From assembly GCF_012911925.1 (NCBI RefSeq), contig NZ_JAAXKY010000003.1, positions 1 to 64,000 on the forward strand: a DNA stretch of 64,000 bases, in the 5' to 3' direction. Below, in pieces: positions 1-64,000 of this stretch. Source of the DNA: Pseudonocardia xinjiangensis (GTDB taxonomy: Bacteria > Actinomycetota > Actinomycetes > Mycobacteriales > Pseudonocardiaceae). The position numbers were made by a program, and so were the translations under genes. Within the stretch, counting starts at the first letter, position 1, and each line of letters begins with the position of its first letter. The notes below the pieces were generated by a model. It did not search any database, was not told the origin of the DNA, and saw only the letters and a program-made list of their open reading frames with translations.

Positions 1-57
1 CCCGCGAGTCGCCCGATTCCTCCCCGCGAGTCGCCCGCATCCGCCCCGCGAGTCGCC
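1..57. repeat. Short tandem repeat, core GCGAGTCGCCCG
   Basis: Three near-identical units of about 21 bases share the core CCCGCGAGTCGCCCG and differ only in the spacer. Related cores recur at 4955-5006 and 57951-57985, always between genes, so this looks like a small dispersed intergenic repeat family. The remaining bases up to 140 hold no gene. Confidence 0.6.
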
Positions 58-140
58 CGGACCGGCGGGCCTCCCGAATCCGGTGCGTCGGGGTGCTGGG
101 GACCCGCGGGCCAGGAGGCGCGGGCTCGTAGGGTGATCCT

Positions 141-1046
141 GTGGCGGGGGTCTGGATCGTTCGGTTGCTCCTTCTCGTCACGATGACGGCCCTGCTGCTG
201 CCCGGGGGCGCGACGCCTGCCGATGCCCACGCGGGGGGCCTGTCGTCGGCCACCAGCGAGGCCCGGGTGGTCGCGATCGAACCGCCGGTGCCGGGGCTCC
301 AGGTGCGCGCCGTCGAGTTCGGCGCCCGGCTGCTGGTGGAGAACGGCACGGGCGAGGTGGTCGTCGTCGAACCCCTGCCCGGTTCCCCGCCCGCCGCGCT
401 GCCGGTCGTCGCCCCGGGCGGCGCGGCCTACTGGAGCGATCCCCGGGTGACCGCCGCGGCGGCCCAGCGGCGGCCGGAGGGCGACCGCTCGGCCTGGACC
501 GTTCCGCTGCGGGTGGGCGGCACCACCGTGGCGGTACGCGGCGAGCAGTTCTGGCCCCCGCCTCCCGCGACCGCGCTGTGGATCGGGCTCGCCGTTGCCG
601 CGCTGGCCGTCCCCGCCGTGGCGGGGGTGCTCGGGGCGGGCCGGCGATGGGGACGGGTGGTGCTCGCCGCGGCGACGGTCGTGGTGATCGGTGCCCACCT
701 GCTGCACGTGTTCGGTTCAGCCGGGGTTCCCGAGGACCAGCCGTACCCGTTGATGCTGCTCAGCGCGGCCGGCTACGCGCTGCTCGGCTGGCCGCTCGGC
801 GTCGTGGGGGCGTGGCTGACGGTCCGCGGCCACAGCGCCGGCCCGCTGTTGTGCGTCGCCGCGGGCGGCCTGTTCGCGATCGTCATCACGCCGGTGGACG
901 CCTTCACCCTCGTCGACGCCGTGGTTCCGTTCGACTGGGGCGCGGATCTCGACCGCGCGCTCGTGGCGCTGACCCTCGGCGGCGGGCTCGGCGTCGTCGT
1001 CGCGGGGATGGCGCTGCTGCGGCGCGGGCCGGTCCCGGCGGCGTAG
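141..1046 (+). CDS. Membrane protein of unknown function with N-terminal export signal
   Basis: A 301-residue protein starting with GTG. Residues 1-29 form a hydrophobic export signal ending in an Ala-rich stretch. About 115 residues of extracytoplasmic domain follow, rich in Val and Gly and beta-like. The C-terminal half (about 145-300) has four or five hydrophobic segments. I do not recognise a family with certainty; the early DAHAG segment behind the signal resembles CopC-like secreted domains, which is a weak hint only. The stop codon is directly followed by the ATG of the next gene, so the two are translated as a pair and probably act together at the membrane. Confidence 0.7.
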   Translation: MAGVWIVRLLLLVTMTALLLPGGATPADAHAGGLSSATSEARVVAIEPPVPGLQVRAVEFGARLLVENGTGEVVVVEPLPGSPPAALPVVAPGGAAYWSDPRVTAAAAQRRPEGDRSAWTVPLRVGGTTVAVRGEQFWPPPPATALWIGLAVAALAVPAVAGVLGAGRRWGRVVLAAATVVVIGAHLLHVFGSAGVPEDQPYPLMLLSAAGYALLGWPLGVVGAWLTVRGHSAGPLLCVAAGGLFAIVITPVDAFTLVDAVVPFDWGADLDRALVALTLGGGLGVVVAGMALLRRGPVPAA

Positions 1047-2270
1047 ATGGTGGTGCTCGCGCACGGCATCGGGGGAGTGGAGGGACTGCCGCTCGACGGC
1101 GAGCTCGTCCTGCAGACCGGTGGCGTCGTCGTGCTGGTGTCGTTCCTGGCGGTGGCGTTGCTGTGGAAGCACCCGCGGTTCACCGGCCCGGTGACCGGAC
1201 GGCCGCTGCCCGCCGCACTGGACTCGCCCTGGCTGCGGCGCGTGCTCCAGGCGGCGACGCTGGCGGTTGCGACCGCGATCGTCGGCTACGGGTTCGCCGG
1301 CCCACAGGATCCGGACGCCAACCCGGCGCCCCGGGCCCTCTACGTGCTGCTCTGGGTGGGGCTCGTTCCGGCGTCGCTGGTGTTCGGGCCGGTGTGGCGG
1401 GTGCTCAACCCGCTGCGGCTGCTGCACCGCCTCGCCGCTGCGGCCCTGCGCCGCCCCGCGAACGGGACGGCAGCGTTGTCCGGCCGGCTGGGCTACTGGC
1501 CCGCTGCGCTCGGGCTGCTCGTGTTCGTGTGGCTGGAGCTGGTCGCGCCCGGCCGGGACCGGCCGGACGTCGTGGCGGCGTTCCTGCTCGGGTACGCCGT
1601 CCTGCACACGGTGGCCGCCCTGCGGTTCGGTGAGCGCTGGTTCGACCAGGCCGACGCGTTCGAGACCTACTCGGCCCTGACCGGCGCGCTGGCGCCGATC
1701 GGCAGGCTGGCCGACGGCCGGATCGGGCTGCGCAACCCGTTCCGTGGCCTGGCGGCCGTCCCCGTGGCGCCGGGGCTCGTCGGCTTCGTCGCGGTGTGGT
1801 GGGGCTCCACCGTGTTCGACGGCCTGAGTGGCTGGGTGGGGTGGCAGGCGCTGGGCCTGCCGGCGGTGCTCGACACGCTCGTGCTCATCGGGTTGGTCCT
1901 GCTGGTCGCCGGGCTCTACCGCGCCGCGACCGGCCCGCTGGCCGGCCCGCTGGTGACCACCCTCGTGCCGATCGCGGCGGGTTACACGATCGCCCATTAC
2001 CTGACGTTGCTGCTGGTGGAGGGGCCGCGTGGGCTCGCGCAGCTGGGCGGCGCGCAGCTCGGTGCCGTCACCGCCGTGCCCGCGCCGGGGGTCGTGGCAG
2101 GTGTGCAGATCGCCGCCGTGCTCGTCGGGCACGTCGTGGCCGTCGTCGCGGCGCACGACCGCAGCGTGGCGCTGCTGCCCGAACACCGGCGGCTCGCCGA
2201 CCAGGTGCCGCTGGTGCTGCTGATGGTGGCCTACACGATGGCCGGGTTGTTCCTGCTCGTGCTCTCCTGA
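1047..2270 (+). CDS. Polytopic membrane protein of unknown function
   Basis: A 407-residue protein with roughly ten hydrophobic segments spread over its length and short, charged loops. It starts with ATG on the base after the upstream stop, and its stop lies four bases before the next ATG, so it is the middle gene of a three-gene operon (141-2604). Loops carry conserved-looking aromatic and Arg motifs such as [15 protein letters not shown] and [15 protein letters not shown], but I know no named domain that fits. Transport or assembly of a membrane complex is possible; nothing in the sequence decides it. Confidence 0.75.
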
Positions 2271-2274
2271 CCCC

Positions 2275-2604
2275 ATGACGGTGGTGCGATCGATCCTGCT
2301 GTTCGTGCTGGCCGCCGTGGCCGAGATCGGCGGCGCATGGCTGGTGTGGCAGGGCGTGCGGGAACACCGCGGGCTGCTGTGGATCGGGGCCGGTGTGTTG
2401 GCGCTGGGGGCCTACGGGTTCGTCGCCACGCTGCAGCCGGATCCGCACTTCGGACGGATCCTCGCCGCCTACGGCGGGATCTTCGTGGCCGGCTCGCTGG
2501 CGTGGGGGATGCTCGTTGACGGCTTCCGCCCCGACCGCCTCGACTACATCGGTGCTGCGCTGTGCCTCGTCGGGGTCGCCGTGATCATGTACGTGCCGCG
2601 CTGA
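2275..2604 (+). CDS. YnfA/UPF0060 family small membrane protein
   Basis: A 109-residue protein of four transmembrane helices, the usual size for the YnfA (UPF0060) family, which is distantly related to small multidrug resistance proteins. Family features visible are the early [11 protein letters not shown] segment, the central [11 protein letters not shown] segment and the AAYGGIFV segment. The substrate is not established for most members. It is the last gene of the operon started at 141 and faces the cation efflux gene tail to tail with only four bases between the stops. Confidence 0.88.
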
Positions 2605-2608
2605 CGGG

Positions 2609-3532
2609 TCACCAGGCGAGCTCGGTGCAGCCCGTGCGGGCTCCCGGCGGCTCCACCTGCAGGGTGAAGTGCGCGAGGTGGTGGCCCTCGGCGAGAAGCT
2701 CCTGGGCCTGGGTGAGCACGACCGCGGGATCGCAGGCGGCGTCCACGGTGAGGTGGGCGGAGCCGACCTCCATCCCGGAGGTGAGCGTCCAGACGTGGAC
2801 GTCATGCACGTCCTGCACGCCATCGAGCGACGCGAGCTCGGACCGGATGGCCGCCACGTCGACGTGGGCGGGCGCGGCCTGCACGAGGATCCGGACGGCC
2901 TGACGGGCCAGCGACCAGGTGCGCGGCAGCACGAACAGCCCGATCCCGATGGCGACGATGGGGTCGGCGTAGCGCCACCCGAACAGGAGCGTCACCGCAC
3001 CGGCGAGCAGAACCCCGACCGAACCGAGCGTGTCGGCGAGCACCTCGAGATAGGCGCCGCGGATGTTGAGGCTCTCCTGGGCGCCCTTGCGCAGCATCGC
3101 GAACACGACGAGGTTGGCGCCGAGCCCGGCCGCGGCGGTGAGCATCAGCGGCAGGCCGGGCACCTCCGGCGGGTGGGCGAAGCGCTGCACGGCCTCGATG
3201 AGCACCCAACCGGCCACCCCGAAGAGCAGCACGGCGTTGGCGAGCGCGGCGAGGACCTCGGTGCGGTAGAGCCCGAAGGTCCTGCGGTCGGTGCGGCTGC
3301 CCTGACGGCCCGCGGCGATGGCGGCGAGGGCCATCGCGACGCCGAGCACGTCGGTGAACATGTGGCCGGCGTCCGACAGCAGTGCCAGCGAGCCCGTCGC
3401 GAGCCCGACGAGGACCTCGAGCACCAGGAACGCCGCGAGCACACCGAGCGAGATGGTCAGTCGCTTCACGTACCGCCCGGACGCGCTTCCGCCCGCCGCT
3501 GCTTCGGTCCCGTGACCGTGACCCGCCCCCAT
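2609..3532 (-). CDS. Cation diffusion facilitator family metal exporter (CzcD/ZitB type)
   Basis: Proton-driven efflux of divalent metal ions, probably zinc, across the cytoplasmic membrane. The protein has six predicted helices, a short His-rich start (MGAGHGHG) and a C-terminal cytoplasmic domain of about 85 residues ending in the VHDVHVW and HLTV segments of the family. Counted from an upstream ATG at 3559, the first metal pair is H66 and D70 in DAGHMFTD. The second pair, normally His and Asp, reads E172 and D176 in LEVLADTLGS. I prefer the ATG at 3532 because the His-rich start is typical of the family; 3559 would add nine residues. No clear ribosome binding site precedes either. Confidence 0.9.
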   Translation of the reverse strand: MGAGHGHGTEAAAGGSASGRYVKRLTISLGVLAAFLVLEVLVGLATGSLALLSDAGHMFTDVLGVAMALAAIAAGRQGSRTDRRTFGLYRTEVLAALANAVLLFGVAGWVLIEAVQRFAHPPEVPGLPLMLTAAAGLGANLVVFAMLRKGAQESLNIRGAYLEVLADTLGSVGVLLAGAVTLLFGWRYADPIVAIGIGLFVLPRTWSLARQAVRILVQAAPAHVDVAAIRSELASLDGVQDVHDVHVWTLTSGMEVGSAHLTVDAACDPAVVLTQAQELLAEGHHLAHFTLQVEPPGARTGCTELAW

Positions 3533-3634
3533 GACCACAACATATGCGGAACTATGCATGAGTGCAACCGGTGACGGAGGGAGTTGCGGTCGTCACGCCG
3601 GGCGCAGGCACGGCCCGGTGCCATGGCGGTGATC

Positions 3635-3929
3635 ATGGTGCTCGAGATCGCCGACTTCGCCGTGCTCCCTGGAAGGGGGGACGACTTCACGTCCGCGGTT
3701 CGAAGGCAACGGTCCGGTCGCCGATGTTCCCGGCTTCCACAGCGCCCGTCTCGGCCGCAGCGTCGAGACGACCGGGCAATTCGTGCTGATGGCGGAGTGG
3801 GAGAGCCTGGAGGCTCACACCGCTTTCCGCGAGTCGGAGAAGTTCGTGCGCTGGCGGGAGCTCATCGGCCCGTTCCTGGCCGGCGCCCCGCGGACGGACC
3901 ACGTGGCCGAGGTCCCGCTGTCGGTCTGA
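3635..3929 (+). pseudogene. Antibiotic biosynthesis monooxygenase (ABM) domain gene, frameshifted
   Basis: The first 23 codons (MVLEIADFAVLPGRGDDFTS and on) read as the start of a small ABM-fold protein, then the frame breaks near 3700. One frame over, from about 3702, the match resumes with GNGPVADVPGFHSARLGRSV and continues through FVLMAEWESLEAHTAFRESE to a stop at 3927-3929. Together the two parts make one intact domain of about 97 residues. A single missing or extra base explains the break, either a true mutation or a sequencing error. The 3' end overlaps the end of the opposing ctaA gene by about 115 bases. Confidence 0.7.
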
Positions 3930-4852
3930 CCGCCGTCGGCGTCCGGGCCGACCGGTACGGCGAGCGACGCCCACAGCAGCGATGCCGCCGCGACCACGGC
4001 CGCGGCGCCGAGCACGTGCAACAGGACGAGAACCTCCGGCACACCGACGGCGTACTGCACGCTCCCGAGCGCCCCCTGGGCCGCGACGACGGCAACCAGC
4101 AGGACGAACCGCCTGCGCGCACGGGGCGGGGCGGAGCTGAGCCGAAGTACCACGCCGAGCGCCGCCAGGAGGACGAGGTAGAGCACCAGGAGAACGCTGT
4201 GCAGGCCGGCCAGCGCCTGGACCGGGAGGTCCAGCCGGGGGGTGGCCGGGTCGCCGGCGTGCGGGCCGGCAGCGGTCACCAGCGTGCCGGCCGTCAGGAG
4301 CAGCCCCAGCGTCACGACTCCTGCCGTGGCGACCGCGCGGCCGGGTGGTGACAGCGCGACCCGCTGGGGGTCGTCAGGAAGGAAGACCGCGACGACGAGC
4401 TGGACGGCGAACCAGATCAGCAGCATCGACGGCAGGAAGTGCAGCATCACGTTCCACCAGGCCAGCTGGTTGAGGACGGTGAAACCACCGATGACGCCCT
4501 GCAGCACCGCCCCGGCCGGCATGATCGCGGCGAGGGTCACCACCCGCCGGCGCCGCGGCCGGAGCCGCCACGCCGCAACGAGGCAGCCGACCGAGATCAG
4601 GAGCACGACCGTCCCGAGCAGCCGGTTGCCGAACTCGATCCACTGGATGACCGGCGCGATGTCCTCCCGGGGCGTCGGCACCAGGCTCCCCGGGTCGCAC
4701 TGCGGCCACGTCGGGCAGCCGAGACCGGAACCCGTCACCCGGACGAATGCCCCGGTCACGGTGATCACCACGTGCGCAACCACGTTGACGACCGCGAATC
4801 GCCGCAGCGCTGCTTCCGCGCCGGACGGCGCCCCTGCGTCGTCGCTGGTCAC
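3815..4852 (-). CDS. ctaA: Heme A synthase (CtaA/COX15)
   Basis: Oxidises the heme O methyl group to make heme A for aa3-type cytochrome c oxidase in the cytoplasmic membrane. Eight hydrophobic segments are visible. Diagnostic are the first-loop motif TGSGLGCPTWPQC with its two Cys, EFGNRLLG after it, and conserved His residues in the helices (MLHFLPS, GLHSVLL, LLHVLGA). The GTG at 4852 is preceded by a strong GGGAGG at good spacing, so I prefer it to the TTG at 4873. The last 40 or so residues are Ser/Arg-rich, extend beyond the usual family length and lie antisense to the broken ABM gene, so the original stop may have been lost. Confidence 0.9.
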   Translation of the reverse strand: MTSDDAGAPSGAEAALRRFAVVNVVAHVVITVTGAFVRVTGSGLGCPTWPQCDPGSLVPTPREDIAPVIQWIEFGNRLLGTVVLLISVGCLVAAWRLRPRRRRVVTLAAIMPAGAVLQGVIGGFTVLNQLAWWNVMLHFLPSMLLIWFAVQLVVAVFLPDDPQRVALSPPGRAVATAGVVTLGLLLTAGTLVTAAGPHAGDPATPRLDLPVQALAGLHSVLLVLYLVLLAALGVVLRLSSAPPRARRRFVLLVAVVAAQGALGSVQYAVGVPEVLVLLHVLGAAAVVAAASLLWASLAVPVGPDADGGQTDSGTSATWSVRGAPARNGPMSSRQRTNFSDSRKAV

Positions 4853-4877
4853 GATGGCCTCCCGGCTCGTCAACGGG

Positions 4878-4900
4878 CTGCTACTACAGCATGTAGAGCA
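4878..4900. promoter_or_regulatory. Inverted repeat operator upstream of ctaA (CTACA-N3-TGTAG)
   Basis: On the plus strand the stretch reads TGCTACTACAGCATGTAGAGCA. The inner arms CTACA and TGTAG are perfect around GCA, and the outer TGCT and AGCA also pair with one extra base on the left. The centre is about 35 bases before the preferred GTG of ctaA. TACA...TGTA half-sites are typical of the BlaI/MecI/CopY repressor family, so control by such a repressor is plausible but only inferred; no such regulator is encoded nearby. Confidence 0.5.
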
Positions 4901-4954
4901 ACGCCGGCGACGGGCGGGGTCGGTGGTGGTCCGACACGGCGGTGCGTGCGCCGG

Positions 4955-5006
4955 TCGGGTGACTCGGGCGCGCAGACTCGCGCCCGTGAACCGGGCGACT
5001 CGCGGG
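4955..5006. repeat. Intergenic copy of the GCGACTCGC repeat family
   Basis: Three variants of GACTCG within G/C-rich flanks (GGGTGACTCGGGC, GCAGACTCGCGCCC, CCGGGCGACTCGCGGG) sit in the gap between ctaA and the DUF417 gene. The last is the reverse complement of the repeat core at 1-57. Apart from this, the operator and the hairpin at 5117, the stretch 4853-5212 shows no gene. Confidence 0.45.
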
Positions 5007-5116
5007 TGGTTCGGTGTCCTCGCAGACCGGGTGTGTTCGTCGCAGGTGCTGTGGGCCCTGCGAGGAGCACGGCGGCTCTGCGAGGACGCGTGGGGCCCCG
5101 GGGGGTGAGCACGCGA

Positions 5117-5145
5117 CGCCCGGCGCCTCCGAGGGGCGCCGGGCG
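5117..5145 (-). terminator. Hairpin downstream of the DUF417 gene
   Basis: Perfect 11-bp stem CGCCCGGCGCC / GGCGCCGGGCG with a 7-base loop, about 70 bases past the stop of the leftward gene at 5213. It has no T-run, as usual for GC-rich actinobacterial terminators. Confidence 0.55.
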
Positions 5146-5212
5146 GGGGTGGCGATTCTGGGCGGTGCTGGTTAACGCGGTGTGCCGGACTCGTCGAATC
5201 CGATTCAATCGA

Positions 5213-5698
5213 TTATCGGACGGTGCGGCGGCGGGCCGCCAGGGACTCGCCCAGAGTCCACACGGAGGCGCCGAGCAGAACCAGGTCCTTGATGAGGAAC
5301 TGGCCGGTCATGGAGAGTGCGGGAAATCCACCGCCGGCGGCTTCGCCGATTCCCGGAGTGGTGAACAGGTAGCTCAAGGTGCTGAGGAACAACACCATCG
5401 CCACTGCGCTGCCGACCGCGGAGGCCCGCGGCAGCCACGGGCGCAGCGCGATCAGCACCGCAGCGACGATCTCGACGGTTCCGATCACCGCGGCCAGCGT
5501 CTGAACACCGAAGATGTCGTAGAGCCAGCTCTGATACGGGCTGTTGGCGATCAGCGGCATGATCGCCGTGGCTTCGTAGGAGGCGAATTTCAGAGCACCG
5601 ATCCAGGCGATCACCAGAGCGAGTCCGTAGCGGAGGATCGTGGATCCGATAACGGTAATGCGCTGGTCGGTGGTCGGGGCGGAGAGCGTGGTGGTCAT
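5213..5698 (-). CDS. DUF417 (YkgB/RclC-like) membrane protein
   Basis: A 161-residue protein with four transmembrane helices. The pattern ILRYGLALVIAWIGALKF, then FASYEA, SPYQSWLYDIFG and a late FPALSMTGQFLIKDLVLLG, is that of the DUF417 family. The family includes E. coli RclC, which helps survive reactive chlorine, and is related to DoxX. The molecular role is not established. I start at 5698 because AAAGGA lies six bases upstream of that ATG; an ATG at 5728 has no such site. It is transcribed alone, with the hairpin at 5117 behind it. Confidence 0.82.
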   Translation of the reverse strand: MTTTLSAPTTDQRITVIGSTILRYGLALVIAWIGALKFASYEATAIMPLIANSPYQSWLYDIFGVQTLAAVIGTVEIVAAVLIALRPWLPRASAVGSAVAMVLFLSTLSYLFTTPGIGEAAGGGFPALSMTGQFLIKDLVLLGASVWTLGESLAARRRTVR

Positions 5699-5900
5699 CT
5701 CGGTTCCTTTCGCGGGTCTGCCGATCATCTCGAAATCCTCAGCTTGTCCCGCAGCCGGATAATTTCTCGAATTCCTACCGGAACCTAACGCGCCGACGGG
5801 AGTTTCTCTCCGAGTGCCAGACCGGGCACCCGCACCGTCGGCGATGCCCTGTCCGCGATGCCTGTCGGCGATGCCCTGCCCGCAGCGGCACGGGCGGGCT

Positions 5901-5914
5901 GGTATTTCTATACC
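5901..5914. promoter_or_regulatory. Operator copy 1 upstream of map (GGTAT-N4-ATACC)
   Basis: GGTATTTCTATACC is a perfect inverted repeat with five-base arms. It sits exactly 30 bp, about three helical turns, from a second and longer copy at 5930, so two regulator dimers could bind on the same face of the DNA ahead of the aminopeptidase gene. Confidence 0.55.
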
Positions 5915-5929
5915 GACCCCTGCTATGTT

Positions 5930-5945
5930 CGGTATAACTATACCG
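5930..5945. promoter_or_regulatory. Operator copy 2 upstream of map (CGGTATA-N2-TATACCG)
   Basis: CGGTATAACTATACCG is a perfect inverted repeat with seven-base arms, 22 bases before the GTG start at 5968. Its TA-rich core may also hold the -10 region, so binding would most simply repress. The regulator is unknown and is not encoded next door. Confidence 0.6.
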
Positions 5946-5967
5946 GTGCTGGTGACGTGAGGTACTC

Positions 5968-6747
5968 GTGATCGAACTGAAGACGCCTGCGGAGATCGAA
6001 CGCATGCACGTGGCCGGGCGGTTCGTCGCCGAGGTGCTCACCGAGGTCGGCAGGCTCGCCGACGTGGGCGTCAACCTGCTGGACCTGGAGCAGCACGCGC
6101 GCGGCATGATCGAACGGCGCGGGGCCGAGTCGTGCTACTGGGACTACGAGCCGTCCTTCGGGAAGGGCCCGTTCCGCAACGTCATCTGCCTCTCGGTGAA
6201 CGACGCCGTCCTGCACGGCCTGCCGCACGACTACACGCTGCGCGACGGCGACGTGCTCAGCGCGGACCTTGCGGTCGGCATCGACGGCTGGGTGGCCGAC
6301 TCGGCGCGCACGGTCGTCGTCGGGACCGCCGCCGAGGAGGACCTGCGGATCATCCGCGCCACCGAGGAGGCGTTGGAGGCGGCGATCGAGGTGGCGCGTC
6401 CGGGCAACCGCCTGGGTGACATCTCGGCGGCGATCTGGACGGTGGCGCGCGACCACGGCTATCCGGTCAACAGCGAGTTCGGTGGTCACGGCATCGGCCG
6501 CACCATGCACGAGGACCTCCACGTTCCGAACAAGGGCCGGGCGGGGCGCGGCTTCCCGCTCCGGCCGGGCCTGACCTTCGCGCTCGAACCCTGGTTCGCC
6601 CGTACCACCGACCGGATCGTCTACGACGCCGACGGCTGGACGATCCGGTCGGCCGACGGCTCGCGTACGGCCCATTCCGAGCACACGGTGGCCATCACGG
6701 AGGACGCCCCTCTGGTGCTCACCCGGCGCGAGTCGGAGCACCCGTAG
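5968..6747 (+). CDS. map: Type I methionine aminopeptidase
   Basis: Removes the initiator methionine from nascent cytoplasmic proteins using two metal ions. The 259-residue length is normal for the bacterial single-domain form. All metal and catalytic residues are visible: H83 (VNDAVLHGLP), D100 and D111 (SADLAVGIDGWVADS), H174 (GGHGIGRTMH), H181, E207 (FALEPW) and E238 (HSEHT). GTG start with GAGG seven bases upstream. Actinobacteria usually have more than one map gene, and the double operator ahead of this one suggests a conditionally expressed copy rather than the housekeeping enzyme. That last point is inference. Confidence 0.93.
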   Translation: MIELKTPAEIERMHVAGRFVAEVLTEVGRLADVGVNLLDLEQHARGMIERRGAESCYWDYEPSFGKGPFRNVICLSVNDAVLHGLPHDYTLRDGDVLSADLAVGIDGWVADSARTVVVGTAAEEDLRIIRATEEALEAAIEVARPGNRLGDISAAIWTVARDHGYPVNSEFGGHGIGRTMHEDLHVPNKGRAGRGFPLRPGLTFALEPWFARTTDRIVYDADGWTIRSADGSRTAHSEHTVAITEDAPLVLTRRESEHP

Positions 6748-6775
6748 CCCGGCTCGGCGGCCGGGCTCGACGGGG

Positions 6776-7418
6776 TCAGTACATCGTCTCCTCGAGGCGC
6801 TTCGGCGCGGCCGCGTCGAAGGCCTGGCAGTCGACGGCGCCGTTGGTGATCGCTTCGAGCATCTCGCCCATCGAGGGTACGGCCGAGCTGGGGATCTGGG
6901 TGGCGCTGTTCCAGAGCTTGGAGCGCATCAGGGCCTTGGGGCACTGGATGTAGGCGGCGTCGACCGTCACGACGATCACGCTGGCCGGGAGCTTGTCCCG
7001 CCGCTCGCCCATGGCGAAGCTCTCCCGCAGTGCGGGGTCGGGGTCGGTGCTGAGCACGGCACGGCCGTTGACCCGCAGCAACGTGCCGATGCCCGGGATG
7101 AGGAACACCAGTGCGACGCGCGGGTCGCGCACGATGTTGCGCAGCGAGTCGACCCGGTTGTTGCCCCGGCGGTCCGGGATGAGCAGGGTCTTCGGGTCCG
7201 CCACCCGGACGAAGCCAGGGGGGTCGCCCCGGGGGCGAGCAGTCGAGCCCCTCGGGCCCCGACGTCGCCAGCACGACGAATGGAGAGGCCTCCACGTAGG
7301 CCCGGTAGTGCTCCGAGACGTGGTCCAGCTCCATGGTGACCGCGGCGGCGATCGGCTCGCCGTACAGGGCGTCGAGCTGCTCGATCGTGCGGATGGTGGT
7401 GGCGTCGTCAACCCTCAC
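6776..7418 (-). pseudogene. FMN-binding PPOX-type flavoprotein (MSMEG_1061-like), frameshifted
   Basis: The N-terminal part (from the GTG at 7418: VDDATTIRTIEQLDALYGEP, then VTMELDHVSEHYRAYVEASP) and the C-terminal part (IPDRRGNNRVDSLRNIVRDP to the stop at 6776) belong to one pyridoxamine-oxidase-like flavoprotein of about 213 residues. They lie in different frames. The break falls around 7223-7235, in runs of C and G: with one C fewer the junction reads LDCSPRGDPPGFVRVADP, as expected for the family. A sequencing slip in the homopolymer is as likely as a real mutation. Members bind FMN or F420 and reduce or sense small substrates; the substrate of this type is unknown. Confidence 0.75.
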
Positions 7419-7485
7419 GCCAGCGACCGTACGTGTCGGATCCCCCGGATCCCGCTCCCTGTGACGAGGGCTCCGCCTGCGCAAA

Positions 7486-7514
7486 GGCCCCGTCCGATGA
7501 GCTCGGACAGGGCC
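7486..7514. terminator. Hairpin beside the tRNA-Pro remnant
   Basis: GGCCC-C-GTCCGA, loop TGAGC, TCGGAC-A-GGGCC form an 11-bp stem with one mismatch. It stands in the same position relative to the tRNA remnant as the hairpin at 10244-10297 stands to the intact tRNA gene. Confidence 0.5.
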
Positions 7515-7523
7515 CCTGACCTG

Positions 7524-7568
7524 TGTCGGGATGGCAATATGTGAACCTGCGACCTCTTCGTCCTGAAC
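7524..7568 (-). pseudogene. tRNA-Pro 3' fragment (attachment-site-like remnant)
   Basis: Twenty-two bases, TGAACCTGCGACCTCTTCGTCC, are split here as 7542-7563 and match the T-arm, variable loop and anticodon-stem side of the tRNA-Pro gene at 10301-10374, in the same orientation. Weaker similarity (TGTCGGG...) extends to the tRNA 3' end. The 5' half is missing. Such a 3' fragment is what integration into a tRNA gene leaves behind, but an eroded duplicate tRNA is also possible. Confidence 0.65.
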
Positions 7569-7646
7569 CCGGATGCGTGCGCAGCCCCAGGGGGAGGTCG
7601 ACGGGGGCGCGGCACACCGCCATCCGGAGATCCCACGGAGGCGATC

Positions 7647-8387
7647 ATGAACGAGCAAGCACCCAGCTCGGCCCTCCCGCCGTTGGTCGACAGAAAGACC
7701 TGGCAGGAGGCGCGGGAAGCACTGTTCGCACGGGAGAAGGCGCACACCCGCGAAGGGGATGCGATCGCGGCGGCGCGGCGACGGCTGCCGATGGTGGAGG
7801 TCGACGCCACCATCGAGGTGATCGGTCCTGACGGACCGATCACGATCCTCGACGTCTTCGAAGGCCGGAAGCAGCTCATCGCGTACTTCCACGCCTGGTG
7901 GCCCGGTCGGCCCGCCGCGGAGCAATGCGAGGGCTGCACGTTCTTCAACAGCCAGGTCCGCGAGCTGTCCTACATCCACTCCCGCGACGCCACGTACGCC
8001 ACGCTCAGTAAGGGTCCGTACGAGGAAAGCGTCCGCTACCGGGACTTCTTGGGCTTGGACATGCCGTGGTACTCGGTCGAGAAGACGGCGGCGCAACTCC
8101 TGGAGGGTCGCGACTGGCAGCGCCACCACCTCGTCTGCTACGCCCGCGACGGCGAGCGGGTGTTCGAGACGTACTACACCGGCGGTCGCGGCGTCGAGGT
8201 CATGGCCCCCACCCACGGGCTGCTGGACATGACCGTCTACGGACGCCAGGAGGCGTGGGAGGACTCCCCCGGCGGCTGGCCCCAGCCCTGGGGTGACGCC
8301 GAGAATCCCGAGGTCTGGCGTACGAACGGACGCCCCATCGCCCAGTGGTCCCGCATCGAAGCCGGCCGGTCCGACGAGCTGACCTGA
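7647..8387 (+). CDS. DUF899 family thioredoxin-fold protein
   Basis: A 246-residue protein of the DUF899 family, cytoplasmic and thioredoxin-like. Typical segments are the N-terminal LPPLVDRKTWQEAREALFAREK, given here only in outline, then LIAYFHAWWPGRPAAEQCEGC with a Cys pair in EQCEGC, then HSRDATYATLSKGPYEE and a C-terminal GLLDMTVYGRQEAWEDSP. The biochemical role is not known; the Cys pair and fold suggest redox chemistry. GGAGG stands five bases before the ATG. The gene lies inside the stretch bounded by the tRNA-Pro gene and its remnant, so it may be an acquired cassette. Confidence 0.8.
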   Translation: MNEQAPSSALPPLVDRKTWQEAREALFAREKAHTREGDAIAAARRRLPMVEVDATIEVIGPDGPITILDVFEGRKQLIAYFHAWWPGRPAAEQCEGCTFFNSQVRELSYIHSRDATYATLSKGPYEESVRYRDFLGLDMPWYSVEKTAAQLLEGRDWQRHHLVCYARDGERVFETYYTGGRGVEVMAPTHGLLDMTVYGRQEAWEDSPGGWPQPWGDAENPEVWRTNGRPIAQWSRIEAGRSDELT

Positions 8388-8471
8388 GGATCAGCCGAGG
8401 CGACCGAGGGTCGTCGGTCCATCAGGTTGCGCGGCACCGGACGGGGCGGGCTGTGGTTCCCGGAATGCTCG

Positions 8472-8523
8472 GGAGTGCGGGCCCGAACATGCAGAACGGC
8501 CCTGGCCGGAAGCTCTCGACAGA
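8472..8523. repeat. 52-bp exact direct repeat, copy 1
   Basis: These 52 bases (beginning GGAGTGCGGGCCCGAACATG) are identical to 10224-10275, which lies just downstream of the intact tRNA-Pro gene. Similarity fades to the left within another ten bases. The copies enclose exactly the TetR gene and the ketopantoate-reductase-like pseudogene. This copy keeps only the left arm of the tRNA terminator hairpin. Confidence 0.85.
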
Positions 8524-8567
8524 TCAGGAGACGCTAGCGGCGGAGGTCGGCTGGCGAATCGCGCGAG

Positions 8568-9146
8568 CTATCCGTCCGAGTGCGGTCGGCGCAGTCCGTC
8601 CAGCACGAGGGTGATGACGTCGTCGGCCTCGGCTCGCCAGTTGGGACGGTCATGGGCCGCGCCGATGCCGTGCAGCGCCATCATCACGGCACCGGCGTCC
8701 ATGTCGTCGCGAACGGCGCCCTCCTGTAGGGCGGCGGCCACCAGGTCGGTGACAGCCTGCTCCAGCGCCCGGCTGCCCTCGGCGAGGGCACCCGAGCGAT
8801 CGGCCATGAGGGTGGACAGCGTCCGGGCCAGGCCCTCGTGGGCGTCCATGTGGTCGACCATGCCGCGGAGGAAGGTCGCCAACGCCTCCGCCGCGGGCAA
8901 CGTGGCCTGTAGCTGGCGGGCGCGGTCGCACAGCGCGGCGACTTCCCCGTGGTAGACCGCCTCGGCCAGTGCCTCCCGGGTGGGGAAGTGGCGGTACAGC
9001 GTGCCTGTGCCCACTCCGGCCAGGCGAGCGAAGTCATCGAAGCGCAGGTCGAAGAAGCCTCCGGCGTCGAAGACCTCCCGGGCCGTGGCGAGCAGGGCCT
9101 CACGCTTGCGCCGGGCGTCGGCCCGCAGCGGCTTGTCGGCGGTCAT
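8568..9146 (-). CDS. TetR family transcriptional regulator
   Basis: A 192-residue one-component repressor. The N-terminal helix-turn-helix is clear at about residues 10-60: RREALLATAREVFDAGGF, then FDDFARLAGVGTGTLYRHFP and the following TREALAEAVY helix. The C-terminal ligand domain is of the type with a conserved-looking late segment DDVITLVLDGL. Start at the ATG at 9146 with GGGAG five bases upstream; the frame is open further upstream but without signals. It is divergent from the ketopantoate-reductase-like gene across a 90-bp gap holding two matching operators, so it most likely represses itself and that gene. The ligand is unknown. Confidence 0.88.
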   Translation of the reverse strand: MTADKPLRADARRKREALLATAREVFDAGGFFDLRFDDFARLAGVGTGTLYRHFPTREALAEAVYHGEVAALCDRARQLQATLPAAEALATFLRGMVDHMDAHEGLARTLSTLMADRSGALAEGSRALEQAVTDLVAAALQEGAVRDDMDAGAVMMALHGIGAAHDRPNWRAEADDVITLVLDGLRRPHSDG

Positions 9147-9167
9147 GCGCTCCCTCGCATTGACAAA

Positions 9168-9182
9168 TGGAGACGACCTCCA
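9168..9182. promoter_or_regulatory. TetR operator copy 1 (TGGAG-N5-CTCCA)
   Basis: TGGAGACGACCTCCA, perfect five-base arms, in the gap between the divergent TetR gene and the gene at 9237. The second copy lies 27 bp away centre to centre, with an AT-rich stretch between them that probably holds promoter elements. Confidence 0.65.
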
Positions 9183-9194
9183 TATTTTAGAAAG

Positions 9195-9209
9195 TGGAGA
9201 TTGCCTCCA
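9195..9209. promoter_or_regulatory. TetR operator copy 2 (TGGAG-N5-CTCCA)
   Basis: TGGAGATTGCCTCCA, the same arms as the first copy with a different spacer. It ends 27 bases before the GTG at 9237. Two identical half-site pairs in a TetR/target gap are good evidence for local control. Confidence 0.65.
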
Positions 9210-9236
9210 GTTCGATCGTACCCCTAGAGGTGCAGC

Positions 9237-10202
9237 GTGAAGATCCTGATGTTCGGCCGGGGCGTGATCGCCACCATCTACGGCTGGGTCCTGCAACAGG
9301 CGGGACATGACGTCGAGTTCTACGTCCGGCCGGGCCGCGCGGCGACGTACGGAGACGCAGTGGACCTCGACCTGCTCGATACGCGGCGCCGGGTGTGGGG
9401 GCAGCGCGTCGTCGAGAAGTGGCCGGTGCGCTACCGCGAGGCGCTGGAGCCGGACCACGACTTCGACCTGATCGTGCTCAGCGTGCCGCACCACCACCTC
9501 CCGGAAGCGGCGGCCTTCCTGTCCCCGCGTGTCGGCCAGGCCACGGTGCTGGTCTTCGGCAACATCTGGACCGAGCCGCTGGCCGCGATCGGCACACTCC
9601 CGCTCGACCGGATCGCCTTCGGCTTTCCCCAGGCCGGCGGCGGTTTCGGCGCGAACGGCGTGCTCCGTGGGGGGCTGCTGCCGTCGGTCATCTTCGGCAC
9701 CCTCGGCCAGCCCCCGACCGACCGGGAACAGGCCGTGCGCCAGGCGTTTCGCGAGGCCGGGCTCCGGATCAAAGAGCAGCCTGACTTCCGCGGCTGACTG
9801 TGGGTCCATTTCGTGTCGGATGCCGGCCTGTTCTCGCAGGGCCTGCGGCTGGGTTCCCTGTCCAAGCTGGCCGGGGCAACGGGTGACCTGCGCGAGGCGC
9901 TGCTGACTGGCCGCGAGCTGCTGCCGCTCCTCAAGGCGCGCGGCATTGACCTGCGACGTCACCGGGGCGGTGTGCTGCTGTTCCGGGTGCCCACCTGGCT
10001 GATGGCCCCCGTGCTCGCCTGGCTGACCGCTCATGTCACGCCGCTGCGCGTGAATTTCGAGGCGCACTCCGACCCCGACGCCGAGGAGCCGCGTGAGGTC
10101 TGCCGAGACACCCTCGCGGAAGCACGACGGCTGGGCATTGCGGTACCACGACTGGAAGCGGCGGAACCGAACTTTGCCCGTGAGGGGACGGGTCGAGTCT
10201 GA
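9237..10202 (+). pseudogene. Ketopantoate-reductase-like oxidoreductase gene with in-frame TGA
   Basis: The frame starts at GTG 9237 (AGAGG upstream) with a Rossmann fold (FGRGVIATIYGWVLQQAGHD) and runs to a TGA at 9795-9797 after QPDFRG. In the same frame it then continues LWVHFVSDAGLFSQG to a stop at 10202, giving 321 codons in all. Homologues of the ApbA/PanE superfamily usually have Trp after the RG of this segment, so TGG to TGA is the simplest explanation. The C-terminal half also ends in a poorly conserved tail. With the TetR repressor it forms a divergent pair inside the repeat-bounded cassette. It is probably inactive unless the stop is read through. Confidence 0.7.
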
Positions 10203-10223
10203 ATTCACCGCAAGGGAATGCGC

Positions 10224-10275
10224 GGAGTGCGGGCCCGAACATGCAGAACGGCCCTGGCCGGAAGCTCTCGACAGA
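10224..10275. repeat. 52-bp exact direct repeat, copy 2
   Basis: Identical to 8472-8523. Here it directly follows the broken reductase gene and runs into the terminator hairpin of the tRNA-Pro gene, whose left arm it contains. This is probably the original site and the other copy the duplicate. Confidence 0.85.
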
Positions 10276-10297
10276 GCCTCTGACCAGGGCCGTTCTG
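10244..10297 (-). terminator. Terminator hairpin of tRNA-Pro
   Basis: Perfect 14-bp stem CAGAACGGCCCTGG / CCAGGGCCGTTCTG starting four bases past the tRNA 3' end, with a 26-base loop that can itself fold (CAGAG / CTCTG). Confidence 0.7.
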
Positions 10298-10299
10298 TT

Positions 10300-10374
<75 letters not shown>

Positions 10375-10398
10375 ATGGCCCGTGAGCCGTGACCAACT

Positions 10399-11370
10399 CT
10401 AGCTGACGTCCACGGCGGCCGACGCGCGGGTGGCCGGTGCGGACGGAACCACCGACGCGCGGGGCACGAGCGTGAGGAGGCTGGCCTCCGGCGGGCAGGC
10501 GAACCGCACGGGGGCGAACGGCGAGGTGCCCAGGCCCGCGGAGACGTGCAGCCAGGTGTGGGCGCCCCAGCGCGAGGAGCCGCGGGCCCGGGAGCGGTCC
10601 AGGCCGCAGTTGGTGACGAGCGCGCCCACGCCCGGCACCCGCAGCTGGCCGCCGTGGGTGTGACCGGCCAGCACCAGGTCGTACCCGTCCGCGGCGAACC
10701 GGTCGAGGACCCGGGGCTCCGGCGAGTGGGTCAGCCCCAGCCGCAGGCCGACGTGACGCGCCCGGCGCCCGGCGATGCGCTCGTAGCGGTCCAGGCCGAG
10801 GTGGGGGTCGTCGACGCCGGCCACGGCGACGGTGACGCCGGAGACCGTGAGCGTCACCTGCGTGTGGGTGGCATCGGACCAGCCGTGCTCCAGCATCGCG
10901 GCGCGGAGGTCGCGCCACGGCAGCGGGTCGCCGTGCGAGCGGCGCTTGCTCTTCACCAGGTAGCGCGCGGGGTTCTTCGGCGTGGGCCCGAAGTAGTCGT
11001 TGCTGCCGAAGACGAACAGCCCGGGGTACTGCAGCAGCGGACCGAGGGCGGCGACCACCGCGGGGACGGCCCGGGGATGGGCCAGGTTGTCGCCGGTGTT
11101 CACGACGAGATCGGGCTCGAGGGCCGCCAGCGCGGCGACCCAGCGCTGCTTGCTCTGCTGGCGCGGCGTGAGGTGCAGGTCGGACACGTGCAGGACGCGC
11201 AGGGGGCGTGAGCCCTCGGCCAGCACCGGCAGCGTCGCCTCCCGCAGCGTCCACCTCCGGCGCTCGATACCCGCCGCGTAGGCGACCGCGGCCGCTCCCG
11301 TTGTGGTCGCGCCGAGCGCGAGCCGGCCCCAGCTGTTCACCCGGTCAGGGTACGGCGAGAGCCCGCGCAT
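10399..11370 (-). CDS. Metallophosphoesterase, YkuE/calcineurin-like
   Basis: A 323-residue phosphohydrolase with an N-terminal hydrophobic segment (about 14-31) that should anchor it in the membrane. All five metal-binding blocks are present: DLHLTP, GDNLAH, GSNDYF (the usual GNHD block with Ser-Asn), a lone His in LTHSPEP, and AGHTHGGQ. Members act on phosphoesters such as UDP-diacylglucosamine (LpxH type) or on unknown substrates; the substrate here cannot be told. The ATG at 11370 is taken as the start. A GTG at 11340 ([10 protein letters not shown]) would match many homologues better. It stands alone between the tRNA gene and the divergent gene at 11449. Confidence 0.88.
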
Positions 11371-11448
11371 CCGGTATCCCCACGTGCCGGCCCCCGCGCC
11401 GTGCGGCGTCGCGGCGCCGCGACGCGGACATGCATTAGCGTCACCGCG

Positions 11449-11919
11449 GTGAGCACCTTGAAGGAGCAGCTGCGGACCGATCTGACCGCCGCCATGAAGG
11501 CTCGCGACGAGCTGGTGAAAGCCACCCTGCGGATGACGCTGACGGCCATCGGCAACGCCGAGGTCGCCGGCACGCAGGCCCGCGAGCTCGACGACGCCGA
11601 GGTCATCAAGGTGATCACCAGGGAGGCCAAGAAGCGTGCCGAGTCGGCCGAGGCCTTCGCCGCCGCCGGCCGCGAGGAGCTGGCCGCCCAGGAGCGCGCC
11701 GAGGGTGAGGTGCTGGCCCGGTACCTCCCGACGCAGCTCTCCGACGACGAGCTCGCCGTGATAGCGCGCACCGCGGTGGACGAGACCACCGCCGAGCTGG
11801 GAGAGCAGCCCGGCCCGCGTCAGATGGGACAGGTCATGAAGAAGGCCACCGCGGCGGCTGCGGGTCGGGCCGACGGCGGCCGGGTGGCCGCCGCCGTGAA
11901 GGCCCTGCTCGTCGGCTGA
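11449..11919 (+). CDS. GatB/YqeY domain protein
   Basis: A 156-residue helical protein with the YqeY fold, related to the tail domain of the amidotransferase GatB that binds tRNA. Visible are the N-terminal STLKEQLRTDLTAAMKARDE, a central VIKVITREAKKRAESAEAF helix, RYLPTQLSDDEL, and the C-terminal QMGQVMKKATAAAAGRADGG block that is the family hallmark. The precise role is unknown; GatB homologues suggest tRNA binding. I start at GTG 11449 because homologues begin there; the frame is open 48 bases further up. It converges on topA with a shared hairpin between them. Confidence 0.88.
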   Translation: MSTLKEQLRTDLTAAMKARDELVKATLRMTLTAIGNAEVAGTQARELDDAEVIKVITREAKKRAESAEAFAAAGREELAAQERAEGEVLARYLPTQLSDDELAVIARTAVDETTAELGEQPGPRQMGQVMKKATAAAAGRADGGRVAAAVKALLVG

Positions 11920-11932
11920 GAGGGCCCGTGCA

Positions 11933-11965
11933 CGGCCGCGGGCCCCGCTGGGGTGCCCGCGGCCG
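11933..11965. terminator. Bidirectional hairpin between yqeY-type gene and topA
   Basis: Perfect 11-bp stem CGGCCGCGGGC / GCCCGCGGCCG with an 11-base loop, 14 bases past one stop and 7 bases from the other. The two genes converge, so it can end both transcripts. Confidence 0.65.
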
Positions 11966-11971
11966 CGCCCG

Positions 11972-14809
11972 TCACTTGGCGGGCGCCTTCTTCCGCGTGG
12001 TCGTCCGCTTCGCCGGAGTCTTCTTCGGTGCCGGACCGCGGGCCCGGCGTTCGGCCAGCAGCTCCGACGCGCGCTCGTCGCTGATCTGCTCGACGGTGTC
12101 GCCCTTGCGCAGCGACGCGTTGGTCTCGCCGTCGGTGACGTACGGGCCGAACCGCCCGTCCTTGATCACCATCGGCTTGCCGGTGGCCGCGTCGGCACCC
12201 AGCTCGCGCAGCGCCGGCGTGGCCGCCGCCGTGCGCCGCCCCCGCTGCTTGGGCTGCTTGTAGATCTCCAGCGCCTCGTCGAGGGTGACGGTGAACAGCT
12301 GCTCCTCGTCGGAGAGCGACCGCGAGTCGGTGCCCTTCTTCAGGTACGGGCCGTAGCGCCCGTTCTGCGCGGTGATCTCCTCGCCGCTCTCCGGGTCGGT
12401 GCCGACCAGCCGCGGCAGCGAGAGCAGGCGCAGCGCCTCCTCGAGCGTGACGCTCTCGGTGGACATGCCCTTGAAGAGCGACCCGGTGCGCGGCTTTGGC
12501 TTGGCCGCCACCTTCTTCTTCGTCCCGTTCGTGGGCGTCTCCGGCTCGGCGGGCTCCGGGAGGATCTCCGTGACGTAGGGCCCGTAGCGGCCCTCCTTCG
12601 CGACGATCTCGTGGCCCGTCATCGGGTCGACGCCCAGCGAGCGGCCCTCCTGCGGCACCGAGAACAGCTGCTCGGCGACCTCCGGGGTGAGCTCGTCGGG
12701 CGGCAGGTCGTCGGGCAGGTTCGCGCGCTGCGACTGCCCGTCGCGGACACGCTCCAGGTACGGGCCGTAGCGGCCGACGCGCACCACGACGTCGTCGAAC
12801 ACCGGGACGGAGTTGATCTCCCGGGCGTCGATCTCCTCGAGGTTGACGCCCACGAGCTTCTTGAGCCCGCCCGACCGTGCCACCGACCCCGCACTGCCCT
12901 GGTCGGCCCCGAAGTAGAAGCCGGAGAGCCAGTCGGTGCGGCCCTGCGTGCCTGCGGCGATCGAGTCGAGCTCGTCCTCCATCGCGGCGGTGAAGTCGTA
13001 GTCGACCAGCCGGCCGAAGTGGTGCTCGAGCAGCCCGACCACGGCGAACGCGATCCACGACGGGACGAGCGCCTGACCCTTCTTCCAGACGTACCCGCGG
13101 TCCTGGATCGTCTTGATGATCGACGCGTAGGTGGACGGGCGGCCGATCCCGAGGTCCTCCAGCGTCTTGATGAGGCTGGGCTCGGTGAACCGCGACGGCG
13201 GGTTGGTGGAGTGGCCCTCCGGGGTGAGCCGGGCGGCGGTCAGGGCCTGGCCCTGCGTGAGCTCGGGGAGCCGCGACTCGGCGTCGTCGGCCTCGCCGCC
13301 GGCCTGGTCGTCGACGGTCTCGACGTAGGCCTTGAGGAACCCGGGGAAGGTGATCGTGCGTCCCGACGCGGCGAACGTGACCGCCTCGCCGGTGGCCGCG
13401 GTGCCGCCGATGCGCACGCTGACGGTGGTGCCCCGCGCGTCGGCCATCTGCGACGCGACGGTGCGCTGCCAGATCAGCTCGTAGAGCCGGAAGTCGTCGC
13501 CGTCGACCTCGCGGGCGATCTCGCCGGGGGTGCGGAAGGTGTCGCCTGCCGGCCGGATCGCCTCGTGGGCCTCCTGCGCGTTCTTCACCTTGCGCGTGTA
13601 CTGCCGCGGCTGGGCCGGCACGTAGGCGTCGCCGTAGAGCTCACGGGCCTGCGAGCGGGCGGCCTGGATCGCCGACTCCGACAGGGTGGTGGAGTCGGTG
13701 CGCAGGTAGGTGATGTAGCCGTTCTCGTAGAGCCGCTGTGCGCTGCGCATCGTGCGGTCGGCGGAGAAGCGCAGCTTCCGGCCGGCCTCCTGCTGCAGCG
13801 TGGACGTCATGAACGGCGGGTACGGCTTGCGGGTGTAGGGCTTCGACTCGACCGACTCGACGGCCAGGTCGCGGCCCTGCAGCGCCTCGGCCAGCCGCCG
13901 GGCGCCCGCCTCGTCGAGGGGCCGGGCCGTCTCCTTGCTCCCGGCAGCGCTCTTGAGCCTGCCGTCCGGGCCGAAGTCGCGGCCCGTGGCAACCCGCGTG
14001 CCGTCGATGGCCACCAGACGCGCGGGGAACTGCCTCGGGCTCGCCTCGGCCCCGGCGTCGAGCTGCGCGGCGATGTCCCAGTACGACGCCGAGACGAACG
14101 CCATGCGCTCGCGCTCGCGCTGGACGATGATCCGCGTGGCCACCGACTGCACCCGGCCGGCCGACAGCTTCGGCATGACCTTCTTCCACAGCACGGGGGA
14201 GACCTCGTAGCCGTAGAGCCGGTCGAGGATGCGCCTGGTCTCCTGCGCGTCGACCAGGTCGTGGTCGAGGTCGCGCAGGTTCTCGACGGCCGCCCTGATG
14301 GCCGACTCGGTGATCTCGTGGAAGACCATCCGCCGGACCGGGACCTTGGGCTTGAGCGTCTCGAGCAGGTGCCAGGCGATCGCCTCGCCCTCGCGGTCGT
14401 GGTCCGTGGCGAGCAGCAGCTCGTCGACGGACTTCAGGGCGTCCTTGAGCTCGGCGACCTTGCTCTTCTTCTCCGGCGTGATGATGTAGAGGGGCGCGAA
14501 CTGGTTGTCGACGTCGACCCCGAGGCGGGCCCACGACTCGCCCTTGTACTTGGCGGGCACGTCGGCGGCGCCGCGCGGCAGGTCACGGATGTGCCCGACG
14601 GACGCCTCGACGATGTAGTCGTTGCCGAGGTACTGCTGGATCTTCTTCGCCTTCGTCCCGGACTCGACGATGACCAGCCGGCGCGGCGGTCGCCCGTTGG
14701 CGACCACGGCTGTGCGGTTGGGTCGGCCCGGGTCGGCCTTCGCGGCCGCCTTCCGGCTGCCCGTTCCCTTCTGGGCTGCGGGCTTCGCACTCGTCGTTCC
14801 GGTTGCCAC
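11972..14809 (-). CDS. topA: DNA topoisomerase I
   Basis: ATP-independent relaxation of negative supercoils by a type IA enzyme. At 945 residues it has the actinobacterial size. The Toprim domain shows E49 (VIVESGTKAKK) and the DHDREGE block at 136-142; the active-site Tyr is Y368 in GYITYLRTDST. After the catalytic core come four repeats of a short C-terminal domain with the shared GRYGPYL/GRFGPYV signature, in place of the zinc-finger domains of E. coli. It ends in a Lys-rich tail (TPAKRTTTRKKAPAK), the typical processivity tail of actinobacterial TopA. GTG start with AGGA six bases upstream. The neighbour at 15049 is its usual companion. Confidence 0.97.
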   Translation of the reverse strand: MATGTTSAKPAAQKGTGSRKAAAKADPGRPNRTAVVANGRPPRRLVIVESGTKAKKIQQYLGNDYIVEASVGHIRDLPRGAADVPAKYKGESWARLGVDVDNQFAPLYIITPEKKSKVAELKDALKSVDELLLATDHDREGEAIAWHLLETLKPKVPVRRMVFHEITESAIRAAVENLRDLDHDLVDAQETRRILDRLYGYEVSPVLWKKVMPKLSAGRVQSVATRIIVQRERERMAFVSASYWDIAAQLDAGAEASPRQFPARLVAIDGTRVATGRDFGPDGRLKSAAGSKETARPLDEAGARRLAEALQGRDLAVESVESKPYTRKPYPPFMTSTLQQEAGRKLRFSADRTMRSAQRLYENGYITYLRTDSTTLSESAIQAARSQARELYGDAYVPAQPRQYTRKVKNAQEAHEAIRPAGDTFRTPGEIAREVDGDDFRLYELIWQRTVASQMADARGTTVSVRIGGTAATGEAVTFAASGRTITFPGFLKAYVETVDDQAGGEADDAESRLPELTQGQALTAARLTPEGHSTNPPSRFTEPSLIKTLEDLGIGRPSTYASIIKTIQDRGYVWKKGQALVPSWIAFAVVGLLEHHFGRLVDYDFTAAMEDELDSIAAGTQGRTDWLSGFYFGADQGSAGSVARSGGLKKLVGVNLEEIDAREINSVPVFDDVVVRVGRYGPYLERVRDGQSQRANLPDDLPPDELTPEVAEQLFSVPQEGRSLGVDPMTGHEIVAKEGRYGPYVTEILPEPAEPETPTNGTKKKVAAKPKPRTGSLFKGMSTESVTLEEALRLLSLPRLVGTDPESGEEITAQNGRYGPYLKKGTDSRSLSDEEQLFTVTLDEALEIYKQPKQRGRRTAAATPALRELGADAATGKPMVIKDGRFGPYVTDGETNASLRKGDTVEQISDERASELLAERRARGPAPKKTPAKRTTTRKKAPAK

Positions 14810-15048
14810 CTGGTCCTACTCCATCGTCTACGGCCGCGTCGGCGCCGCGCACCGGCCGTTCTGCAGGGCCACCGCGCCGGATGCGCGGGGTGCCCGGACA
14901 CCGAGTATGCGGGTCCCGGGTTCCGGCACGTACCGGAACCTCATGTTCACCCACCCACCTACCGTGTCGCGCTCGTCACACCGCACACCACGCGGCGTAG
15001 TGCGCTCGACACTGTGCGAGCCTGCGCCGCGAGAGCCTAACCAGCTCG

Positions 15049-15681
15049 TCAAGACGCCGTGCGGCCCCAGTACCTGGGCCAGTCGGCCCCGTCCGCCCTG
15101 GGCGGTACCGGGCCGACGAGCTCGACGAGCCGTTGGACCCGCCGTGTCCCACTGATCCGTAATGCCGTTCCACGTCCCACTCTTGCGGGTGGGATGCCTG
15201 CCCGGGTCGCCGCGGCGACCAGAGCGAGGTGCGTGTCCGGGGCGTGCGGGTCCAGCGCAAGCAGGTACCCGCCCCGGTCGTCCGGCCGGCCTGCGGCCAA
15301 CGCCCACAGTCGTAACGCCGGCCCGTCCAATTGCCATCCCGCCGGCACCGTCTTGACCGCACCGTTCGTCCACGCCCTGGCCAACCCGACCAGGTCGCAC
15401 CGGAACGCCGAGCGCAACGCGGTGGCGCCGCTCTCGGTCTGCACGGTACCCATGGTGATGCCGGTGGCCGCGCACGCCGACGCCAGTGCGGGTGCCCTGG
15501 CCGGGTCGGGCAGCACGATCGACAGCCGCGCCTGGTCGCCTGCGCCGAAGCGGACGATCTGTCCCGGCCCGCACAGCAGTCCGGCGAGGTCGCTCACGCT
15601 CGGTGGGCGGGCGTCGGCGGAGAACAGCGACAGCTGCGACACGAGCGCACAGTAGAACACGCGTTCGAGCGTGACCACCAA
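15049..15681 (-). CDS. Conserved actinobacterial protein upstream of topA (Rv3647c position)
   Basis: A protein of up to 210 residues of unknown function. In M. tuberculosis a gene of the same size and direction, Rv3647c, occupies the place just upstream of topA, so conserved order supports it as a real gene. It has two similar halves of mixed alpha/beta character, each with an LAGL- or ALRLW-like helix and a late ALRISGTRRVQRLVELVG stretch. This recalls the LAGLIDADG-like fold of WhiA, but that is a weak guess. Possible starts are TTG 15681, GTG 15660 and GTG 15642; homologues I would expect begin near VSQLSLFS (15642). No named domain is visible. Confidence 0.75.
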   Translation of the reverse strand: MVVTLERVFYCALVSQLSLFSADARPPSVSDLAGLLCGPGQIVRFGAGDQARLSIVLPDPARAPALASACAATGITMGTVQTESGATALRSAFRCDLVGLARAWTNGAVKTVPAGWQLDGPALRLWALAAGRPDDRGGYLLALDPHAPDTHLALVAAATRAGIPPARVGRGTALRISGTRRVQRLVELVGPVPPRADGADWPRYWGRTAS

Positions 15682-15700
15682 GGCGCGCCGATGATCGCTC

Positions 15701-16318
15701 CTAACGCGGCGCCGTGGCCGACAGGGCGGACAGCTGCTGGCACTGGGTCGCCCGCTCGGCGGCGCGCTGCAGGCGGGGCGTGGCGCTCAGATCGGCCAGC
15801 GGGTTCGGCGGGGTGATCGCGTCGAAGGTCGACTGGGCCTGGGTCAGCGCGGCCATCACCGACTCGGGGTTGCCGGGGTCGGCGGCGTCCACCGTGGTCT
15901 TGGCTCCCGTGAAGTCCTGCTCGAGGAACTCCAGCGCGCTCTGGGCCCGGCCCACGGCCTCGTTGCCACCCTGCACGGGCGAGCGGCCGATCGCGGTGAG
16001 CTGGTCGCGGCCCTGCTGCACGCCGTGGAGGACGGTGCCGAGGTAGTCGCTGACGGTGCGCTGCACGGTCGGCAGGTCGGCCGACGGCGCCAGGGCAGGC
16101 GGCGTCGTGGCCGGCACGGCGAAGCTCATGACCGCACCGCAGAGGCGGTCGGCCCAGGCCACCGGGTCGCTCCCCGGGCCCTCGGTCGGGGTCGGGGCGG
16201 GATCGGCGGCTGCGCTGCCGGGAAGCGTGGTGGTGCAACCGGCGAGGACGGCGACGGCGAGTGCGGCGGCAACGGTGGGGACGACAACCGTGAGGGCGGG
16301 GCGGGTCGTTCGAGTCAT
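15701..16318 (-). CDS. Lipoprotein, tandem paralogue 1 (most downstream)
   Basis: A 205-residue exported lipoprotein. The signal peptide ends in the lipobox VLAGC with the lipidated Cys at 28. The mature part is helical and shares with its two upstream neighbours the pattern DPVAWADRLCGAVMSF, a DYLG segment, a GRSPVQGGNEAV segment (VGPSPVAGGDE in the others), and a conserved second Cys near the C-terminus (TQCQQL). That Cys probably pairs with the one in the CGA segment. The function is not known. The three genes are separated by short gaps and probably form one transcript. Confidence 0.85.
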   Translation of the reverse strand: MTRTTRPALTVVVPTVAAALAVAVLAGCTTTLPGSAAADPAPTPTEGPGSDPVAWADRLCGAVMSFAVPATTPPALAPSADLPTVQRTVSDYLGTVLHGVQQGRDQLTAIGRSPVQGGNEAVGRAQSALEFLEQDFTGAKTTVDAADPGNPESVMAALTQAQSTFDAITPPNPLADLSATPRLQRAAERATQCQQLSALSATAPR

Positions 16319-16410
16319 GCGCCGGCTCCGGATCGGGGGAGGGACGGCGCCAGTGTGCCCGGGAGGCCTCGGGCAGTGATCACCGAGGCCCGGGAACGGC
16401 GTCGTCGGTG

Positions 16411-17004
16411 CTACCGGCCGCTCGTCTGGCGCCGGACCAGCTGGCAGTTCGGCGCATGCTGGCTCGCCTGATCCAGCTCGGGACTGGCCTTCAGGTCGAC
16501 CGTCGGATCCGGCAGGTTCGCGAGATCCTGCAGCGGCGCGACCGCCTTCGGCAGCTCGCTGACCACCGCCTTGCGGTCACTGGTGTCGACCGCGTCGACC
16601 TGGGCCTTGACGTCCTGGAAGGAGGTCTTGAACGTGGTGAGCGTCTGGGCGAGCCGGGTGACCACGTCGTCGCCGCCCGCAACCGGCGAGGGCCCGACCC
16701 GCGTCATCCCGCCGATCGCCGAGTCGGCCGCCCCGGCGCTGCGGCCGAGGTAGTCGCTGATGCCCCTGGCGAGCCCTGCGGGGTCGGCTGCGGTGCTGAG
16801 CTGCGGGGGAGTGCCCGCCGTCCGGACGAAGGGCAGCAGTGCGCCGCACACCCCGTCGACCCACTTCACGGGATCGGCCGTGGTGGCGGGCAGCGAGCCG
16901 GCCGGGCTCGCCATGCCCTGGACGGTCGTGGTGCAGCCCGCCACGGGGACCAGCAGGGTGGCGAGGACCAGGACGATCAGTGCGGGGCGTGAGGTCGCCG
17001 GCAT
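16411..17004 (-). CDS. Lipoprotein, tandem paralogue 2 (middle)
   Basis: A 197-residue lipoprotein with lipobox VAGC, Cys at 24. It aligns along its whole length with the flanking genes: VKWVDGVCGALLPF, ARGISDYLGRSAGA, VGPSPVAGGDDVVTRL, LQDLANLPDPTVDLKASPEL and a final PNCQLVR. The ATG at 17004 is chosen because the signal peptide begins there; the open frame upstream overlaps the next paralogue and has no support. Its function is unknown; it is predicted to sit on the outer face of the cytoplasmic membrane. Confidence 0.87.
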   Translation of the reverse strand: MPATSRPALIVLVLATLLVPVAGCTTTVQGMASPAGSLPATTADPVKWVDGVCGALLPFVRTAGTPPQLSTAADPAGLARGISDYLGRSAGAADSAIGGMTRVGPSPVAGGDDVVTRLAQTLTTFKTSFQDVKAQVDAVDTSDRKAVVSELPKAVAPLQDLANLPDPTVDLKASPELDQASQHAPNCQLVRRQTSGR

Positions 17005-17078
17005 CTTGCTCCCGACTCGAGGGGACGTGGCCGGCCAGTGTGCACGGCGGCGCGGGCGGCCCATGACTCCAGATCCGG

Positions 17079-17633
17079 TCAGCGCGCAGGTGAGGTGGTC
17101 GAGCGCACCTGCTGGCAGTTCGACGCCTTGTCGGCGGCGGTCCTGAGCTCGTCGGTGGCCTGCAGGCCCGCCGTCGGGTCGGCCAGGTTCCGCAGCTCCT
17201 GCAGCGGGGCCATCGCGGCCGGCAGGGCGCCTGCCATCGCCTGCGGGCTCGACGTGTCGACCCCCGCGAGCTGCGCCTTGGCCGCGTCGAAGCTCGTGCG
17301 GATCTGCGCCAGCGCGCCCTTGAGCCGTGCGACGTACTCGTCGCCGCCGGCCACCGGTGACGGCCCGACCGCGTCGAGGGCGGTGATCGACCCCTCCACG
17401 GCGGTGGCCGTGGCGCCGAAGTAGTCGCCGAGCCCGCGCACCGTGGCGACCGGGTCGACCCCGTTCACCTGCGGCTGCGTCGTGGCGGCCTTGGCGAAAC
17501 CGGAGAGCGCCCCGCACACCTGGTCGGTCCACACCACCGCGTCGGACTCGGCGTCACCTCCACTGCCGCACCCGGTGGCGACGAGGAGCACGAACGCCGA
17601 GGCGAGCGTGCCGGTGAGCCTGCGAGTACCCAT
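17079..17633 (-). CDS. Lipoprotein, tandem paralogue 3 (most upstream)
   Basis: A 184-residue lipoprotein with lipobox ATGC, Cys at 22, the first gene of the tandem triplet. The shared features are VVWTDQVCGALSGF, VRGLGDYFGA, AVGPSPVAGGDEYVARL, LQELRNLADPTAGLQATDEL and SNCQQVR. The middle copy resembles this one more than it resembles the third, which suggests stepwise duplication. The role is unknown; no transporter or enzyme gene belongs to the cluster. Confidence 0.87.
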   Translation of the reverse strand: MGTRRLTGTLASAFVLLVATGCGSGGDAESDAVVWTDQVCGALSGFAKAATTQPQVNGVDPVATVRGLGDYFGATATAVEGSITALDAVGPSPVAGGDEYVARLKGALAQIRTSFDAAKAQLAGVDTSSPQAMAGALPAAMAPLQELRNLADPTAGLQATDELRTAADKASNCQQVRSTTSPAR

Positions 17634-17715
17634 GCGGTCCTCCGCGACGTTGCGCTGTCAGGACGCGCGGCGCGCGTCGATCCGCGGGCAAAGTACTGGT
17701 AGTGCTCAGAAACGC

Positions 17716-17753
17716 CGGAGGCCGCCCACCCGAGCGGGTGAGCGGCCTCCGGG
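17716..17753 (-). terminator. Terminator hairpin of hppA
   Basis: Perfect 11-bp stem CCGGAGGCCGC / GCGGCCTCCGG, with an inner CACCC / GGGTG pair in the loop, 14 bases past the hppA stop. Confidence 0.7.
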
Positions 17754-17766
17754 AGGGGTCGAGCGG

Positions 17767-20079
17767 TCAGCCGACCGAGCTCGCCGCCGGGGTGTCCGCG
17801 ATCGACGTGGAGCGCCGCTTCGACACGACCACGGCCGCCACGATGATCGCCACCGCGACCAGCGCGATCGCGATCCGGAGCGGGGCCGATGCGGAGTCGC
17901 CTACCGAGAACGTCACCACTGCCGGTGCGATCAGCACCGAGACCAGGTTCATCACCTTGATCAGCGGGTTGATCGACGGGCCTGCGGTGTCCTTGAAGGG
18001 GTCACCCACCGTGTCACCGATGATGGTGGCCTCGTGGGCGGACGAGCCCTTGCCGCCGTGGTTGCCGTCCTCCACCAGCTTCTTCGCGTTGTCCCACGCG
18101 CCGCCGGAGTTGGCCAGGAAGACGGCCATCAACGTGCCCGCGGCGATGGCACCGGCCAGGTAGCCGGCCAGCGGGCCGACGCCGAGGCCGAAGCCGACGG
18201 CGATCGGGGCGAAGATCGCCAGCAGGCCGGGGGTGGCCAGCTCGCGCAGCGAGTCGCGGGTGCAGATGTCCACCACGCGGCCGTACTCCGGGCGGACGGT
18301 GCCCTCCATGATCCCGGGGTTCTCCCGGAACTGGCGGCGCACCTCGAACACGATCGCGCCGGCCGCCCGGGTGACAGCGTTGATCGCGAGCCCGGAGAAC
18401 ATGAACACCACCGAGGCGCCGATGATCACGCCGACGAGGGTGTTCGGGGCGAAGACCTCGAACGAGAAGGCCGTGCCGGCGTCCTGAAGGGCGACGCCCG
18501 CATCGAGCAGTGACTGGCCGATGGCGTCGCGGTAGGAGCCGAACAGCGCCGTGGCCGCGAGCACGGCCGTGGCGATCGCGATGCCCTTGGTGATGGCCTT
18601 GGTGGTGTTGCCCACCGCGTCCAGCTCGGTGAGGATGCCGACCCCGGCGCCCTCGACGTCGCCGGACATCTCCGCGATGCCCTGCGCGTTGTCGGAGACC
18701 GGACCGAAGGTGTCCATCGCGACGATCACGCCGACCGTGGTGAGCAGGCCGGTGCCGGCCAGCGCCACCGCGAACAGGGCCACCGTGATCGACCCGGTGG
18801 CCAGCGCGAACGCGCCGAACACCGCCGCGCTGATGACCAGCGCGGTGTAGACGGCCGACTCGAAACCGATCGAGATACCGGCCAGGATCACCGTGGCCGG
18901 ACCGGTGAGCGACGACTCCCCGACGGTCTTGACGGGCTTGTCCTCGGTGCCGGTGAAGTAGCCGGTCAGCTTGAGGATCACGCCTGCCAGCACGATGCCG
19001 ATGAGGACGGCGATCGAGGCGAGCAGCCGCGGGTCGCTGCCGGCCATGGCGGCGACGACGGTGGTGTCGGTCGGGCTCGTGAGTTCGCTGAAGCTGCCGG
19101 GCAGGTAGACGTAGGCGGCGATCACGCACAGCACGGCCGAGATGGCCGCGGAGATGTAGAAGCTGCGGTTGATCGTCGTCAAGCTGCTCTCGCCCTCGCG
19201 GGTGCGGGTGATGTAGACCCCGATCACCGCGGTGAGCACACCGATGGCCGGCACGATCAGCGGGAACAGCAGGCCCTGCAGACCGAACGCGGCCGTGCCG
19301 AGGATCAGCGCGGCCACGAGCATCACGGCGTAGGACTCGAACAGGTCGGCGGCCATGCCGGCGCAGTCACCGACGTTGTCGCCCACGTTGTCAGCGATCG
19401 TCGCGGCGTTGCGGGGGTCGTCCTCGGGGATGCCCTGCTCGACCTTGCCGACGAGGTCGGCGCCCACGTCGGCGGCCTTCGTGAAGATGCCGCCGCCGAC
19501 ACGCATGAACATGGCGAGCAGCGCGGCGCCGAACCCGAAGCCCTCGAGCACCTTCGGTGCCTGGCCGGCGTAGACCATCACGACCACGGCCGCACCGAAC
19601 AGGCCGAGGCCGACGGTGAACATGCCGACCACGCCACCGGTGCGGAACGCGATGCGGGTGGCCTTCTCCCGGCCACCCTCCTCGCGCGCCGCCGCGGCGA
19701 CGCGGATGTTGGCGAAGGTGGCCAGCCGCATCCCCAGGTTGCCGATGGTGGCGGAGAACGCCGCACCGACGAGGAAGAAGATCGATCGCCCGATGCGCTC
19801 GCCGAGGTCGTCCGCGGGTAGCGCGAAGAGCAGGACGAACACGATCACGACGAACACGCCGAGCGTGCGGAACTGGCGGTTGAGGTACGCCGTGGCGCCT
19901 TCCTGGACCGCTCGGCCGATCTCCTGCATCTTGGGGGTGCCCTCGCCTGCGGCGAGGACCTCCCGGCGCAGGACGAAGCCGATGGCCAGGGCAGCGAGGG
20001 CGACCACCGCGACCACACCGACGAGGATGCGGTCATTCGCCCCGAGCTCGAGGCCCTGGGCGAGGGTGGACACGTGCAT
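17767..20079 (-). CDS. hppA: Membrane-bound proton-pumping pyrophosphatase
   Basis: Couples hydrolysis of pyrophosphate to proton export across the cytoplasmic membrane. The 770 residues contain about 16 transmembrane helices. The active-site block DVGADLVGKVEQGIPEDD, followed by NAATIADNVGDNVGDCAGMA, binds magnesium pyrophosphate. A second acidic block, IGDTVGDPFKDTAGPS, lies near the C-terminus. At about residue 493 the sequence reads GNTTKA: Lys at this place marks the potassium-independent class, where potassium-dependent enzymes have Ala. ATG start with AGGAGG five bases upstream. A hairpin follows the gene, so it is monocistronic. Confidence 0.96.
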   Translation of the reverse strand: MHVSTLAQGLELGANDRILVGVVAVVALAALAIGFVLRREVLAAGEGTPKMQEIGRAVQEGATAYLNRQFRTLGVFVVIVFVLLFALPADDLGERIGRSIFFLVGAAFSATIGNLGMRLATFANIRVAAAAREEGGREKATRIAFRTGGVVGMFTVGLGLFGAAVVVMVYAGQAPKVLEGFGFGAALLAMFMRVGGGIFTKAADVGADLVGKVEQGIPEDDPRNAATIADNVGDNVGDCAGMAADLFESYAVMLVAALILGTAAFGLQGLLFPLIVPAIGVLTAVIGVYITRTREGESSLTTINRSFYISAAISAVLCVIAAYVYLPGSFSELTSPTDTTVVAAMAGSDPRLLASIAVLIGIVLAGVILKLTGYFTGTEDKPVKTVGESSLTGPATVILAGISIGFESAVYTALVISAAVFGAFALATGSITVALFAVALAGTGLLTTVGVIVAMDTFGPVSDNAQGIAEMSGDVEGAGVGILTELDAVGNTTKAITKGIAIATAVLAATALFGSYRDAIGQSLLDAGVALQDAGTAFSFEVFAPNTLVGVIIGASVVFMFSGLAINAVTRAAGAIVFEVRRQFRENPGIMEGTVRPEYGRVVDICTRDSLRELATPGLLAIFAPIAVGFGLGVGPLAGYLAGAIAAGTLMAVFLANSGGAWDNAKKLVEDGNHGGKGSSAHEATIIGDTVGDPFKDTAGPSINPLIKVMNLVSVLIAPAVVTFSVGDSASAPLRIAIALVAVAIIVAAVVVSKRRSTSIADTPAASSVG

Positions 20080-20308
20080 CCGTCCTCCTGGTTCAGTGAA
20101 TACCGGAGCCAGGGAACTCAGACGGCACCCCTGGCGTCTTACCCGTCACCGCAGGTAGGCGCGGTACAGGCACAGGCAGTCTATGGGGGTGGGGCGGCCC
20201 CCTCGCCAGGCAGGGGCAGAGAAACGCTAAGCTTAACGATCTGATCACGAGCCCGTCGATTGCGGTTGGGACTGCGAACTGGGTGATGGTGACGATCGTG
20301 ATGTTGAC

Positions 20309-21277
20309 GTGATAACCCGCGCTCCCCGCCGGACCCGCGTGATAGTCATCGGCTGTGCTCTCGCGCTCCTCTTCGCGGTGCCGATCGTCGCGGCGAGCGG
20401 GCTCGGTCATGCCCGCGCCACCGCCGGAGCCCAGCAGCGGCTCGCCGGGCCGATCGCCGTGGCGCCGGTAGCCCAGTCCGCCGCCGAGCCGGGCCGGGGC
20501 TCCCAGTCCGCACCGGCCCCGCCCGCCTCGCCCCGCAGAGAGGTCGCCCGTGCCGTGGTCGCGGCAGCCGAGGGTGCGGCGGCAGGCACCACCGAGCTCG
20601 CCGTGGCCGTGCTGGACCGCGAGACGGGCGAGCTGGCACTCGGGGCGCGAGGGGCCGAGCCCTACTACACGGCCTCGCTCTCGAAGGTCGTCGTGGCCGT
20701 GGACATCCTGGACCGCAGGCGGCTCGAGGGCCTGGCCGTCGCCGATCCCGACATCGCGCTGCTGCGCCGGTCGCTGGGCCCCAGCGACGACGGCGCGATG
20801 AACACGCTGTGGAGCCGCTTCGACGGTGTCGGCGCCGTCGGCCGGGTGAGCAGCCGGTTGGGTCTCAGCGGCACCGCCGCGCCGCGCGACCCCTCCCAGT
20901 GGGGTGAGGTGTCGGTGCCGGCCGCCGACACGGTGAAGATCTGGCAGCACATCCTCGACGAGATGCCGCCCGCCGACCGCGACCTGCTGGTCTCCGCCAT
21001 GGACGCGGCTCCGCCGCAGGCCGCCGACGGGTTCAACCAGGCCTACGGCCTGCTGGCGCCGGCCGTCGACGGGCCCGGCGCCCCGGGAGCGGTGGCCAAG
21101 CAGGGCTGGATGTGCTGCTTCTCCGGCAAGTACTACATGCACAGCACGGGCGCGGTCGGTCCCGACCGCCGCTTCGTGGTGGCGCTGCTGACCAGGGTGC
21201 CACGGGCACCGGGCTGGGAGGTCTCGCGCCAGGAGCTCACCCGCATCGCCACCGCGGCCACGCAGGCCATGGCCTGA
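20309..21277 (+). CDS. Secreted serine hydrolase, beta-lactamase-like fold
   Basis: A 322-residue protein with an N-terminal hydrophobic segment (about 10-30) that serves as signal peptide or anchor, then a Pro/Ala-rich linker to about residue 75. The catalytic domain shows the SxxK motif S123-L-S-K126 (YTASLSKVVVAVDIL), a Ser-Asp-Asp segment (GPSDDGAMNTL) in place of the SDN loop, and KQG in place of the KTG triad. These mark a class A beta-lactamase-like or penicillin-interacting enzyme, but not a classical resistance enzyme. It may act on cell-wall peptides. The GTG at 20309 is the start; the gap to hppA (20080-20308) shows only a weak CCAGGG/CCCTGG inverted repeat. Confidence 0.78.
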   Translation: MITRAPRRTRVIVIGCALALLFAVPIVAASGLGHARATAGAQQRLAGPIAVAPVAQSAAEPGRGSQSAPAPPASPRREVARAVVAAAEGAAAGTTELAVAVLDRETGELALGARGAEPYYTASLSKVVVAVDILDRRRLEGLAVADPDIALLRRSLGPSDDGAMNTLWSRFDGVGAVGRVSSRLGLSGTAAPRDPSQWGEVSVPAADTVKIWQHILDEMPPADRDLLVSAMDAAPPQAADGFNQAYGLLAPAVDGPGAPGAVAKQGWMCCFSGKYYMHSTGAVGPDRRFVVALLTRVPRAPGWEVSRQELTRIATAATQAMA

Positions 21278-21290
21278 CTGTCGGCGGGGT

Positions 21291-23852
21291 GTGCCAACCT
21301 CGGAGACCGTGGGGTGTGGTGGGAACGGACGAGCCGGTGGCGCGGCGGGCGCGGGGATCGGGACCCGACCCGGGCGTGGCGAGTTCCTCCTGCGCCGGGT
21401 GCTTGCCGGATCGGGAGCAGAGCTTCCGCCGCACTGGACGGTGACCGACGGGGCGGCGATCGAGGACGAGACGTCCCCGGGCCCCGCGATGACGGTGGCG
21501 CGGTGCGCGGACGACCTCCCCCAGCACGCGGACGATGACGCGGCAGGGCCGCTGCGGCACGCCGTGCGGCTGCCCCCGCGCCCCGGCCGCTCCGTCGAGT
21601 GGCCGGACTGGGTGCCCTCGCACGTGCGGGAGGCGCTGGGTCGCACCGGGATGCGGAGCCCGTGGAGTCATCAGGCGGCCGCAGCCGCACTGGCCCACGC
21701 AGGTCGGGACGTCGTGGTGGCCACGGGCACGGCATCGGGGAAGTCGCTCGCCTACCAGCTGCCCGTGCTCGCGCGTTTCGCCGAGCAGCCCCGGGCCACC
21801 GCTCTCTACCTGTCCCCGACGAAGGCCCTCGCGGCCGACCAGCTCCGCGCTCTCGACGCGCTCGGCCTCCCCGACGTGCGCCCGGCCGCTCTCGATGGGG
21901 ACACGCCCATGGACGCCCGCGACTGGGCACAGCAGCACGGGCGCTGGTTGTTCAGCAACCCCGACATGCTGCACCGCTCCGTGCTGCCGCGGCACGCCCG
22001 ATGGGCCGCGTTCCTGCGCAGGTTGCAGTTCGTCGTCGTCGACGAGTGCCACACCTACCGCGGGGTGTTCGGCTCGCACGTCGCGCTGCTGCTGCGCCGG
22101 CTGCTGCGGATCTGCGCCCGCTACGGGTCGCATCCCACGCTCGTGCTCGCGTCGGCCACCGTGGCGGAGCCTGCGGCCTTCGCGTCCCGGCTCACCGGTC
22201 GCGACGTCGTCGCGGTCACCGACGACGGTTCGCCGGGAGCCGGTCGCACCGTCGCGTTGTGGGAGCCGCCGCTGCTGCCCGAGCTGGTGGGGGAGAACGG
22301 GGCGCCCGTGCGCCGGGCCGCCGGTGCCGAGGCCGCCCGGATGCTCGCGGACCTCGTGGTGGAGGGTGCGCGCACCCTCGCCTTCGTGCGGTCGCGCCGG
22401 GGGGCCGAGGTCACCGCGCTGGGCGCGCAGCGGCTGCTCGCCGACGTCGACCCGGCGCTGGTCGAGCGCGTGGCCGCGTACCGCGGCGGTTACCTGCCCG
22501 AGGAGCGCCGTGCTCTGGAGGTGGCGCTGGCGAGCGGCGAGCTGCTCGGCGTGGCCACCACCAACGCGCTCGAGCTGGGTGTCGACATCGCCGGTCTCGA
22601 CGCGGTGGTGGTGGCCGGCTTCCCGGGCACGCGGGCGTCCTTCTGGCAGCAGTCCGGCCGTGCCGGGCGGGCTCGGGAGGAGGCGCTGGTGGTGCTCGTC
22701 GCCCGGGACGACCCGATGGACACCTACCTGGTGCACCACCCGGAGGCGCTGCTCGGAGCTCCGGTGGAGGGTTGCGTCCTGGACCCGCACAACCCCTACG
22801 TCCTCGCACCGCAGCTCGTCTGTGCCGCTGCCGAGCTCCCGCTCACCGAGCACGACGTGGCCGAGGTGTTCGGCGGCGCGCCTGCGGCGGCCGTGCTGGA
22901 CGAGCTCGTCGCCGACGGTGTGCTGCGGCGCAGGCCCACCGGCTGGTTCTGGCCGTCCACGCGGGAGCGCCCGGCGGGATCGGTGGACATCCGGGGGTCG
23001 GGCCTCGGACAGGTGGCGGTGGTGGAGGGGGAGACCGGCCGGATGCTGGGCACGGTGGACGGCCCCTCGGCCCCGGCCACCGCACACCCCGGCGCGGTGT
23101 ACCTGCACCGGGGGGAGAGCTACCTCGTGGAGGACCTCGACCTCGACGCCGGCGTGGCCCTGGTGCGTTCCGCCGACCCGGACTGGCGCACGGACGCCCG
23201 TTCCACCGCCGACGTGGAGGTGGCGCGGGTCCTCGCCCACCGCGACCTCGGTGCCGTGCGGGTGTCGTTCGGCGAGGTCACGGTGACCTCGCAGGTGGTG
23301 GCCTACCAGCGCCGTGCTCCCGACGGCACCGTCCTGGAGACCGTGCCGCTCGACCTTCCGGAGCAGACCCTGCACACCCGCGGTGTCTGGTACGACCTCG
23401 ACGAGGGGGCGCTGATCGCCGCCGGGGTGCCTCCCGTGCGGATCCCCGGGGCGCTGCACGCCGCGGAGCACGCCGCGATCGGTCTGCTCCCGCTGTTCGC
23501 GATCTGCGACCGATGGGACATCGGTGGCATGTCCACCGCTCTGCACCCGCACACGGGCCGGCCGACGGTCTTCGTGCACGACGGCCATCCCGGCGGCGCC
23601 GGGTTCGCCGAACGCGGGCACGCTGTTCTCGCGGCATGGTTGACGGCCACGCGGGACGCGATCCGCGGCTGCGAATGCCGTGCCGGCTGCCCGTCCTGCG
23701 TGCAGTCCCCCAAGTGCGGGAACGGCAACGTGCCGCTCGACAAGGCGGGCGCGGTCATCGTGCTGGGTGTGGTGCTCGATGCGCTGTCGGGGGCGCCGGA
23801 GGCGGGGAGAACGACGTCATCCGCCATGCACGGGGGGCCGACGGCGAGATAG
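21291..23852 (+). CDS. DEAD/DEAH-box helicase with C-terminal DUF1998 (Rv3649/MrfA-like)
   Basis: An ATP-driven helicase of superfamily 2. Walker A lies in ATGTASGKSLAYQLP, the DExH box is VVVDECHTYRG, motif III is ASAT, and motif VI is QQSGRAGRARE. The C-terminal DUF1998 region carries a four-Cys zinc motif CECRAGCPSCVQSPKCGNGN. Relatives include Bacillus MrfA, which repairs mitomycin damage, and M. tuberculosis Rv3649, which also neighbours the Tad locus. The GTG start at 21291 is the furthest upstream; the FLLRRVLA segment near residue 33 supports a long N-terminus. The gene is convergent with the pilus operon. Confidence 0.92.
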   Translation: MPTSETVGCGGNGRAGGAAGAGIGTRPGRGEFLLRRVLAGSGAELPPHWTVTDGAAIEDETSPGPAMTVARCADDLPQHADDDAAGPLRHAVRLPPRPGRSVEWPDWVPSHVREALGRTGMRSPWSHQAAAAALAHAGRDVVVATGTASGKSLAYQLPVLARFAEQPRATALYLSPTKALAADQLRALDALGLPDVRPAALDGDTPMDARDWAQQHGRWLFSNPDMLHRSVLPRHARWAAFLRRLQFVVVDECHTYRGVFGSHVALLLRRLLRICARYGSHPTLVLASATVAEPAAFASRLTGRDVVAVTDDGSPGAGRTVALWEPPLLPELVGENGAPVRRAAGAEAARMLADLVVEGARTLAFVRSRRGAEVTALGAQRLLADVDPALVERVAAYRGGYLPEERRALEVALASGELLGVATTNALELGVDIAGLDAVVVAGFPGTRASFWQQSGRAGRAREEALVVLVARDDPMDTYLVHHPEALLGAPVEGCVLDPHNPYVLAPQLVCAAAELPLTEHDVAEVFGGAPAAAVLDELVADGVLRRRPTGWFWPSTRERPAGSVDIRGSGLGQVAVVEGETGRMLGTVDGPSAPATAHPGAVYLHRGESYLVEDLDLDAGVALVRSADPDWRTDARSTADVEVARVLAHRDLGAVRVSFGEVTVTSQVVAYQRRAPDGTVLETVPLDLPEQTLHTRGVWYDLDEGALIAAGVPPVRIPGALHAAEHAAIGLLPLFAICDRWDIGGMSTALHPHTGRPTVFVHDGHPGGAGFAERGHAVLAAWLTATRDAIRGCECRAGCPSCVQSPKCGNGNVPLDKAGAVIVLGVVLDALSGAPEAGRTTSSAMHGGPTAR

Positions 23853-24220
23853 CCGCCGCCGGCCGGCCACATCGGGGGCCGGGCCGGCCGGCGACGGCCG
23901 GAGCGCGGTGGAACCGGTATCGGGGTGGGCGTCGGGGGGGACGCGCCGGCCCCACCGCAGCCTGGGGAGCGAGCTCGTGGTGCGGGTGGCCGAAACCGCC
24001 TGCAACCACATCAAGTAGGCGCTCCTGCCCCGGGCGCCGCCAGTGGTCGTCGCCCATCGGTTCTGCAGCCACGACGAGCGTTACGGTGCTGCGCCGAGTC
24101 GTCGGACGGCAGGCCCAAGGTGACGAATCCGGCCGTTGGGATAGCCCTCGGCCACCCGTCGAGTCGAGGCGACCGCTCGCCGCGACGATTTCCGCATGAT
24201 GGGCAGTGAATCGCGGATCG
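23853..24220. other. Intergenic stretch without a recognisable gene
   Basis: A 368-bp gap between the ends of two converging genes. It is unusually long for this neighbourhood. I see no open frame with actinobacterial codon use and no known RNA; GGCCGGCC-rich short palindromes lie at its left end (about 23862-23895). Confidence 0.5.
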
Positions 24221-24742
24221 TCACACAAACTTATCGGATGGCGGATCCGGTCCATGATCCGGGTCGAATGGTAGGTACGGGCCGGTGTCGATGTCGGCCC
24301 ACACCCGCGGGGCGCCGACATGAACCAACCCTGGATGGGGCGGCGCTGCGGATGTCGCCGGGGTCCCCGCTGGGTCGGGTTCTGCCGGCCCAGCGCGCGC
24401 CCGCCCGACCGCGTCGGCGGTGCCGGGAAGCGCGAGCGGTACCGCGACGTGGACCTCGACCAGGGCGTCCCACTCCGACAGCAGGCAGCGGGCGACCACG
24501 GCCCCCATCCTCTGGGCGATCACCTCGGCCCGCCGGCACGCGGCCTCGGCGCCGTGGACGGCGTGCCCTGCTGCCGCGAGGGCGGCGAGGTCGGCAGCGG
24601 CCTCCGCCCGGTGGCGCGCCGCGACAGCGGCGCCGAGATGCAGACCGAGCAGCAGCGCCGCCACGATCACGGCGGCGGCCGCCGCGGCCCAGACGGTGGC
24701 GATGCCGTCGTCGCGCGGCCGGTGCGTTGGGCGGCGGATCAT
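24221..24742 (-). CDS. TadE-like protein of the helicase/secretion neighbourhood (Rv3654c-like)
   Basis: A 173-residue protein with one N-terminal hydrophobic helix (about 14-42) led by the short pilin-like stretch DDGIATVWAAA. Ala-rich coil and a Pro-rich tail follow. This is the small TadE-like protein that ends the pilus operon in many actinobacteria, at the place of Rv3654c. It is probably processed and exported with the pilins. Its start overlaps the stop of the upstream tadE gene by four bases (ATGA). The C-terminal 50 residues look poorly conserved. The exact role in the pilus is not known. Confidence 0.8.
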   Translation of the reverse strand: MIRRPTHRPRDDGIATVWAAAAAAVIVAALLLGLHLGAAVAARHRAEAAADLAALAAAGHAVHGAEAACRRAEVIAQRMGAVVARCLLSEWDALVEVHVAVPLALPGTADAVGRARAGPAEPDPAGTPATSAAPPHPGLVHVGAPRVWADIDTGPYLPFDPDHGPDPPSDKFV

Positions 24743-25260
24743 GGGGCTGCCGCACCGGGTTCGAGTGCGGCCACGGCGCGTCCGCTCACCCGTAGGGGGA
24801 GTGGGTGCAGCAGCTCACCGGAGACCTCCACGACCACGAGGTCGTCCTGGTGCACCAACTCGAGACGTGCGCCGTCGGGCGCGAGAGCGGCGGCCACGGC
24901 ACGGCCGCGGTCGGGTTCGCCCCGGGCGGCGAGCCGGGCGAGCTCGCGCGCGGCGTCGATGCAGCGGATCGCCGCCGCGACCGCGACGACCGACCCGACG
25001 GCCACCGCCAGAAACACCGCGAGGCTGCACAGGGCCAGCGCGGCCTCCACGGTGACGGAGCCGCGGTCCGCCCGAGCGCCTGCCCGGCGGGCCTCTCTCC
25101 TTCCCGTGCCGGTGAGCGGCTGCCAGTGCCACCGCGCTCGCCGCCCCGCCGCTCGGGCGGATCTCCACGCGCGCCGCGGGGTGCCCGCACGCCGGTGCCG
25201 CAGGGCGTACCGGCGGGGAAACCGGTGCACCACCCGCGCCACCGGCGTGCGGGCGGGCAT
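24739..25260 (-). CDS. TadE family pilus protein
   Basis: A minor pseudopilin of the Tad (Flp) system. After a long Arg-rich leader the pilin-type cleavage and helix motif is GSVTVEAALALCSLAVFLAV, with Glu five residues after the expected cut. The C-terminal domain of about 80 residues ends in VSGELLHPLPL. The ATG at 25260 overlaps the stop of the Flp pilin gene (TGATG), so translation is coupled. The 65-residue leader is long, however, and an internal start nearer to the motif is possible. The neighbours on both sides belong to the same pilus operon. Confidence 0.82.
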   Translation of the reverse strand: MPARTPVARVVHRFPRRYALRHRRAGTPRRAWRSARAAGRRARWHWQPLTGTGRREARRAGARADRGSVTVEAALALCSLAVFLAVAVGSVVAVAAAIRCIDAARELARLAARGEPDRGRAVAAALAPDGARLELVHQDDLVVVEVSGELLHPLPLRVSGRAVAALEPGAAAP

Positions 25261-25475
25261 CAGAACGACACCGACAGCGCGCGCTGCACGAGATCGGTGA
25301 GCGCCGTGACGATGGACTCGCCGCTGATGACGGCGTAGAGGACGGCAGCGAACGCGGCGGCGGCGATGGTGCCGATCGCGTACTCGACCGTGCTCATGCC
25401 CGCGTCGTCGTCGCGGAGCAGCCGCAGCCGGGTCGCGGCGGTCTGCGGGATGGGGGAGGTGTGCAGCAGGGACAT
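25260..25475 (-). CDS. Flp-type major pilin (small, DUF4244-like)
   Basis: A 71-residue prepilin, the likely subunit of the pilus. The leader ends in DDDAGMSTVEYAIGT: cleavage after Gly 26 leaves the Met-Ser-Thr-Val-Glu start with Glu at position +5, and Tyr follows as in Flp pilins. One hydrophobic helix and a short C-terminus complete it. AAGGAG lies six bases before the ATG. It lies between tadC and tadE. Prepilin peptidase and secretin genes are not in this window. Confidence 0.88.
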   Translation of the reverse strand: MSLLHTSPIPQTAATRLRLLRDDDAGMSTVEYAIGTIAAAAFAAVLYAVISGESIVTALTDLVQRALSVSF

Positions 25476-25503
25476 GGAGATCTCCTTCGGGTAGGCGCGG
25501 TGG

Positions 25504-26250
25504 TCACCACTGCGCGAGTGCCTCGCCCGCCAGGCCGATGACGACCGGGGCGATACCGAGGACCAGGAACGCGGGGAGGAAGCAGAGTCCGAGAGGGCCG
25601 GTGATGTGCACCGCGGCGCGCTGGGACCTGGCCTGCGCGGAGTCGAGGAGGTCGGCCCGGAGCCGCGCGCCCTCGGCCCTGGCCACCTGGGCCAGTGCGG
25701 CTCCGGTGCCGGCGGATCGGCCCGCGGCCCGGGCGAACGTCGCGAGCACGGGCACGTCCTCGGCCGCGATCCACGCTTCGACCGGATCGGCACCGAGCTC
25801 GAGCAGGCCGGCGACCCTTCGCAGGTGGGTGCCGGTGGAGCCGTGGAGGGGCTCCGCCGCCGCAGCCACCGCGATCGACACGGGCAGCCCCGCCTCCAGG
25901 CACACGGCCAGGAGCTCCCAGCCGCCGGCGATGTCGCCGTCCTGTTCGGTGGCCGGTGCGGAGCGGGCCGCTGCCCGGCGGACGGCCAGCGCCCCGGCTC
26001 CACCCGCCGCGGCTCCCAGCACCACGCCTGCGGCGGCACCCGCGACCGTCCATCCGAGTGCGCCGGCCGCGACGGCGCCGACGACCACCCAGGAGCTGCG
26101 GAGCGCAGGCGGCGCGACGGCGTCGACCGGTCCCGGCGCCGTGCTCTGCAGCGCCAGCAGCCGGCCTGCGCCGTGGCGGCCACCGGGGACGAGCAGGGCG
26201 AGTGCGAGCACGACGAGCGCCGCGGTGACGGTGCCGGGCACGGCGGTCAT
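25504..26250 (-). CDS. tadC: Tad pilus assembly membrane protein TadC
   Basis: A 248-residue protein of the type II secretion F family, the second of the paired inner-membrane platform proteins of the Tad system. It has hydrophobic segments at about 8-25 and 52-90, a cytoplasmic helical domain (ELLAVCLEAGLPVSIAVAAA, RVAGLLELGADPVEAW), and a final membrane pair in PLGLCFLPAFLVLGIAPVVI. The start at ATG 26250 overlaps the stop of tadB by four bases. The longer open frame upstream is the shadow of tadB. The order tadA-tadB-tadC-flp is conserved. Confidence 0.92.
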   Translation of the reverse strand: MTAVPGTVTAALVVLALALLVPGGRHGAGRLLALQSTAPGPVDAVAPPALRSSWVVVGAVAAGALGWTVAGAAAGVVLGAAAGGAGALAVRRAAARSAPATEQDGDIAGGWELLAVCLEAGLPVSIAVAAAAEPLHGSTGTHLRRVAGLLELGADPVEAWIAAEDVPVLATFARAAGRSAGTGAALAQVARAEGARLRADLLDSAQARSQRAAVHITGPLGLCFLPAFLVLGIAPVVIGLAGEALAQW

Positions 26251-27047
26251 CACGGCACCGCCGAACGAAGAATGTGCTCCGACCACGCCGCTCCGGCTGT
26301 CACCAGCATGACGCCGGTGACCAGCATGACCTGACCGAGGACGCCACCGCGCAGGACCGCGACCGGATCGGCGCCGACGAGCTGGCCGAGACCGAGCCCG
26401 AGCAGTGGCAGCGCGGTGAGCACGTGTGCGGTGGCTCGGGGCCCGGCGAGCTGGGCTCGCACCGTGGCCCCGAACCGCACTCGCCAGCGGATGTCGTGGT
26501 GGGCGCGGGCGAGCAGCTCGGCGAGCGGGATGCCGTGCCGCTCCGCCAGCGACCATGCCACAGCGATCCGCTCCACGTCGGGAGCGATCTCGGGCCGGTG
26601 GGCGCTGCCTCGGCGCAGTGCGGCGGAGACGCTGTCGCCGAGGCGCGCGGCGGCCGCCGCCGGGGCCAGGATGTCGCGGGCGAGCGGGCCGTCGGCGCGC
26701 ACCCCACCGAGCGCGGCAGCCGGGTGGCTGCCCGCCCGGAGCTCCTCCGTGATCCGGGAGACGGCATCGGCCAGCTGTCCGGACGTGGTGGCTGCGATGG
26801 TGCTCACCTGGTGGCTCGCCCGCCGCCGGCGCACCGTGAACGCGACGAGTGCCCCGGCCAGTGCTCCGCCCGGCCCCGCCGCCAGCAGCCCGGCGCAGCT
26901 CCCGAGCAGGATGGGGCCGGTCGCCCACATCTGCCGGCCCCGGCGACGTGAACGGGCCGGCCAGAGCGCCGCGAACCTACCCACGCCTGCGGGTGCGGGC
27001 AGGCACGTGATCGCCGCAGCCAGTGCGGCGCATGCCATCGCGTTCAC
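26250..27047 (-). CDS. tadB: Tad pilus assembly membrane protein TadB
   Basis: A 265-residue F-domain platform protein. A GTG at 27047 overlaps the tadA stop (GTGA), which fixes the start; the frame is open further upstream inside tadA only by chance. Hydrophobic segments lie near the N-terminus, around residues 50-70 and at the C-terminus. The cytoplasmic helical F domain reads TTSGQLADAVSRITEELRAG and the following AWSLAERHGIPLAELLARAH. It should form the membrane platform with TadC, driven by the TadA ATPase. Confidence 0.92.
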   Translation of the reverse strand: MNAMACAALAAAITCLPAPAGVGRFAALWPARSRRRGRQMWATGPILLGSCAGLLAAGPGGALAGALVAFTVRRRRASHQVSTIAATTSGQLADAVSRITEELRAGSHPAAALGGVRADGPLARDILAPAAAAARLGDSVSAALRRGSAHRPEIAPDVERIAVAWSLAERHGIPLAELLARAHHDIRWRVRFGATVRAQLAGPRATAHVLTALPLLGLGLGQLVGADPVAVLRGGVLGQVMLVTGVMLVTAGAAWSEHILRSAVP

Positions 27048-28270
27048 CACGGCCCGCGCACCCCGCGATCGGTGAGCAGCCGCTCGAGGCCGTCGCGGCC
27101 ACCGGCCCACCCGTGGGTGCGGCTCCACGCCGGGTCGACCGTGACTCCCTCCGCCGAGCGCGACAGCACCCCCACGACGTCGAGCACCCGGCCGCCGGAC
27201 GCCAGCCTGCGCATGTGCAGCACCACCTGCACGGCTGCGGCGAGCTGGCTGTGCAGGGCCGCCCGCGGCAGGCCACCGGTGGCCGCCAGCGCCTCCATGC
27301 GCGCCGGCACCTCGCGTGCCGAGTTGGCGTGCACGGTGCCGGAGCCGCCGTCGTGGCCGGTGTTGAGGGCGGCCAGGAGATCGCAGACCTCGGCGCCGCG
27401 CACCTCACCGACCACGAGCCGGTCGGGGCGCATCCGCAGCGCCTGGCGAACCAGGTCGCGCAGCACGACCCCACCGGCGCCCTCGATGTTGGCCGGCCGG
27501 GCGACGAGCCGCACCACGTGCGGGTGGCGGGGCCGCAGCTCCTCCGCGTCCTCGACACAGACGATCCGCTCCCGAGGGTCGACGGCGCTGAGCATCGCGG
27601 CGAGGATCGTGGTCTTGCCGGTGCCGGTGCCGCCGGACACGAGGAAGGCGAGCCGCGCGGCGAGCACCGCCCGCAGCAGGGCCTCCCCGGTGGCGTCGAC
27701 GGTGCCGAGCGCGCGGAGGGCCGCGAGGTCGTGTGCCGCGGGACGCAGCACGCGCAGGGACAGACACGTGCCGTCGGCGGCGATCGGCGGCAGGACGGCG
27801 TGCAGCCGGACCCCGACGTCGGCGATCCAGCCGTCGACGTACGGGCTGGCGTCGTCGAGGCGACGGCCTGCGGCGATGGCCAGGCGCTGGGCCAGCCTGC
27901 GTACGGCGGCCTCGTCGGTGAACCGGACGTCGGTGGCCTCGAGGCCCGACCCGCGGTCGACCCACACCGAGCCGGGGCCGCACACCAGGACGTCGGTGGT
28001 GCGGGGGTCGCGCAGCAGCTCGTCGAGCGGTCCGGCGCCGACGAACTCCTGTCGCAGAACTCGCAGCGCCGCGAGCACGTCGAGATCGGAGGCGACGCCC
28101 CCGGCTTCCGCTCGGACGGCCGCGGCCACCGCGGCCTGGGTGATCTCGCCGCCGGCTGCGGCGAGCCGGGAGCGCACGCGGTCGACCAACTCGGAGGCGC
28201 TCCGCCCGCGCAGCTCGACCGGCGGCCGACCGGCGAGCGTGGTGGCCACGCTCCGGCCCGGCCCGCTCAC
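27044..28270 (-). CDS. tadA: Tad pilus assembly ATPase TadA (CpaF-like)
   Basis: A 408-residue hexameric ATPase of the GspE family that powers pilus assembly from the cytoplasm. Walker A is GGTGTGKT at 213-220, with K219. An Asp box VCVEDAEELRP follows, then Walker B-like LRPDRLVVGEVRGAE and the His box GSGTVHAN. The GTG at 28270 overlaps the stop of the upstream CpaE-like gene (GTGA) and gives the normal family length; the open frame continues upstream but only antisense to other codons. The M. tuberculosis counterpart is Rv3659c. Confidence 0.94.
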   Translation of the reverse strand: MSGPGRSVATTLAGRPPVELRGRSASELVDRVRSRLAAAGGEITQAAVAAAVRAEAGGVASDLDVLAALRVLRQEFVGAGPLDELLRDPRTTDVLVCGPGSVWVDRGSGLEATDVRFTDEAAVRRLAQRLAIAAGRRLDDASPYVDGWIADVGVRLHAVLPPIAADGTCLSLRVLRPAAHDLAALRALGTVDATGEALLRAVLAARLAFLVSGGTGTGKTTILAAMLSAVDPRERIVCVEDAEELRPRHPHVVRLVARPANIEGAGGVVLRDLVRQALRMRPDRLVVGEVRGAEVCDLLAALNTGHDGGSGTVHANSAREVPARMEALAATGGLPRAALHSQLAAAVQVVLHMRRLASGGRVLDVVGVLSRSAEGVTVDPAWSRTHGWAGGRDGLERLLTDRGVRGPW

Positions 28271-29376
28271 GGCCGTGCCCCGGAGGTCCGCGCCGCGGTG
28301 GCGTGCAGCTCGGTGAGTACCGCCTGTGCCGCCGCGGCGAGCGGCCCCCGAGGACGACCCGGTGCGGTGCCGCGCTCCAGCGCACGGGCGAGACCCGCCT
28401 CGGGCCGCATCGCCGCGAGCAGCGGCAGGCCCAGCGCGCGTGCGACCTCGGCGGCATCCACACCTCCGGGCGCCGGACCCCGTACGACGAGACGGACCGG
28501 TCCGCCGTGCTCGCTCAGAACCGCGGCCACCCTGGCGCCCGCCGCGCACGACCGCACGTCGGCCGGAACGACGAGCACGGTGAGGTCGGCGGTTGCCAAC
28601 GCGGCGATCGCGGCGTCGGTGGGGTAGCGGGGAAGATCACAGACGACCGTCTCGCCTGCTCGCCTGCCGGCCTCGATGACCGAACGGACGGCAGCCGGGG
28701 ACGGCCCGTGTGCCGACCGGTCGCAGGACAGCACCGCCAGCTCGCCCCCGCCCCGGCGGGCGACCGCGGGTGCAGGAAGGGCGGCGTGCAGCGCGGTGGC
28801 AGGCACCCGACCGCCCTCGACCCCGATGTCGGGCCATCGCAGGCCGCCGAGCTCCTCCGCGCCGAGCACGAGGTCGAGGCCGCCGCCGAGTGGGTCGCAG
28901 TCGACGAGCAGCACCCGCGAGCCCTCACGCACGGCGGTGACCGCGACGGCGGCGGCGAGTACGGAAGCACCGGCGCCACCCCGGCCGCCGACGACGGCCA
29001 GCACGGCGCCGTCGTGGCCGGGCCCCTCAGCGGCTTCGGTGAACGCGGCCACCAGCCAGGACTCGGCGTCGGGCAGGGAGATGACGTGCTCGGCCCCCAC
29101 CGCGACGGCGTGCTGCCACACGGGAGGCGCGGGTTCGCCACGGACGGCGACGATCACCTCGCCCCGGCGGGGCAGCCCGGCCTGCGCGCACTGCTGCGCG
29201 GCCGCCGCGTCGAGCAGCACGAGGGGTGCTCCCGGCCAGTGCGGCCGGGCCTGCGCCGCGTCGACCGTGCGGTGGAGCTCACAGCCCGCTGCCGCGGCCA
29301 ACCGCAGGACGGTGTCGAGCAGTTCGGGGTCGGACACCATCACCAACCCGCGACGTTCGCCTGAGCCCTGATGCAC
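28267..29376 (-). CDS. Ssd/CpaE-like septum-site protein (Rv3660c-like)
   Basis: A 369-residue MinD/ParA-superfamily protein at the head of the Tad operon, as Rv3660c (ssd) is in M. tuberculosis. The N-terminal 100 residues look like the receiver-like domain of CpaE. The P-loop at 130-138 reads GGRGGAGAS: the signature Lys and the P-loop Lys of MinD are replaced by Arg and Ala, so ATP binding or hydrolysis is doubtful. A VLLVDCDPLGGGLDLVLG segment follows, in which the Asp residues are kept. It may place the pilus machine or affect septum placement. The start is at ATG 29376. Confidence 0.88.
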   Translation of the reverse strand: MHQGSGERRGLVMVSDPELLDTVLRLAAAAGCELHRTVDAAQARPHWPGAPLVLLDAAAAQQCAQAGLPRRGEVIVAVRGEPAPPVWQHAVAVGAEHVISLPDAESWLVAAFTEAAEGPGHDGAVLAVVGGRGGAGASVLAAAVAVTAVREGSRVLLVDCDPLGGGLDLVLGAEELGGLRWPDIGVEGGRVPATALHAALPAPAVARRGGGELAVLSCDRSAHGPSPAAVRSVIEAGRRAGETVVCDLPRYPTDAAIAALATADLTVLVVPADVRSCAAGARVAAVLSEHGGPVRLVVRGPAPGGVDAAEVARALGLPLLAAMRPEAGLARALERGTAPGRPRGPLAAAAQAVLTELHATAARTSGARP

Positions 29377-29583
29377 CGCGACCTCCCTCGTCGTGCCGCT
29401 CGGGGGGAGCGGCGAGATCAGAGTGAGGTGCGGGTGGCTCCGTCGGAGGACGGATCGTCAACCTGTGGACAGCCAGTAGCCGATGTGGACAACCGGGCCC
29501 GATCGGTGCCGCTGTGCCGGGTTCTGTCGGGGCGCCCGGCAAGAGTTGATTCGGGGGCCGCTGCGGGCTCCCCTGGACATGGG

Positions 29584-29676
29584 ACGGCCCCCGCCAGGGG
29601 GGATTGGCGGGGGCCGTCGGTGGTTCAGCTCCGGGGGGTCGAGCTGAACCGCGCCCGGACACGTCCGGGCACCACC
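29584..29676. other. Cluster of three strong hairpins between divergent genes
   Basis: Three perfect inverted repeats lie side by side: ACGGCCCCCGCCA / TGGCGGGGGCCGT (29584-29617), GTTCAGCTC / GAGCTGAAC (29623-29649) and GCCCGGAC / GTCCGGGC (29653-29670). GGTGGT (29619-29624) and ACCACC (29671-29676) can close the last two into a three-way junction. The genes on either side point away, so these are not ordinary end-of-gene terminators. A structured leader or small RNA is possible. The rest of 29377-29725 shows no gene. Confidence 0.55.
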
Positions 29677-29725
29677 AACTGTAGCCCTTGAAAGGCTGCA
29701 ACGCGCGCCCCTGGACGGAGCATCT

Positions 29726-30622
29726 GTGCAGCGTCCGCGGTGCGCCGTGGGGTCCGCCACTCCCTGTCGGGTTCTGGCAAGCTCGCTCCACGTGCCTGGT
29801 CCGTTGCCGACGCTACCCCCGAACCCGCCTCCAGCGGCCTCTGGAGCCGCTGCCTTCTTCGATCTTGACAAGACGATCATCGCGGGCTCCAGCGCCCTTG
29901 CGTTCAGCCGACCGTTCCGCCGCCGGGGGTTGATCAGCAGGCGGGCGGCGCTGCGCAGCGGATACGCCCAGTTACTGCTCGTGCTCTCCGGCGCGGACGC
30001 GGACACGATGGACCTGCTGCGCAGGCGGATCACCGCGCTCTGCACGGGGTGGGAGGTGGCGCAGATCCGGGCGATCGTCGCCGAGACCCTGTACGACATC
30101 GTCGAGCCGCTCGTGTACGCAGAGGCCGCCGAGCTGATCGCCGAGCACCGGGCGAACGGTGACGAGGTCATCGTGCTGTCCGCTTCTGGCCTGGAGGTCG
30201 TGGAACCCATCGCTGCTCTCGTGGGAGCCGACCGCTGCCTGGCCACGCGGATGAGCGTCGAGGAGGGCCGCTACACAGGTGTGATCGACTACTACTGCTA
30301 CGGCGAGGAGAAGGCCGAGGCGGCGCGGAAGATCGCGGACGAGCGCGGCTACCGGTTGGAGGACTGCCGGGCCTACTCCGACTCGATCACGGACCTGCCG
30401 CTGCTGGAGGCCGTCGGGCATCCCACGGTCGTCAACCCGGACAAGGGCCTGCGCCGGGAGGCGATGCAGCGCGGCTGGCCGATCCTGACGTTCGCCGACC
30501 CCGTGGCGCTGCGCCGGTTCCGACCCCCGGAGAGGAGCGCGACCTTCGCCGCGGCCGGACTGGGCGCGGCGGCGCTCGTGGGTGCGTCCTGGTACGGCCA
30601 CAAGCGGTGGACCCGCCGGTGA
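29726..30622 (+). CDS. HAD-IB family phosphatase (Rv3661/SerB-like)
   Basis: A 298-residue phosphohydrolase of the HAD superfamily, subfamily IB, which includes phosphoserine phosphatases and phospholipid phosphatases. Motif I is FFDLDKTI with nucleophile D46 and general acid D48; motif II is IVLSASG; motif III is AYSDSITDLPLL. A C-terminal hydrophobic helix (about 270-290) suggests a membrane tail. The GTG at 29726 has GGAG five bases upstream; GTG 29792 is an alternative. The substrate is not evident. The place beside the CpaE-like gene matches Rv3661. Confidence 0.88.
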   Translation: MQRPRCAVGSATPCRVLASSLHVPGPLPTLPPNPPPAASGAAAFFDLDKTIIAGSSALAFSRPFRRRGLISRRAALRSGYAQLLLVLSGADADTMDLLRRRITALCTGWEVAQIRAIVAETLYDIVEPLVYAEAAELIAEHRANGDEVIVLSASGLEVVEPIAALVGADRCLATRMSVEEGRYTGVIDYYCYGEEKAEAARKIADERGYRLEDCRAYSDSITDLPLLEAVGHPTVVNPDKGLRREAMQRGWPILTFADPVALRRFRPPERSATFAAAGLGAAALVGASWYGHKRWTRR

Positions 30623-30665
30623 CGAGGCCGGCGATGTTCTGAACCGGTGCACTGCCGTCCGGCCC

Positions 30666-30694
30666 TTGCTGTGCTTCCCGTCACGTACTACAAA
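30666..30694 (+). promoter_or_regulatory. Sigma-70-type promoter of the candidate Ms1-like RNA
   Basis: TTGCTG at 30666-30671 and TACAAA at 30689-30694 are separated by 17 bases, the ideal spacing for a housekeeping promoter. Transcription would start near 30701. The clear -35/-10 pair is unusual in this GC-rich sequence. Confidence 0.5.
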
Positions 30695-30700
30695 GGGGTC

Positions 30701-30945
30701 ACGGACTCCTGTTCGGCCAGGGGCGGTGCGGCAGAGAAGCACCCGTCCACCCCGAGCGGGTCTCCGTGCATGAGTGTCGGGCGCTCCACGCGCAGCACGC
30801 CGCGGGAGGCATGTCGTCGTGGGCCTGCGTATCGGGACGCTGGACGCCGAGGCCACCAACACGACACGTAGTGCACGCCTGGATCTCGATGCTCACGCGC
30901 AGATGGGCGGCGTTCCTCCGGGGATGCCGCCCGTCTCTTTTTCTC
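30701..30945 (+). ncRNA. Candidate Ms1/MTS2823-type small RNA (6S-like)
   Basis: The gap between the HAD gene and the Fic-like gene has no coding frame but holds a complete transcription unit of about 245 nt: promoter, structured body, and a canonical intrinsic terminator. The body folds on itself at long range: GTGCA-TGA-GTGTCG (30766-30779) pairs with CGACAC-GTAG-TGCAC (30862-30876), and inside that GGCG...TCCA (30780-30788) pairs with TGGACGCC (30841-30848). That makes a rod with internal loops, like 6S RNA. In M. tuberculosis the abundant RNA MTS2823 (Ms1 in M. smegmatis, which binds core RNA polymerase) is, as I recall, at the Rv3661 end on the plus strand, matching gene order, direction and size here. 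Homology is inferred from position and shape, not from sequence alignment. Confidence 0.68.
30902..30942 (+). terminator. Intrinsic terminator with T-run
   Basis: Ten-pair stem GATGGGCGGC / GCCGCCCGTC with one G-T pair and a 14-base loop, followed by TCTTTTT. A T-run of five after a GC stem is rare in this window, and no protein gene on this strand ends nearby. Confidence 0.85.
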
Positions 30946-30976
30946 CCGCCGGACGTTCTCGCGGCCGTACAGGGGC

Positions 30977-31720
30977 TCAGGTCCGGGCGTCGGCGATCGA
31001 GATTCCCTCCCGGGCCCCGGCCTCCCACTGCGCGCAGCAGTGCAGCAGCCAGGTCGTGATGCCCTCGGGTGTGCCGGCGGCGAAGGCGCCGGCCGCGTCG
31101 CGGTACTCGGCGGCGTGGCGCAGGTGGCCCACCTCCGGGACGGCCAGCCCCTTCGGGTCGAGGCCGGCGGCCACGGCCGTGAGCCGGGCCGCGGCCCGCG
31201 CCACCACGCCGTTGGCGGTGGGGAAGGGGGTGAGCGCCAGCAGTTCTCCGTGCACCACGGCGACGAGAACGGGGGCGGGCACGGACGTTCCGCCGGTGAG
31301 CAGCCGGGCGAGCAGGTCGAGTCGGGCCGACACCTCGGCGTCCGCCCGCGGCCGGCCGAGCTCGGTGCCGTGGCGCTCCACAGGCACGAGATCGGCAGCG
31401 GCCACGAGGTGCAGGCGGGCCAGCGCCTGCAGCGGAGAGGTGCGCCAGACCCCGAGGAGCCTGCCGGACTCCTCGGCCACGCGCACGGCCCCGGCCAGTA
31501 CCGGGCTACGCACGGTGTCCTCGGTCCCGATGGCCGCGCCGTCGAGTGCGGCGGACGCCCGCGCCGCGCGCAGGCTCGCCTCGGCCGCGCTCGCCGGCCA
31601 GCCGCGCCGGTTCACCGGGTGGTTGTGCACGGCCACGACCGCGTCCCGGGCACTGGTCACGGCGTCGGAGACGCCGGGCAGCCCCAGCAGGGGGGCGAGC
31701 GGATCGGTGGTCGCTGGCAC
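30977..31720 (-). CDS. Fic-like protein with degenerate active site (Rv3662c position)
   Basis: A 247-residue all-helical protein. The segment [17 protein letters not shown] (from T164) lines up with the Fic motif HPFxxGNGR, with PF, NG and the helix kept, but the catalytic His is Thr, the glycine is Ala and the phosphate-binding Arg is Val. The N-terminal [16 protein letters not shown] resembles the inhibitory or helical start of Fic proteins. AMP transfer is therefore unlikely; a binding or regulatory role is possible. It occupies the place of Rv3662c, convergent with the small RNA and divergent from acs. It is a conserved actinobacterial family of unknown role. Confidence 0.75.
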
Positions 31721-31932
31721 CCCGGCATGGTGCCATCCACGGGCGCTCGTCCCCGGGCTCGGGCGACCGCGAATCCCGGCCGGTCGCGACCCCCGGCCCG
31801 CCGTCCTACGATCGGGGCCCTACCTGCCCGTACTGGCGGTGCGCTGGGAGAGAGGGGCCGCTAGCGTCGTCCCTCGCACGGGAGCCGGGCAAGTACCGCC
31901 CGGTGTATGCGCCCAGGATCTGGAGGGCATTG

Positions 31933-33918
31933 ATGGCCGAGGAATCGACGAACGCCACACTGAGCAACCTAGCGACCGAGAGTCGGAGTTTTCCGCCGAG
32001 TGACGAGTTCGCTGCCCAGGCCAACGCCACGGCCGAGTGGTACGACCGCGCCGACTCCGACCGCGAGACCTTCTGGGCCGAGCAGGCCGATCGCCTGCAC
32101 TGGCACCAGAAGTGGGACAAGGTCCTGGAGTGGGACGCTCCGTTCGCCCAGTGGTTCGTGGGCGGCAAGCTGAACGTCGCCTACAACTGCGTCGACCGGC
32201 ACGTCGAGGACGGCCACGGCGAGCAGGTCGCGTTCCACTGGGAGGGCGAGCCCGGTGACACCCGCACCATCACCTACGTGGATCTGAAGAGCGAGGTCTG
32301 CAAGGCGGCCAACGCCCTCACCGAGCTCGGCGTGCAGACCGGTGACCGGGTGGCGATCCAGCTCCCGATGATCCCGGAGGCAGTGGTGGCGATGCTGGCC
32401 TGCGCCCGGCTGGGGGCGGCGCACAGCGTCGTGTTCGGCGGGTTCTCGCCCGGCGCGCTGCGGTCGCGGATCGAGGACGCCGAGGCGAAGCTGCTGATCA
32501 CCTCCGACGGGCAGTACCGGCGCGGGAAGCCGGCACCGATGAAGGAGAACACCGACGAGGCGGTCAAGGACACGCCGTCCATCAAGCACGTGCTGGTGGT
32601 CAAGCGCACCGAGACCGAGGTGCCGTGGACCGAGGGCCGTGACGTCTGGTGGCACGACATCGTCGACCGGCAGTCCGACGAGCACGAGGCGCAGCCGTTC
32701 GACTCCGAGCACCCGCTGTACATCCTCTACACCTCGGGCACCACCGGTAAGCCCAAGGGCATCCTGCACACCTCCGGCGGCTACCTCACGCAGGCCGCCT
32801 ACACCCACCACGTGGTGTTCGACCACAAGCCGGGGGAGAGCGTCTACTGGTGCACCGCCGACATCGGCTGGGTCACGGGGCACACCTACATCGTGTACGG
32901 GCCGCTGGCCAACCGCGCGACGTCGGTGATGTACGAGGGCACGCCCAACACGCCGCACGAGGGGCGCCACTGGGAGATCATCCAGAAGTACGGCGTCTCC
33001 ATCTACTACACCGCACCCACGCTGATCCGCACGTTCATGAAGTGGGGCAAGGAGATCCCGGACAAGTTCGACCTCTCCTCGCTCAAGGTTCTCGGCACGG
33101 TCGGCGAGCCGATCAACCCCGAGGCATGGATGTGGTACCGGGAGAACATCGGCCACGACAAGTGCCCGATCGTCGACACGTGGTGGCAGACCGAGACCGG
33201 CGCGATCATGATCGCGCCCCTGCCCGGCGTCACGGCGACGAAGCCCGGTTCCGCGATGCGTGCGGTGCCGGGGATCGCCGCGAACGTCGTCGACGAGTCC
33301 GGCACCCCGGTGGGGCCCGGCGGCGGTGGGTACCTCGTGCTCGACAAGCCCTGGCCGGCGATGCTGCGGGGCATCTGGGGCGACGAGGAGCGCTACCGCG
33401 AGACCTACTGGTCGCGGTTCGCCGAGCAGGGCTACTACTTCGCGGGTGACGGCGCGAAGTACGACGACGACGGCGCGGTCTGGCTGCTCGGGCGCGTCGA
33501 CGACGTGATGAACGTGTCGGGCCACCGCATCTCCACGACGGAGGTGGAGTCGGCGCTGGTCAGCCACCCGACGGTGGCCGAGGCGGCCGTGGTCGGAGCC
33601 TCCGACCCGACCACCGGGCAGGGAATCGTCGCGTTCGTCATCCTGCGGGGCAACGTCGCCCAGGACGAGGGGAAGGGCGCGGACGCCATCAAGGCCCTGC
33701 GCGACCACGTGTCCAAGGAGATCGGCCCGATCGCGAAGCCGCGCCAGATCATGGTCGTGGACGAGCTGCCGAAGACCCGCTCGGGCAAGATCATGCGCAG
33801 GCTGCTGCGCGATGTCGCGGAGAACCGCGAGGTCGGGGACGTCACCACGCTGGCCGACTCCTCGGTCATGGACCTCATCTCCGAGGGTCTCAAGGACGGC
33901 GGCAAGTCGGAGGACTGA
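31933..33918 (+). CDS. acs: Acetyl-CoA synthetase (AMP-forming)
   Basis: Makes acetyl-CoA from acetate, ATP and CoA by way of acetyl-AMP. At 661 residues it has the family length. The signatures are [19 protein letters not shown] (nucleotide loop), the [17 protein letters not shown] block, WWQTETG (acyl pocket and adenine) and [11 protein letters not shown] with K619, the Lys that acetylation silences in other bacteria. The ATG at 31933 gives the normal N-terminus; the open frame further upstream is not coding. Rv3667 holds the same place in M. tuberculosis. A perfect hairpin follows the stop. The operator of the oxalate genes is not present here. Confidence 0.97.
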
Positions 33919-33927
33919 CCGCTGCTC

Positions 33928-33959
33928 CTCCCGGCCCGGCGTGTTCGCCGGGCCGGGAG
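33928..33959 (+). terminator. Terminator hairpin of acs
   Basis: Perfect 14-bp stem CTCCCGGCCCGGCG / CGCCGGGCCGGGAG with a TGTT loop, nine bases past the acs stop. Confidence 0.8.
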
Positions 33960-34507
33960 CGGCAGGCCGGGCCGACCTCGCCGGCACCACCCCTTCTCAT
34001 CCGGGCGCGACCTGTCGGGCCACGTCCATGGTCCCGCTCGCGCCCGTAGTCGCCTGCGCAGGCGTTCCGCTGCGCGGGACGCTCCCGCGCCCGTCGCGCC
34101 GGGAGACGCTCCCAGCGGCCCCGTGGGCGCCGCTCGAGATGCCTTGCCTCCGGTAAAGCCCGTGCGCCGTCGCCCGCGGCACCGAGGCGCCGTTCCCGGG
34201 GCCCGCAGCGGTCACGAAGTCGGACGGACCGCCGTTTCCGCCGGGCCCCGCGATCCGTGCCACCCTGCTCGGAGGCTGGGCGGCGGTCCGCACGCTCCCA
34301 CGCTCGTCCGCCCGCCCTGCTCAGGCCTGTCACCGGCGTGTCCGCGGCTCGCGCCGTCGCTGCCGTGGAACAGATGGAACGAACTGGGTGAAAATCACCT
34401 GATTCGGACAATTAGCGTAGGTAAAGAAGTCTAAAAGATCTTCGCCGAGATCGGTAAAGAATGGCGACTCAGCGCCGGGCGGTAGCAACTAATTCTGGAC
34501 AACCAGC
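33960..34507. other. Intergenic stretch with an AT-rich promoter zone
   Basis: No gene is evident in these 550 bases; the open frames lack coding character. Bases 34390-34500 are markedly AT-richer than the surroundings (for example GTAAAGAAGTCTAAAAGATC) and lead into TGGACA at 34496-34501. That may be the -35 element of the antiporter transcript, with its -10 inside the operator at 34508. Confidence 0.45.
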
Positions 34508-34525
34508 CATACCGTATGCAGTATG
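34508..34525. promoter_or_regulatory. GntR-type operator, site O1
   Basis: CATACCGTATGCAGTATG, an 18-bp palindrome with seven of nine pairs matching. It is the exact reverse complement of the site at 45794, 11 kb away. It starts seven bases after a possible -35 hexamer, so binding would block RNA polymerase. It stands ahead of the leader peptide and first antiporter gene. Confidence 0.8.
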
Positions 34526-34565
34526 TGAACCAGCACCGCGGCGGCGACACAAGGAGATGCGTTCC

Positions 34566-34649
34566 ATGTCTCAGCTGGTCCCCATGAGAGCCCTGCGGAC
34601 GTCCGAATCCACTCGTACACCACGAGTGGAAGCCTCACCAGTTCCCTGA
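34566..34649 (+). CDS. Possible 27-residue leader peptide
   Basis: MSQLVPMRALRTSESTRTPR and seven more residues. AAGGAG lies nine bases before the ATG, 40 bases after the operator. The coding region contains a perfect 8-bp hairpin (34609-34629), and its stop is followed by a second nested hairpin (34663-34702). A well-started short reading frame wound into hairpins ahead of a transporter gene suggests translational control or attenuation. The peptide has no signal sequence and no relative I recognise. It could also be a chance frame. Confidence 0.45.
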   Translation: MSQLVPMRALRTSESTRTPRVEASPVP

Positions 34650-34702
34650 GTGCGTGCCTGACGGCCGGTTCACCAGTGTTCTTGCTGGTGGACGCCCCGG
34701 CC
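34609..34702 (+). promoter_or_regulatory. Two leader hairpins ahead of the antiporter gene
   Basis: First hairpin: CCACTCGT / ACGAGTGG (34609-34616, 34622-34629), inside the leader peptide frame. Second: GGCCGG (34663-34668) with CCGGCC (34697-34702), enclosing CACCAG / CTGGTG (34671-34676, 34685-34690), just past the leader stop. Ribosome position on the leader could decide whether the second forms. Confidence 0.5.
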
Positions 34703-34908
34703 GGCAGGACCGGGTCCGTCCGGGGCCGGCTGAGACCGGACGGTCCGGAACCTATACCCAATACCCGGAGCAGCAGTGCGGCGGATACGCCGTAATGCGT
34801 GCTCGCTGAGCGTGTCCGCATTGCGGGCGCGCCCTCAGCCGACCCCGAATTCATCTGAACGGCACGACAAGAGGTCGCTCCACCCTCCCTCTCGTCAAAG
34901 GAGACGAC

Positions 34909-36294
34909 GTGACTGTCACGGATCGTGAGATAACCGACTCCAACGGGCGCGTCTATCGCGTCGGGATACCGGCCGAGCAGATTCTCGGCCGTTCGCGTAA
35001 CTGGATGATGTGGTTGCCCTGGGCGTCGATGTTCGGCGTCAGCGTCTTCGAGTACGGCTACGGCGCCGCGGAGAGCACCCTGGAGGACGTCCACGGCTGG
35101 TCGCTCGGACAGGCCTTCTGGCTCGTCAGCATCTGGACGGTGTTCCAGGCCGGCGTGGCCTTCCCGGCCGGACGGCTCCGGGAGAAGGGGATCGTCTCGG
35201 CCAGGGCGGCGATGCTCAGCGGTGCGGTGATGGTGTTCGCCGCGTTCGTGGTGCTCGGCCTGACCAGCAACCTCGTACTGAACTTCCTCTTCTACTCGGT
35301 CATCGGCGGGACCGGCGCCGGCCTCGTGTACGCCACCTCGATCAACATGGTCGGCAAGTGGTTCCCCGAGAAGCGCGGCGGGAAGACCGGTTTCGTCAAC
35401 GGCGCCTTCGCCTACGGCGCCGTGCCGTTCATCTTCGTCTTCAGCTACATGTTCAACGAGAGCAACTTCACGCTCGTCCTCACCCTCATCGCGCTGTACA
35501 TGCTGGTGATCGTCGGCGTGAGCGGCTTCATGTTCAAGGACCCGCCCAAGAACTGGTGGCCGAGCGACGTCGACCCGCTCGAGTGGGCGGCGAGCCCCAA
35601 GTCCGCGCGCAGCCTGGCCAAGAACCCGCCCGCGGTGAAGCAGTACGGCCCGATGGAAGCGATCAAGACCGGTCAGCTGCCACTCATGTGGTTCGCGCTG
35701 GCGATCATCGGCGGTGTGTCGCTGTTCGGGATCGGCTACCAGGTCGACTTCGCGAAGGAAGTGGGCTTCGGTCCGTTCATCGCGGCGTCCTCGGCGGGTG
35801 TGCTCTCGCTCGTCAACGGCTTCGGCCGCGGGTTCGTCGGGTGGCTCTCCGACCAGATCGGCCGCAAGGAGTCGCTGATCATCGTGCTGGTGGTCGAGGG
35901 AGTGGCGCAGTTCGGCCTGCTCTGGGGCGGGGACACCCACAACGAGGCGCTGTTCATCTTCTTCGCCTTCCTGGCGGGCCTCGGCGGTGGCGCCTTCTTC
36001 CCGATGTTCGCCGCGCTCACCCCCGACTACTTCGGGGAGAACAACAACGCGACCAACTACGGGCTCGTCTACAGCTCCAAGCTCGTCAGCGGACTCTTCG
36101 GGCTGGGGGTGGCGTCCTGGGTGGTCACGACGTGGGGTTACAACGGGGCCTACACGATCGCCGGTGCCATCGCGTTCGTGTCCGCGATCATCTCGTTGTT
36201 CCTGCGGCAGCCCGGCCGCGGCCAGCGCGCTTCGGTCTCCAGCCCCAGCGTGGGTTCCGCGAGCCACGCGGTGGCGGACGGGGGCCGGGCCTGA
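34909..36294 (+). CDS. OxlT-type oxalate/formate antiporter, MFS family (copy 1)
   Basis: A 461-residue major facilitator protein with 12 predicted helices, of the OxlT subfamily that exchanges oxalate for formate. The signatures include FEYGYGAAESTLED, the glycine-rich GGTGAGLVYATSINMVGKWF followed by PEKRG, and the cytoplasmic KDPPKNWWPSDVDPLEW. The gene context (frc, oxc, gcl) makes oxalate the likely substrate; formate, carbonate or another small acid could be the counter-ion. GTG start with AAAGGAG six bases upstream, after a 5' leader of nearly 400 bases from the operator. A 16-bp hairpin follows. A paralogue lies at 53006. Confidence 0.88.
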   Translation: MTVTDREITDSNGRVYRVGIPAEQILGRSRNWMMWLPWASMFGVSVFEYGYGAAESTLEDVHGWSLGQAFWLVSIWTVFQAGVAFPAGRLREKGIVSARAAMLSGAVMVFAAFVVLGLTSNLVLNFLFYSVIGGTGAGLVYATSINMVGKWFPEKRGGKTGFVNGAFAYGAVPFIFVFSYMFNESNFTLVLTLIALYMLVIVGVSGFMFKDPPKNWWPSDVDPLEWAASPKSARSLAKNPPAVKQYGPMEAIKTGQLPLMWFALAIIGGVSLFGIGYQVDFAKEVGFGPFIAASSAGVLSLVNGFGRGFVGWLSDQIGRKESLIIVLVVEGVAQFGLLWGGDTHNEALFIFFAFLAGLGGGAFFPMFAALTPDYFGENNNATNYGLVYSSKLVSGLFGLGVASWVVTTWGYNGAYTIAGAIAFVSAIISLFLRQPGRGQRASVSSPSVGSASHAVADGGRA

Positions 36295-36307
36295 TACTCA
36301 CGTGCTG

Positions 36308-36344
36308 ACCGACCGGACCGGGCGGCTCGCCCGGTCCGGTCGGT
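36308..36344 (+). terminator. Terminator hairpin of antiporter copy 1
   Basis: Perfect 16-bp stem ACCGACCGGACCGGGC / GCCCGGTCCGGTCGGT, loop GGCTC, 14 bases past the stop. Confidence 0.8.
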
Positions 36345-36465
36345 GGTCCACCTGGCCGGTCGACGCCGGCTCCGATGCGAGATGGAGATCGCTCGTGAAC
36401 CCTTCGAGGTGCAGGACGCAGCACGCATGTACCGGCGCCCCGCTCGTCTCACCGGTGGGTGCGAC

Positions 36466-37011
36466 ATGAGCAACGAGGAGCTGCTGCGGCGCCACGAGGC
36501 AGGTGGTGGCCGGCTCGCCGCGTCCAACGCCGCCGGTGCCGCTGCTGTCCCCGCACTGCGCACCGTGGTGCTGACGTGCATGGACGCGAGGATCGACGTG
36601 TCGCCCCTGTTCGGCCTCGAGCCGGGCGAGGTCCACGTCCTGCGCAACGCGGGAGGCGTGGTCACCGACGACGTGGTGCGGTCCGTGGTGATCAGCCAGC
36701 GGAAGCTGGGGACGCGGGACGTGCTGGTCGTGCAGCACAGCGGTTGTGGACTGGCCTCGTTCACCGACGAGGAGTTCTCCGAGGAGCTCGCGCTCGAGGT
36801 CGGGATGCGCCCGCCGTGGCGAACCCATGCGTTCGCGGATCCGGCGGTGAACGTGCGGCGCGGCGTGGCGCGCCTGCGGCACGACCCGTTCCTGCTGCCC
36901 GAGACGGTCGTGCGCGGCTTCGTGCTCGACATCGAGAGCTTCGCCCTCAGCGAGGTCACCGACGACGAGCCGGCGGTCCGCGGCGACGACGCGGTCAGGG
37001 AGTCGGCCTGA
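36466..37011 (+). CDS. Beta-class carbonic anhydrase
   Basis: Interconverts CO2 and bicarbonate with one zinc ion, in the cytoplasm. The ligands are C38 and H91, C94 in LTCMDAR and VVQHSGCGL, with the D40-Arg42 dyad. At 181 residues it is of the short actinobacterial type (like Rv1284). The ATG at 36466 is chosen because homologues begin with a similar SNEELL stretch; the longer upstream frame is not supported. It sits 170 bases behind the oxalate antiporter but after its terminator, so it probably has its own promoter. In an oxalate-degrading cell it could handle CO2 from decarboxylation, which is inference. Confidence 0.9.
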   Translation: MSNEELLRRHEAGGGRLAASNAAGAAAVPALRTVVLTCMDARIDVSPLFGLEPGEVHVLRNAGGVVTDDVVRSVVISQRKLGTRDVLVVQHSGCGLASFTDEEFSEELALEVGMRPPWRTHAFADPAVNVRRGVARLRHDPFLLPETVVRGFVLDIESFALSEVTDDEPAVRGDDAVRESA

Positions 37012-37046
37012 GATGACGCCCGGACCGGCCGCGCCCGAACGCCGAA

Positions 37047-37072
37047 CTGCCCGCCCCGTACGGGGCGGGCAG
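37047..37072. terminator. Bidirectional terminator between carbonic anhydrase and terC
   Basis: A perfect palindrome: CTGCCCGCCCCG, TA, CGGGGCGGGCAG. It lies 35 and 21 bases from the stops of two converging genes. Confidence 0.8.
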
Positions 37073-37093
37073 CAGGGGCGTACGGAGCCGGGC

Positions 37094-38143
37094 TCAGCCG
37101 GCGGACTTGCCGCTGGTCTCGGGCACCTCCTCGACCGGGTCGTCGCCCTTCTCCACGGTGGTGGTGGCCGGGGTGCTGCCGGCTGCGGCGGCAGCGGCGG
37201 CCGCATCGTCCTTGCGCGACTTCGCGAGGCTGGCCACCGTGGTGATGGCCAGCGTGCCGACGATGACACCCAGGGACGCCAGGATCGGGATCTCGGGAGC
37301 CCACGCGACGCCGTGGTGGTGCAGCGCCTCGAAGATCAGCTTGAAGCCGATGAACGCCAGGATGATCGCGAGGCCCTTGCTCAGGTACACCAGGCGGTCG
37401 AGCAGGCCACCGATGAGGAAGAACAGCTGCCGCAGCCCCATCAGCGCGAACGCGTTGGCGGTGAACACCAGGTAGGGCTCCTGCGTGAGCCCGAAGATCG
37501 CCGGGATGGAGTCGACGGCGAACAGCAGGTCGGTGGTGCCGATCGCCACCATCACGATGAGCATCGGGGTGACGAGCTTGCGCCCGTCCACCCGGACGGT
37601 CAGCGCGGCCCCGTGGTACTCCTTCGTCGACGGAACGAGCTTCCGGACCGTGCGCAGAACCCGGTTCTCGTTGAACTCCTCCTCCTCTTCCGAGTGCCGG
37701 ATGAGCTTCCAGGCCGTGTAGATGAGGAAGGCGCCGAAGAGGTAGAACATCCAGTCGAACCGCGCGATCGCCTCGGCGCCCAGCGCGATGAAGACACCAC
37801 GCAGGATCAGCGCCAGCACGATCCCGATGAGCAGCACCTTCTGGCGGTACTCCCGCGGCACGGCGAACCGGCTCATGATCAGCACGAAGATGAACAGGTT
37901 GTCCACCGACAGCGAGTACTCGGTGATCCACCCGGCGAAGAACTCGCCGCCGTACTGCGGCCCGGCGAAGGCCAGCACGCCGAGACCGAAAAGGACAGCG
38001 AGAGCGACGTAGCAGGAGACCCAGATCGTCGACTCCCGCATCGACGGATCACGGGGGTTACGGGCCACCAGATAGAAGTCGAAGGCCAGCACGGCGAGGA
38101 ACGCGCCTATCGTCGCGGCCCAGACCCAGAACGGAACACTCAT
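37094..38143 (-). CDS. TerC family integral membrane protein
   Basis: A 349-residue protein of the TerC family with seven to nine helices. The acidic motifs in the helices are present: EYSLSVDNLFIFVLI and TTDLLFAVDSIPAIF, the two paired blocks in which Asp residues are thought to bind metal. A cytoplasmic loop RHSEEEEEFNEN and an Ala-rich, acidic C-terminal tail complete it. The family includes tellurite-resistance TerC and manganese exporters such as Alx and MntP-like proteins; it probably moves divalent metal ions. GAGAG precedes the ATG. I looked for a manganese riboswitch upstream and saw none in the 90 bases available. Confidence 0.9.
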   Translation of the reverse strand: MSVPFWVWAATIGAFLAVLAFDFYLVARNPRDPSMRESTIWVSCYVALAVLFGLGVLAFAGPQYGGEFFAGWITEYSLSVDNLFIFVLIMSRFAVPREYRQKVLLIGIVLALILRGVFIALGAEAIARFDWMFYLFGAFLIYTAWKLIRHSEEEEEFNENRVLRTVRKLVPSTKEYHGAALTVRVDGRKLVTPMLIVMVAIGTTDLLFAVDSIPAIFGLTQEPYLVFTANAFALMGLRQLFFLIGGLLDRLVYLSKGLAIILAFIGFKLIFEALHHHGVAWAPEIPILASLGVIVGTLAITTVASLAKSRKDDAAAAAAAAGSTPATTTVEKGDDPVEEVPETSGKSAG

Positions 38144-38176
38144 CTCTCTCCTCGGAGATCGGCGGTCGGCTGTCGA

Positions 38177-38226
38177 GGTGTCGCGGCGGAGCTGAGGCCG
38201 GATCGACCCGGCCCCGCCGCGACACC
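38177..38226 (-). terminator. Terminator hairpin behind the Nramp-like pair
   Basis: Perfect 13-bp stem GGTGTCGCGGCGG / CCGCCGCGACACC with an inner GGCCGG / CCGGCC stem. It lies five bases past the stop of the gene at 38231 and separates that unit from terC. Confidence 0.8.
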
Positions 38227-38230
38227 ACGG

Positions 38231-38815
38231 TCACGAGGACCGTCGGGACTTCACCCGGGCGCTCCCGGACGCCGCCGGCACACGGCCGGCCTGACGCCGG
38301 GCGCGCTTGCGTTCCCGGGCCTCCCACATCGTCTGCGCGTGCTCCGCGTAGACGCCGAACACGCGGCGGGCGTCGGCGTTGTGGTCCTGGATCCGCATGA
38401 GCCAGTACGGCGCGATCCGCTCGTAGAGCCAGATGAAGCCGATCGCGAAGCCCATGCTCACCAGTGCCTGGAAGGCGAAGAACGTCAGCACGTCACTCGG
38501 TGGCGTGGGGTTGCCACCGAGCAGTACCGGCGTGACCGTCTCGTGGGTCAGACGCGAGACGGGGAAACCCACCATCCAGTAGAACGCCACGGGGGCGAAG
38601 ACCCCCGGCCGGAACCAGCCGCGGGCGACGAGCATCCCGTAGCCGACCCCGAACAGTGCGAGCGGCAGGCCGAGGGTCAGCGCGCCGACCGCAGCCCAGC
38701 CGACCGGCTGGCCCACGACGAGGGCCAGCAGACCGACCACGACACCCGAGACGGCCCCGATCGCCGCACCCGGAAGCCCGACCTCGGCAAGGTCAAGTGC
38801 TCTTGGCCTGCTCAT
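38231..38815 (-). CDS. Small membrane protein coupled to the Nramp-like transporter
   Basis: A 194-residue protein with four or five hydrophobic segments, then a basic C-terminal tail (ERKRARRQAGRVPA). No family is recognised. Its ATG (38813-38815) lies one base after the stop of the upstream transporter gene, so the two are made together. An accessory subunit of the transporter is the natural reading, but it is only inferred from the spacing. The segment FFAFQALVSMGFAIGFIWLY is its most hydrophobic stretch. Confidence 0.72.
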   Translation of the reverse strand: MSRPRALDLAEVGLPGAAIGAVSGVVVGLLALVVGQPVGWAAVGALTLGLPLALFGVGYGMLVARGWFRPGVFAPVAFYWMVGFPVSRLTHETVTPVLLGGNPTPPSDVLTFFAFQALVSMGFAIGFIWLYERIAPYWLMRIQDHNADARRVFGVYAEHAQTMWEARERKRARRQAGRVPAASGSARVKSRRSS

Positions 38816-38816
38816 G

Positions 38817-40316
38817 TCAGTCCAACACCACGCCGAAGCGGATCAGGCTGTAGAACAGCATGCCCAGGTAGAACACGGCTCCGAAGCCGATGATCAGGTT
38901 GCTCCACAGCTTCGGACGGATCGGCTTGGGCAACAGCCGGTTGTTCACCAGGAGAAGCACGACGCAGTACGCGCCCATGGCGAACGTGGAGAGGAACGCG
39001 AGAACGTCCAGGATCGCGGCGGGACCGTCGGCCGGACCCCACAGCAGGATGCAGATCCCGAAGATGATCACGCCCCACAGGAACCCGGCGTAGAGATGCG
39101 CCATGCGGAACCGCTTGGCACCCGGGATGAAGTGGTAGGCCATGTCCGACTGCCCGCGGGAGAACGAGTCGAACAGGCCGAGCGTGGCGTTCAGGCCGAT
39201 CAGCGCGATGAAGCTCATGAACACCCCGCCGAGTGCCGGGATGCCCACCGATGCGAACGAGTCCGACATCGCGTTGAGAGCCGCTTCGCGCTCGCCGTCA
39301 CGCAGCAGGTTGACGACGTTCGGGCTGTTCCTCGCCGCCGCCTGTGCGAGCACGGTGAACGAGATCGTGACGAGCATCGTGATGCCCCAGAAGAGCAGCA
39401 GGGCGTCGAAGGTGACCCAGCGCCGCCAGCCGCGCCACTTGGCCATCTCCTCCGGGTCGTCCGTGTCGAACATGAAGCCACGCGACGGCATGACCTCTTC
39501 CTCGCCCGCGGAGCGCAGACCACGCAGCTGCGGGATGTGCGCGCCCATGCCGGCGCCCTTGTCCCGCAGGTGCAGCGTGTACCACATCTGCTGCATACCG
39601 GACGGGCCGGCGAAGGCGATCGAGCCGACGATCACCGGGAACCAGGCGGCCGTGAGGGCCTCCTCGGGCAGGTACCCGAAGGCGAACATGCCGGTGAGCG
39701 TGCTGGCCAGGTCGCCCCACGTGCCCACCAGCGACGCGATGATCGCCGTACCGACGACCAGCGTGCCGATCAGGATGGAGAGCACGGTCTCGAGCAGGTT
39801 GTAGATCACCTTCGCGAGCGTGAAGACCAGCCCGACCAGGACCATCCCGACGATCGCCGCGATCTGCCAGGAAATGCCCGTCACGGACTCGAACGCCAGT
39901 GCGCCGGCCGAGAGGTGACCTGGCCAGATGTAGATGAGTATTGCGATGGTAAAGAAGAACCACATGATCGGTTTGAACACGCGGGCGGCGCCAGTGAAAA
40001 TGCTCTCACCCGTTGCCATCGCGTACCGGGACATCTCCAGGAGTACAATTGCCTGGAGGGTCACCCCGATCAGGAAGAGCCAGCGGATCTCGGGTCCGAA
40101 CAACAGAACAAGCCGAGGCCACATGTAGGACTCGCCCATGCCCACGCCGAGCGCGACGAGGAAGACCGTCGGGCCGAGCAGGTGGACGGAGGGCGGAGCC
40201 TCGGGCAGCTTGCGGATGGGCATCGGTTCGAGGCCACCCGCGTGCCACACCCTTTCGGGGCTTGCGGCAGTCGTGTCCCCGGGTACTCCGGCGTCAGGCT
40301 GTTTCGATGTAGTCAC
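38817..40316 (-). CDS. Nramp-superfamily transporter lacking the metal-binding motifs
   Basis: A 499-residue membrane protein with 11 or 12 helices that follows the Nramp/LeuT-type pattern. The first helix reads GPTVFLVALGVGMGESYMWP where true Nramp proteins have DPGN, and the sixth reads IAFAGPSGMQQMWYTLH where they have the MPH motif. Manganese or iron transport by the usual site is therefore not expected. A large polar insertion (about 265-300, with DTDDPEEMAKWRGW) faces the cytoplasm. The substrate is unknown; its position between oxalate genes hints at an organic acid or related ion. It is cotranscribed with the small membrane protein at 38231. No copy of the oxalate operator lies upstream. 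Confidence 0.8.
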   Translation of the reverse strand: MTTSKQPDAGVPGDTTAASPERVWHAGGLEPMPIRKLPEAPPSVHLLGPTVFLVALGVGMGESYMWPRLVLLFGPEIRWLFLIGVTLQAIVLLEMSRYAMATGESIFTGAARVFKPIMWFFFTIAILIYIWPGHLSAGALAFESVTGISWQIAAIVGMVLVGLVFTLAKVIYNLLETVLSILIGTLVVGTAIIASLVGTWGDLASTLTGMFAFGYLPEEALTAAWFPVIVGSIAFAGPSGMQQMWYTLHLRDKGAGMGAHIPQLRGLRSAGEEEVMPSRGFMFDTDDPEEMAKWRGWRRWVTFDALLLFWGITMLVTISFTVLAQAAARNSPNVVNLLRDGEREAALNAMSDSFASVGIPALGGVFMSFIALIGLNATLGLFDSFSRGQSDMAYHFIPGAKRFRMAHLYAGFLWGVIIFGICILLWGPADGPAAILDVLAFLSTFAMGAYCVVLLLVNNRLLPKPIRPKLWSNLIIGFGAVFYLGMLFYSLIRFGVVLD

Positions 40317-40504
40317 AGTGGTGGACCTTCCGATTTGGTGCTTCGTACGGCCGTTCGCCCCTCGCCCATGACCTCCTTGTCGTGACGATGCGGCGACGGC
40401 CGACCCGGCCGGCTGTCCCTGGAGGGTGGGCGAAATCCCCCAGGGGACGCCGGTCGGGCCGACCGTCCCGTACCCGGTTCGGCGGCTAGGACCCGTCGAA
40501 CCGG

Positions 40505-40537
40505 TTCGAGCCGGCCCGCCGCGCGGGCCGGCTCGAA
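40505..40537 (-). terminator. Terminator hairpin of the oxc-frc-ligase operon
   Basis: Perfect 15-bp stem TTCGAGCCGGCCCGC / GCGGGCCGGCTCGAA with a three-base loop, seven bases past the stop of the acyl-CoA synthetase gene. Confidence 0.8.
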
Positions 40538-40543
40538 GATCTC

Positions 40544-42688
40544 TCAGATCAGTCCGGCACCCCGAGCCCAGCGGTACTTGGCTCCGAGGACCGCAACCGG
40601 CTTCTCGGTGGTGTAGGGGTATGCGACGACACCGTGCTGGTAGAGGTAGTCACTGGCTTCCTCGACCTCGGTGTCACCGGCGAGCGACGCCACGACGGGC
40701 TTCTCGATGCCCTTCTCCCGCGCCTCGGCCACCACGCGAGCGGTGAGCTCGGCGAAGACCATCGGCGGGGTGACGATCGTGTGCCAGTAACCCAGGATCA
40801 GGGCGTGGATCCGGTCGTCCTCGAGACCGAGCCGGATCGTGGCCTCGTACGTCGAGGGCGGCTCCCCACCGGTGATGTCGATGGGGTTGCCGGACGCGCC
40901 GAACGGCGGGATGAACGCCTTGAAGGCCTCGTCGAGGTCCTTCGGCATCTCCATCAGGTTGAGACCGTTCTCGACGACCGCGTCGGAGAGCAGCACACCC
41001 GAGCCACCGGCCCCGGTGATGATGACGACGTTCTCGCCCTTCGGCGTGGGCAGCACGGGGATGCCCCGGGCGAACTCGAGCATGTCGTTGAGCGAGTAGG
41101 CCCGCACGACGCCCGACTGGCGCAGGATGTCGTCGTAGACCTTGTCGTCGCCCGCGAGGGCGCCGGTGTGCGAGCTGGCCGCCTTGGCGCCCAGCGCGGT
41201 GCGTCCGGCCTTCAGCACGACGACCGGCTTCTTCTTGGTGATCCGCTGTGCCGCCTCGACGAAGGACCGGCCGTCCTTCAGGTCCTCGAGGTGCATCGCG
41301 ACGATGTTGGTGTCGGGGTCCTGCTCGAAGTAGGTGAGCAGGTCGTCCTCGTCCAGGTCGGACTTGTTGCCGAGGCCGACGATCGCCGAGACACCCATCT
41401 TGGTGGTCCGGCTGAACCCGAGGATCGCCATCCCGATGCCGCCGGACTGCGAGGTGAGGGCCGTGCCGCCCTTCACGTCGTACGGGGTGCAGAACGTCGC
41501 ACAGAGGTTCTGCGGCGTGTAGTAGTAGCCGTAGATGTTCGGGCCGAGCATGCGGACGCCGCCCTCACGGGCGATCTTGACGATCTCGTCCTGCAGCTCG
41601 TGGTTGCCCGTCTCCGCGAAGCCGGAGGGGATCAGCACGGCGGCGGGGATGTTCTTCTCGCCCACCTCGCGCAGCGCCTGCGGCACGAACTTCGCCGGCA
41701 CCGCGAACACCGCGACGTCGACCTCACCGGGCACGTCGAGGATGTTCTTGTAGGCCTTGCGCCCCAGGATCTCGTCGGCCTTGGGGTTGATCGGGTAGAT
41801 CTCGCCGGCGTAGCCCCCGTTGATGAGGTTCTTCATCACCGAGTTGCCGATCTTGCCGTTCTCGGCGGACGCGCCGATGACCGCGACGGCGTTCGGCCGC
41901 ATCATCCGGTTCATCGTGGCCAGGATCTCGTCCTGGGTGTACTTGACCGGCTCTACGAGATCCTCGGTCGCCAGCACGATCCGGACGTCGGCGGCGGACG
42001 CGCCGTCGGGCCGGGCGAACACAGGGTTGAGGTCGAACTCGCTGATCTGCGGGAAGTCGGTGACCAGGTCGGACAGGCGCTTGATGATGTCGGCCAGCGC
42101 GTCGGCGTCGGCCGGCTCGGCGCCGCGGGCGCCCTTCAGGACCTCGGCGGCAGCGATCCCGTCGAGCATGGAGTGCGCGGTCTCGGTGTCGACCGGGGCG
42201 AGCCGGAAGGTGACGTCCTTCAGGACCTCGACGAGCACGCCGCCGAGGCCGAAGACGATGACCTTGCCGAAGGTGGGGTCGGTGGTGGCCCCGATGATCA
42301 CCTCGTGGCCGCCGCTCAGCATCTGCTGCACCTGGATGCCGTCGATGGTGGCATCGGCGTTGTAGGCCTTGGCGTTGGCGATGATCTCGTCGTAGGCGCT
42401 GCGCACCGCCTCGTCACCCGAGACGCCGACCTTGACGCCGCCGGCCTCGGTCTTGTGCAGGATCTCCGGCGACACGATCTTCATCACGACCCGGCCGCCG
42501 AGCTCGCCCGCCAGCCGCACCGCCTCGTCGGCCGAGCCCGCCAGGCCCTCGCCCGGCGTCGGGATCCCGTAGGCCTCGCACACCAGGCGGCCCTCGGGGG
42601 CGGTGAGCGAGTCACGGCCCTCGGCGCGGGCCTTGTCCAGGACCTCGCGTACCGCGTCTTTGTCGTAGGCCACGCTCTCCTGAGCCAT
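40544..42688 (-). CDS. NDP-forming acyl-CoA synthetase (acetate-CoA ligase superfamily)
   Basis: A 714-residue fusion with an N-terminal ATP-grasp domain (RVVMKIVSPEILHKTEAGGV), then a CoA-binding domain (NAVAVIGASAENGKIGNSVM) and two succinyl-CoA-synthetase-like domains. H507 in SSHTGALAG is the His that is phosphorylated in the family. It interconverts an acyl-CoA plus NDP and phosphate with the free acid, CoA and NTP. Its ATG lies two bases after the frc stop, so it belongs to the oxc-frc operon. Formyl-CoA (yielding ATP) or oxalate (yielding oxalyl-CoA) are the obvious substrates in context; the sequence alone does not decide. Confidence 0.88.
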   Translation of the reverse strand: MAQESVAYDKDAVREVLDKARAEGRDSLTAPEGRLVCEAYGIPTPGEGLAGSADEAVRLAGELGGRVVMKIVSPEILHKTEAGGVKVGVSGDEAVRSAYDEIIANAKAYNADATIDGIQVQQMLSGGHEVIIGATTDPTFGKVIVFGLGGVLVEVLKDVTFRLAPVDTETAHSMLDGIAAAEVLKGARGAEPADADALADIIKRLSDLVTDFPQISEFDLNPVFARPDGASAADVRIVLATEDLVEPVKYTQDEILATMNRMMRPNAVAVIGASAENGKIGNSVMKNLINGGYAGEIYPINPKADEILGRKAYKNILDVPGEVDVAVFAVPAKFVPQALREVGEKNIPAAVLIPSGFAETGNHELQDEIVKIAREGGVRMLGPNIYGYYYTPQNLCATFCTPYDVKGGTALTSQSGGIGMAILGFSRTTKMGVSAIVGLGNKSDLDEDDLLTYFEQDPDTNIVAMHLEDLKDGRSFVEAAQRITKKKPVVVLKAGRTALGAKAASSHTGALAGDDKVYDDILRQSGVVRAYSLNDMLEFARGIPVLPTPKGENVVIITGAGGSGVLLSDAVVENGLNLMEMPKDLDEAFKAFIPPFGASGNPIDITGGEPPSTYEATIRLGLEDDRIHALILGYWHTIVTPPMVFAELTARVVAEAREKGIEKPVVASLAGDTEVEEASDYLYQHGVVAYPYTTEKPVAVLGAKYRWARGAGLI

Positions 42689-42690
42689 GG

Positions 42691-43917
42691 TCAGATCACT
42701 CCTTGCGTCTTGAGCTCTGCGAAGCGCTCCAGGTCGAGACCCAGTTCGCGCACGTACACGTCTTCGTTGTGCTCTCCGAGCAGCGGCGAGGTCTCCACCT
42801 TCACCGGCGAGTCGGACAGCTTGATCGGGCAGCCGACCGTCTTGAACGATCCCCGCTCCGGGTGGTCGACCGTGACCACCATGTTGTTGTCGGCGAGGGA
42901 GGCGTCCTCGATGATCTCCTTCGTCGACAGGATCGGGCCGCACGGCACGTTCAGGGCGTTGAGCTGCGCGAGCGCGTCCCACTTGGTGAGGCGCGACGAC
43001 CACTCCTCGATGAGCTGGAACATCTTGTCGAGCTTGTGCAGCCGCGCCGCCGGGGTGGCCCACTCGGGGTCCTCGGCGAGCTCGGGCCGGCCGATCAGGT
43101 TGGCGATCGGGGCCCAGCCGGGGGGCTGCACGATCACGTAGATCCAGTCGTTCGGACCACCGGGGCTGCACCGCACCGCCCAGCCGGGCTGGCCGCCGCC
43201 GGACGCGTTGCCCGAGCGCGGCACCTCGTCGGTGAACTGCTCGTTCGGGTACTCGGCGAGCGGGCCGTGCTCGAGACGCTGCTGGTCGCGCAGCTTCACG
43301 CGGCACAGGTTGAGCACGGCGTGCTGCATCGCCACGGTGACGCGCTGGCCGCGGCCCGTGTTGCCCCGCTGCACCAGCGCGGCGAGGATGCCGGCGACGG
43401 CGTGCATGCCGGTGCCGGAGTCACCGATCTGGGCTCCGGTGGCCAGCGGCGGCCCGTCCTCGAACCCGGTGGTGCTCATCGAGCCGCCCATGGCCTGGGC
43501 GACCACCTCGTACGCCTTGTAGTGCGTGTAGGGGCCTTCTCCGAAGCCCTTGATCGAGGCGTAGACCAGCCGGGGGTTGAGCTCCTGGAGACGGTCCCAG
43601 GTGAACCCCATCCGGTCGACGGCGCCGGGGCCGAAGTTCTCGACCAGGACGTCGGCCTTCTGCACCATCTCGATGAAGAGCTTCTTGCCTTCCTCGCTCT
43701 TCATGTTCAGCGTGATGCTGCGCTTGTTGCAGTTCAGCATCGTGAAGTACAGGCTGTCGACGCCCGGCACGTCCCGCAGCTGCTGACGGGTGATGTCACC
43801 GGTCGGCGCCTCGAGCTTGACCACGTCGGCGCCCAGCCAGGCGAGGATCTGCGTCGCAGAGGGCCCGGACTGGACGTGGGTCATGTCGAGGACGCGGATC
43901 CCGTCAAGTGCACTCAT
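42691..43917 (-). CDS. frc: Formyl-CoA:oxalate CoA-transferase
   Basis: A class III CoA-transferase that moves CoA from formyl-CoA, or another donor, to oxalate. The 408 residues match Oxalobacter Frc closely by eye: THVQSGP with Q16, the [16 protein letters not shown] stretch, [17 protein letters not shown], the catalytic D166 in [21 protein letters not shown], and the flexible glycine loop [10 protein letters not shown] start with GAGGGGGAG upstream, about 100 bases behind the oxc-like gene. No obvious terminator lies in that gap, so the three genes form one operon. Confidence 0.95.
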
Positions 43918-44019
43918 CGCTCCCCCTCGCTGCGCGAGGCGGAAGCTTCGCGCAGGCAGTGTGTCGTTGGCTCGCTCGCAAACTCGGTCATCCGTCTGCT
44001 CCCCACGGATCGGCGGTGA

Positions 44020-45747
44020 TCACTTGTACATGGTCTGGTTCATGGTTCCCGGCGCGTAGACATCCGGGTCGACCCAGACGTTGATGAGGGACGGCAGCCC
44101 CGACTCGCGGGCACGCTGGAGAGCGGGAGCGATGTCGGCCGGATCACTGACCTCCTCGCCGTAACCACCCAACATCTTGGCGAACTGGTCGTACTTGACG
44201 CGGCCGAGCGTGTTGCCCACGCGGCCGCGGCCCTCGCCGTACTTCTGGATCTGTCCGTAGCGGATCTGGTTCATCGACGAGTTGTTGCCGACGATCCCCA
44301 CGAACGGGAGGTTGAAGCGGACGAGGGTCTCGAAGTCCCAGCCGGTGAGGCTGAAGGCGCCGTCGCCGAAGAGCGCGACGACCTCCTTGTCGGGACGGGC
44401 GTGCTTGGCAGCCATGACGAACGGGATGCCGACGCCGAGGGTGCCCAGCGGGCCCGGGTCCATCCAGTGGCCCGGGGACTTGGGCTGCACGACCTGGCCG
44501 GAGAACGTGACGATGTCGCCGCCGTCCCCGATGTAGATCGAGTCCTCCGTGAGGAACTCGTTGATCTCGTGCACGAGCCGGTACGGGTCGATCGGCATGG
44601 CGTCGGAGCGCTGCCGGGGCAGCCGCCTCTCGTACGCGGCGGTCTCGAAGGCCCGCAGCTCGTCGATCCAGGCCTTGCGGCCGGCGGCGCTGTGGCCGAC
44701 CCGCCCGGAGGACGCGGCGGTGGTGGCGGCCAGTACGGCGCCCACGTCGCCGACGATGCCGAGGTCGATGTCGCGGTTCTTCCCGACCGTGCGGTAGTCG
44801 AGGTCGATCTGCACGACCTTGGCGGTGGGGGACAGCCTGCGGCCGTAGCCCATCCGGAAGTCGAACGGGGTGCCGACGATGATGATGAGGTCCGCGTCGA
44901 TGAAGGCGTGGCGGCGGGCCAGCTGGAAGTGCATCGGGTCCTGGGGACCCAGGGTGCCGCGGCCCGCGCCGTTCATGAACGCCGGGATGTTGAGCGTGCG
45001 GACGAACTCGATCGCCGCGTCGGTGGCCCGGCACGTCCAGACCTGGTTGCCGAGCAGGACACACGGCCGCTCGGAGTGCGCGATGAGGTCGGCCAGCTGC
45101 TCGACGGCCGCGGGGTCGCCCGCTGACCTGGTGGAGGCGCGGTAGGACCCCGGCTTGGGTAGGCGGGCCTGCTCGTACGGCACGTGGGCGTCGAGGACGT
45201 CACGCGGGATCTCGAGGAAGGACGGGCCCGGCGCGCCGTTGAAACACTCCCGGAAGGCCATCGACACCATGTCGGCGGTGCGGGCCGTGTGCGGGACGGT
45301 GGCCGCGAACTTGGTGATCGGGGTCAGCATGTCGACGTGCGGGAGGTCCTGCAGCGAGCCCATCTTGTGCTGGTCGAGGGCACCCTGGCCGCCGATCAGC
45401 AGCATGGGGCTCTCGGCCCGGAACGCGTTGGCGACGCCGGTGATGGCATCGCTGGTGCCCGGGCCGGCGGTGACCACGGCACAGCCCGGCCTGCCGGTGA
45501 TGCGCGCGTACCCGTCGGCCGCGTGGGCGGCCACCTGCTCGTGACGCACGTCGATGACAGCGATGCCCTCATCCACACAACCGTCGTAAATGTCGATAAT
45601 GTGGCCGCCGCAGAGGGTGAAGATCGTGTCGACGCCCTCTGCCTTGAGCGCCTTCGCGACCAAGTGGCCGCCGGAGATGGTCTCGGGCGTGTTTGCCGCA
45701 TCGCTCACCCCGGAGCGCGCGGCGCTTCCGGGGATCGTCTGCGTCAT
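44020..45747 (-). CDS. oxc: Thiamine-diphosphate enzyme, probable oxalyl-CoA decarboxylase
   Basis: A 575-residue member of the thiamine-diphosphate decarboxylase/acetolactate-synthase family. The cofactor-activating E70 is in VRHEQVAAHAADGYAR, and the diphosphate motif is GDGAFSLTGW to VGNNSSMNQ. Position in front of frc argues for oxalyl-CoA decarboxylase (oxalyl-CoA to formyl-CoA and CO2). The sequence differs from classical Oxc: where Oxalobacter has a GSSER-type loop this has IGGQGALDQHKMGSLQDLPH, closer to acetolactate-synthase or hydroxyacyl-CoA-lyase-like enzymes. The ATG at 45747 has GAGGAG nine bases upstream; an ATG at 45756 is too close to it. The operator lies 47 bases upstream. 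Confidence 0.78.
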   Translation of the reverse strand: MTQTIPGSAARSGVSDAANTPETISGGHLVAKALKAEGVDTIFTLCGGHIIDIYDGCVDEGIAVIDVRHEQVAAHAADGYARITGRPGCAVVTAGPGTSDAITGVANAFRAESPMLLIGGQGALDQHKMGSLQDLPHVDMLTPITKFAATVPHTARTADMVSMAFRECFNGAPGPSFLEIPRDVLDAHVPYEQARLPKPGSYRASTRSAGDPAAVEQLADLIAHSERPCVLLGNQVWTCRATDAAIEFVRTLNIPAFMNGAGRGTLGPQDPMHFQLARRHAFIDADLIIIVGTPFDFRMGYGRRLSPTAKVVQIDLDYRTVGKNRDIDLGIVGDVGAVLAATTAASSGRVGHSAAGRKAWIDELRAFETAAYERRLPRQRSDAMPIDPYRLVHEINEFLTEDSIYIGDGGDIVTFSGQVVQPKSPGHWMDPGPLGTLGVGIPFVMAAKHARPDKEVVALFGDGAFSLTGWDFETLVRFNLPFVGIVGNNSSMNQIRYGQIQKYGEGRGRVGNTLGRVKYDQFAKMLGGYGEEVSDPADIAPALQRARESGLPSLINVWVDPDVYAPGTMNQTMYK

Positions 45748-45793
45748 CGGGTGCATCTCCTCGTCGTCACCACACCGTAGCGGCGGCTGCTTC

Positions 45794-45811
45794 CATACTG
45801 CATACGGTATG
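45794..45811. promoter_or_regulatory. GntR-type operator, site O2
   Basis: CATACTGCATACGGTATG, identical to site O1 read on the other strand. It lies 47 bases before the oxc-like start and should control the leftward operon. Confidence 0.82.
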
Positions 45812-45914
45812 GGTGCTTTGGTACTCCTCGGTTCGACAGATGTCCAGGGCTGGTTTTTTCTCGGCCCGTGTGACCCCCGTATGTCCGTCCTGTGCCGTCT
45901 TGACGGCGCGGCTC

Positions 45915-45932
45915 CATACTGCATACTGAATG
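45915..45932. promoter_or_regulatory. GntR-type operator, site O3
   Basis: CATACTGCATACTGAATG shares 16 of 18 bases with site O2 and has the same orientation. It lies 28 bases before the GTG of the ketopantoate-reductase-like gene. O2 and O3 are 121 bp apart in the divergent gap, so joint control or looping is possible. Confidence 0.72.
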
Positions 45933-45959
45933 CACAGTCGCCGAGGACGGGAGCTCGAC

Positions 45960-46937
45960 GTGAAGGTCGCTGTGCTAGGGGCCGGTGCCATCGGGGCGTA
46001 TGTGGGGGCGAGCCTCAGTCGGGCGGGTGCAGATGTGCATCTGGTCGCGCGCGGCCCGCAGCTCGCCGCGCTCCGAGCAAACGGAGTCCAGGTACTCAGC
46101 CCCAGGGGTGACTTCTCTGCTCACCCACACGCAACGGACGACCCCGGCGAGATCGGGCCTGTCGACCACATATTTCTCGGGTTCAAGGCCAACGCGTACG
46201 CCGCGGCCGGCGCGATGATCAAGCCTCTGCTGCACGACGACACCACGATCATCGCCGCCCAGAACGGCATCCCCTGGTGGTACTTCCACAAGCTGCCGGG
46301 GCCGTTCGAAGGTCATCGCATCGAGAGCGTCGACCCGGGCGGTGCGGTCACCGCCGCGCTCGACCTGGACCGGGCGGTCGGCTGCGTGGTCTATGCAGCC
46401 ACCGAGATCGAGGCGCCGGGCGTGGTCCGGCACCTGGAGGGCACCCGGTTCTCGATCGGTGAGCCCGACGGCAGCATCTCGGCGCGCTGCACCGAGTTCG
46501 CCGACGCCATGGTGGCCGGTGGTCTGAAGTGCCCCGTCGAGCGTGATCTGCGCTGCGACATCTGGATCAAGCTGATGGGCAACATCGCCTTCAACCCGCT
46601 CAGCGCGCTCACCAGGGCGACCATGGCCGGCATCTGCCGTCACAAGGGCACCCGTGCGCTCGTGGCCACGATGATGGAGGAGACCCTCGCAGTCGCCCAC
46701 GGGGTGGGCTGCCACCCGGAGATCTCCGTGGAGAAGCGCCTCGCCGGCGCCGAGCGCACCGGCGAGCACAAGACCTCCACGCTCCAGGACCTGGAGCGTG
46801 GCCGCCCGATGGAGCTCGACGTGCTGCTGACCGCAGTGGTGGAGCTCGCCGAGCTCACGGGCGTCGAGGTGCCTACCCTCCGGGCGATCACCGCTGTCGC
46901 CGACCTGCTCAACCAGCAGGTGGCCACAGCGTCCTGA
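45960..46937 (+). CDS. Ketopantoate-reductase-family protein, candidate oxalyl-CoA reductase
   Basis: A 325-residue NADPH-dependent reductase of the PanE/ApbA superfamily. The dinucleotide motif is VAVLGAGAIGAYVG, the first active-site Lys lies in FLGFKANAY, and the second in CDIWIKLMGNIAFNPLSALT. The GTG at 45960 is chosen because GGGAG stands seven bases upstream and the fold begins there. It is divergent from oxc-frc and has its own operator copy, so it belongs to the oxalate regulon, where ketopantoate reduction makes little sense. In Methylobacterium extorquens a PanE-like protein is the oxalyl-CoA reductase, which would supply glyoxylate for Gcl here. The reaction is inferred. Confidence 0.78.
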   Translation: MKVAVLGAGAIGAYVGASLSRAGADVHLVARGPQLAALRANGVQVLSPRGDFSAHPHATDDPGEIGPVDHIFLGFKANAYAAAGAMIKPLLHDDTTIIAAQNGIPWWYFHKLPGPFEGHRIESVDPGGAVTAALDLDRAVGCVVYAATEIEAPGVVRHLEGTRFSIGEPDGSISARCTEFADAMVAGGLKCPVERDLRCDIWIKLMGNIAFNPLSALTRATMAGICRHKGTRALVATMMEETLAVAHGVGCHPEISVEKRLAGAERTGEHKTSTLQDLERGRPMELDVLLTAVVELAELTGVEVPTLRAITAVADLLNQQVATAS

Positions 46938-47121
46938 CAGGTCCGCGTCCAGAGGCCGTCGGCGGGTGAACAGCCCGTCGGCGGCCGGCCTGTTTCCGGG
47001 CCTGTTCACGAGCGGCACTCCCGACCGATGCGATCGGACGGGGGTGCCGTTCCTGTGTTCGGGGGCGGAGGGGCCCGGAGGGGCGTGACGGGACGTGCCA
47101 GGGAGAGAACGGCCAGGAACG

Positions 47122-47165
47122 CGAACGGCCCCCTCGTCCGCGGTGTGGGACGAGGGGGCCGTTCG
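47122..47165. terminator. Strong bidirectional terminator between reductase and gcl
   Basis: Perfect 18-bp stem CGAACGGCCCCCTCGTCC / GGACGAGGGGGCCGTTCG with an 8-base loop. It is followed on the plus strand by TTTGTT and lies 22 bases past the gcl stop, serving the two converging genes. Confidence 0.85.
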
Positions 47166-47187
47166 TTTGTTGCCCCGCTGGGGGCGG

Positions 47188-48990
47188 TCAGTCGGCCAGC
47201 GGCACCAGGTCGGGCGCGGGCTCGAACTCGTTGATGTGGTTCAGCGACGGCCCCATCGCGGCGTTGGCCTCCCGCTCCACCATCACCTCGACGAGGACCG
47301 GGAGCTGCTGGGCCTCCGACTCGAGCGTGGCCCAGCTCAGCGCGTCGGCGATGTCACCGGGCTGCTCCACCCGCCGGGCCGGGCAGCCGAACGCCTCCAT
47401 GAGCTTGACGTGGTCGATCCCGCCCTCGCCGTAGTGCAGGTCGACGGCGTAGTTCATGTCGTAGCCGAGCTCGGCCTGCCGGATCAGGCCCAGGTACTCG
47501 TTGTTGACCATCACGATGACGAACGGGATCTTGTACTGGGCCGCGACCGCGATCTCCTCCATGAGGAACTGGAAGGAGTAGTCGCCCACCACGACGACCA
47601 CCTGCTTCTCCGGGAACGCGCTCTTGACGCCGATCGCGGCGGGGATCTCCCACCCGAGCGGGCCGGCCTGGCCACAGACCATGTAGTGGCGTGGCTTGAA
47701 CGTCTGCTGGAACTGGCCCGACCAGATCTGGTAGAGCCCGATCGCCGTGACGAACGTGGTGTCCGGGCCGAACGTCTGGTTGATCTCCCGGAACACGCGC
47801 GGCGGCTTGATCGGCACGTCGTCGAAGTCGTCGCGTCGCAGCAGGGTGCTGCGCAGGTGGGCCACCCGCTCCACCCACTGACCGGCCGAGTGCTGCGGTG
47901 CGGACCGCCTGGCGGTGTCGCACAGGGCGGCCAGGGTGGGCTTGGCGTGCCCGACGATGCCGAGGTCCGGTTCGAAGACCTTGCCGATCTGCGTCGGCTC
48001 GATGTCGACGTGGATGAACTTGCGGCCCTGCCGGTAGGTCTCCAGATCGCCGGTGTGACGATCGCCGAACCGGGCGCCGACGGCGAGGACGAGGTCGCTC
48101 TCGAGGAACGACGCGTTGCCCCAGCGGGTCTGTGTCTGCAGCCCGGCCATGCCGGCGAACAGCGGGTGGTCCTCAGGGAACGCGCCCTTGCCCATGAGCG
48201 TGACCTGCACCGGGATCTGCAGGTACTCGGCGAGCTGACGCAGCTCGTCGGAGGCCTCCGCGCCGATGACGCCGCCGCCGGCGAGGATGATCGGCCGCTC
48301 GGCCTCCAGCAGCATCTGCACGGCCGCGTTGACCGGCTGCGCGCGCGGTGCAGGCACGTCGACCGGGAGCGGTGCGTCGGCCGAGGCGTCGTAGAGGCAG
48401 GTGCCGCGCTGCACGTCGATCGGCAGGTCGATGAGCACCGGACCCGGACGGCCCGAGCGGGCGATCCGGAACGCCTCACGGAACACCCATGCCGCCTGGG
48501 CCGGCTCCTTGAGCTGCACCGCCCACTTCGTGACCGGCTTGGCGATCTCGACGATGTCGACGGCCTGGAAGGCCTCCTGGTGCAGCTTGGCGCGCTCCGC
48601 CTGCCCGGTGATGCAGATCATCGGGATGGAGTCGGCCAGAGCCGTGTAGAGGCCCGTGATCATGTTCGTGCCGGCCGGGCCGGAGGTTCCGATCGTCACC
48701 CCGACCTTGCCGGTGGCCCGGGACCACCCGTCGGCGGCGTGCGTGCCGCCTTCCTCGTGCCGCACCGTGAGGTGCTTGATGCCGCTCTTCCGCAGTGCCG
48801 CGTACAGCGGCAGGATCGCTGCGCCGGGGATGCCGAAGACCGTGTCGACGCCCTCCGACTCCATGACCGCCGCAACGGCCTCCATACACGGGATCCTGCT
48901 TGCGCCGGTGCTTCCCATCGCCCTGCCCTCCGAGTCGCCGTTCCTGGAATCGCCGTTCTTGCGGTCGCCGTTCGTGTGGCCGGCGCTCAC
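47188..48990 (-). CDS. gcl: Glyoxylate carboligase (tartronate-semialdehyde synthase)
   Basis: Joins two glyoxylate molecules to tartronate semialdehyde and CO2, using thiamine diphosphate and FAD. The 600 residues align along their whole length with E. coli Gcl (TSGPAGTNMITGLYTALADS, CGQAGPLGWEIPAAIGV, VNNEYLGLIRQAELGYDMNY). E. coli Gcl is known for Val 51 in place of the usual cofactor Glu (RHVEGA). Here the same place reads RHEEGG, with E79 restored. An N-terminal extension of about 24 residues contains a repeated NGDS/NGD pattern. The GTG start overlaps the glxR stop (GTGA). Confidence 0.94.
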   Translation of the reverse strand: MSAGHTNGDRKNGDSRNGDSEGRAMGSTGASRIPCMEAVAAVMESEGVDTVFGIPGAAILPLYAALRKSGIKHLTVRHEEGGTHAADGWSRATGKVGVTIGTSGPAGTNMITGLYTALADSIPMICITGQAERAKLHQEAFQAVDIVEIAKPVTKWAVQLKEPAQAAWVFREAFRIARSGRPGPVLIDLPIDVQRGTCLYDASADAPLPVDVPAPRAQPVNAAVQMLLEAERPIILAGGGVIGAEASDELRQLAEYLQIPVQVTLMGKGAFPEDHPLFAGMAGLQTQTRWGNASFLESDLVLAVGARFGDRHTGDLETYRQGRKFIHVDIEPTQIGKVFEPDLGIVGHAKPTLAALCDTARRSAPQHSAGQWVERVAHLRSTLLRRDDFDDVPIKPPRVFREINQTFGPDTTFVTAIGLYQIWSGQFQQTFKPRHYMVCGQAGPLGWEIPAAIGVKSAFPEKQVVVVVGDYSFQFLMEEIAVAAQYKIPFVIVMVNNEYLGLIRQAELGYDMNYAVDLHYGEGGIDHVKLMEAFGCPARRVEQPGDIADALSWATLESEAQQLPVLVEVMVEREANAAMGPSLNHINEFEPAPDLVPLAD

Positions 48991-49883
48991 GCCGACGTCC
49001 TGCCCGACACGTTCTCGAGCACCTTCAGCAGCACCGAGTGGTCGAGCGATCCGTAGCCCTGGGCCTTGGCCGCAGCGATGAGCTGGGCGATGAGCCCGGT
49101 GACCGGCAACGCCACGCCGGCCTCCCGCGCCGCCGCGAGCGCGATACCCATGTCCTTGTGGTGCAGGTCGATGCGGAAGCCGGGCGCGAACTGCCTGGCC
49201 ACCATCGACTCGCGCTTGAGCTCGAGGATCCGGCTCCCGGCGAGCCCACCGGCCAGGACGTCCAGGCCGCGGCCCGCGTCGACCCCGGAGGCCTCCAACA
49301 GGACGATCGCCTCGGCCACGAGGGCGTACGTGCCGCCCACCACGAGCTGGTTGGCGGCCTTGACCGTCTGACCTGCCCCGCTGGGACCGACGTGGACGAT
49401 CGTCTTGCCGAGCACCTCGAGGATCGGCAGCGCGGCGGTGAAGACGTCCTCCTCGCCCCCGACCATGATCGACAGGACGCCGTCGATCGCGCCCTTCTCA
49501 CCGCCGCTGACAGGGGCGTCGAGGGCGCGGACACCGCGGGCGGTGGCCTCCTCGGCGACCTTGATCGACGTGTCGGGCCGGATCGTGCTCATGTCGATCA
49601 GCAGCAAGCCGGGGTTGGCGTTCTCGAGGACCCCACCTGCCCCGAGGATCACCTCCTCGACGTGCGGCGAGTCCGGCAGCATCGTGATGACGACGTCGGC
49701 GTCGGCCGTGACGGCAGCCACCGAGTCGGCGGCCTTCCCCCCGGCCGCGCCGAGTTTCTCCAGTGCGGCGGGCTGTGCGTCGTAGCCGATCACGGTGTGG
49801 CCGGCCTTGAGCAGGTTGGCGGCCATCGGACCGCCCATGATGCCCAGGCCGACGATCCCGATCGTGCTTGTCGTTGCTGTCAC
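48987..49883 (-). CDS. glxR: Tartronate-semialdehyde reductase (2-hydroxy-3-oxopropionate reductase)
   Basis: Reduces tartronate semialdehyde to D-glycerate with NAD(P)H. A 298-residue beta-hydroxyacid dehydrogenase: dinucleotide motif GLGIMGGPMAANLLKAGH, substrate motif DAPVSGGEKGA, and catalytic K175 with N178 in GQTVKAANQLVV. The GTG start at 49883 overlaps the hyi stop by four bases, and its own stop overlaps the gcl start; the longer open frame upstream is only the shadow of hyi. It is the usual partner of Gcl. Confidence 0.95.
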   Translation of the reverse strand: MTATTSTIGIVGLGIMGGPMAANLLKAGHTVIGYDAQPAALEKLGAAGGKAADSVAAVTADADVVITMLPDSPHVEEVILGAGGVLENANPGLLLIDMSTIRPDTSIKVAEEATARGVRALDAPVSGGEKGAIDGVLSIMVGGEEDVFTAALPILEVLGKTIVHVGPSGAGQTVKAANQLVVGGTYALVAEAIVLLEASGVDAGRGLDVLAGGLAGSRILELKRESMVARQFAPGFRIDLHHKDMGIALAAAREAGVALPVTGLIAQLIAAAKAQGYGSLDHSVLLKVLENVSGRTSA

Positions 49884-50746
49884 ACGGACTCCTCGACGGT
49901 CGCGGTGGTACGGAGATGCCGGGGGAGCCACTCGAAGCTGTCGGCGCTCGGCCCCACCGGCTTGTACTCGAGACCGACGTGGCCGCTGTAGGCGCTCTTG
50001 GCCAGCCGGTCGAGCAGGACGGGCCAGTCGATGTCGCCCGTGCCCGGCTGGCCGCGGCCGGGTACGTCCGCGATCTGGACGTGCCCGAACCGGTCGGCCC
50101 GCCGCTCGACGAGCTGCTCGATCGGCTCGCCCATGCGGGCGAGGTGATAGAGGTCGGCGAGGAACGCGATGTTGGGGACGTCGTGGATGACCCGGAGGTA
50201 GTCGATCAGGTCGAGCGCCTCGTGCGAGGACGTGATCGGGTAGTCGGGACTCTCGATGCTGTTGAGTGCCTCGATCACGACGGTGGCCCCGGCCCGTTCC
50301 GCGGCCCGCGCGGCGAGCACGAGGTTCTCCGTGGCGAGCTCCCGCTGCTCGGGCACGCTCGACTCGGGGTCCCGGTTGCCGTAGAGGGCGTTCAGCGTGG
50401 TGCAGCCGAGCGAGGCGGCGAAGCCGACGGCCACGTCGATGTTCGCCCGGAAGCGCTCGCTGTCGCCGGGCCGGGAGAGCAGTCCCCGGTCGCCCGCCGC
50501 CATGTTCCCGGCGTCGAAGTTGAGGCCCACCAGCCGGGTGCCCGCGTCGAGCAGCGCGTCGCGGAGCTCGTCGAGCTCCCGGTTGGACGGGACCGGCTCG
50601 GCGAAGGGCCACCACAGCTCGACGGCGTCGAAGCCGGCTGCCGCGGCGGCGGCGGGTCGCTGCAGCAAGGGCAGCTCGGTGAACAGGATGGACAGGTTGA
50701 CGTCGTAGCGCAGTGCCGGCTCAGGCACGTGGGCGGCGTCGGACAT
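49880..50746 (-). CDS. hyi: Hydroxypyruvate isomerase
   Basis: Interconverts hydroxypyruvate and tartronate semialdehyde. A 288-residue TIM-barrel protein of the xylose-isomerase-like family. The two catalytic Glu residues are visible in VVIEALNSIESPDY and GHVGLEYKP, and metal ligands in FLADLYHLARMG and HVQIADVPGRGQPGTG. It starts 64 bases behind sucD with no terminator in between, so it continues the sucCD transcript and leads into glxR and gcl by overlapping codons. Confidence 0.94.
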   Translation of the reverse strand: MSDAAHVPEPALRYDVNLSILFTELPLLQRPAAAAAAGFDAVELWWPFAEPVPSNRELDELRDALLDAGTRLVGLNFDAGNMAAGDRGLLSRPGDSERFRANIDVAVGFAASLGCTTLNALYGNRDPESSVPEQRELATENLVLAARAAERAGATVVIEALNSIESPDYPITSSHEALDLIDYLRVIHDVPNIAFLADLYHLARMGEPIEQLVERRADRFGHVQIADVPGRGQPGTGDIDWPVLLDRLAKSAYSGHVGLEYKPVGPSADSFEWLPRHLRTTATVEESV

Positions 50747-50810
50747 ACGGCTCCTCCCGGAGTCGACGGACGTGGCGACGACGGCTGGCAGGTCGTCCTG
50801 GAGGTGGCGC

Positions 50811-51695
50811 CTAACGCGCGATGAGCTCGCGCATCAGGTCGGCGGTCTCGCTGGGGGTCTTGCCGACCTTGACCCCGGCGGCCTCGAGGGCTTCCTTCTT
50901 GGCCTGGGCGGTGCCGGCGGAGCCGGAGACGATGGCTCCGGCGTGGCCCATGGTCTTGCCCTCGGGGGCGGTGAACCCGGCGACGTAGCCGACGACGGGC
51001 TTGGTGACGTTGGCCTTGATGAACTCCGCGGCGCGTTCCTCGGCGTCGCCGCCGATCTCGCCGATCATCACGATCGCGGTGGTGTCGGGGTCGGCCTCGA
51101 ACGCGGCCAGTGCGTCGATGTGGGTGGTGCCGATGACCGGGTCACCACCGATTCCGATAGCGGTGGAGAACCCGATCTCGCGCAGTTCGTACATCATCTG
51201 GTAGGTCAGCGTGCCCGACTTCGACACCAGCCCGATCGGACCGGCGCCGGCGATATCGGCCGGGATGATGCCCGCATTCGACTTGCCGGGGCTGATGATT
51301 CCCGGGCAGTTCGGGCCGATGATCCTGGTGCGATTCCCCCGAGCGGAGGAATGGGCCCAGAAATAGGCCGAGTCGTGCACCGGAACACCTTCGGTGATGA
51401 CGACGGCAAGCCCGATCTCGGCGTCGATCGCCTCGATCACGGCGTCCTTGGTGAACTTCGGCGGCACGAATACGACGCTGACGTCGGCCCCGGTCTCCTT
51501 CATCGCCTCCTCGACGGTGCCGAAGACGGTGAGGTCCTTGCCCCCGATCGACACGGTGGTGCCGGCCTTGCGGGCGTTGACACCCCCGACGATGTTGGTG
51601 CCGGCGGCGAGCATCTTCGCGGTGTGCTTGGTGCCCTCACCGCCGGTGATGCCCTGGACGATGACCTTGCTGTTCTCGTTGAGGAAGATCGCCAT
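50811..51695 (-). CDS. sucD: Succinyl-CoA synthetase alpha subunit
   Basis: A 294-residue alpha subunit that binds CoA and carries the phosphorylated His, H251 in [11 protein letters not shown]. The CoA-binding start is [20 protein letters not shown] and the conserved [14 protein letters not shown] block is intact. The ATG lies three bases behind sucC. Both subunits look like ordinary actinobacterial enzymes rather than malate-CoA ligase, but I cannot separate these by eye. The operator ahead of sucC places this copy in the oxalate regulon, so it is perhaps a second, dedicated copy beside the citric-acid-cycle one. Confidence 0.93.
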
Positions 51696-51698
51696 GAC

Positions 51699-52880
51699 TC
51701 AGACCCCCGCGGCCGCGAGTTCGGCGGCCCGGTCGGCCGCGTTGTCCATCGTGTCCACCTGGGTGACCAGCGGGTGGTTCGCCTCGTCGAGGATCCGGCG
51801 GCCCTCGAGCACGTTGTTGCCGTCCAGCCGCACGACCAGCGGCTTCGTCGCGGCGTCACCGAGGATCTTCAGTGCCTCGACGATGCCGTTGGCCACCGCG
51901 TCGCACGCGGTGATCCCGCCGAAGACGTTCACGAACACCGACCGCACGTCCGGATCGCCGAGGATCACGTCCAGCCCGTCGGCCATCACCTGCGCGGAGG
52001 CGCCGCCGCCGATGTCGAGGAAGTTGGCCGGCTTGACGCCGCCGTGCTTCTCACCGGCGTAGGCCACGACGTCGAGCGTGGACATCACCAGCCCGGCGCC
52101 GTTCCCGATGATCCCGACCTGGCCGCCGTCGAGCTTGACGTAGTTGAGGCCCTTGGCCTTCGCCTTCGCCTCGAGCGGGTTCTCGGTGCGCTGGTCGACC
52201 AGGTCGGTGTGGCCGGGGTGGCGGAAGTCGGCGTTCTCGTCGAGGGTGACCTTGCCGTCCAACGCGATGACGGTGCCCTCGGCGTCGGAGATCAGCGGGT
52301 TGACCTCCACCAGCGTGGCGTCCTCCGCCACGAAGGTCTCCCAGAGCTTCGCGATCACCTCTGCGGCGGCGTCGGCCACGTCCAGCGGGAAGCCGGCCTC
52401 GTCGACGATCGCGCGGGCCCGCTCCACGTCGCACCCGATGAGCGGGTCGATGGGCACCTTCGCGAGGGCGTCGGGGCGCTCGGCCGCGAGCTGCTCGATC
52501 TCCATCCCGCCCTCCGCGCTGGCCATGGCCAGGAAGGTGCGGTTGGCCCGGTCGAGCAGGAAGGAGACGTAGTACTCCTGCGTGATCTGTGAGGCCTCGG
52601 CCACCAGCACGCGGTGCACGGTGTGGCCCTTGATGTCCATGCCCAGGATCTCGTGGGCCTTCTCGTTGGCCTCTTCCGGGGTCTTCGCGAGCTTCACGCC
52701 GCCCGCCTTGCCCCGGCCGCCGACCTTCACCTGCGCCTTGATGACGACGGCCCCGCCGATGTCGCGGGCCACCGCCTCGGCTTCCTCCGGCGTGACCGCG
52801 ACGGAGCCGCGGGACACCGGGACGCCGTGAGCCTCGAACAAGTCTTTCGCCTGGTGCTCGTACAGGTCCACCTGCGGCAT
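51699..52880 (-). CDS. sucC: Succinyl-CoA synthetase beta subunit
   Basis: A 393-residue beta subunit with an N-terminal ATP-grasp domain ([20 protein letters not shown]) and a C-terminal domain with [14 protein letters not shown] and [15 protein letters not shown]. With SucD it makes succinyl-CoA from succinate, CoA and ATP or GTP, or the reverse. It is the first gene of a five-gene operon sucC-sucD-hyi-glxR-gcl. The operator at 52911 lies 31 bases upstream of the start and should overlap the promoter. In this operon the pair may supply succinyl-CoA as CoA donor for oxalate activation, which is inference. Confidence 0.93.
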
Positions 52881-52910
52881 CTCCTGTCTGACGACCTCGT
52901 CACGGAGTGG

Positions 52911-52928
52911 TCGACTGTATGCAGTATG
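52911..52928. promoter_or_regulatory. GntR-type operator, site O4
   Basis: TCGACTGTATGCAGTATG matches the consensus fully in its right 12 bases and partly on the left. It lies 31 bases before the sucC start, on the left side of the gap between sucC and the second antiporter. Confidence 0.72.
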
Positions 52929-52975
52929 GAACGAGTTTGTCCAGGGGCCTTGTGTTCTAGCTCACTGCCGCGCAT

Positions 52976-52993
52976 TATTTGGCATACAGTATG
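52976..52993. promoter_or_regulatory. GntR-type operator, site O5
   Basis: TATTTGGCATACAGTATG fits the consensus in its right 12 bases; the inner CATACAGTATG is itself a palindrome. It touches the ribosome binding site (GGAGGGAG) of the second antiporter gene. The O4 and O5 centres are 65 bp apart. Confidence 0.7.
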
Positions 52994-53005
52994 GAGGGAG
53001 CAGTC

Positions 53006-54397
53006 ATGGGTGAGCCGGAAGGCGATGCCGCCTACCAGGAGGTCCGCGACTGGTACGGCCGCAGGTACCGCGTCGGAGAGGACCCCGTGGCACTGATCGG
53101 GCGCCCCCGATCGTCGATGCTGCGGCTGGCCTGGATCCCGATGGCAGCGGTCGGAGTGCTCCAGTACGGCTACGGGGCCGCGGTCCCGGCGCTGATGGCG
53201 CGCAACGGCTGGGGCCTCGCCGGAGCCTTCTGGCTACTCGCGGTCTGGACCGTGTTCCAGGCCGGCGTCGGTTTCCCGACCGCCTACCTCCGTGAGCGCC
53301 GTCGCCTGGGCCCGCGTGCCGTGATGATCACCGGTGCCGCGTTGAGTGCGCTGGGACTCGTCTCGCTCGCCCACAGCACCAGTCTGCTCGGCGCGCTGCT
53401 GGGCTACTCGGTACTGGGAGGCACCGGCGCGGGCCTCGTCTACGCGGCCTGCACCTCCACCGTGGCCAAGTGGTACCCGGAGCGCATGGCCTCCCGCGTC
53501 AGCAGGGTGACCGGAGCGTTCGCCTACGGTTCGGTGCCCTTCGTCGTGGCCGCGGTCATCGGGCTCGACGCCGCCAACCTCACGCCGGTCCTCGACGTGG
53601 CAGCGGTGGCGCTGTTCCTCCTGGTGGCAGGCACCGGGATGTACTTCAGGGACCCGCCGGCGCGCTGGTGGCCCGCCGAGGTCGACCCGCGGGCATGGGG
53701 ACTCGGCCACATCGGCAACCCCGGGCGGCGGAAGAACCCTCCGGCGATCCGCGAGTACTCGGCCCTGCAGGCGATCCGCACCCGGGTCATGACCGTGATG
53801 TACGCGATCCTCATCGGCGCGGGCGCGGTCTCGTTGTTCAACGCCGCGTTCGTGGTGGTCTTCGCCTCCGGCTTCGCCGCGGGAGCCGGTGTGGTCGCTC
53901 TCGCGGCCGGTGTTCTCGCCGGGGTGAACGGGGCCAGCCGCGCGGTGTCCGTCGGGATCTCCGACCGGCTCGGCCGCTGCCCGACGCTCACCGTCGTGCT
54001 GCTGGTGCAAGCCGTGGCGCAGCTGCTGTTCGCGCTCTCGGCGAGCACCGGCTCCACCGTCGCGATGGTGCTGGCAGCGGCGCTGGCCGGGCTGGGCGGC
54101 GGCGGCTTCTACCCGCTGTTCGCCAGCATCGCCAGGGAGTACTTCGGCGAGCAGAGCGCCTTCGAGGTGCACGGCCTCGTCTACAGCGCCAAGGCCGGGG
54201 GCGGGGTGCTCGGTGTGGGACTGGCCGCGCTCGCCGTCACCTCGTGGGGCTTCGCCACCACGTTCCTCGTGGCCGCGTTCGTCTCGCTCGGGTCGGCGTG
54301 GGCGACCGGCGCACTGCAGCGGCCGGGCCTGCCGAGCCTCCTGCCCTCTGCGCGGATCTCGGAGCAGGGTTCAACGCCCTCGCGGTACGCCACCTGA
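53006..54397 (+). CDS. OxlT-type MFS antiporter (copy 2)
   Basis: A 463-residue major facilitator protein, paralogous to the one at 34909: the shared patterns are YGYGAAVPALM, AVWTVFQAGVGFPTAYLRER, GGTGAGLVYAACTSTVAKWY and FRDPPARWWPAEVDPRAWG. Twelve helices are predicted. It differs from copy 1 in several charged residues of the second half, so it may prefer another acid or the opposite exchange. The ATG at 53006 follows GGAGGGAG; the operator lies directly before that. It is divergent from the sucCD-hyi-glxR-gcl operon. Either oxalate uptake or export of a product such as formate or glyoxylate could fit. Confidence 0.85.
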   Translation: MGEPEGDAAYQEVRDWYGRRYRVGEDPVALIGRPRSSMLRLAWIPMAAVGVLQYGYGAAVPALMARNGWGLAGAFWLLAVWTVFQAGVGFPTAYLRERRRLGPRAVMITGAALSALGLVSLAHSTSLLGALLGYSVLGGTGAGLVYAACTSTVAKWYPERMASRVSRVTGAFAYGSVPFVVAAVIGLDAANLTPVLDVAAVALFLLVAGTGMYFRDPPARWWPAEVDPRAWGLGHIGNPGRRKNPPAIREYSALQAIRTRVMTVMYAILIGAGAVSLFNAAFVVVFASGFAAGAGVVALAAGVLAGVNGASRAVSVGISDRLGRCPTLTVVLLVQAVAQLLFALSASTGSTVAMVLAAALAGLGGGGFYPLFASIAREYFGEQSAFEVHGLVYSAKAGGGVLGVGLAALAVTSWGFATTFLVAAFVSLGSAWATGALQRPGLPSLLPSARISEQGSTPSRYAT

Positions 54398-54412
54398 GCC
54401 GCTCCCCCTCCA

Positions 54413-54456
54413 TCCATCCCTGGGCCGCTCCGCCGGTGGAGCTGTCCAGGGATGGA
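54413..54456 (+). terminator. Terminator hairpin of antiporter copy 2
   Basis: Perfect 11-bp stem TCCATCCCTGG / CCAGGGATGGA with an inner CTCC / GGAG stem, 16 bases past the stop. Confidence 0.75.
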
Positions 54457-54468
54457 CCCCGTGCCGTG

Positions 54469-54669
54469 TCAGGAGGCGCGGGAGTAGGGGCCCTCGGCCG
54501 CAGGAACCGTCTCGGTCGAGGGACGGATCGGCTGGACGTCGGCGCCGTGGGTCCGCTGGGCCCGCAGTGCGGCGTCCAGGCCGAGCCCGAGCGCCCGGCC
54601 GTCGGCGTTGAAGCCTCGCGGCATGGTGGACAGGGCGCGCACAACCTTGCGCATCGTTCGCATTCTCAT
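54469..54669 (-). CDS. Small hypothetical protein, 66 residues
   Basis: A short gene of very strong actinobacterial codon use (nearly every third base is G or C). The product begins MRMRTMRKVVRALSTMPRGF and ends with a Pro/Ser-rich stretch; it is basic at the front and has no membrane segment. GAGG lies just before the ATG at 54669. I recognise no family. It stands between the second antiporter and the GntR gene, 260 bases downstream of the latter, and converges on the antiporter terminator. Confidence 0.55.
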   Translation of the reverse strand: MRMRTMRKVVRALSTMPRGFNADGRALGLGLDAALRAQRTHGADVQPIRPSTETVPAAEGPYSRAS

Positions 54670-54927
54670 CACCTCGTGTAGATGGTCTTCCCGATCCGTG
54701 CGCCGGTATGCATGCCGGCGCACGGCTGCGCCGTCTGTAGGCGTGGTGGAAGCAGCAGCGCGCGGCGCTGCGCGTTCAGGGGGTGTTCCCGGGGTCGCTC
54801 GGCAGCGCGTGCGGCAACGGTGCGGCGTGCGAGAAGTGACACGGGACGTCGACGTCGACGTGAAGGCAGTCGTCGTCGACCGGGGAGCCCGTCGGCGTCG
54901 ACGGGAGAGGGTGTGGTGCGGGTCGGG

Positions 54928-55662
54928 CTAGGGCTGGCGGGCCGTGACCGGCCGCGCGGGTGTGCCGGCGTCAGCGCCGGACTTGTCCTGCTGCTCGAGG
55001 TACGACACGCGCGTGTGCTCGGTGTGCGCGTGCATCACCTCGGCGGCGCGGTCGGCGTTGCCCGCCGCGATCGCGTCGATCAGCGCCGAGTGCTCGCTCC
55101 AGCTCTGCGCGCCGCGGTGCCGGGCCACGGGGGTGTAGTACCAGCGCACCCGCCGGTCGACCTGGCTGGCGAGCTCGACCAGCACGTCGTTGCGGGAGAG
55201 CCGCATGACCGTGGCGTGCAGCTCGGCGTTGAGGGCGACCATCGTGGCGACGTCCTCGGCCTCCAGCGCCGCGAAGCCCTGACGGCAGAGGTCGCGCAGG
55301 TGGGTGATGCCCTCCTCCGTGACGTGCTGGGCGGCCAGGCGTGCCGACTCCGTCTCCAGGAGCCTGCGCACGGCCAGCAGCTGGTCGGCCTCCTCGACGG
55401 TGGGGGTGTGGACGTACGCACCCAGCCCCGGGCGCAGGTCCACCCATCCGTCGTTCTTCAGCCACTGCAGAGCCTCCCGGACCGGCTGGCGGGAGACGCC
55501 GAGCATCACCGCTAGCTCGCTCTCCACCAGGTGCTGACCTGGCTGGAGGTTCCGGCTGACGATCATGTCCAGGATCGCGTTGTATACGCTCTCGCGGAGC
55601 GGGACCGGCCGGGCGATACGGCGTGCGCCGGCGGCCTCGTGTTGCGTCTCGGACAATGACAT
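54928..55662 (-). CDS. FadR-type GntR transcriptional regulator, likely oxalate regulator
   Basis: A 244-residue regulator. The winged helix lies at about residues 22-80 (LRESVYNAILDMIVSRNLQP, ESELAVMLGVSRQPVREALQ), and the C-terminal FCD ligand domain at about 90-220 has Asp and His metal residues in ALNAELHATVMRLS and EHSALIDAIAAGN. FCD-type GntR proteins usually sense small carboxylic acids through a bound metal. It is the only regulator in the oxalate region, so it is the likely reader of the five CATAC...GTATG sites. No full copy of that site lies before its own gene; a different 20-bp palindrome does. The open frame upstream of 55662 is not coding. Confidence 0.9.
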   Translation of the reverse strand: MSLSETQHEAAGARRIARPVPLRESVYNAILDMIVSRNLQPGQHLVESELAVMLGVSRQPVREALQWLKNDGWVDLRPGLGAYVHTPTVEEADQLLAVRRLLETESARLAAQHVTEEGITHLRDLCRQGFAALEAEDVATMVALNAELHATVMRLSRNDVLVELASQVDRRVRWYYTPVARHRGAQSWSEHSALIDAIAAGNADRAAEVMHAHTEHTRVSYLEQQDKSGADAGTPARPVTARQP

Positions 55663-55741
55663 CGTGGACTCCAGGTGGGGCGGCGGGTCGATCCAGCTCC
55701 CTTCCGGGGACACTCCTGTCTGGTCGACTGCCCACAGCATA

Positions 55742-55761
55742 CAAAGTGCCGTGGCACTTTG
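55742..55761. promoter_or_regulatory. Perfect 20-bp palindrome between gntR and arfB
   Basis: CAAAGTGCCGTGGCACTTTG has nine-base perfect arms around GT. It is 80 bases before the GntR start and 104 before arfB. It is preceded by GCATAC, half of the oxalate operator. It could be an operator for autoregulation or for another regulator. Confidence 0.6.
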
Positions 55762-55864
55762 TCGCAGTACCGGGCGGTGAACCTCCTCACGCCTTCCGCC
55801 CGGTCTGTCCGTTCTGTCCGTGTGAGGGTCCTCGGGACCCCGCGCACTGCGGCATGCTGGCCGT

Positions 55865-56293
55865 GTGGCCGATGGTGATCTGCCGGTGCGGGGACGGCTG
55901 GTACTGCCCGAACGGGAGCTGCACTGGCGGTTCTCCCGTGCTTCCGGCCCTGGTGGACAGGGTGTGAACACCACCGACTCGCGGGTGGAGCTGTCGTTCG
56001 ACGTGGCCGGGTCGCCCTCGATCCCCGAGTCGCTGCGGGAGCGGGCACTCGACAGGCTCGCGGGCCGGCTCGTCGACGGGGTCCTGACGGTGGTGTCATC
56101 CGAACAGCGCAGCCAGCTGCGCAACCGGGAGACCGCGCGGGAGCGCCTGGCGGAGATCCTGCGCTCGGCCACGGCGCCCGACCCGCCCCGGCGCAGGCCC
56201 ACCCGGCCGACGGCCGGGGCCAAGCGGCGGCGGCTGGACGCCAAGACCCGGCGCGGCGCGGTCAAGCGCCTGCGCGGCCGTCCCGACGAGTGA
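55865..56293 (+). CDS. arfB: ArfB (YaeJ)-type peptidyl-tRNA hydrolase
   Basis: Rescues ribosomes stalled without a stop codon by releasing the nascent chain. A 142-residue protein with the release-factor GGQ motif at 30-32 (ASGPGGQGVNTTDSRVEL) and a basic C-terminal tail (KRRRLDAKTRRGAVKRLRGR) that enters the empty mRNA channel. No codon-recognition domain is present, as expected for ArfB. GTG start at 55865. A short gap and no clear terminator separate it from the next genes. Confidence 0.93.
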   Translation: MADGDLPVRGRLVLPERELHWRFSRASGPGGQGVNTTDSRVELSFDVAGSPSIPESLRERALDRLAGRLVDGVLTVVSSEQRSQLRNRETARERLAEILRSATAPDPPRRRPTRPTAGAKRRRLDAKTRRGAVKRLRGRPDE

Positions 56294-56470
56294 CGGCGCC
56301 CGCGGGGACCTCCATCGGTGGGCGGGACGCCGGCGAGGCCGGGAACACGCCTTACCCGACCGGTGAAGGGCGCGGCGCGCCGCGCTCCTGAGCGGGCACC
56401 GGCCTCGTGACCGTGGAAGGATGGCCAACCGATCACCGACAAGCCGAGCAGCACGTGCAGGAGGACCGCG

Positions 56471-56989
56471 GTGGCCAGCCCGACCAGCTCAAGTGGCGCG
56501 GAGGTTCCGCCCGTGCTGCCCTCGATCCCGCTATCGCGGGAGCCCGTCAAGCCGGCGGGAGAGCAGTCGATCGGTGCTCTCGTCCGTGAGGCCACGGCCC
56601 AGGTCTCCACCCTCGTGCGGGCCGAGGTGGAGCTGGCCCGCGCCGAGGTGACGTCCGAGGTGAAGAAGGGCCTGCAGGGCAGTGTCTTCTTCATCGTCGC
56701 GCTGACGGTCCTGCTCTTCAGCCTGTTCTTCGCCTTCTTCGCGCTCGGCGAGCTGCTCGCGCTGTGGCTCAACCGGGCCGCCGCGTTCGGCATCGTCTTC
56801 GGGATCATGCTCATCGTCGCCGGGCTCTTCGGGCTGCTGGGCTACCTGCGGGTCCGCCGCATCCGCAAGCCGGAGCGCACGATCTCCAGCCTGAAGGAGT
56901 CGGCGCAGGTCCTGTCCCACCGCGGCCGGGGCGAACCGGACGGCGCGGCGCACGAGCTGAACGGCCGGCCCGCGTCGCCCGCGCGCTGA
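56471..56989 (+). CDS. DUF1469 (phage-holin-III-like) membrane protein
   Basis: A 172-residue protein with an amphipathic helix (about 34-70: IGALVREATAQVSTLVRAEV, then ELARAEVTSEVKKG) followed by two transmembrane helices. This is the DUF1469 pattern, called putative actinobacterial holin-X/III. It is common in actinobacterial chromosomes and unlikely to be a phage gene; its role is unknown. GTG start with GGAGG eight bases upstream. The stop is five bases before the next gene, so the two form an operon. Confidence 0.85.
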   Translation: MASPTSSSGAEVPPVLPSIPLSREPVKPAGEQSIGALVREATAQVSTLVRAEVELARAEVTSEVKKGLQGSVFFIVALTVLLFSLFFAFFALGELLALWLNRAAAFGIVFGIMLIVAGLFGLLGYLRVRRIRKPERTISSLKESAQVLSHRGRGEPDGAAHELNGRPASPAR

Positions 56990-56994
56990 CCGGA

Positions 56995-57927
56995 GTGCGC
57001 AGGGCGGGGCCGGACCCGTCGTCGGTCCGGCTGTCCGGTCCCTGGACGCACCGTGCCGTCTCGGCCAACGGCATCCGCCTGCACGTCGCCGAGTGCGACG
57101 GCGGCGGCCCGCTGGTCGTACTGCTGCACGGCTTCCCCGAGTTCTGGTGGTCGTGGCGCCACCAGCTCGGCCACCTCGCCGAGCTCGGCTTCCGTGCGGT
57201 CGCCGTCGACCTTCGCGGCTACGGCGACTCCGACAAGCCCCCGCGCGGGTACGACCTGTGGACACTGGCCGGTGACATCGCCGGCCTGGTCCGGGCGCTC
57301 GGCGAGTCCCGCGCGCACCTCGTCGGGCACGACTGGGGCGGGCTCATCGCCTGGACGGTCGCCGCGCTGCACCCGCGGCTCGTGCGCTCGCTGGCCGTGG
57401 TGGGCGCTCCCCACCCGCTGGCGGTGCGCGCAGCGGTGGTGCGCGACCCCCGCGGCCAGGGCCGGGCCACCGCCGCCTACGCGCTGGGCTTCCAGCTGCC
57501 GCGCCTGCCCGAACGCTCCCTGCGGGCCGAGGACGGCGCCCACGTGGCCCGCATCCTGCGCGCCCGGGCCGGGGCGGAGTGGGTGGCGTCGCCCGACTTC
57601 GCCGAGGCGGCGGCGTGCTACCGGCACGCGATCCAGGTGCCCGGGGTCGTGCACTCCGCCATGGAGTACTACCGCTGGGCCCTGCGGTCGCAGTTCCGCG
57701 CCGAGGGCAGGCGCTTCGCCGCCGCCGTAGCGCGGTCCACCGCCGTTCCGGTGCTGCAGATCCACGGTGCGCAGGACCCGTGCATGCTCGTCCGCACCGC
57801 CGCGGCGTCGCAGCGGTGGATCGGTGCCGACCACCGGCTGCACGTGCTTCCCGCCACCGGCCACTTCCCGCACGAGGAACGGCCGGGGGAGACGAACGCC
57901 CTGCTCGCCGGTTTCCTGGTCACCTGA
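56995..57927 (+). CDS. Alpha/beta hydrolase, epoxide-hydrolase-like
   Basis: A 310-residue cytoplasmic hydrolase. The oxyanion motif is LLHGFPEFWWSWRHQL, the nucleophile Asp is in VGHDWGGLIAW, the late acid in IHGAQDPCMLV, and the catalytic His in TGHFPHEERP. The HGFPE start and the Asp nucleophile point to epoxide hydrolase or haloalkane dehalogenase chemistry rather than an esterase. A cap with YYRWALRSQF supplies a Tyr, which favours epoxide hydrolase. The GTG at 56995 is chosen because it follows the upstream stop by five bases; the open frame before it overlaps the DUF1469 gene. Confidence 0.88.
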   Translation: MRRAGPDPSSVRLSGPWTHRAVSANGIRLHVAECDGGGPLVVLLHGFPEFWWSWRHQLGHLAELGFRAVAVDLRGYGDSDKPPRGYDLWTLAGDIAGLVRALGESRAHLVGHDWGGLIAWTVAALHPRLVRSLAVVGAPHPLAVRAAVVRDPRGQGRATAAYALGFQLPRLPERSLRAEDGAHVARILRARAGAEWVASPDFAEAAACYRHAIQVPGVVHSAMEYYRWALRSQFRAEGRRFAAAVARSTAVPVLQIHGAQDPCMLVRTAAASQRWIGADHRLHVLPATGHFPHEERPGETNALLAGFLVT

Positions 57928-57950
57928 GCCCCGGCCCGGGCGCGGGGATC

Positions 57951-57985
57951 GGGCGACTCGCCCACGGAAAGCGGGCGTCTCGCGG
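57951..57985. repeat. Intergenic copy of the GGGCGACTCGC repeat family
   Basis: GGGCGACTCGCCCACGG and, after six bases, GCGGGCGTCTCGCGGGG lie between two converging genes. The core is the reverse complement of that at 1-57 and equals part of 4991-5006. Confidence 0.5.
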
Positions 57986-57999
57986 GGTGGGTTCGGGGG

Positions 58000-59103
58000 T
58001 TACAGGGCGGCGCGGGCCGTCACGGCGGTGTCCGGGTTGTCCGCGAAGAGTCCGTCGATGCCCGCGGCGAAGAACACCGCGTACTCGGCGAACACGTTGC
58101 CGTAGTCGGCGGGGAACCCGGCGCTGCGCAGGTTCGCCGGCAGGAACTCGTTCTCGTTGCGGAACGTGTACGGGTGCACCAGCAGGTCCACGGCGTGCGC
58201 GGTGGCGACGAGCGGGGTGGGGTCGCCGAGGGTGCCGTCGGCGTTGCGGGCGACCACCATGTCCTTGTCGGGCCCGATGCCGTCGGCATACGACGCGATG
58301 TGCTCCAGGCCGGCGGGTGTCACGAGGTCGGCGTACGTGCGGGGGTCGCCCACCGCCGCGAGGTCGGCCGGTGCGCCCTCGGTGTCCAGCAGCTGCACCA
58401 GCGGCACGTTCAGCTCGCCACTGAGCTGCCGCAGGTTCGTGGTCTCGAAGGACTGCACGAACACCGGCGCTCCTCGCCGGTTGAGACCGGCCCGGTCCAG
58501 CGCGGCGACGAGCGGCTGCTCCAGCGGGCACCCGATCGAGGCGAAGTAGCTGGGGTGCTTGGTCTCCGGGTAGATGCCGATCACCCGGCCGAGCTCCGCG
58601 GAAAGACGCTCCCGCAGCGCCAGGATCTCGTCGAACGTCGGGATCTCGAACCACCCGTCGTAGATCGTGTTCTCCTGGCGGACACCCGGGATCCGCTCCT
58701 TCGCCCGCAGGGTCTTGAGCTCGGCGAGGGTGAAGTCCTCGGTGAACCACCCGGTGTGCTCCACACCGTCGATGGTCTTGGTGGCCCGGCGGTCGGCGAA
58801 CTCCGGATGGTCGGCGACATCCGTGGTGCGGCTGATCTGCGACTCGTGCCGGGCGACCAGCACCCCGTCGGAGGTGCTCACGAGGTCGGGCTCGATGAAG
58901 TCAGCGCCCATCCTGGCGGCGAGCTCGTAGGAGGCGAGGGTGTGCTCGGGGCGGTAGCCCGATGCGCCACGGTGCCCGATGACGACCACGGTTCGTGTCG
59001 ACGACTCGCGCCCGAGGGTGGGGGCGGTACCCCCGGCGGGGGGAGTGGCGGAGACCACATTGAGGGGAGCGACCGCAGTAATGCCGCGGATGGGCGACGC
59101 CAT
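58000..59103 (-). CDS. Glycerophosphodiester phosphodiesterase (GlpQ type)
   Basis: Splits glycerophosphodiesters into glycerol 3-phosphate and an alcohol. About 367 residues, matching the longer GlpQ-like class. The active site shows IGHRGASGYRPEHTLASYEL (His-Arg, then Glu-His) and FIEPDLVSTSDGVLVARHES (Glu, Asp, His). Calcium-binding Glu lies in IYPETKHPSYF. The ATG at 59103 is preferred; a TTG at 59136 is possible. I see no convincing signal peptide, although GlpQ-like enzymes of this length are often exported. It is divergent from purD. Confidence 0.9.
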   Translation of the reverse strand: MASPIRGITAVAPLNVVSATPPAGGTAPTLGRESSTRTVVVIGHRGASGYRPEHTLASYELAARMGADFIEPDLVSTSDGVLVARHESQISRTTDVADHPEFADRRATKTIDGVEHTGWFTEDFTLAELKTLRAKERIPGVRQENTIYDGWFEIPTFDEILALRERLSAELGRVIGIYPETKHPSYFASIGCPLEQPLVAALDRAGLNRRGAPVFVQSFETTNLRQLSGELNVPLVQLLDTEGAPADLAAVGDPRTYADLVTPAGLEHIASYADGIGPDKDMVVARNADGTLGDPTPLVATAHAVDLLVHPYTFRNENEFLPANLRSAGFPADYGNVFAEYAVFFAAGIDGLFADNPDTAVTARAAL

Positions 59104-59249
59104 GTACGGAAACTGTGCCCCATCTGGGGTAGGCAACAGTCACCAGGAGGTGGCTTGCGTGGGTCGAGCTGATGAACTGCGAACGTGACCGGCGTGCGGG
59201 GCCGGGATCTGCGGGAAGGCCGCCGGTGGGACCGATACGATCCCACGTC

Positions 59250-60545
59250 GTGCGTGTTCTGGTCGTGGGGTCCGGTGCTCGTGAGCACGCCATTGTCCTT
59301 GCCATGGCGCAGGACCCGGGAGTGACGGCGCTGGCCTGCGCCCCGGGCAACGCGGGCACGGCCGCTGTGGCCGAGCAGCGCGGGCTCGACGTGCTGGATC
59401 CGGCCGCAGCCGCGGCGCTGGCCGTCGACTGGAAGGCCGACCTGGTCGTCGTCGGTCCCGAGATGCCGCTCGTCGCCGGGGTCGCCGACGCCGTCCGTGC
59501 CGCGGGCATCGCGTGCTTCGGCCCGAGCGCCGCCGCTTCCCGTATCGAGGGCTCCAAGAGCTTCGCGAAGGACGTGATGGAGGCGGCAGGCGTGTCCACC
59601 GCCGCGTCCGAGATCGTCGACAACCCTGCGCACCTCGACGCCGCGTTGTCCCGGTTCGCCCCGCCGTACGTCGTGAAGGACGACGGGCTGGCGGCGGGCA
59701 AGGGCGTCGTGGTGAGCCCGGACTTCGACACGGCCCGCGCGCACGCCAGCACGCTGCTCGACACCGGGCATCCGGTGCTGCTGGAGGCGTTCCTGGACGG
59801 CCCCGAGGTCTCGCTGTTCTGTCTCGTCGACGGGGAGACGGTGGTGCCGCTGCTGCCGGCACAGGACTTCAAACGCGTCGGTGACGACGACACGGGCCCG
59901 AACACCGGCGGGATGGGCGCCTACACGCCGCTGCCGTGGGCATCGCCCTCGTTGGCCGACGAGCTCGTGGCGAGCATCGTCGCACCGGTCGCGGCGGAGA
60001 TGGTGCGCCGCGGCACTCCGTTCACCGGTCTGCTCTACGCGGGCCTGGCGCTGACGTCGGCGGGGCCGGCGGTGATCGAGTTCAACTGCCGCTTCGGCGA
60101 TCCCGAGACGCAGGTCGTGCTGGCGCTGCTGCGCACCCCGCTCGCGCGCCTGTTGCACGCCACGGCGACCGGTGAGCTGGCGGCGCAGCCTCCGCTGCAG
60201 TGGTCCGAGGGTGCCGCCGTCACGGTGGTGGTGGCCGCGGAGGGCTATCCGGGCCTGCCCCGGCTCGGTGACGTGATCAGCGGAGCGGACGCCGACGGGG
60301 TGCTGCACGGCGGCACCCGCAGGCGGGACGACGGAGCCGTGGTGTCCACGGGGGGCCGCGTGCTGTCGGTGGTCGGCACGGGAGCGGATCTTGTGCTGGC
60401 CCGCGACGATGCCTACCGTCGGCTGGAGAACGTGCACCTCGCGGGCTCCCACCACCGCACCGACATCGCCCTGCGGGCCGCCCGCGGCGAGGTGACGATC
60501 CCTCGTCGCCCCGAGGTTGTCACTCGATCGGGTGATATCCACTAG
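59250..60545 (+). CDS. purD: Phosphoribosylamine-glycine ligase
   Basis: Second step of purine biosynthesis: phosphoribosylamine, glycine and ATP give glycinamide ribonucleotide. A 431-residue ATP-grasp enzyme: [13 protein letters not shown] at the start, [37 protein letters not shown] (ATP lysines), [12 protein letters not shown], and metal ligands in [14 protein letters not shown]. The GTG at 59250 fits homologues. GATACGAT at 59234-59241 could be a -10 element very close to it, so the mRNA may be almost leaderless. No other purine gene is in the window. Confidence 0.96.
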
Positions 60546-60599
60546 CTACCCTCACCGGCCGGATTCACCCAAAAAGCGTGCTTGTCGGCCGAACGGGCA

Positions 60600-60629
60600 G
60601 GGAAACTGGCAGTCGGTCATCAGTTTCCC
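60600..60629. promoter_or_regulatory. Inverted repeat upstream of the Leu-Pro-rich protein gene
   Basis: GGGAAACTG (60600-60608) and CAGTTTCCC (60621-60629) are perfect nine-base arms, 12 bases apart, 140 bases ahead of the gene at 60768. CCGAACGGG occurs on both sides of it. It may be an operator or an RNA hairpin in the leader; the regulator is unknown. Confidence 0.5.
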
Positions 60630-60767
60630 CAGGTTGCGTCCGAACGGGTGGCGTTAGATGGTTCCGCTGCCCGCAACTGATCCACATCGTCGTCGCTCCC
60701 CGTGATGGCCGAGATCGTGGGTCTGCTCCGGGTCATCTGTTCGCTCCCCCGAGAACCGAGGACTCGC

Positions 60768-61703
60768 ATGACGAAGAACGCACGTCCGCGTCACGCCGCT
60801 CAGAGCCGTGTGTCGCGTATCGCCGGCCGGGCCGCACTCGGTGTGCTGGGCGCGCCGATGGCCATGCTCGCCATCGCCGGACCGGCCGGCGCCGCCGAGG
60901 CCCACCTGGTCGACCCGGTCAGCGACGACGAGGTCGCAGGCACGGACGCCGCCTTCGAGGCCTTCGACGCCTCCACCCTGCCCGGCCTCACCGCGGCGGA
61001 GCTGAGCGCCCTCCCCACCGACGGGCTGCCCACCGACGGGCTGGACCTCCAGGGGATCGACCTCGGCCTGCTCAACCTCGGCGGTGGCGGTGCAGGTCTC
61101 TCCGAGCTGCCGTCCGCCGGCGCCCCGGACCTCAGCGTCCTCGAGCTGAACCAGCCGGTGTCGTACGCGCTGCCGAGCACCGACGCCCTGCCCGCGCTCC
61201 CGGAGCTGCCCACGCTCCCGGGCACGGACGCCCTGCCGTCGCTGCCGAGCACCGACGCGCTCCCGTCGCTGCCGGTCGTGTCCGACCTGCCGTCGCTGCC
61301 GAGCGTGGAGCTCCCGGCGCTCCCGACCGACGACGTGGTGGCCGCGCTGCCGAGCACCGACGTCGTGACCGACACCGTGACCGACGTGACCGCCGCCCTG
61401 CCCGAGCTGCCGGAGCTCCCGGTCGCCGTCGACCTGCCCGAGCTCCCCGAGCTGCCGGAGCTCCCCGTCGTCGGCGAGCTGCCGGCGCTGCCTGCGCTGC
61501 CCATCCTCAGCACGTCGAACGACGACGACGAGGCGACGGCGGACGAGGACGCGGACGACGCGGCCGACGACGCCACCGACACCCTGAGTGCCGCCCTCCA
61601 GGTCGACCTCCCCGACCTGCCGGACACGAGCGCCGTCACCGACGCCGTCCCCGGCGGCACGGACGTCTTCTCTGCGACGGACCTGGTCTCCGGCCTGATC
61701 TGA
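60768..61703 (+). CDS. Secreted low-complexity Leu-Pro repeat protein
   Basis: A 311-residue exported protein. The signal peptide runs to about residue 42 and ends GPAGAAEA. The mature part is acidic and built largely of short repeats of the form LPxLP, with DALPALPELPTLPGTDALP and PELPELPVAVDLPELPELPE as examples, then an Asp/Ala-rich stretch (DDDEATADEDADDAADDATD). No enzyme motif, no sorting signal and only two hydrophobic residues per repeat are visible. A cell-surface or spacer role, as for mycobacterial or streptomycete surface proteins of low complexity, is plausible but unproven. ATG start at 60768; the frame extends upstream without support. Confidence 0.8.
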   Translation: MTKNARPRHAAQSRVSRIAGRAALGVLGAPMAMLAIAGPAGAAEAHLVDPVSDDEVAGTDAAFEAFDASTLPGLTAAELSALPTDGLPTDGLDLQGIDLGLLNLGGGGAGLSELPSAGAPDLSVLELNQPVSYALPSTDALPALPELPTLPGTDALPSLPSTDALPSLPVVSDLPSLPSVELPALPTDDVVAALPSTDVVTDTVTDVTAALPELPELPVAVDLPELPELPELPVVGELPALPALPILSTSNDDDEATADEDADDAADDATDTLSAALQVDLPDLPDTSAVTDAVPGGTDVFSATDLVSGLI

Positions 61704-61767
61704 GTAAGCGACCGCGGCGGCCGTCCTCCTCCGGGAGGGCGGCCGTCGCCCGCTTAGGCTCGGGACC

Positions 61768-62952
61768 GTGACCCCTCCTGCGACATCCGGGATCCCGATC
61801 GCGGCCCGTGCGGCGATCCCGCCGTTCCACGTCATGGACGTGTGGTCGGCCGCCGCCGAGCGTCAGCGCACGCACGGCGACCTGGTGAACCTCTCGGCCG
61901 GCCAGCCGTCCACACCGGCTCCCCCCGCCGTGCGGGCGGCCGCCGTGGCCGCGCTGTCCGACGACGTGCTCGGCTACACGGTCACGCTCGGCATCCCGGA
62001 GCTGCGTTCGGCGATCGCGGGCCACTACGCCCGCCGCTACGGCCTCGACGTCCCGGCGGAGCAGGTGGTGGTCACCACCGGCTCGTCAGGGGGCTTCCTG
62101 CTCGCGTTCCTCTCGGCGTTCGACGCGGGCGACCGGGTGGCACTGGCCCGGCCCGGCTACCCCTGCTACCGCAACATCCTCACGGCGCTCGGCTGCGAGG
62201 TCGTCGAGCTGCCGTGCGGGCCGGAGACCCACTACCAGCCGACCGTCGCCATGCTGGAGGCGTTGGACGAGCCCGTCCGCGGGCTCGTGGTCGCCAGTCC
62301 GGCCAACCCGACCGGGGCCGTGCTGGATCCGGCCGAGCTCGCCGCGCTGGCATCCTACTGCGAGAGCACCGGCATCCAGCTGGTGAGCGACGAGATCTAC
62401 CACGGCATCTCCTACGCAGGCGGGCCGCCGACCTCGTCGGCGTGGGGTACCTCGCGCGAGGCGATCGTCGTCAACTCGTTCTCGAAGTACTTCTCCATGA
62501 CCGGCTGGCGGCTGGGATGGCTGCTCCTGCCGCCCCGCCTGCTGCGGCCCGCCGACTGCCTGGCAGGCAACCTGACCATCTGCCCGCCGGCACTGGCCCA
62601 ACGTGCTGCGCTGGGCGCCTTCGATCCCACGAGCTACGTCGAGGCCGACGCGCATGTCGCCCGGTACGCGGTGAACCGGGGCCTCCTGCTCGACGGCCTG
62701 CCGCGGCTGGGCATCACGCGACTGGCCCCGGCCGACGGCGCGTTCTACGTCTATGCGGACGTGTCGCACCTGACCGCGGACTCGATGGACCTGACCTACC
62801 AGCTGCTCGCCGCCACCGGCGTCGCGGTCGCCCCGGGCATCGACTTCGACCCGGTCGACGGAGGGCGCTGGATCCGGCTGTCCTGCGCAGGCGCCACGGA
62901 GGACGTGGCGGAAGCGCTGAAGCGGCTCGAGGGCTGGCTCCACCCGAGCTGA
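61768..62952 (+). CDS. PLP-dependent class I/II aminotransferase
   Basis: A 394-residue pyridoxal-phosphate enzyme of the aspartate-aminotransferase fold. The visible motifs are VTTGSSGGFLLAF (phosphate loop), VASPANPTGAV (Asn), VSDEIYHGISY (Asp and Tyr), the Schiff-base Lys in NSFSKYFSMTGWRLGW, and the C-terminal Arg in GRWIRLSCAG. The substrate is not certain; this subgroup includes aspartate, aromatic and glutamine:pyruvate-like enzymes. GTG start at 61768, 64 bases behind the previous gene. It converges on the threonine aldolase gene. Confidence 0.92.
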   Translation: MTPPATSGIPIAARAAIPPFHVMDVWSAAAERQRTHGDLVNLSAGQPSTPAPPAVRAAAVAALSDDVLGYTVTLGIPELRSAIAGHYARRYGLDVPAEQVVVTTGSSGGFLLAFLSAFDAGDRVALARPGYPCYRNILTALGCEVVELPCGPETHYQPTVAMLEALDEPVRGLVVASPANPTGAVLDPAELAALASYCESTGIQLVSDEIYHGISYAGGPPTSSAWGTSREAIVVNSFSKYFSMTGWRLGWLLLPPRLLRPADCLAGNLTICPPALAQRAALGAFDPTSYVEADAHVARYAVNRGLLLDGLPRLGITRLAPADGAFYVYADVSHLTADSMDLTYQLLAATGVAVAPGIDFDPVDGGRWIRLSCAGATEDVAEALKRLEGWLHPS

Positions 62953-62959
62953 TCGGCGG

Positions 62960-64000
62960 TTACTTCCCGCCCGGGTGGACCGGCGCGCGACCGGTACGGG
63001 AGGGGGTGCCCGGTGGCCGCGACGCTTCGACCGGCCCGATCCGCTCCAGTGCCGTGGTGATGTCGGCGTCGGTCAGGTCGGCGTGCGTCATCAGCCGGAC
63101 CTGACCCGCCATCGTCGACGCCCGGACGCCGGCCTCCTCGAAGCGGCGGATCGTGCCGTTCAGGTCGGCCACCGCCACCAGCACGATGTTGGTCTGCGGC
63201 ACCCCGACCAGCCACCCGCGCTCACGCAGCCCGGAGGCGAGGTTCCTGGCGCGCTCGTGGTCCTCGGACAGGCGGTCCACCCGGTCGAGCGCCACCAGCC
63301 CCGCGGCGGCGAGCACCCCGCCCTGGCGGACGCCGCCGCCGAGCATCTTGCGCAGCCGCCTGGCCTCCTCGACGAACTCGGCCGACCCGGCCACCACCGA
63401 CCCGACCGGTGCGCCGAGGCCCTTGCTCAGGCATACCTGCACGGTGTCGGCGCCGACGGTCAGTGCCCCCGGCGGGACGCCCAGTGCCACCGCGGCGTGC
63501 CAGAGCCGGGCACCGTCGAGGTGGACGCGCAGCTTCGCGCCCCGTGCCGCCGCGACGACCTCGGCGTGCTCCTCGGGGGCGGTGACCGTGCCTCCCGCCG
63601 CGTTGTGCGTGTTCTCGAGGCACAGCAGGCTGGTTCGCAGCGTGTAGTAGGGCCCGGTGGACCCGGCGGCGCGGCGCACGGCGGCGGGCGAGACCTTGCC
63701 GGGCCCGGCGTCGTGCTCCATCGGACGCGGCATCCCACCGGCGAGCCACGCGGCGGTGCCGAGCTCGGCGTCGAGGACGTGCGCTCCCGCCGGGGCGAGG
63801 AACGCGTCGCCGCGCTGGAGGTGGTGCATCAGTGCGATGAGGTTGCCCATGGAGCCGCTGGGGGTCCAGAGTGCGTCGGCCGCGCCGACCAGGCCCGCCA
63901 CCCGCACCTCGAGCTCGCGCATCGTGGGGTCGCGGTCGAGGACGTCGTCCCCCACCTCGGCGGCCGCCATCGCGGCCCGCATCTGCTTCGTGGGCTGGGT
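62960..64000 (-). CDS. ltaE: Low-specificity L-threonine aldolase (partial, 5' end beyond window)
   Basis: Cleaves threonine or allo-threonine to glycine and acetaldehyde with pyridoxal phosphate. The visible 347 codons run from inside the reading frame at the window edge (TQPTKQMRAAMAAAEVGDDV) to the stop at 62960. Signatures are GDDVLDRDPTMRELE, the LDGARLWHAAVALG block with the Asp that holds the PLP nitrogen, and the Schiff-base Lys in VQVCLSKGLGAPVGSV. The true start should lie just outside, because the typical SDTQTQPT motif begins at the edge. The C-terminal 20 residues are Pro/Arg-rich. It converges on the aminotransferase gene with seven bases between stops. Confidence 0.93.
   Translation of the reverse strand, partial: TQPTKQMRAAMAAAEVGDDVLDRDPTMRELEVRVAGLVGAADALWTPSGSMGNLIALMHHLQRGDAFLAPAGAHVLDAELGTAAWLAGGMPRPMEHDAGPGKVSPAAVRRAAGSTGPYYTLRTSLLCLENTHNAAGGTVTAPEEHAEVVAAARGAKLRVHLDGARLWHAAVALGVPPGALTVGADTVQVCLSKGLGAPVGSVVAGSAEFVEEARRLRKMLGGGVRQGGVLAAAGLVALDRVDRLSEDHERARNLASGLRERGWLVGVPQTNIVLVAVADLNGTIRRFEEAGVRASTMAGQVRLMTHADLTDADITTALERIGPVEASRPPGTPSRTGRAPVHPGGK

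Follow-up and report, generated by a model that had tools for sequence, protein, structure and literature searches.

Soil actinobacteria consume oxalate, and Schneider reportedly described oxalate assimilation through PanE2/ApbA2 in 2012. This route operates in Methylobacterium extorquens and Cupriavidus necator; during growth of C. necator on oxalate, loss of apbA2 slows growth and loss of frc-oxc abolishes it (available parts of PMC7486775 and PMC8411744). HypR of Streptomyces coelicolor is a zinc-binding repressor whose own site covers the -10 region (available part of PMC6608401). The operator consensus of the FadR subfamily is NyGTM-N0-1-KACNy, in which the GTM-N0-1-KAC centre is common and not defining, exceptions being given in the same source; the word 'oxalate' is absent from its main text, as available (Suvorova 2015, PMC4494728). 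Among the papers listed by a literature search that covered subscription journals poorly (in one query the best 10 of 422), none dealt with a regulator for these genes.

We analysed a 64,000-nucleotide stretch of Pseudonocardia xinjiangensis DNA (the window), in which oxalate-related genes are interspersed with palindromic sites (Table 1). Judged from sequence comparisons, it is likely that an FCD-domain GntR protein binds the palindrome CATACNGTATG and acts as the repressor of an oxalate regulon spread over several loci, from which an oxalate-type inducer would release it. The gene labels of the preliminary description hold for frc, gcl, glxR, sucC, sucD and the PanE-like reductase, which pass curated cut-offs (although gcl falls just under that of TIGR01504, with 702.7 against 711.2 bits); hyi and both antiporters match their families below the cut-off, and the label 'oxc' is unsupported. 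The PanE-like reductase is probably an oxalyl-CoA reductase, as suggested by its frc neighbourhood and by functional analogy (available parts of PMC7486775 and PMC8411744). Counterparts of the ligase, 72-73% identical, occur in three other frc operons. The true start of the Nramp gene is probably downstream of position 40571, and the gene for the 194-aa protein sits between Nramp and TerC both here and in several relatives.

Table 1. Genes and putative operator sites of the oxalate region (positions in the window)
Feature	Position	Strand	Evidence
Site 1	34508..34525		exact core CATACCGTATG at 34508-34518 plus third half-site; exact 18-mer match
Antiporter 1, oxalate/formate-antiport-family MFS	34909..36294	+	TIGR00890 173 bits, below cut-off
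Beta-carbonic anhydrase-like gene	36343..37011	+	
TerC/Alx family membrane protein	37094..38143	-	
Uncharacterised 194-aa protein	38231..38815	-	no Pfam/NCBIfam match
Nramp family transporter	38817..40571	-	
NDP-forming acyl-CoA ligase (acetate--CoA ligase family)	40544..42703	-	
frc, formyl-CoA:oxalate CoA-transferase	42691..43959	-	TIGR03253 660 bits, above cut-off 504
'oxc' slot, non-canonical TPP enzyme (HACL/OXC superfamily)	44020..45747	-	TIGR03254 229 bits vs cut-off 739
Site 2	45794..45811		core CATACGGTATG at 45801-45811; exact 18-mer match
Site 3	45915..45932		CATACTGCATACTGAATG, core with 1 mismatch at 45922-45932; 18-mer with 2 mismatches
PanE/ApbA-family reductase, candidate oxalyl-CoA reductase	45960..46937	+	NF005089 443 bits, cut-off 223
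gcl, glyoxylate carboligase	47188..48990	-	NF008431 883 bits, above cut-off 791
glxR, tartronate semialdehyde reductase	48987..49868	-	TIGR01505 above cut-off
hyi, hydroxypyruvate isomerase-like	49880..50791	-	below cut-off
sucD-like	50811..51695	-	above cut-off
sucC-like	51699..52880	-	above cut-off
Site 4	52911..52928		degenerate core (3 mismatches), upstream of sucC; 18-mer with 3 mismatches
Site 5	52976..52993		exact core CATACAGTATG at 52983-52993; no 18-mer match within 3 mismatches
Antiporter 2, oxalate/formate-antiport-family MFS	53006..54397	+	below cut-offs
GntR/FCD regulator P0001	54928..55662	-	GntR and FCD domains

An 18-bp palindrome with three close variants had been proposed as the common site. 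Sites 1 and 2 are indeed exact reverse complements of each other, but the common element is the 11-bp palindrome CATACNGTATG, usually accompanied by one further half-site 7 bp off. This third half-site lies on one side of the core only, and the extended form YATACTGCATACNGTATG is frequent in an alignment where each site was oriented so as to favour the third half-site. When matches to the 18-mer were counted at up to 3 mismatches (shuffle expectation, 0.02 in 64 kb), the variants at sites 3 and 4 were recovered; the one at site 5 was not, yet it contains an exact core. Site 4 retains the GTATGCAGTATG direct repeat intact. Helical phasing of paired sites was ruled out in the sequences looked at, where spacings of 52-188 bp follow no fixed period.

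The genome-wide motif scan that had been suggested beforehand shows a motif that is neither frequent nor randomly placed: the exact core has four matches in the 7.76-Mb genome, three of them within the window, and the control pattern, the core read backwards, has one. The fourth exact core lies elsewhere in the genome (contig C66), upstream of a GNAT acetyltransferase gene. A scan with an 18-mer of our own, CATACTGCATACNGTATG, in which as many as 3 mismatches were allowed, returned four window sites, the GNAT promoter (C66:26346), where the site is conserved in relatives, and C247:15759 (3 mismatches), located 61 bp upstream of an ORF resembling a tyrosine recombinase by eye; this last match is probably due to chance, no support for it having been found. 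The conserved neighbour of the C66 site is the GNAT gene, on the opposite strand from a gentisate-dioxygenase-like bicupin gene that we first read as an oxalate decarboxylase and then rejected (TIGR02272 334 bits, cut-off 442). Three distant GNAT homologues were examined for a site.

To relate site and regulator, we compared 60 relatives, 298 order-level genomes and 28 class-level 'oxc'-bearing genomes outside the order. Thirteen of the 60 relatives encode a GntR orthologue (at least 58% identity), and all 13 carry 2-5 cores, 47 in total, while the 47 relatives lacking the orthologue include three genomes with one core each (3.6 versus 0.06 cores per genome). The order sample behaves similarly: all 18 genomes with an orthologue (at least 55% identity) carry cores, 46 in total, against 41 cores in 35 of the 280 genomes without one (2.6 versus 0.15 per genome), and none of nine genomes with only a 40-43% homologue has a core. 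In the relatives, 42 of the 47 cores precede a regulon gene (oxalate cluster, 31; GNAT, 5; alpha-carbonic anhydrase, 3; MFS beside clpX, 3, one of which, in G029, was seen by tblastn with no ORF called there), and five, chance or unexplained, lie at unrelated genes (L036, L041, L051, L063 and L068). All 28 class-level genomes encode the GntR (best match 58-65%), and the 400 bp upstream of 'oxc' contain the site exactly in 11, with at most one mismatch in 21 and with at most two in all 28; shuffle means for the same test are 0, 0.12 and 1.8, and the next-best of 30 palindromes of the same composition reaches 0, 2 and 8 genomes, respectively. The exact core is absent from 10 of these 28 genomes. 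Co-occurrence, together with the recurrence of sites at the same genes across families and orders, gives strong support to the proposal that GntR governs the oxalate genes.

The stray matches in genomes without the GntR could be cited for reading the palindromes as chance occurrences or as generic promoter sequence, but genome rarity, co-occurrence among relatives and order, and the class-level test against shuffles and control palindromes contradict it, and we give it next to no weight. A subtler concern is that GntR and 'oxc' occur together in all 54 distinct 'oxc' genomes, so that presence alone hardly tells a site that follows GntR from a site that follows the cluster. Some other DNA-binding protein accompanying oxalate clusters might then read the palindrome, with GntR controlling something else, and Cupriavidus metallidurans would fit this, having an exact core upstream of its 'oxc' homologue beside a different GntR (28% identical, different helix). 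Only two genomes, G114 and G011, help to separate regulator from cluster. G114 encodes GntR without an 'oxc' match and has two cores, one upstream of an aldehyde-dehydrogenase-like frame; conversely, the proteobacterial clusters of Caballeronia and two Phyllobacterium with the same 'oxc' and no GntR orthologue show no site within one mismatch in the stretches read. In addition, recognition-helix residue Q59 accompanies the motif, being present in 63 of 63 unique orthologues and replaced by G in nine of nine motif-less homologues. A second protein is on these grounds very improbable.

The positions of the sites favour GntR acting as a repressor. Reading by eye, we found that site 1 overlaps the promoter-like pair TGGACA-17-CAGTAT (34496-34524), that site 2 directly follows, on its 3' side, the minus-strand pair TGGACA-17-TACCAA (45846-45818), and that site 5 falls between the pair TTGTGT-17-CATTAT (52950-52978) and the ribosome-binding site of antiporter 2; site 3 overlaps the -10 of the promoter-like pair TTGACG-16-CATACT (45900-45927). 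A TTGACA-like hexamer (at least 5/6) starts 33-41 bp upstream of the core at 24 of 27 distinct 'oxc' sites, a count without a shuffle control, and the same scan gave nothing fixed elsewhere (panE 10/25, scattered; sucC 2/22; antiporter 2 2/26; GNAT 0/5). With distances measured to tblastn alignment edges rather than start codons, the gap to the gene is 0-48 bp at 22 of 27 antiporter 2 sites, and many sites lie 77-121 bp upstream of sucC or 350-390 bp upstream of antiporter 1 (350-356 bp for the site 1 counterparts in G034 and G008). These longer distances, and the restriction of the fixed hexamer to 'oxc', would suit a GntR acting as an oxalate-dependent activator, or as activator and repressor according to site position, as E. 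coli FadR does both (available part of PMC6608401). We consider this unlikely: at 'oxc' the site comes after the promoter-like pair, where bound protein would block transcription, and sites 1, 3 and 5 are similarly placed on or beyond the -10-like hexamer.

In the repressor model, GntR on CATACNGTATG, often extended to YATACTGCATACNGTATG, would silence both transporters of the antiporter family, the operon of TPP enzyme, frc and ligase, the PanE-like reductase, the sucCD-hyi-glxR-gcl operon and the distant GNAT gene; the sites apparently lie on the -10 or just past it, so that GntR sitting there would stand in the way of RNA polymerase. GntR would be freed from DNA by an inducer, for which oxalate, bound at a metal-type N/H/H/H site conserved in the FCD domain, is the most likely candidate and oxalyl-CoA or glyoxylate are alternatives. 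Oxalate would then be imported and activated by Frc, with CoA from formyl-CoA or perhaps from succinyl-CoA renewed by SucCD; part of the activated oxalate would be decarboxylated for energy and part reduced to glyoxylate, to be assimilated via Gcl, Hyi and GlxR. As previously noted for the end of the region, a single FCD-type GntR gene is present (PF00392 66 bits, gathering 27; PF07729 85 bits, gathering 24.3), and the next GntR match in the genome by E-value is 33% identical to it. Residues N145, H149, H191 and H213, which we take to be the FCD metal ligands, are present in all 63 unique orthologues; the three histidines are also common among other FCD homologues. The HypR zinc passage (PMC6608401) lends support to this assignment. 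Autoregulation was rejected for the window, where the best match at the gntR promoter has 3 mismatches; some relatives have sites upstream of gntR or at a gntR/panE divergent promoter.

The regulon is larger than first described. Every one of the five window sites does precede an oxalate unit, but the GNAT gene on C66 joins the set, which in relatives also includes an alpha-carbonic anhydrase gene and a third MFS gene of the antiport family. Likewise, the absence of sites before the carbonic anhydrase, TerC and Nramp genes is literally correct in the window, but relatives differ: in several, Nramp-hyp-TerC lies downstream of the ligase gene and shares its strand; in one, a beta-carbonic anhydrase follows sucCD; and in three, an alpha-carbonic anhydrase has its own site. 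Two strong hairpins, a perfect one of 17 bp between antiporter 1 and the beta-carbonic anhydrase-like gene and one of 15 bp between the ligase and Nramp genes, may separate the carbonic anhydrase, Nramp, 194-aa and TerC genes from the regulon units; folding shows both, though a simple terminator scan requiring a T run reported neither. A riboswitch or attenuator in the antiporter 1 leader was rejected, the first 145 nt folding no better than shuffles (z -0.99). Across three genomes this leader is conserved mainly in its first ~100 nt and in the last stretch before the start; it has no Rfam match up to E 5, and its short ORF is lost in G008.

By family score and active-site residues, the 'oxc' product is not a canonical oxalyl-CoA decarboxylase. 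Proteins from three relatives score 245-251 bits with TIGR03254, against the cut-off of 739, and databases name the protein acetolactate synthase. The catalytic residues Y134-E135, Y497 and S568 (MeOXC numbering, available part of PMC8411744) are absent in four of four actinobacterial sequences; aligned via Skermanella OXC, all four have LQD for YEE, NNSSMI for NNSGIY and an MN-gap for ESG. Among solved structures a 2-hydroxyacyl-CoA lyase comes nearest (264 bits, against 176 for 2c31, an entry named oxalyl-CoA decarboxylase). On all these grounds the product might be a 2-hydroxyacyl-CoA lyase or carboligase, in which case the regulon would handle formyl-CoA or glyoxylate chemistry and not classical oxalyl-CoA decarboxylation. 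We regard this as the less likely option, since 'oxc' occupies the slot of canonical OXC in a Skermanella operon of like make-up and adjoins frc, whose product needs formyl-CoA, and since the sole other TPP enzyme of the cluster passes the Gcl cut-off. The question concerns one enzyme and is compatible with GntR as repressor.

A broader reading, which we advance tentatively, is that one metal-dependent, oxalate-sensing FCD repressor with a three-half-site operator, inherited throughout the class Actinomycetes, acts as the switch for actinobacterial oxalotrophy, its sites exposing a hidden pathway. That pathway would comprise an unrecognised, non-orthologous type of oxalyl-CoA decarboxylase that goes under the name acetolactate synthase, a GNAT dedicated to it, and genes for carbonic anhydrase and metal transport whose activity is tied to the breakdown of oxalate. 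If so, oxalate breakdown with these coupled genes would be the bacterial side of the oxalate-carbonate pathway. A class-wide operator would be a direct route to the genes with which actinobacteria use oxalate. It also predicts a promoter that responds to oxalate and could serve as a sensor, and it highlights a widely misnamed TPP enzyme and the GNAT as candidates for role testing.

It is instructive to compare this locus with the systems described above. Like P0001, HypR combines a GntR helix-turn-helix with an FCD domain and has several dispersed targets; however, it recognises CTNTGC(A/C)ATGTCAC at hydroxyproline genes, in contrast to CATACNGTATG at oxalate genes, and it autoregulates, whereas gntR of the window has no site (available part of PMC6608401). 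The operator resembles those of the FadR subfamily in being a short palindrome with AT-rich half-sites, but its centre is AC-N-GT, not GTM-N0-1-KAC, and a third half-site stands 7 bp off on one side only; the direct repeat of GTATG is reminiscent of NanR (TGGTATAW repeats), one of the exceptions in Suvorova 2015 (available part of PMC4494728). The Skermanella mucosa plasmid operon GntR-oxc-frc-ligase-sucC-sucD (NZ_CP086108.1) has the same oxc-frc-ligase order with GntR adjacent, but its oxc is canonical and 27% identical to that of the window, its GntR shares 30% identity with P0001, and the stretch contains no CATACNGTATG within one mismatch. With M. extorquens and C. necator the locus shares frc-oxc, the Gcl pathway and a PanE-family protein, there a CoA-acylating glyoxylate dehydrogenase and here a candidate one; the available parts of PMC7486775 and PMC8411744 describe no regulator for those genes, whereas here one GntR is accompanied by sites at all branches.

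Comparison across genomes strongly supports an oxalate regulon of GntR, the FCD-type regulator (P0001) encoded in the window. The regulon is of a known kind, its membership is wider than the preliminary description saw, and one of its key enzymes is misnamed: the gene labelled oxc, before frc and ligase, here called the oxc-slot gene.

Five operators had been proposed on the basis of an 18-bp palindrome. This 18-mer, which matches shuffled sequence 0.02 times per window, occurs exactly at 34508 and 45794, with variants at 45915 (2 mismatches) and 52911 (3 mismatches); the fifth site, at 52976, fits by its inner 11 bp only (CATACAGTATG, 52983-52993). The exact 11-bp core occurs four times in the 7,764,260 bases of the whole genome (G000): at window positions 34508, 45801 and 52983, and at C66:26353 on another contig. 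The loci scanned contain 110 sites with at most one mismatch, 80 of them exact, and 102 lie near a regulon gene. Aligned, these 102 share CATACNGTATG and a one-sided A-T-A-Y-TG half-site, the flank frequencies being somewhat inflated because every site was oriented toward the half-site side. The operator centre departs from the common FadR-subfamily consensus, as it appears in an excerpt of PMC4494728.

Thirteen of 60 relatives (G000 included) carry GntR at 58% identity or more, and cores are found in all 13 (2-5 each, 47 in total); among the 47 relatives lacking an orthologue, three have one core each. The order sample of 298 genomes, which shares G000, G039 and G047 with the relatives, has GntR at at least 55% identity in 18, all with a core (46 in total); any core occurs in 35 of the 280 genomes without an orthologue (41 in total), and in none of the nine of these that hold only a 40-43% homologue. 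Position 59 of the recognition helix is Q in 63/63 unique orthologues and G in 9/9 core-less homologues; by spacing it equals Thr52 of HypR, listed as DNA-contacting in the portion of PMC6608401 available. Because GntR and the oxc-slot gene are found together in 54/54 distinct oxc genomes, regulator and cluster are confounded. The only separations are G114 and G011, which have GntR and cores and no oxc-slot match at E 1e-150.

The cores of the 13 relatives fall mainly in the oxalate cluster: 31 of 47 precede the oxc-slot gene or frc, panE (a PanE/ApbA-family reductase gene), sucC, hyi or an antiporter gene. Outside the cluster, five precede a GNAT gene, three an alpha-carbonic anhydrase gene (a label from scanning one of three proteins, the other two being 82-88% identical) and three an MFS gene of the antiport family next to clpX (for G029 a tblastn match without a called ORF), and five lie at unrelated genes. 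The window's gntR has no site of its own. A site with at most one mismatch precedes the oxc-slot gene or frc in the cluster of 17 of the 18 order genomes; the exception, G114, retains two cores, one of them before a reading frame that resembles, by eye, aldehyde dehydrogenase. At locus L059 of G011, GntR accompanies frc with a site before it, and the oxc-slot gene was not found at E 1e-150. Locus L044 (G012) has one oxalate cluster flanked by two GntR paralogues (68% and 65%), and there the alignment of the oxc-slot gene spans residues 1-377 only.

Outside the order, GntR is present in 28 of 28 oxc-bearing genomes (best match 58-65%), and 18 have an exact core anywhere. Of these 28, 11 have an exact site no farther than 400 bp from the oxc-slot gene; the number rises to 21 when one mismatch is allowed and to all 28 with two, compared with shuffle means of 0, 0.12 and 1.8 (largest 0, 1 and 8). 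Nonomuraea gerenzanensis has the full panE-oxc-frc-ligase-Nramp-hyp-TerC-gntR-antiporter-sucCD-hyi-glxR-gcl set, with sites, and the 1-mismatch form CATACAGTATT precedes the oxc-slot gene in Streptomyces fungicidicus and Streptomyces sp. BHT-5-2. In Cupriavidus metallidurans CH34, an exact CATACCGTATG precedes the oxc-slot gene (L206:4094), and the neighbouring GntR is only 28% identical. The Caballeronia and two Phyllobacterium clusters have no site within 1 mismatch in the stretches examined. A BhcR-annotated regulator (L210:12196-13026) adjoins a Phyllobacterium oxalate cluster that also encodes the oxc-slot TPP enzyme; this stretch yielded no GntR orthologue.

The GNAT gene extends the regulon beyond the cluster. 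Its close orthologues (at least 78%) all occur in GntR-bearing genomes (6/6), each with a core 38-46 bp upstream, five exact and one with 1 mismatch. Three distant homologues checked (47-54%) show no core in some 3.5 kb of sequence even with 2 mismatches allowed, and the five exact loci have no other gene in common within 3.5 kb. Among solved structures, those closest to the GNAT protein are RimJ/RimL-type acetyltransferases.

Coordinates of features of the regulon and its surroundings
Feature	Location	Remark
194-aa protein	window 38231-38815	without Pfam/NCBIfam match; flanked by Nramp and TerC genes in several genomes
Non-canonical TPP enzyme (oxc slot)	window 44020-45747	76-93% identical in actinobacterial genomes found
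GNAT acetyltransferase	L001:5250-5807 = G000 C66:25752-26306	conserved GntR site in six genomes

How GntR acts is suggested by where its sites lie. Among promoter-like pairs in the window (one from a computed scan, the rest by eye), the antiporter 1 and panE sites fall on the -10 and the oxc-slot and antiporter 2 sites just after it. A TTGACA-like hexamer starts 33-41 bp upstream of the core in 24 of 27 distinct oxc-slot sites (counted without a shuffle control), and 22 of 27 antiporter 2 sites lie no more than 48 bp from the edge of the gene's alignment. This placement favours repression by blocking. The same scan finds no fixed hexamer at panE (10/25, scattered), sucC (2/22), antiporter 2 (2/26) or GNAT (0/5). 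Because the promoter evidence is thus uneven, we consider it very probable, not certain, that GntR represses the oxalate regulon by blocking at its sites, and unlikely that it is instead an activator. The FCD residues N145, H149, H191 and H213 are invariant in 63/63 orthologues; a putative metal site at these positions could well accommodate a chelating diacid, e.g. oxalate. The antiporter 1 leader (34526-34908) comprises 380 nt with a 27-codon ORF, seen by eye, which is present in G034 and absent from G008.

The preliminary description had excluded the carbonic anhydrase and metal genes, as no site precedes them. This may be right in the window, because a 17-bp perfect hairpin after antiporter 1 and a 15-bp one after ligase may end those transcripts. 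Among relatives, Nramp, an unnamed membrane protein and TerC come after ligase on the same strand in L042, L120, L128, L129, L130, L133 and L134, sometimes with a gap that looks hairpin-like by eye; beta-CA lies downstream of sucCD in G305, and in three genomes a separate site precedes alpha-CA. Upstream of acs, the window holds a 6C RNA (29579-29653; 82 bits, gathering 47) and an Ms1 sRNA-like match (30701-30942; 95 bits, below gathering 162).

Among the papers listed, for one query 10 of 422, none describes a GntR-controlled oxalate regulon, weak evidence of novelty given the poor coverage of subscription journals; 'regulator' and 'GntR' are absent from the main text of PMC12927642. Curated cut-offs are passed by frc, gcl, glxR, sucC, sucD and the PanE-like reductase, and missed by hyi and both antiporters. 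The reductase resembles PanE2/ApbA2 by family and place. PanE2 is described, in the available part of PMC8411744, as a putative oxalyl-CoA reductase, and PMC7486775 reports that, in C. necator on oxalate, apbA2 loss slows growth and frc-oxc loss abolishes it.

The product of the oxc-slot gene neither reaches the OXC profile cut-off nor has the OXC catalytic residues. Its nearest structure is a 2-hydroxyacyl-CoA lyase, and across the top 120 of its 7873 relatives, sources that give a name use acetolactate synthase or TPP-binding protein. Identity in some proteobacteria is 63-66%; the gene adjoins frc in Cupriavidus metallidurans and Caballeronia, and frc with an annotated oxlT on two Phyllobacterium plasmids. 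From its context, the enzyme is probably a second type of oxalyl-CoA decarboxylase: its gene takes the position of canonical oxc in the like-composed Skermanella operon.
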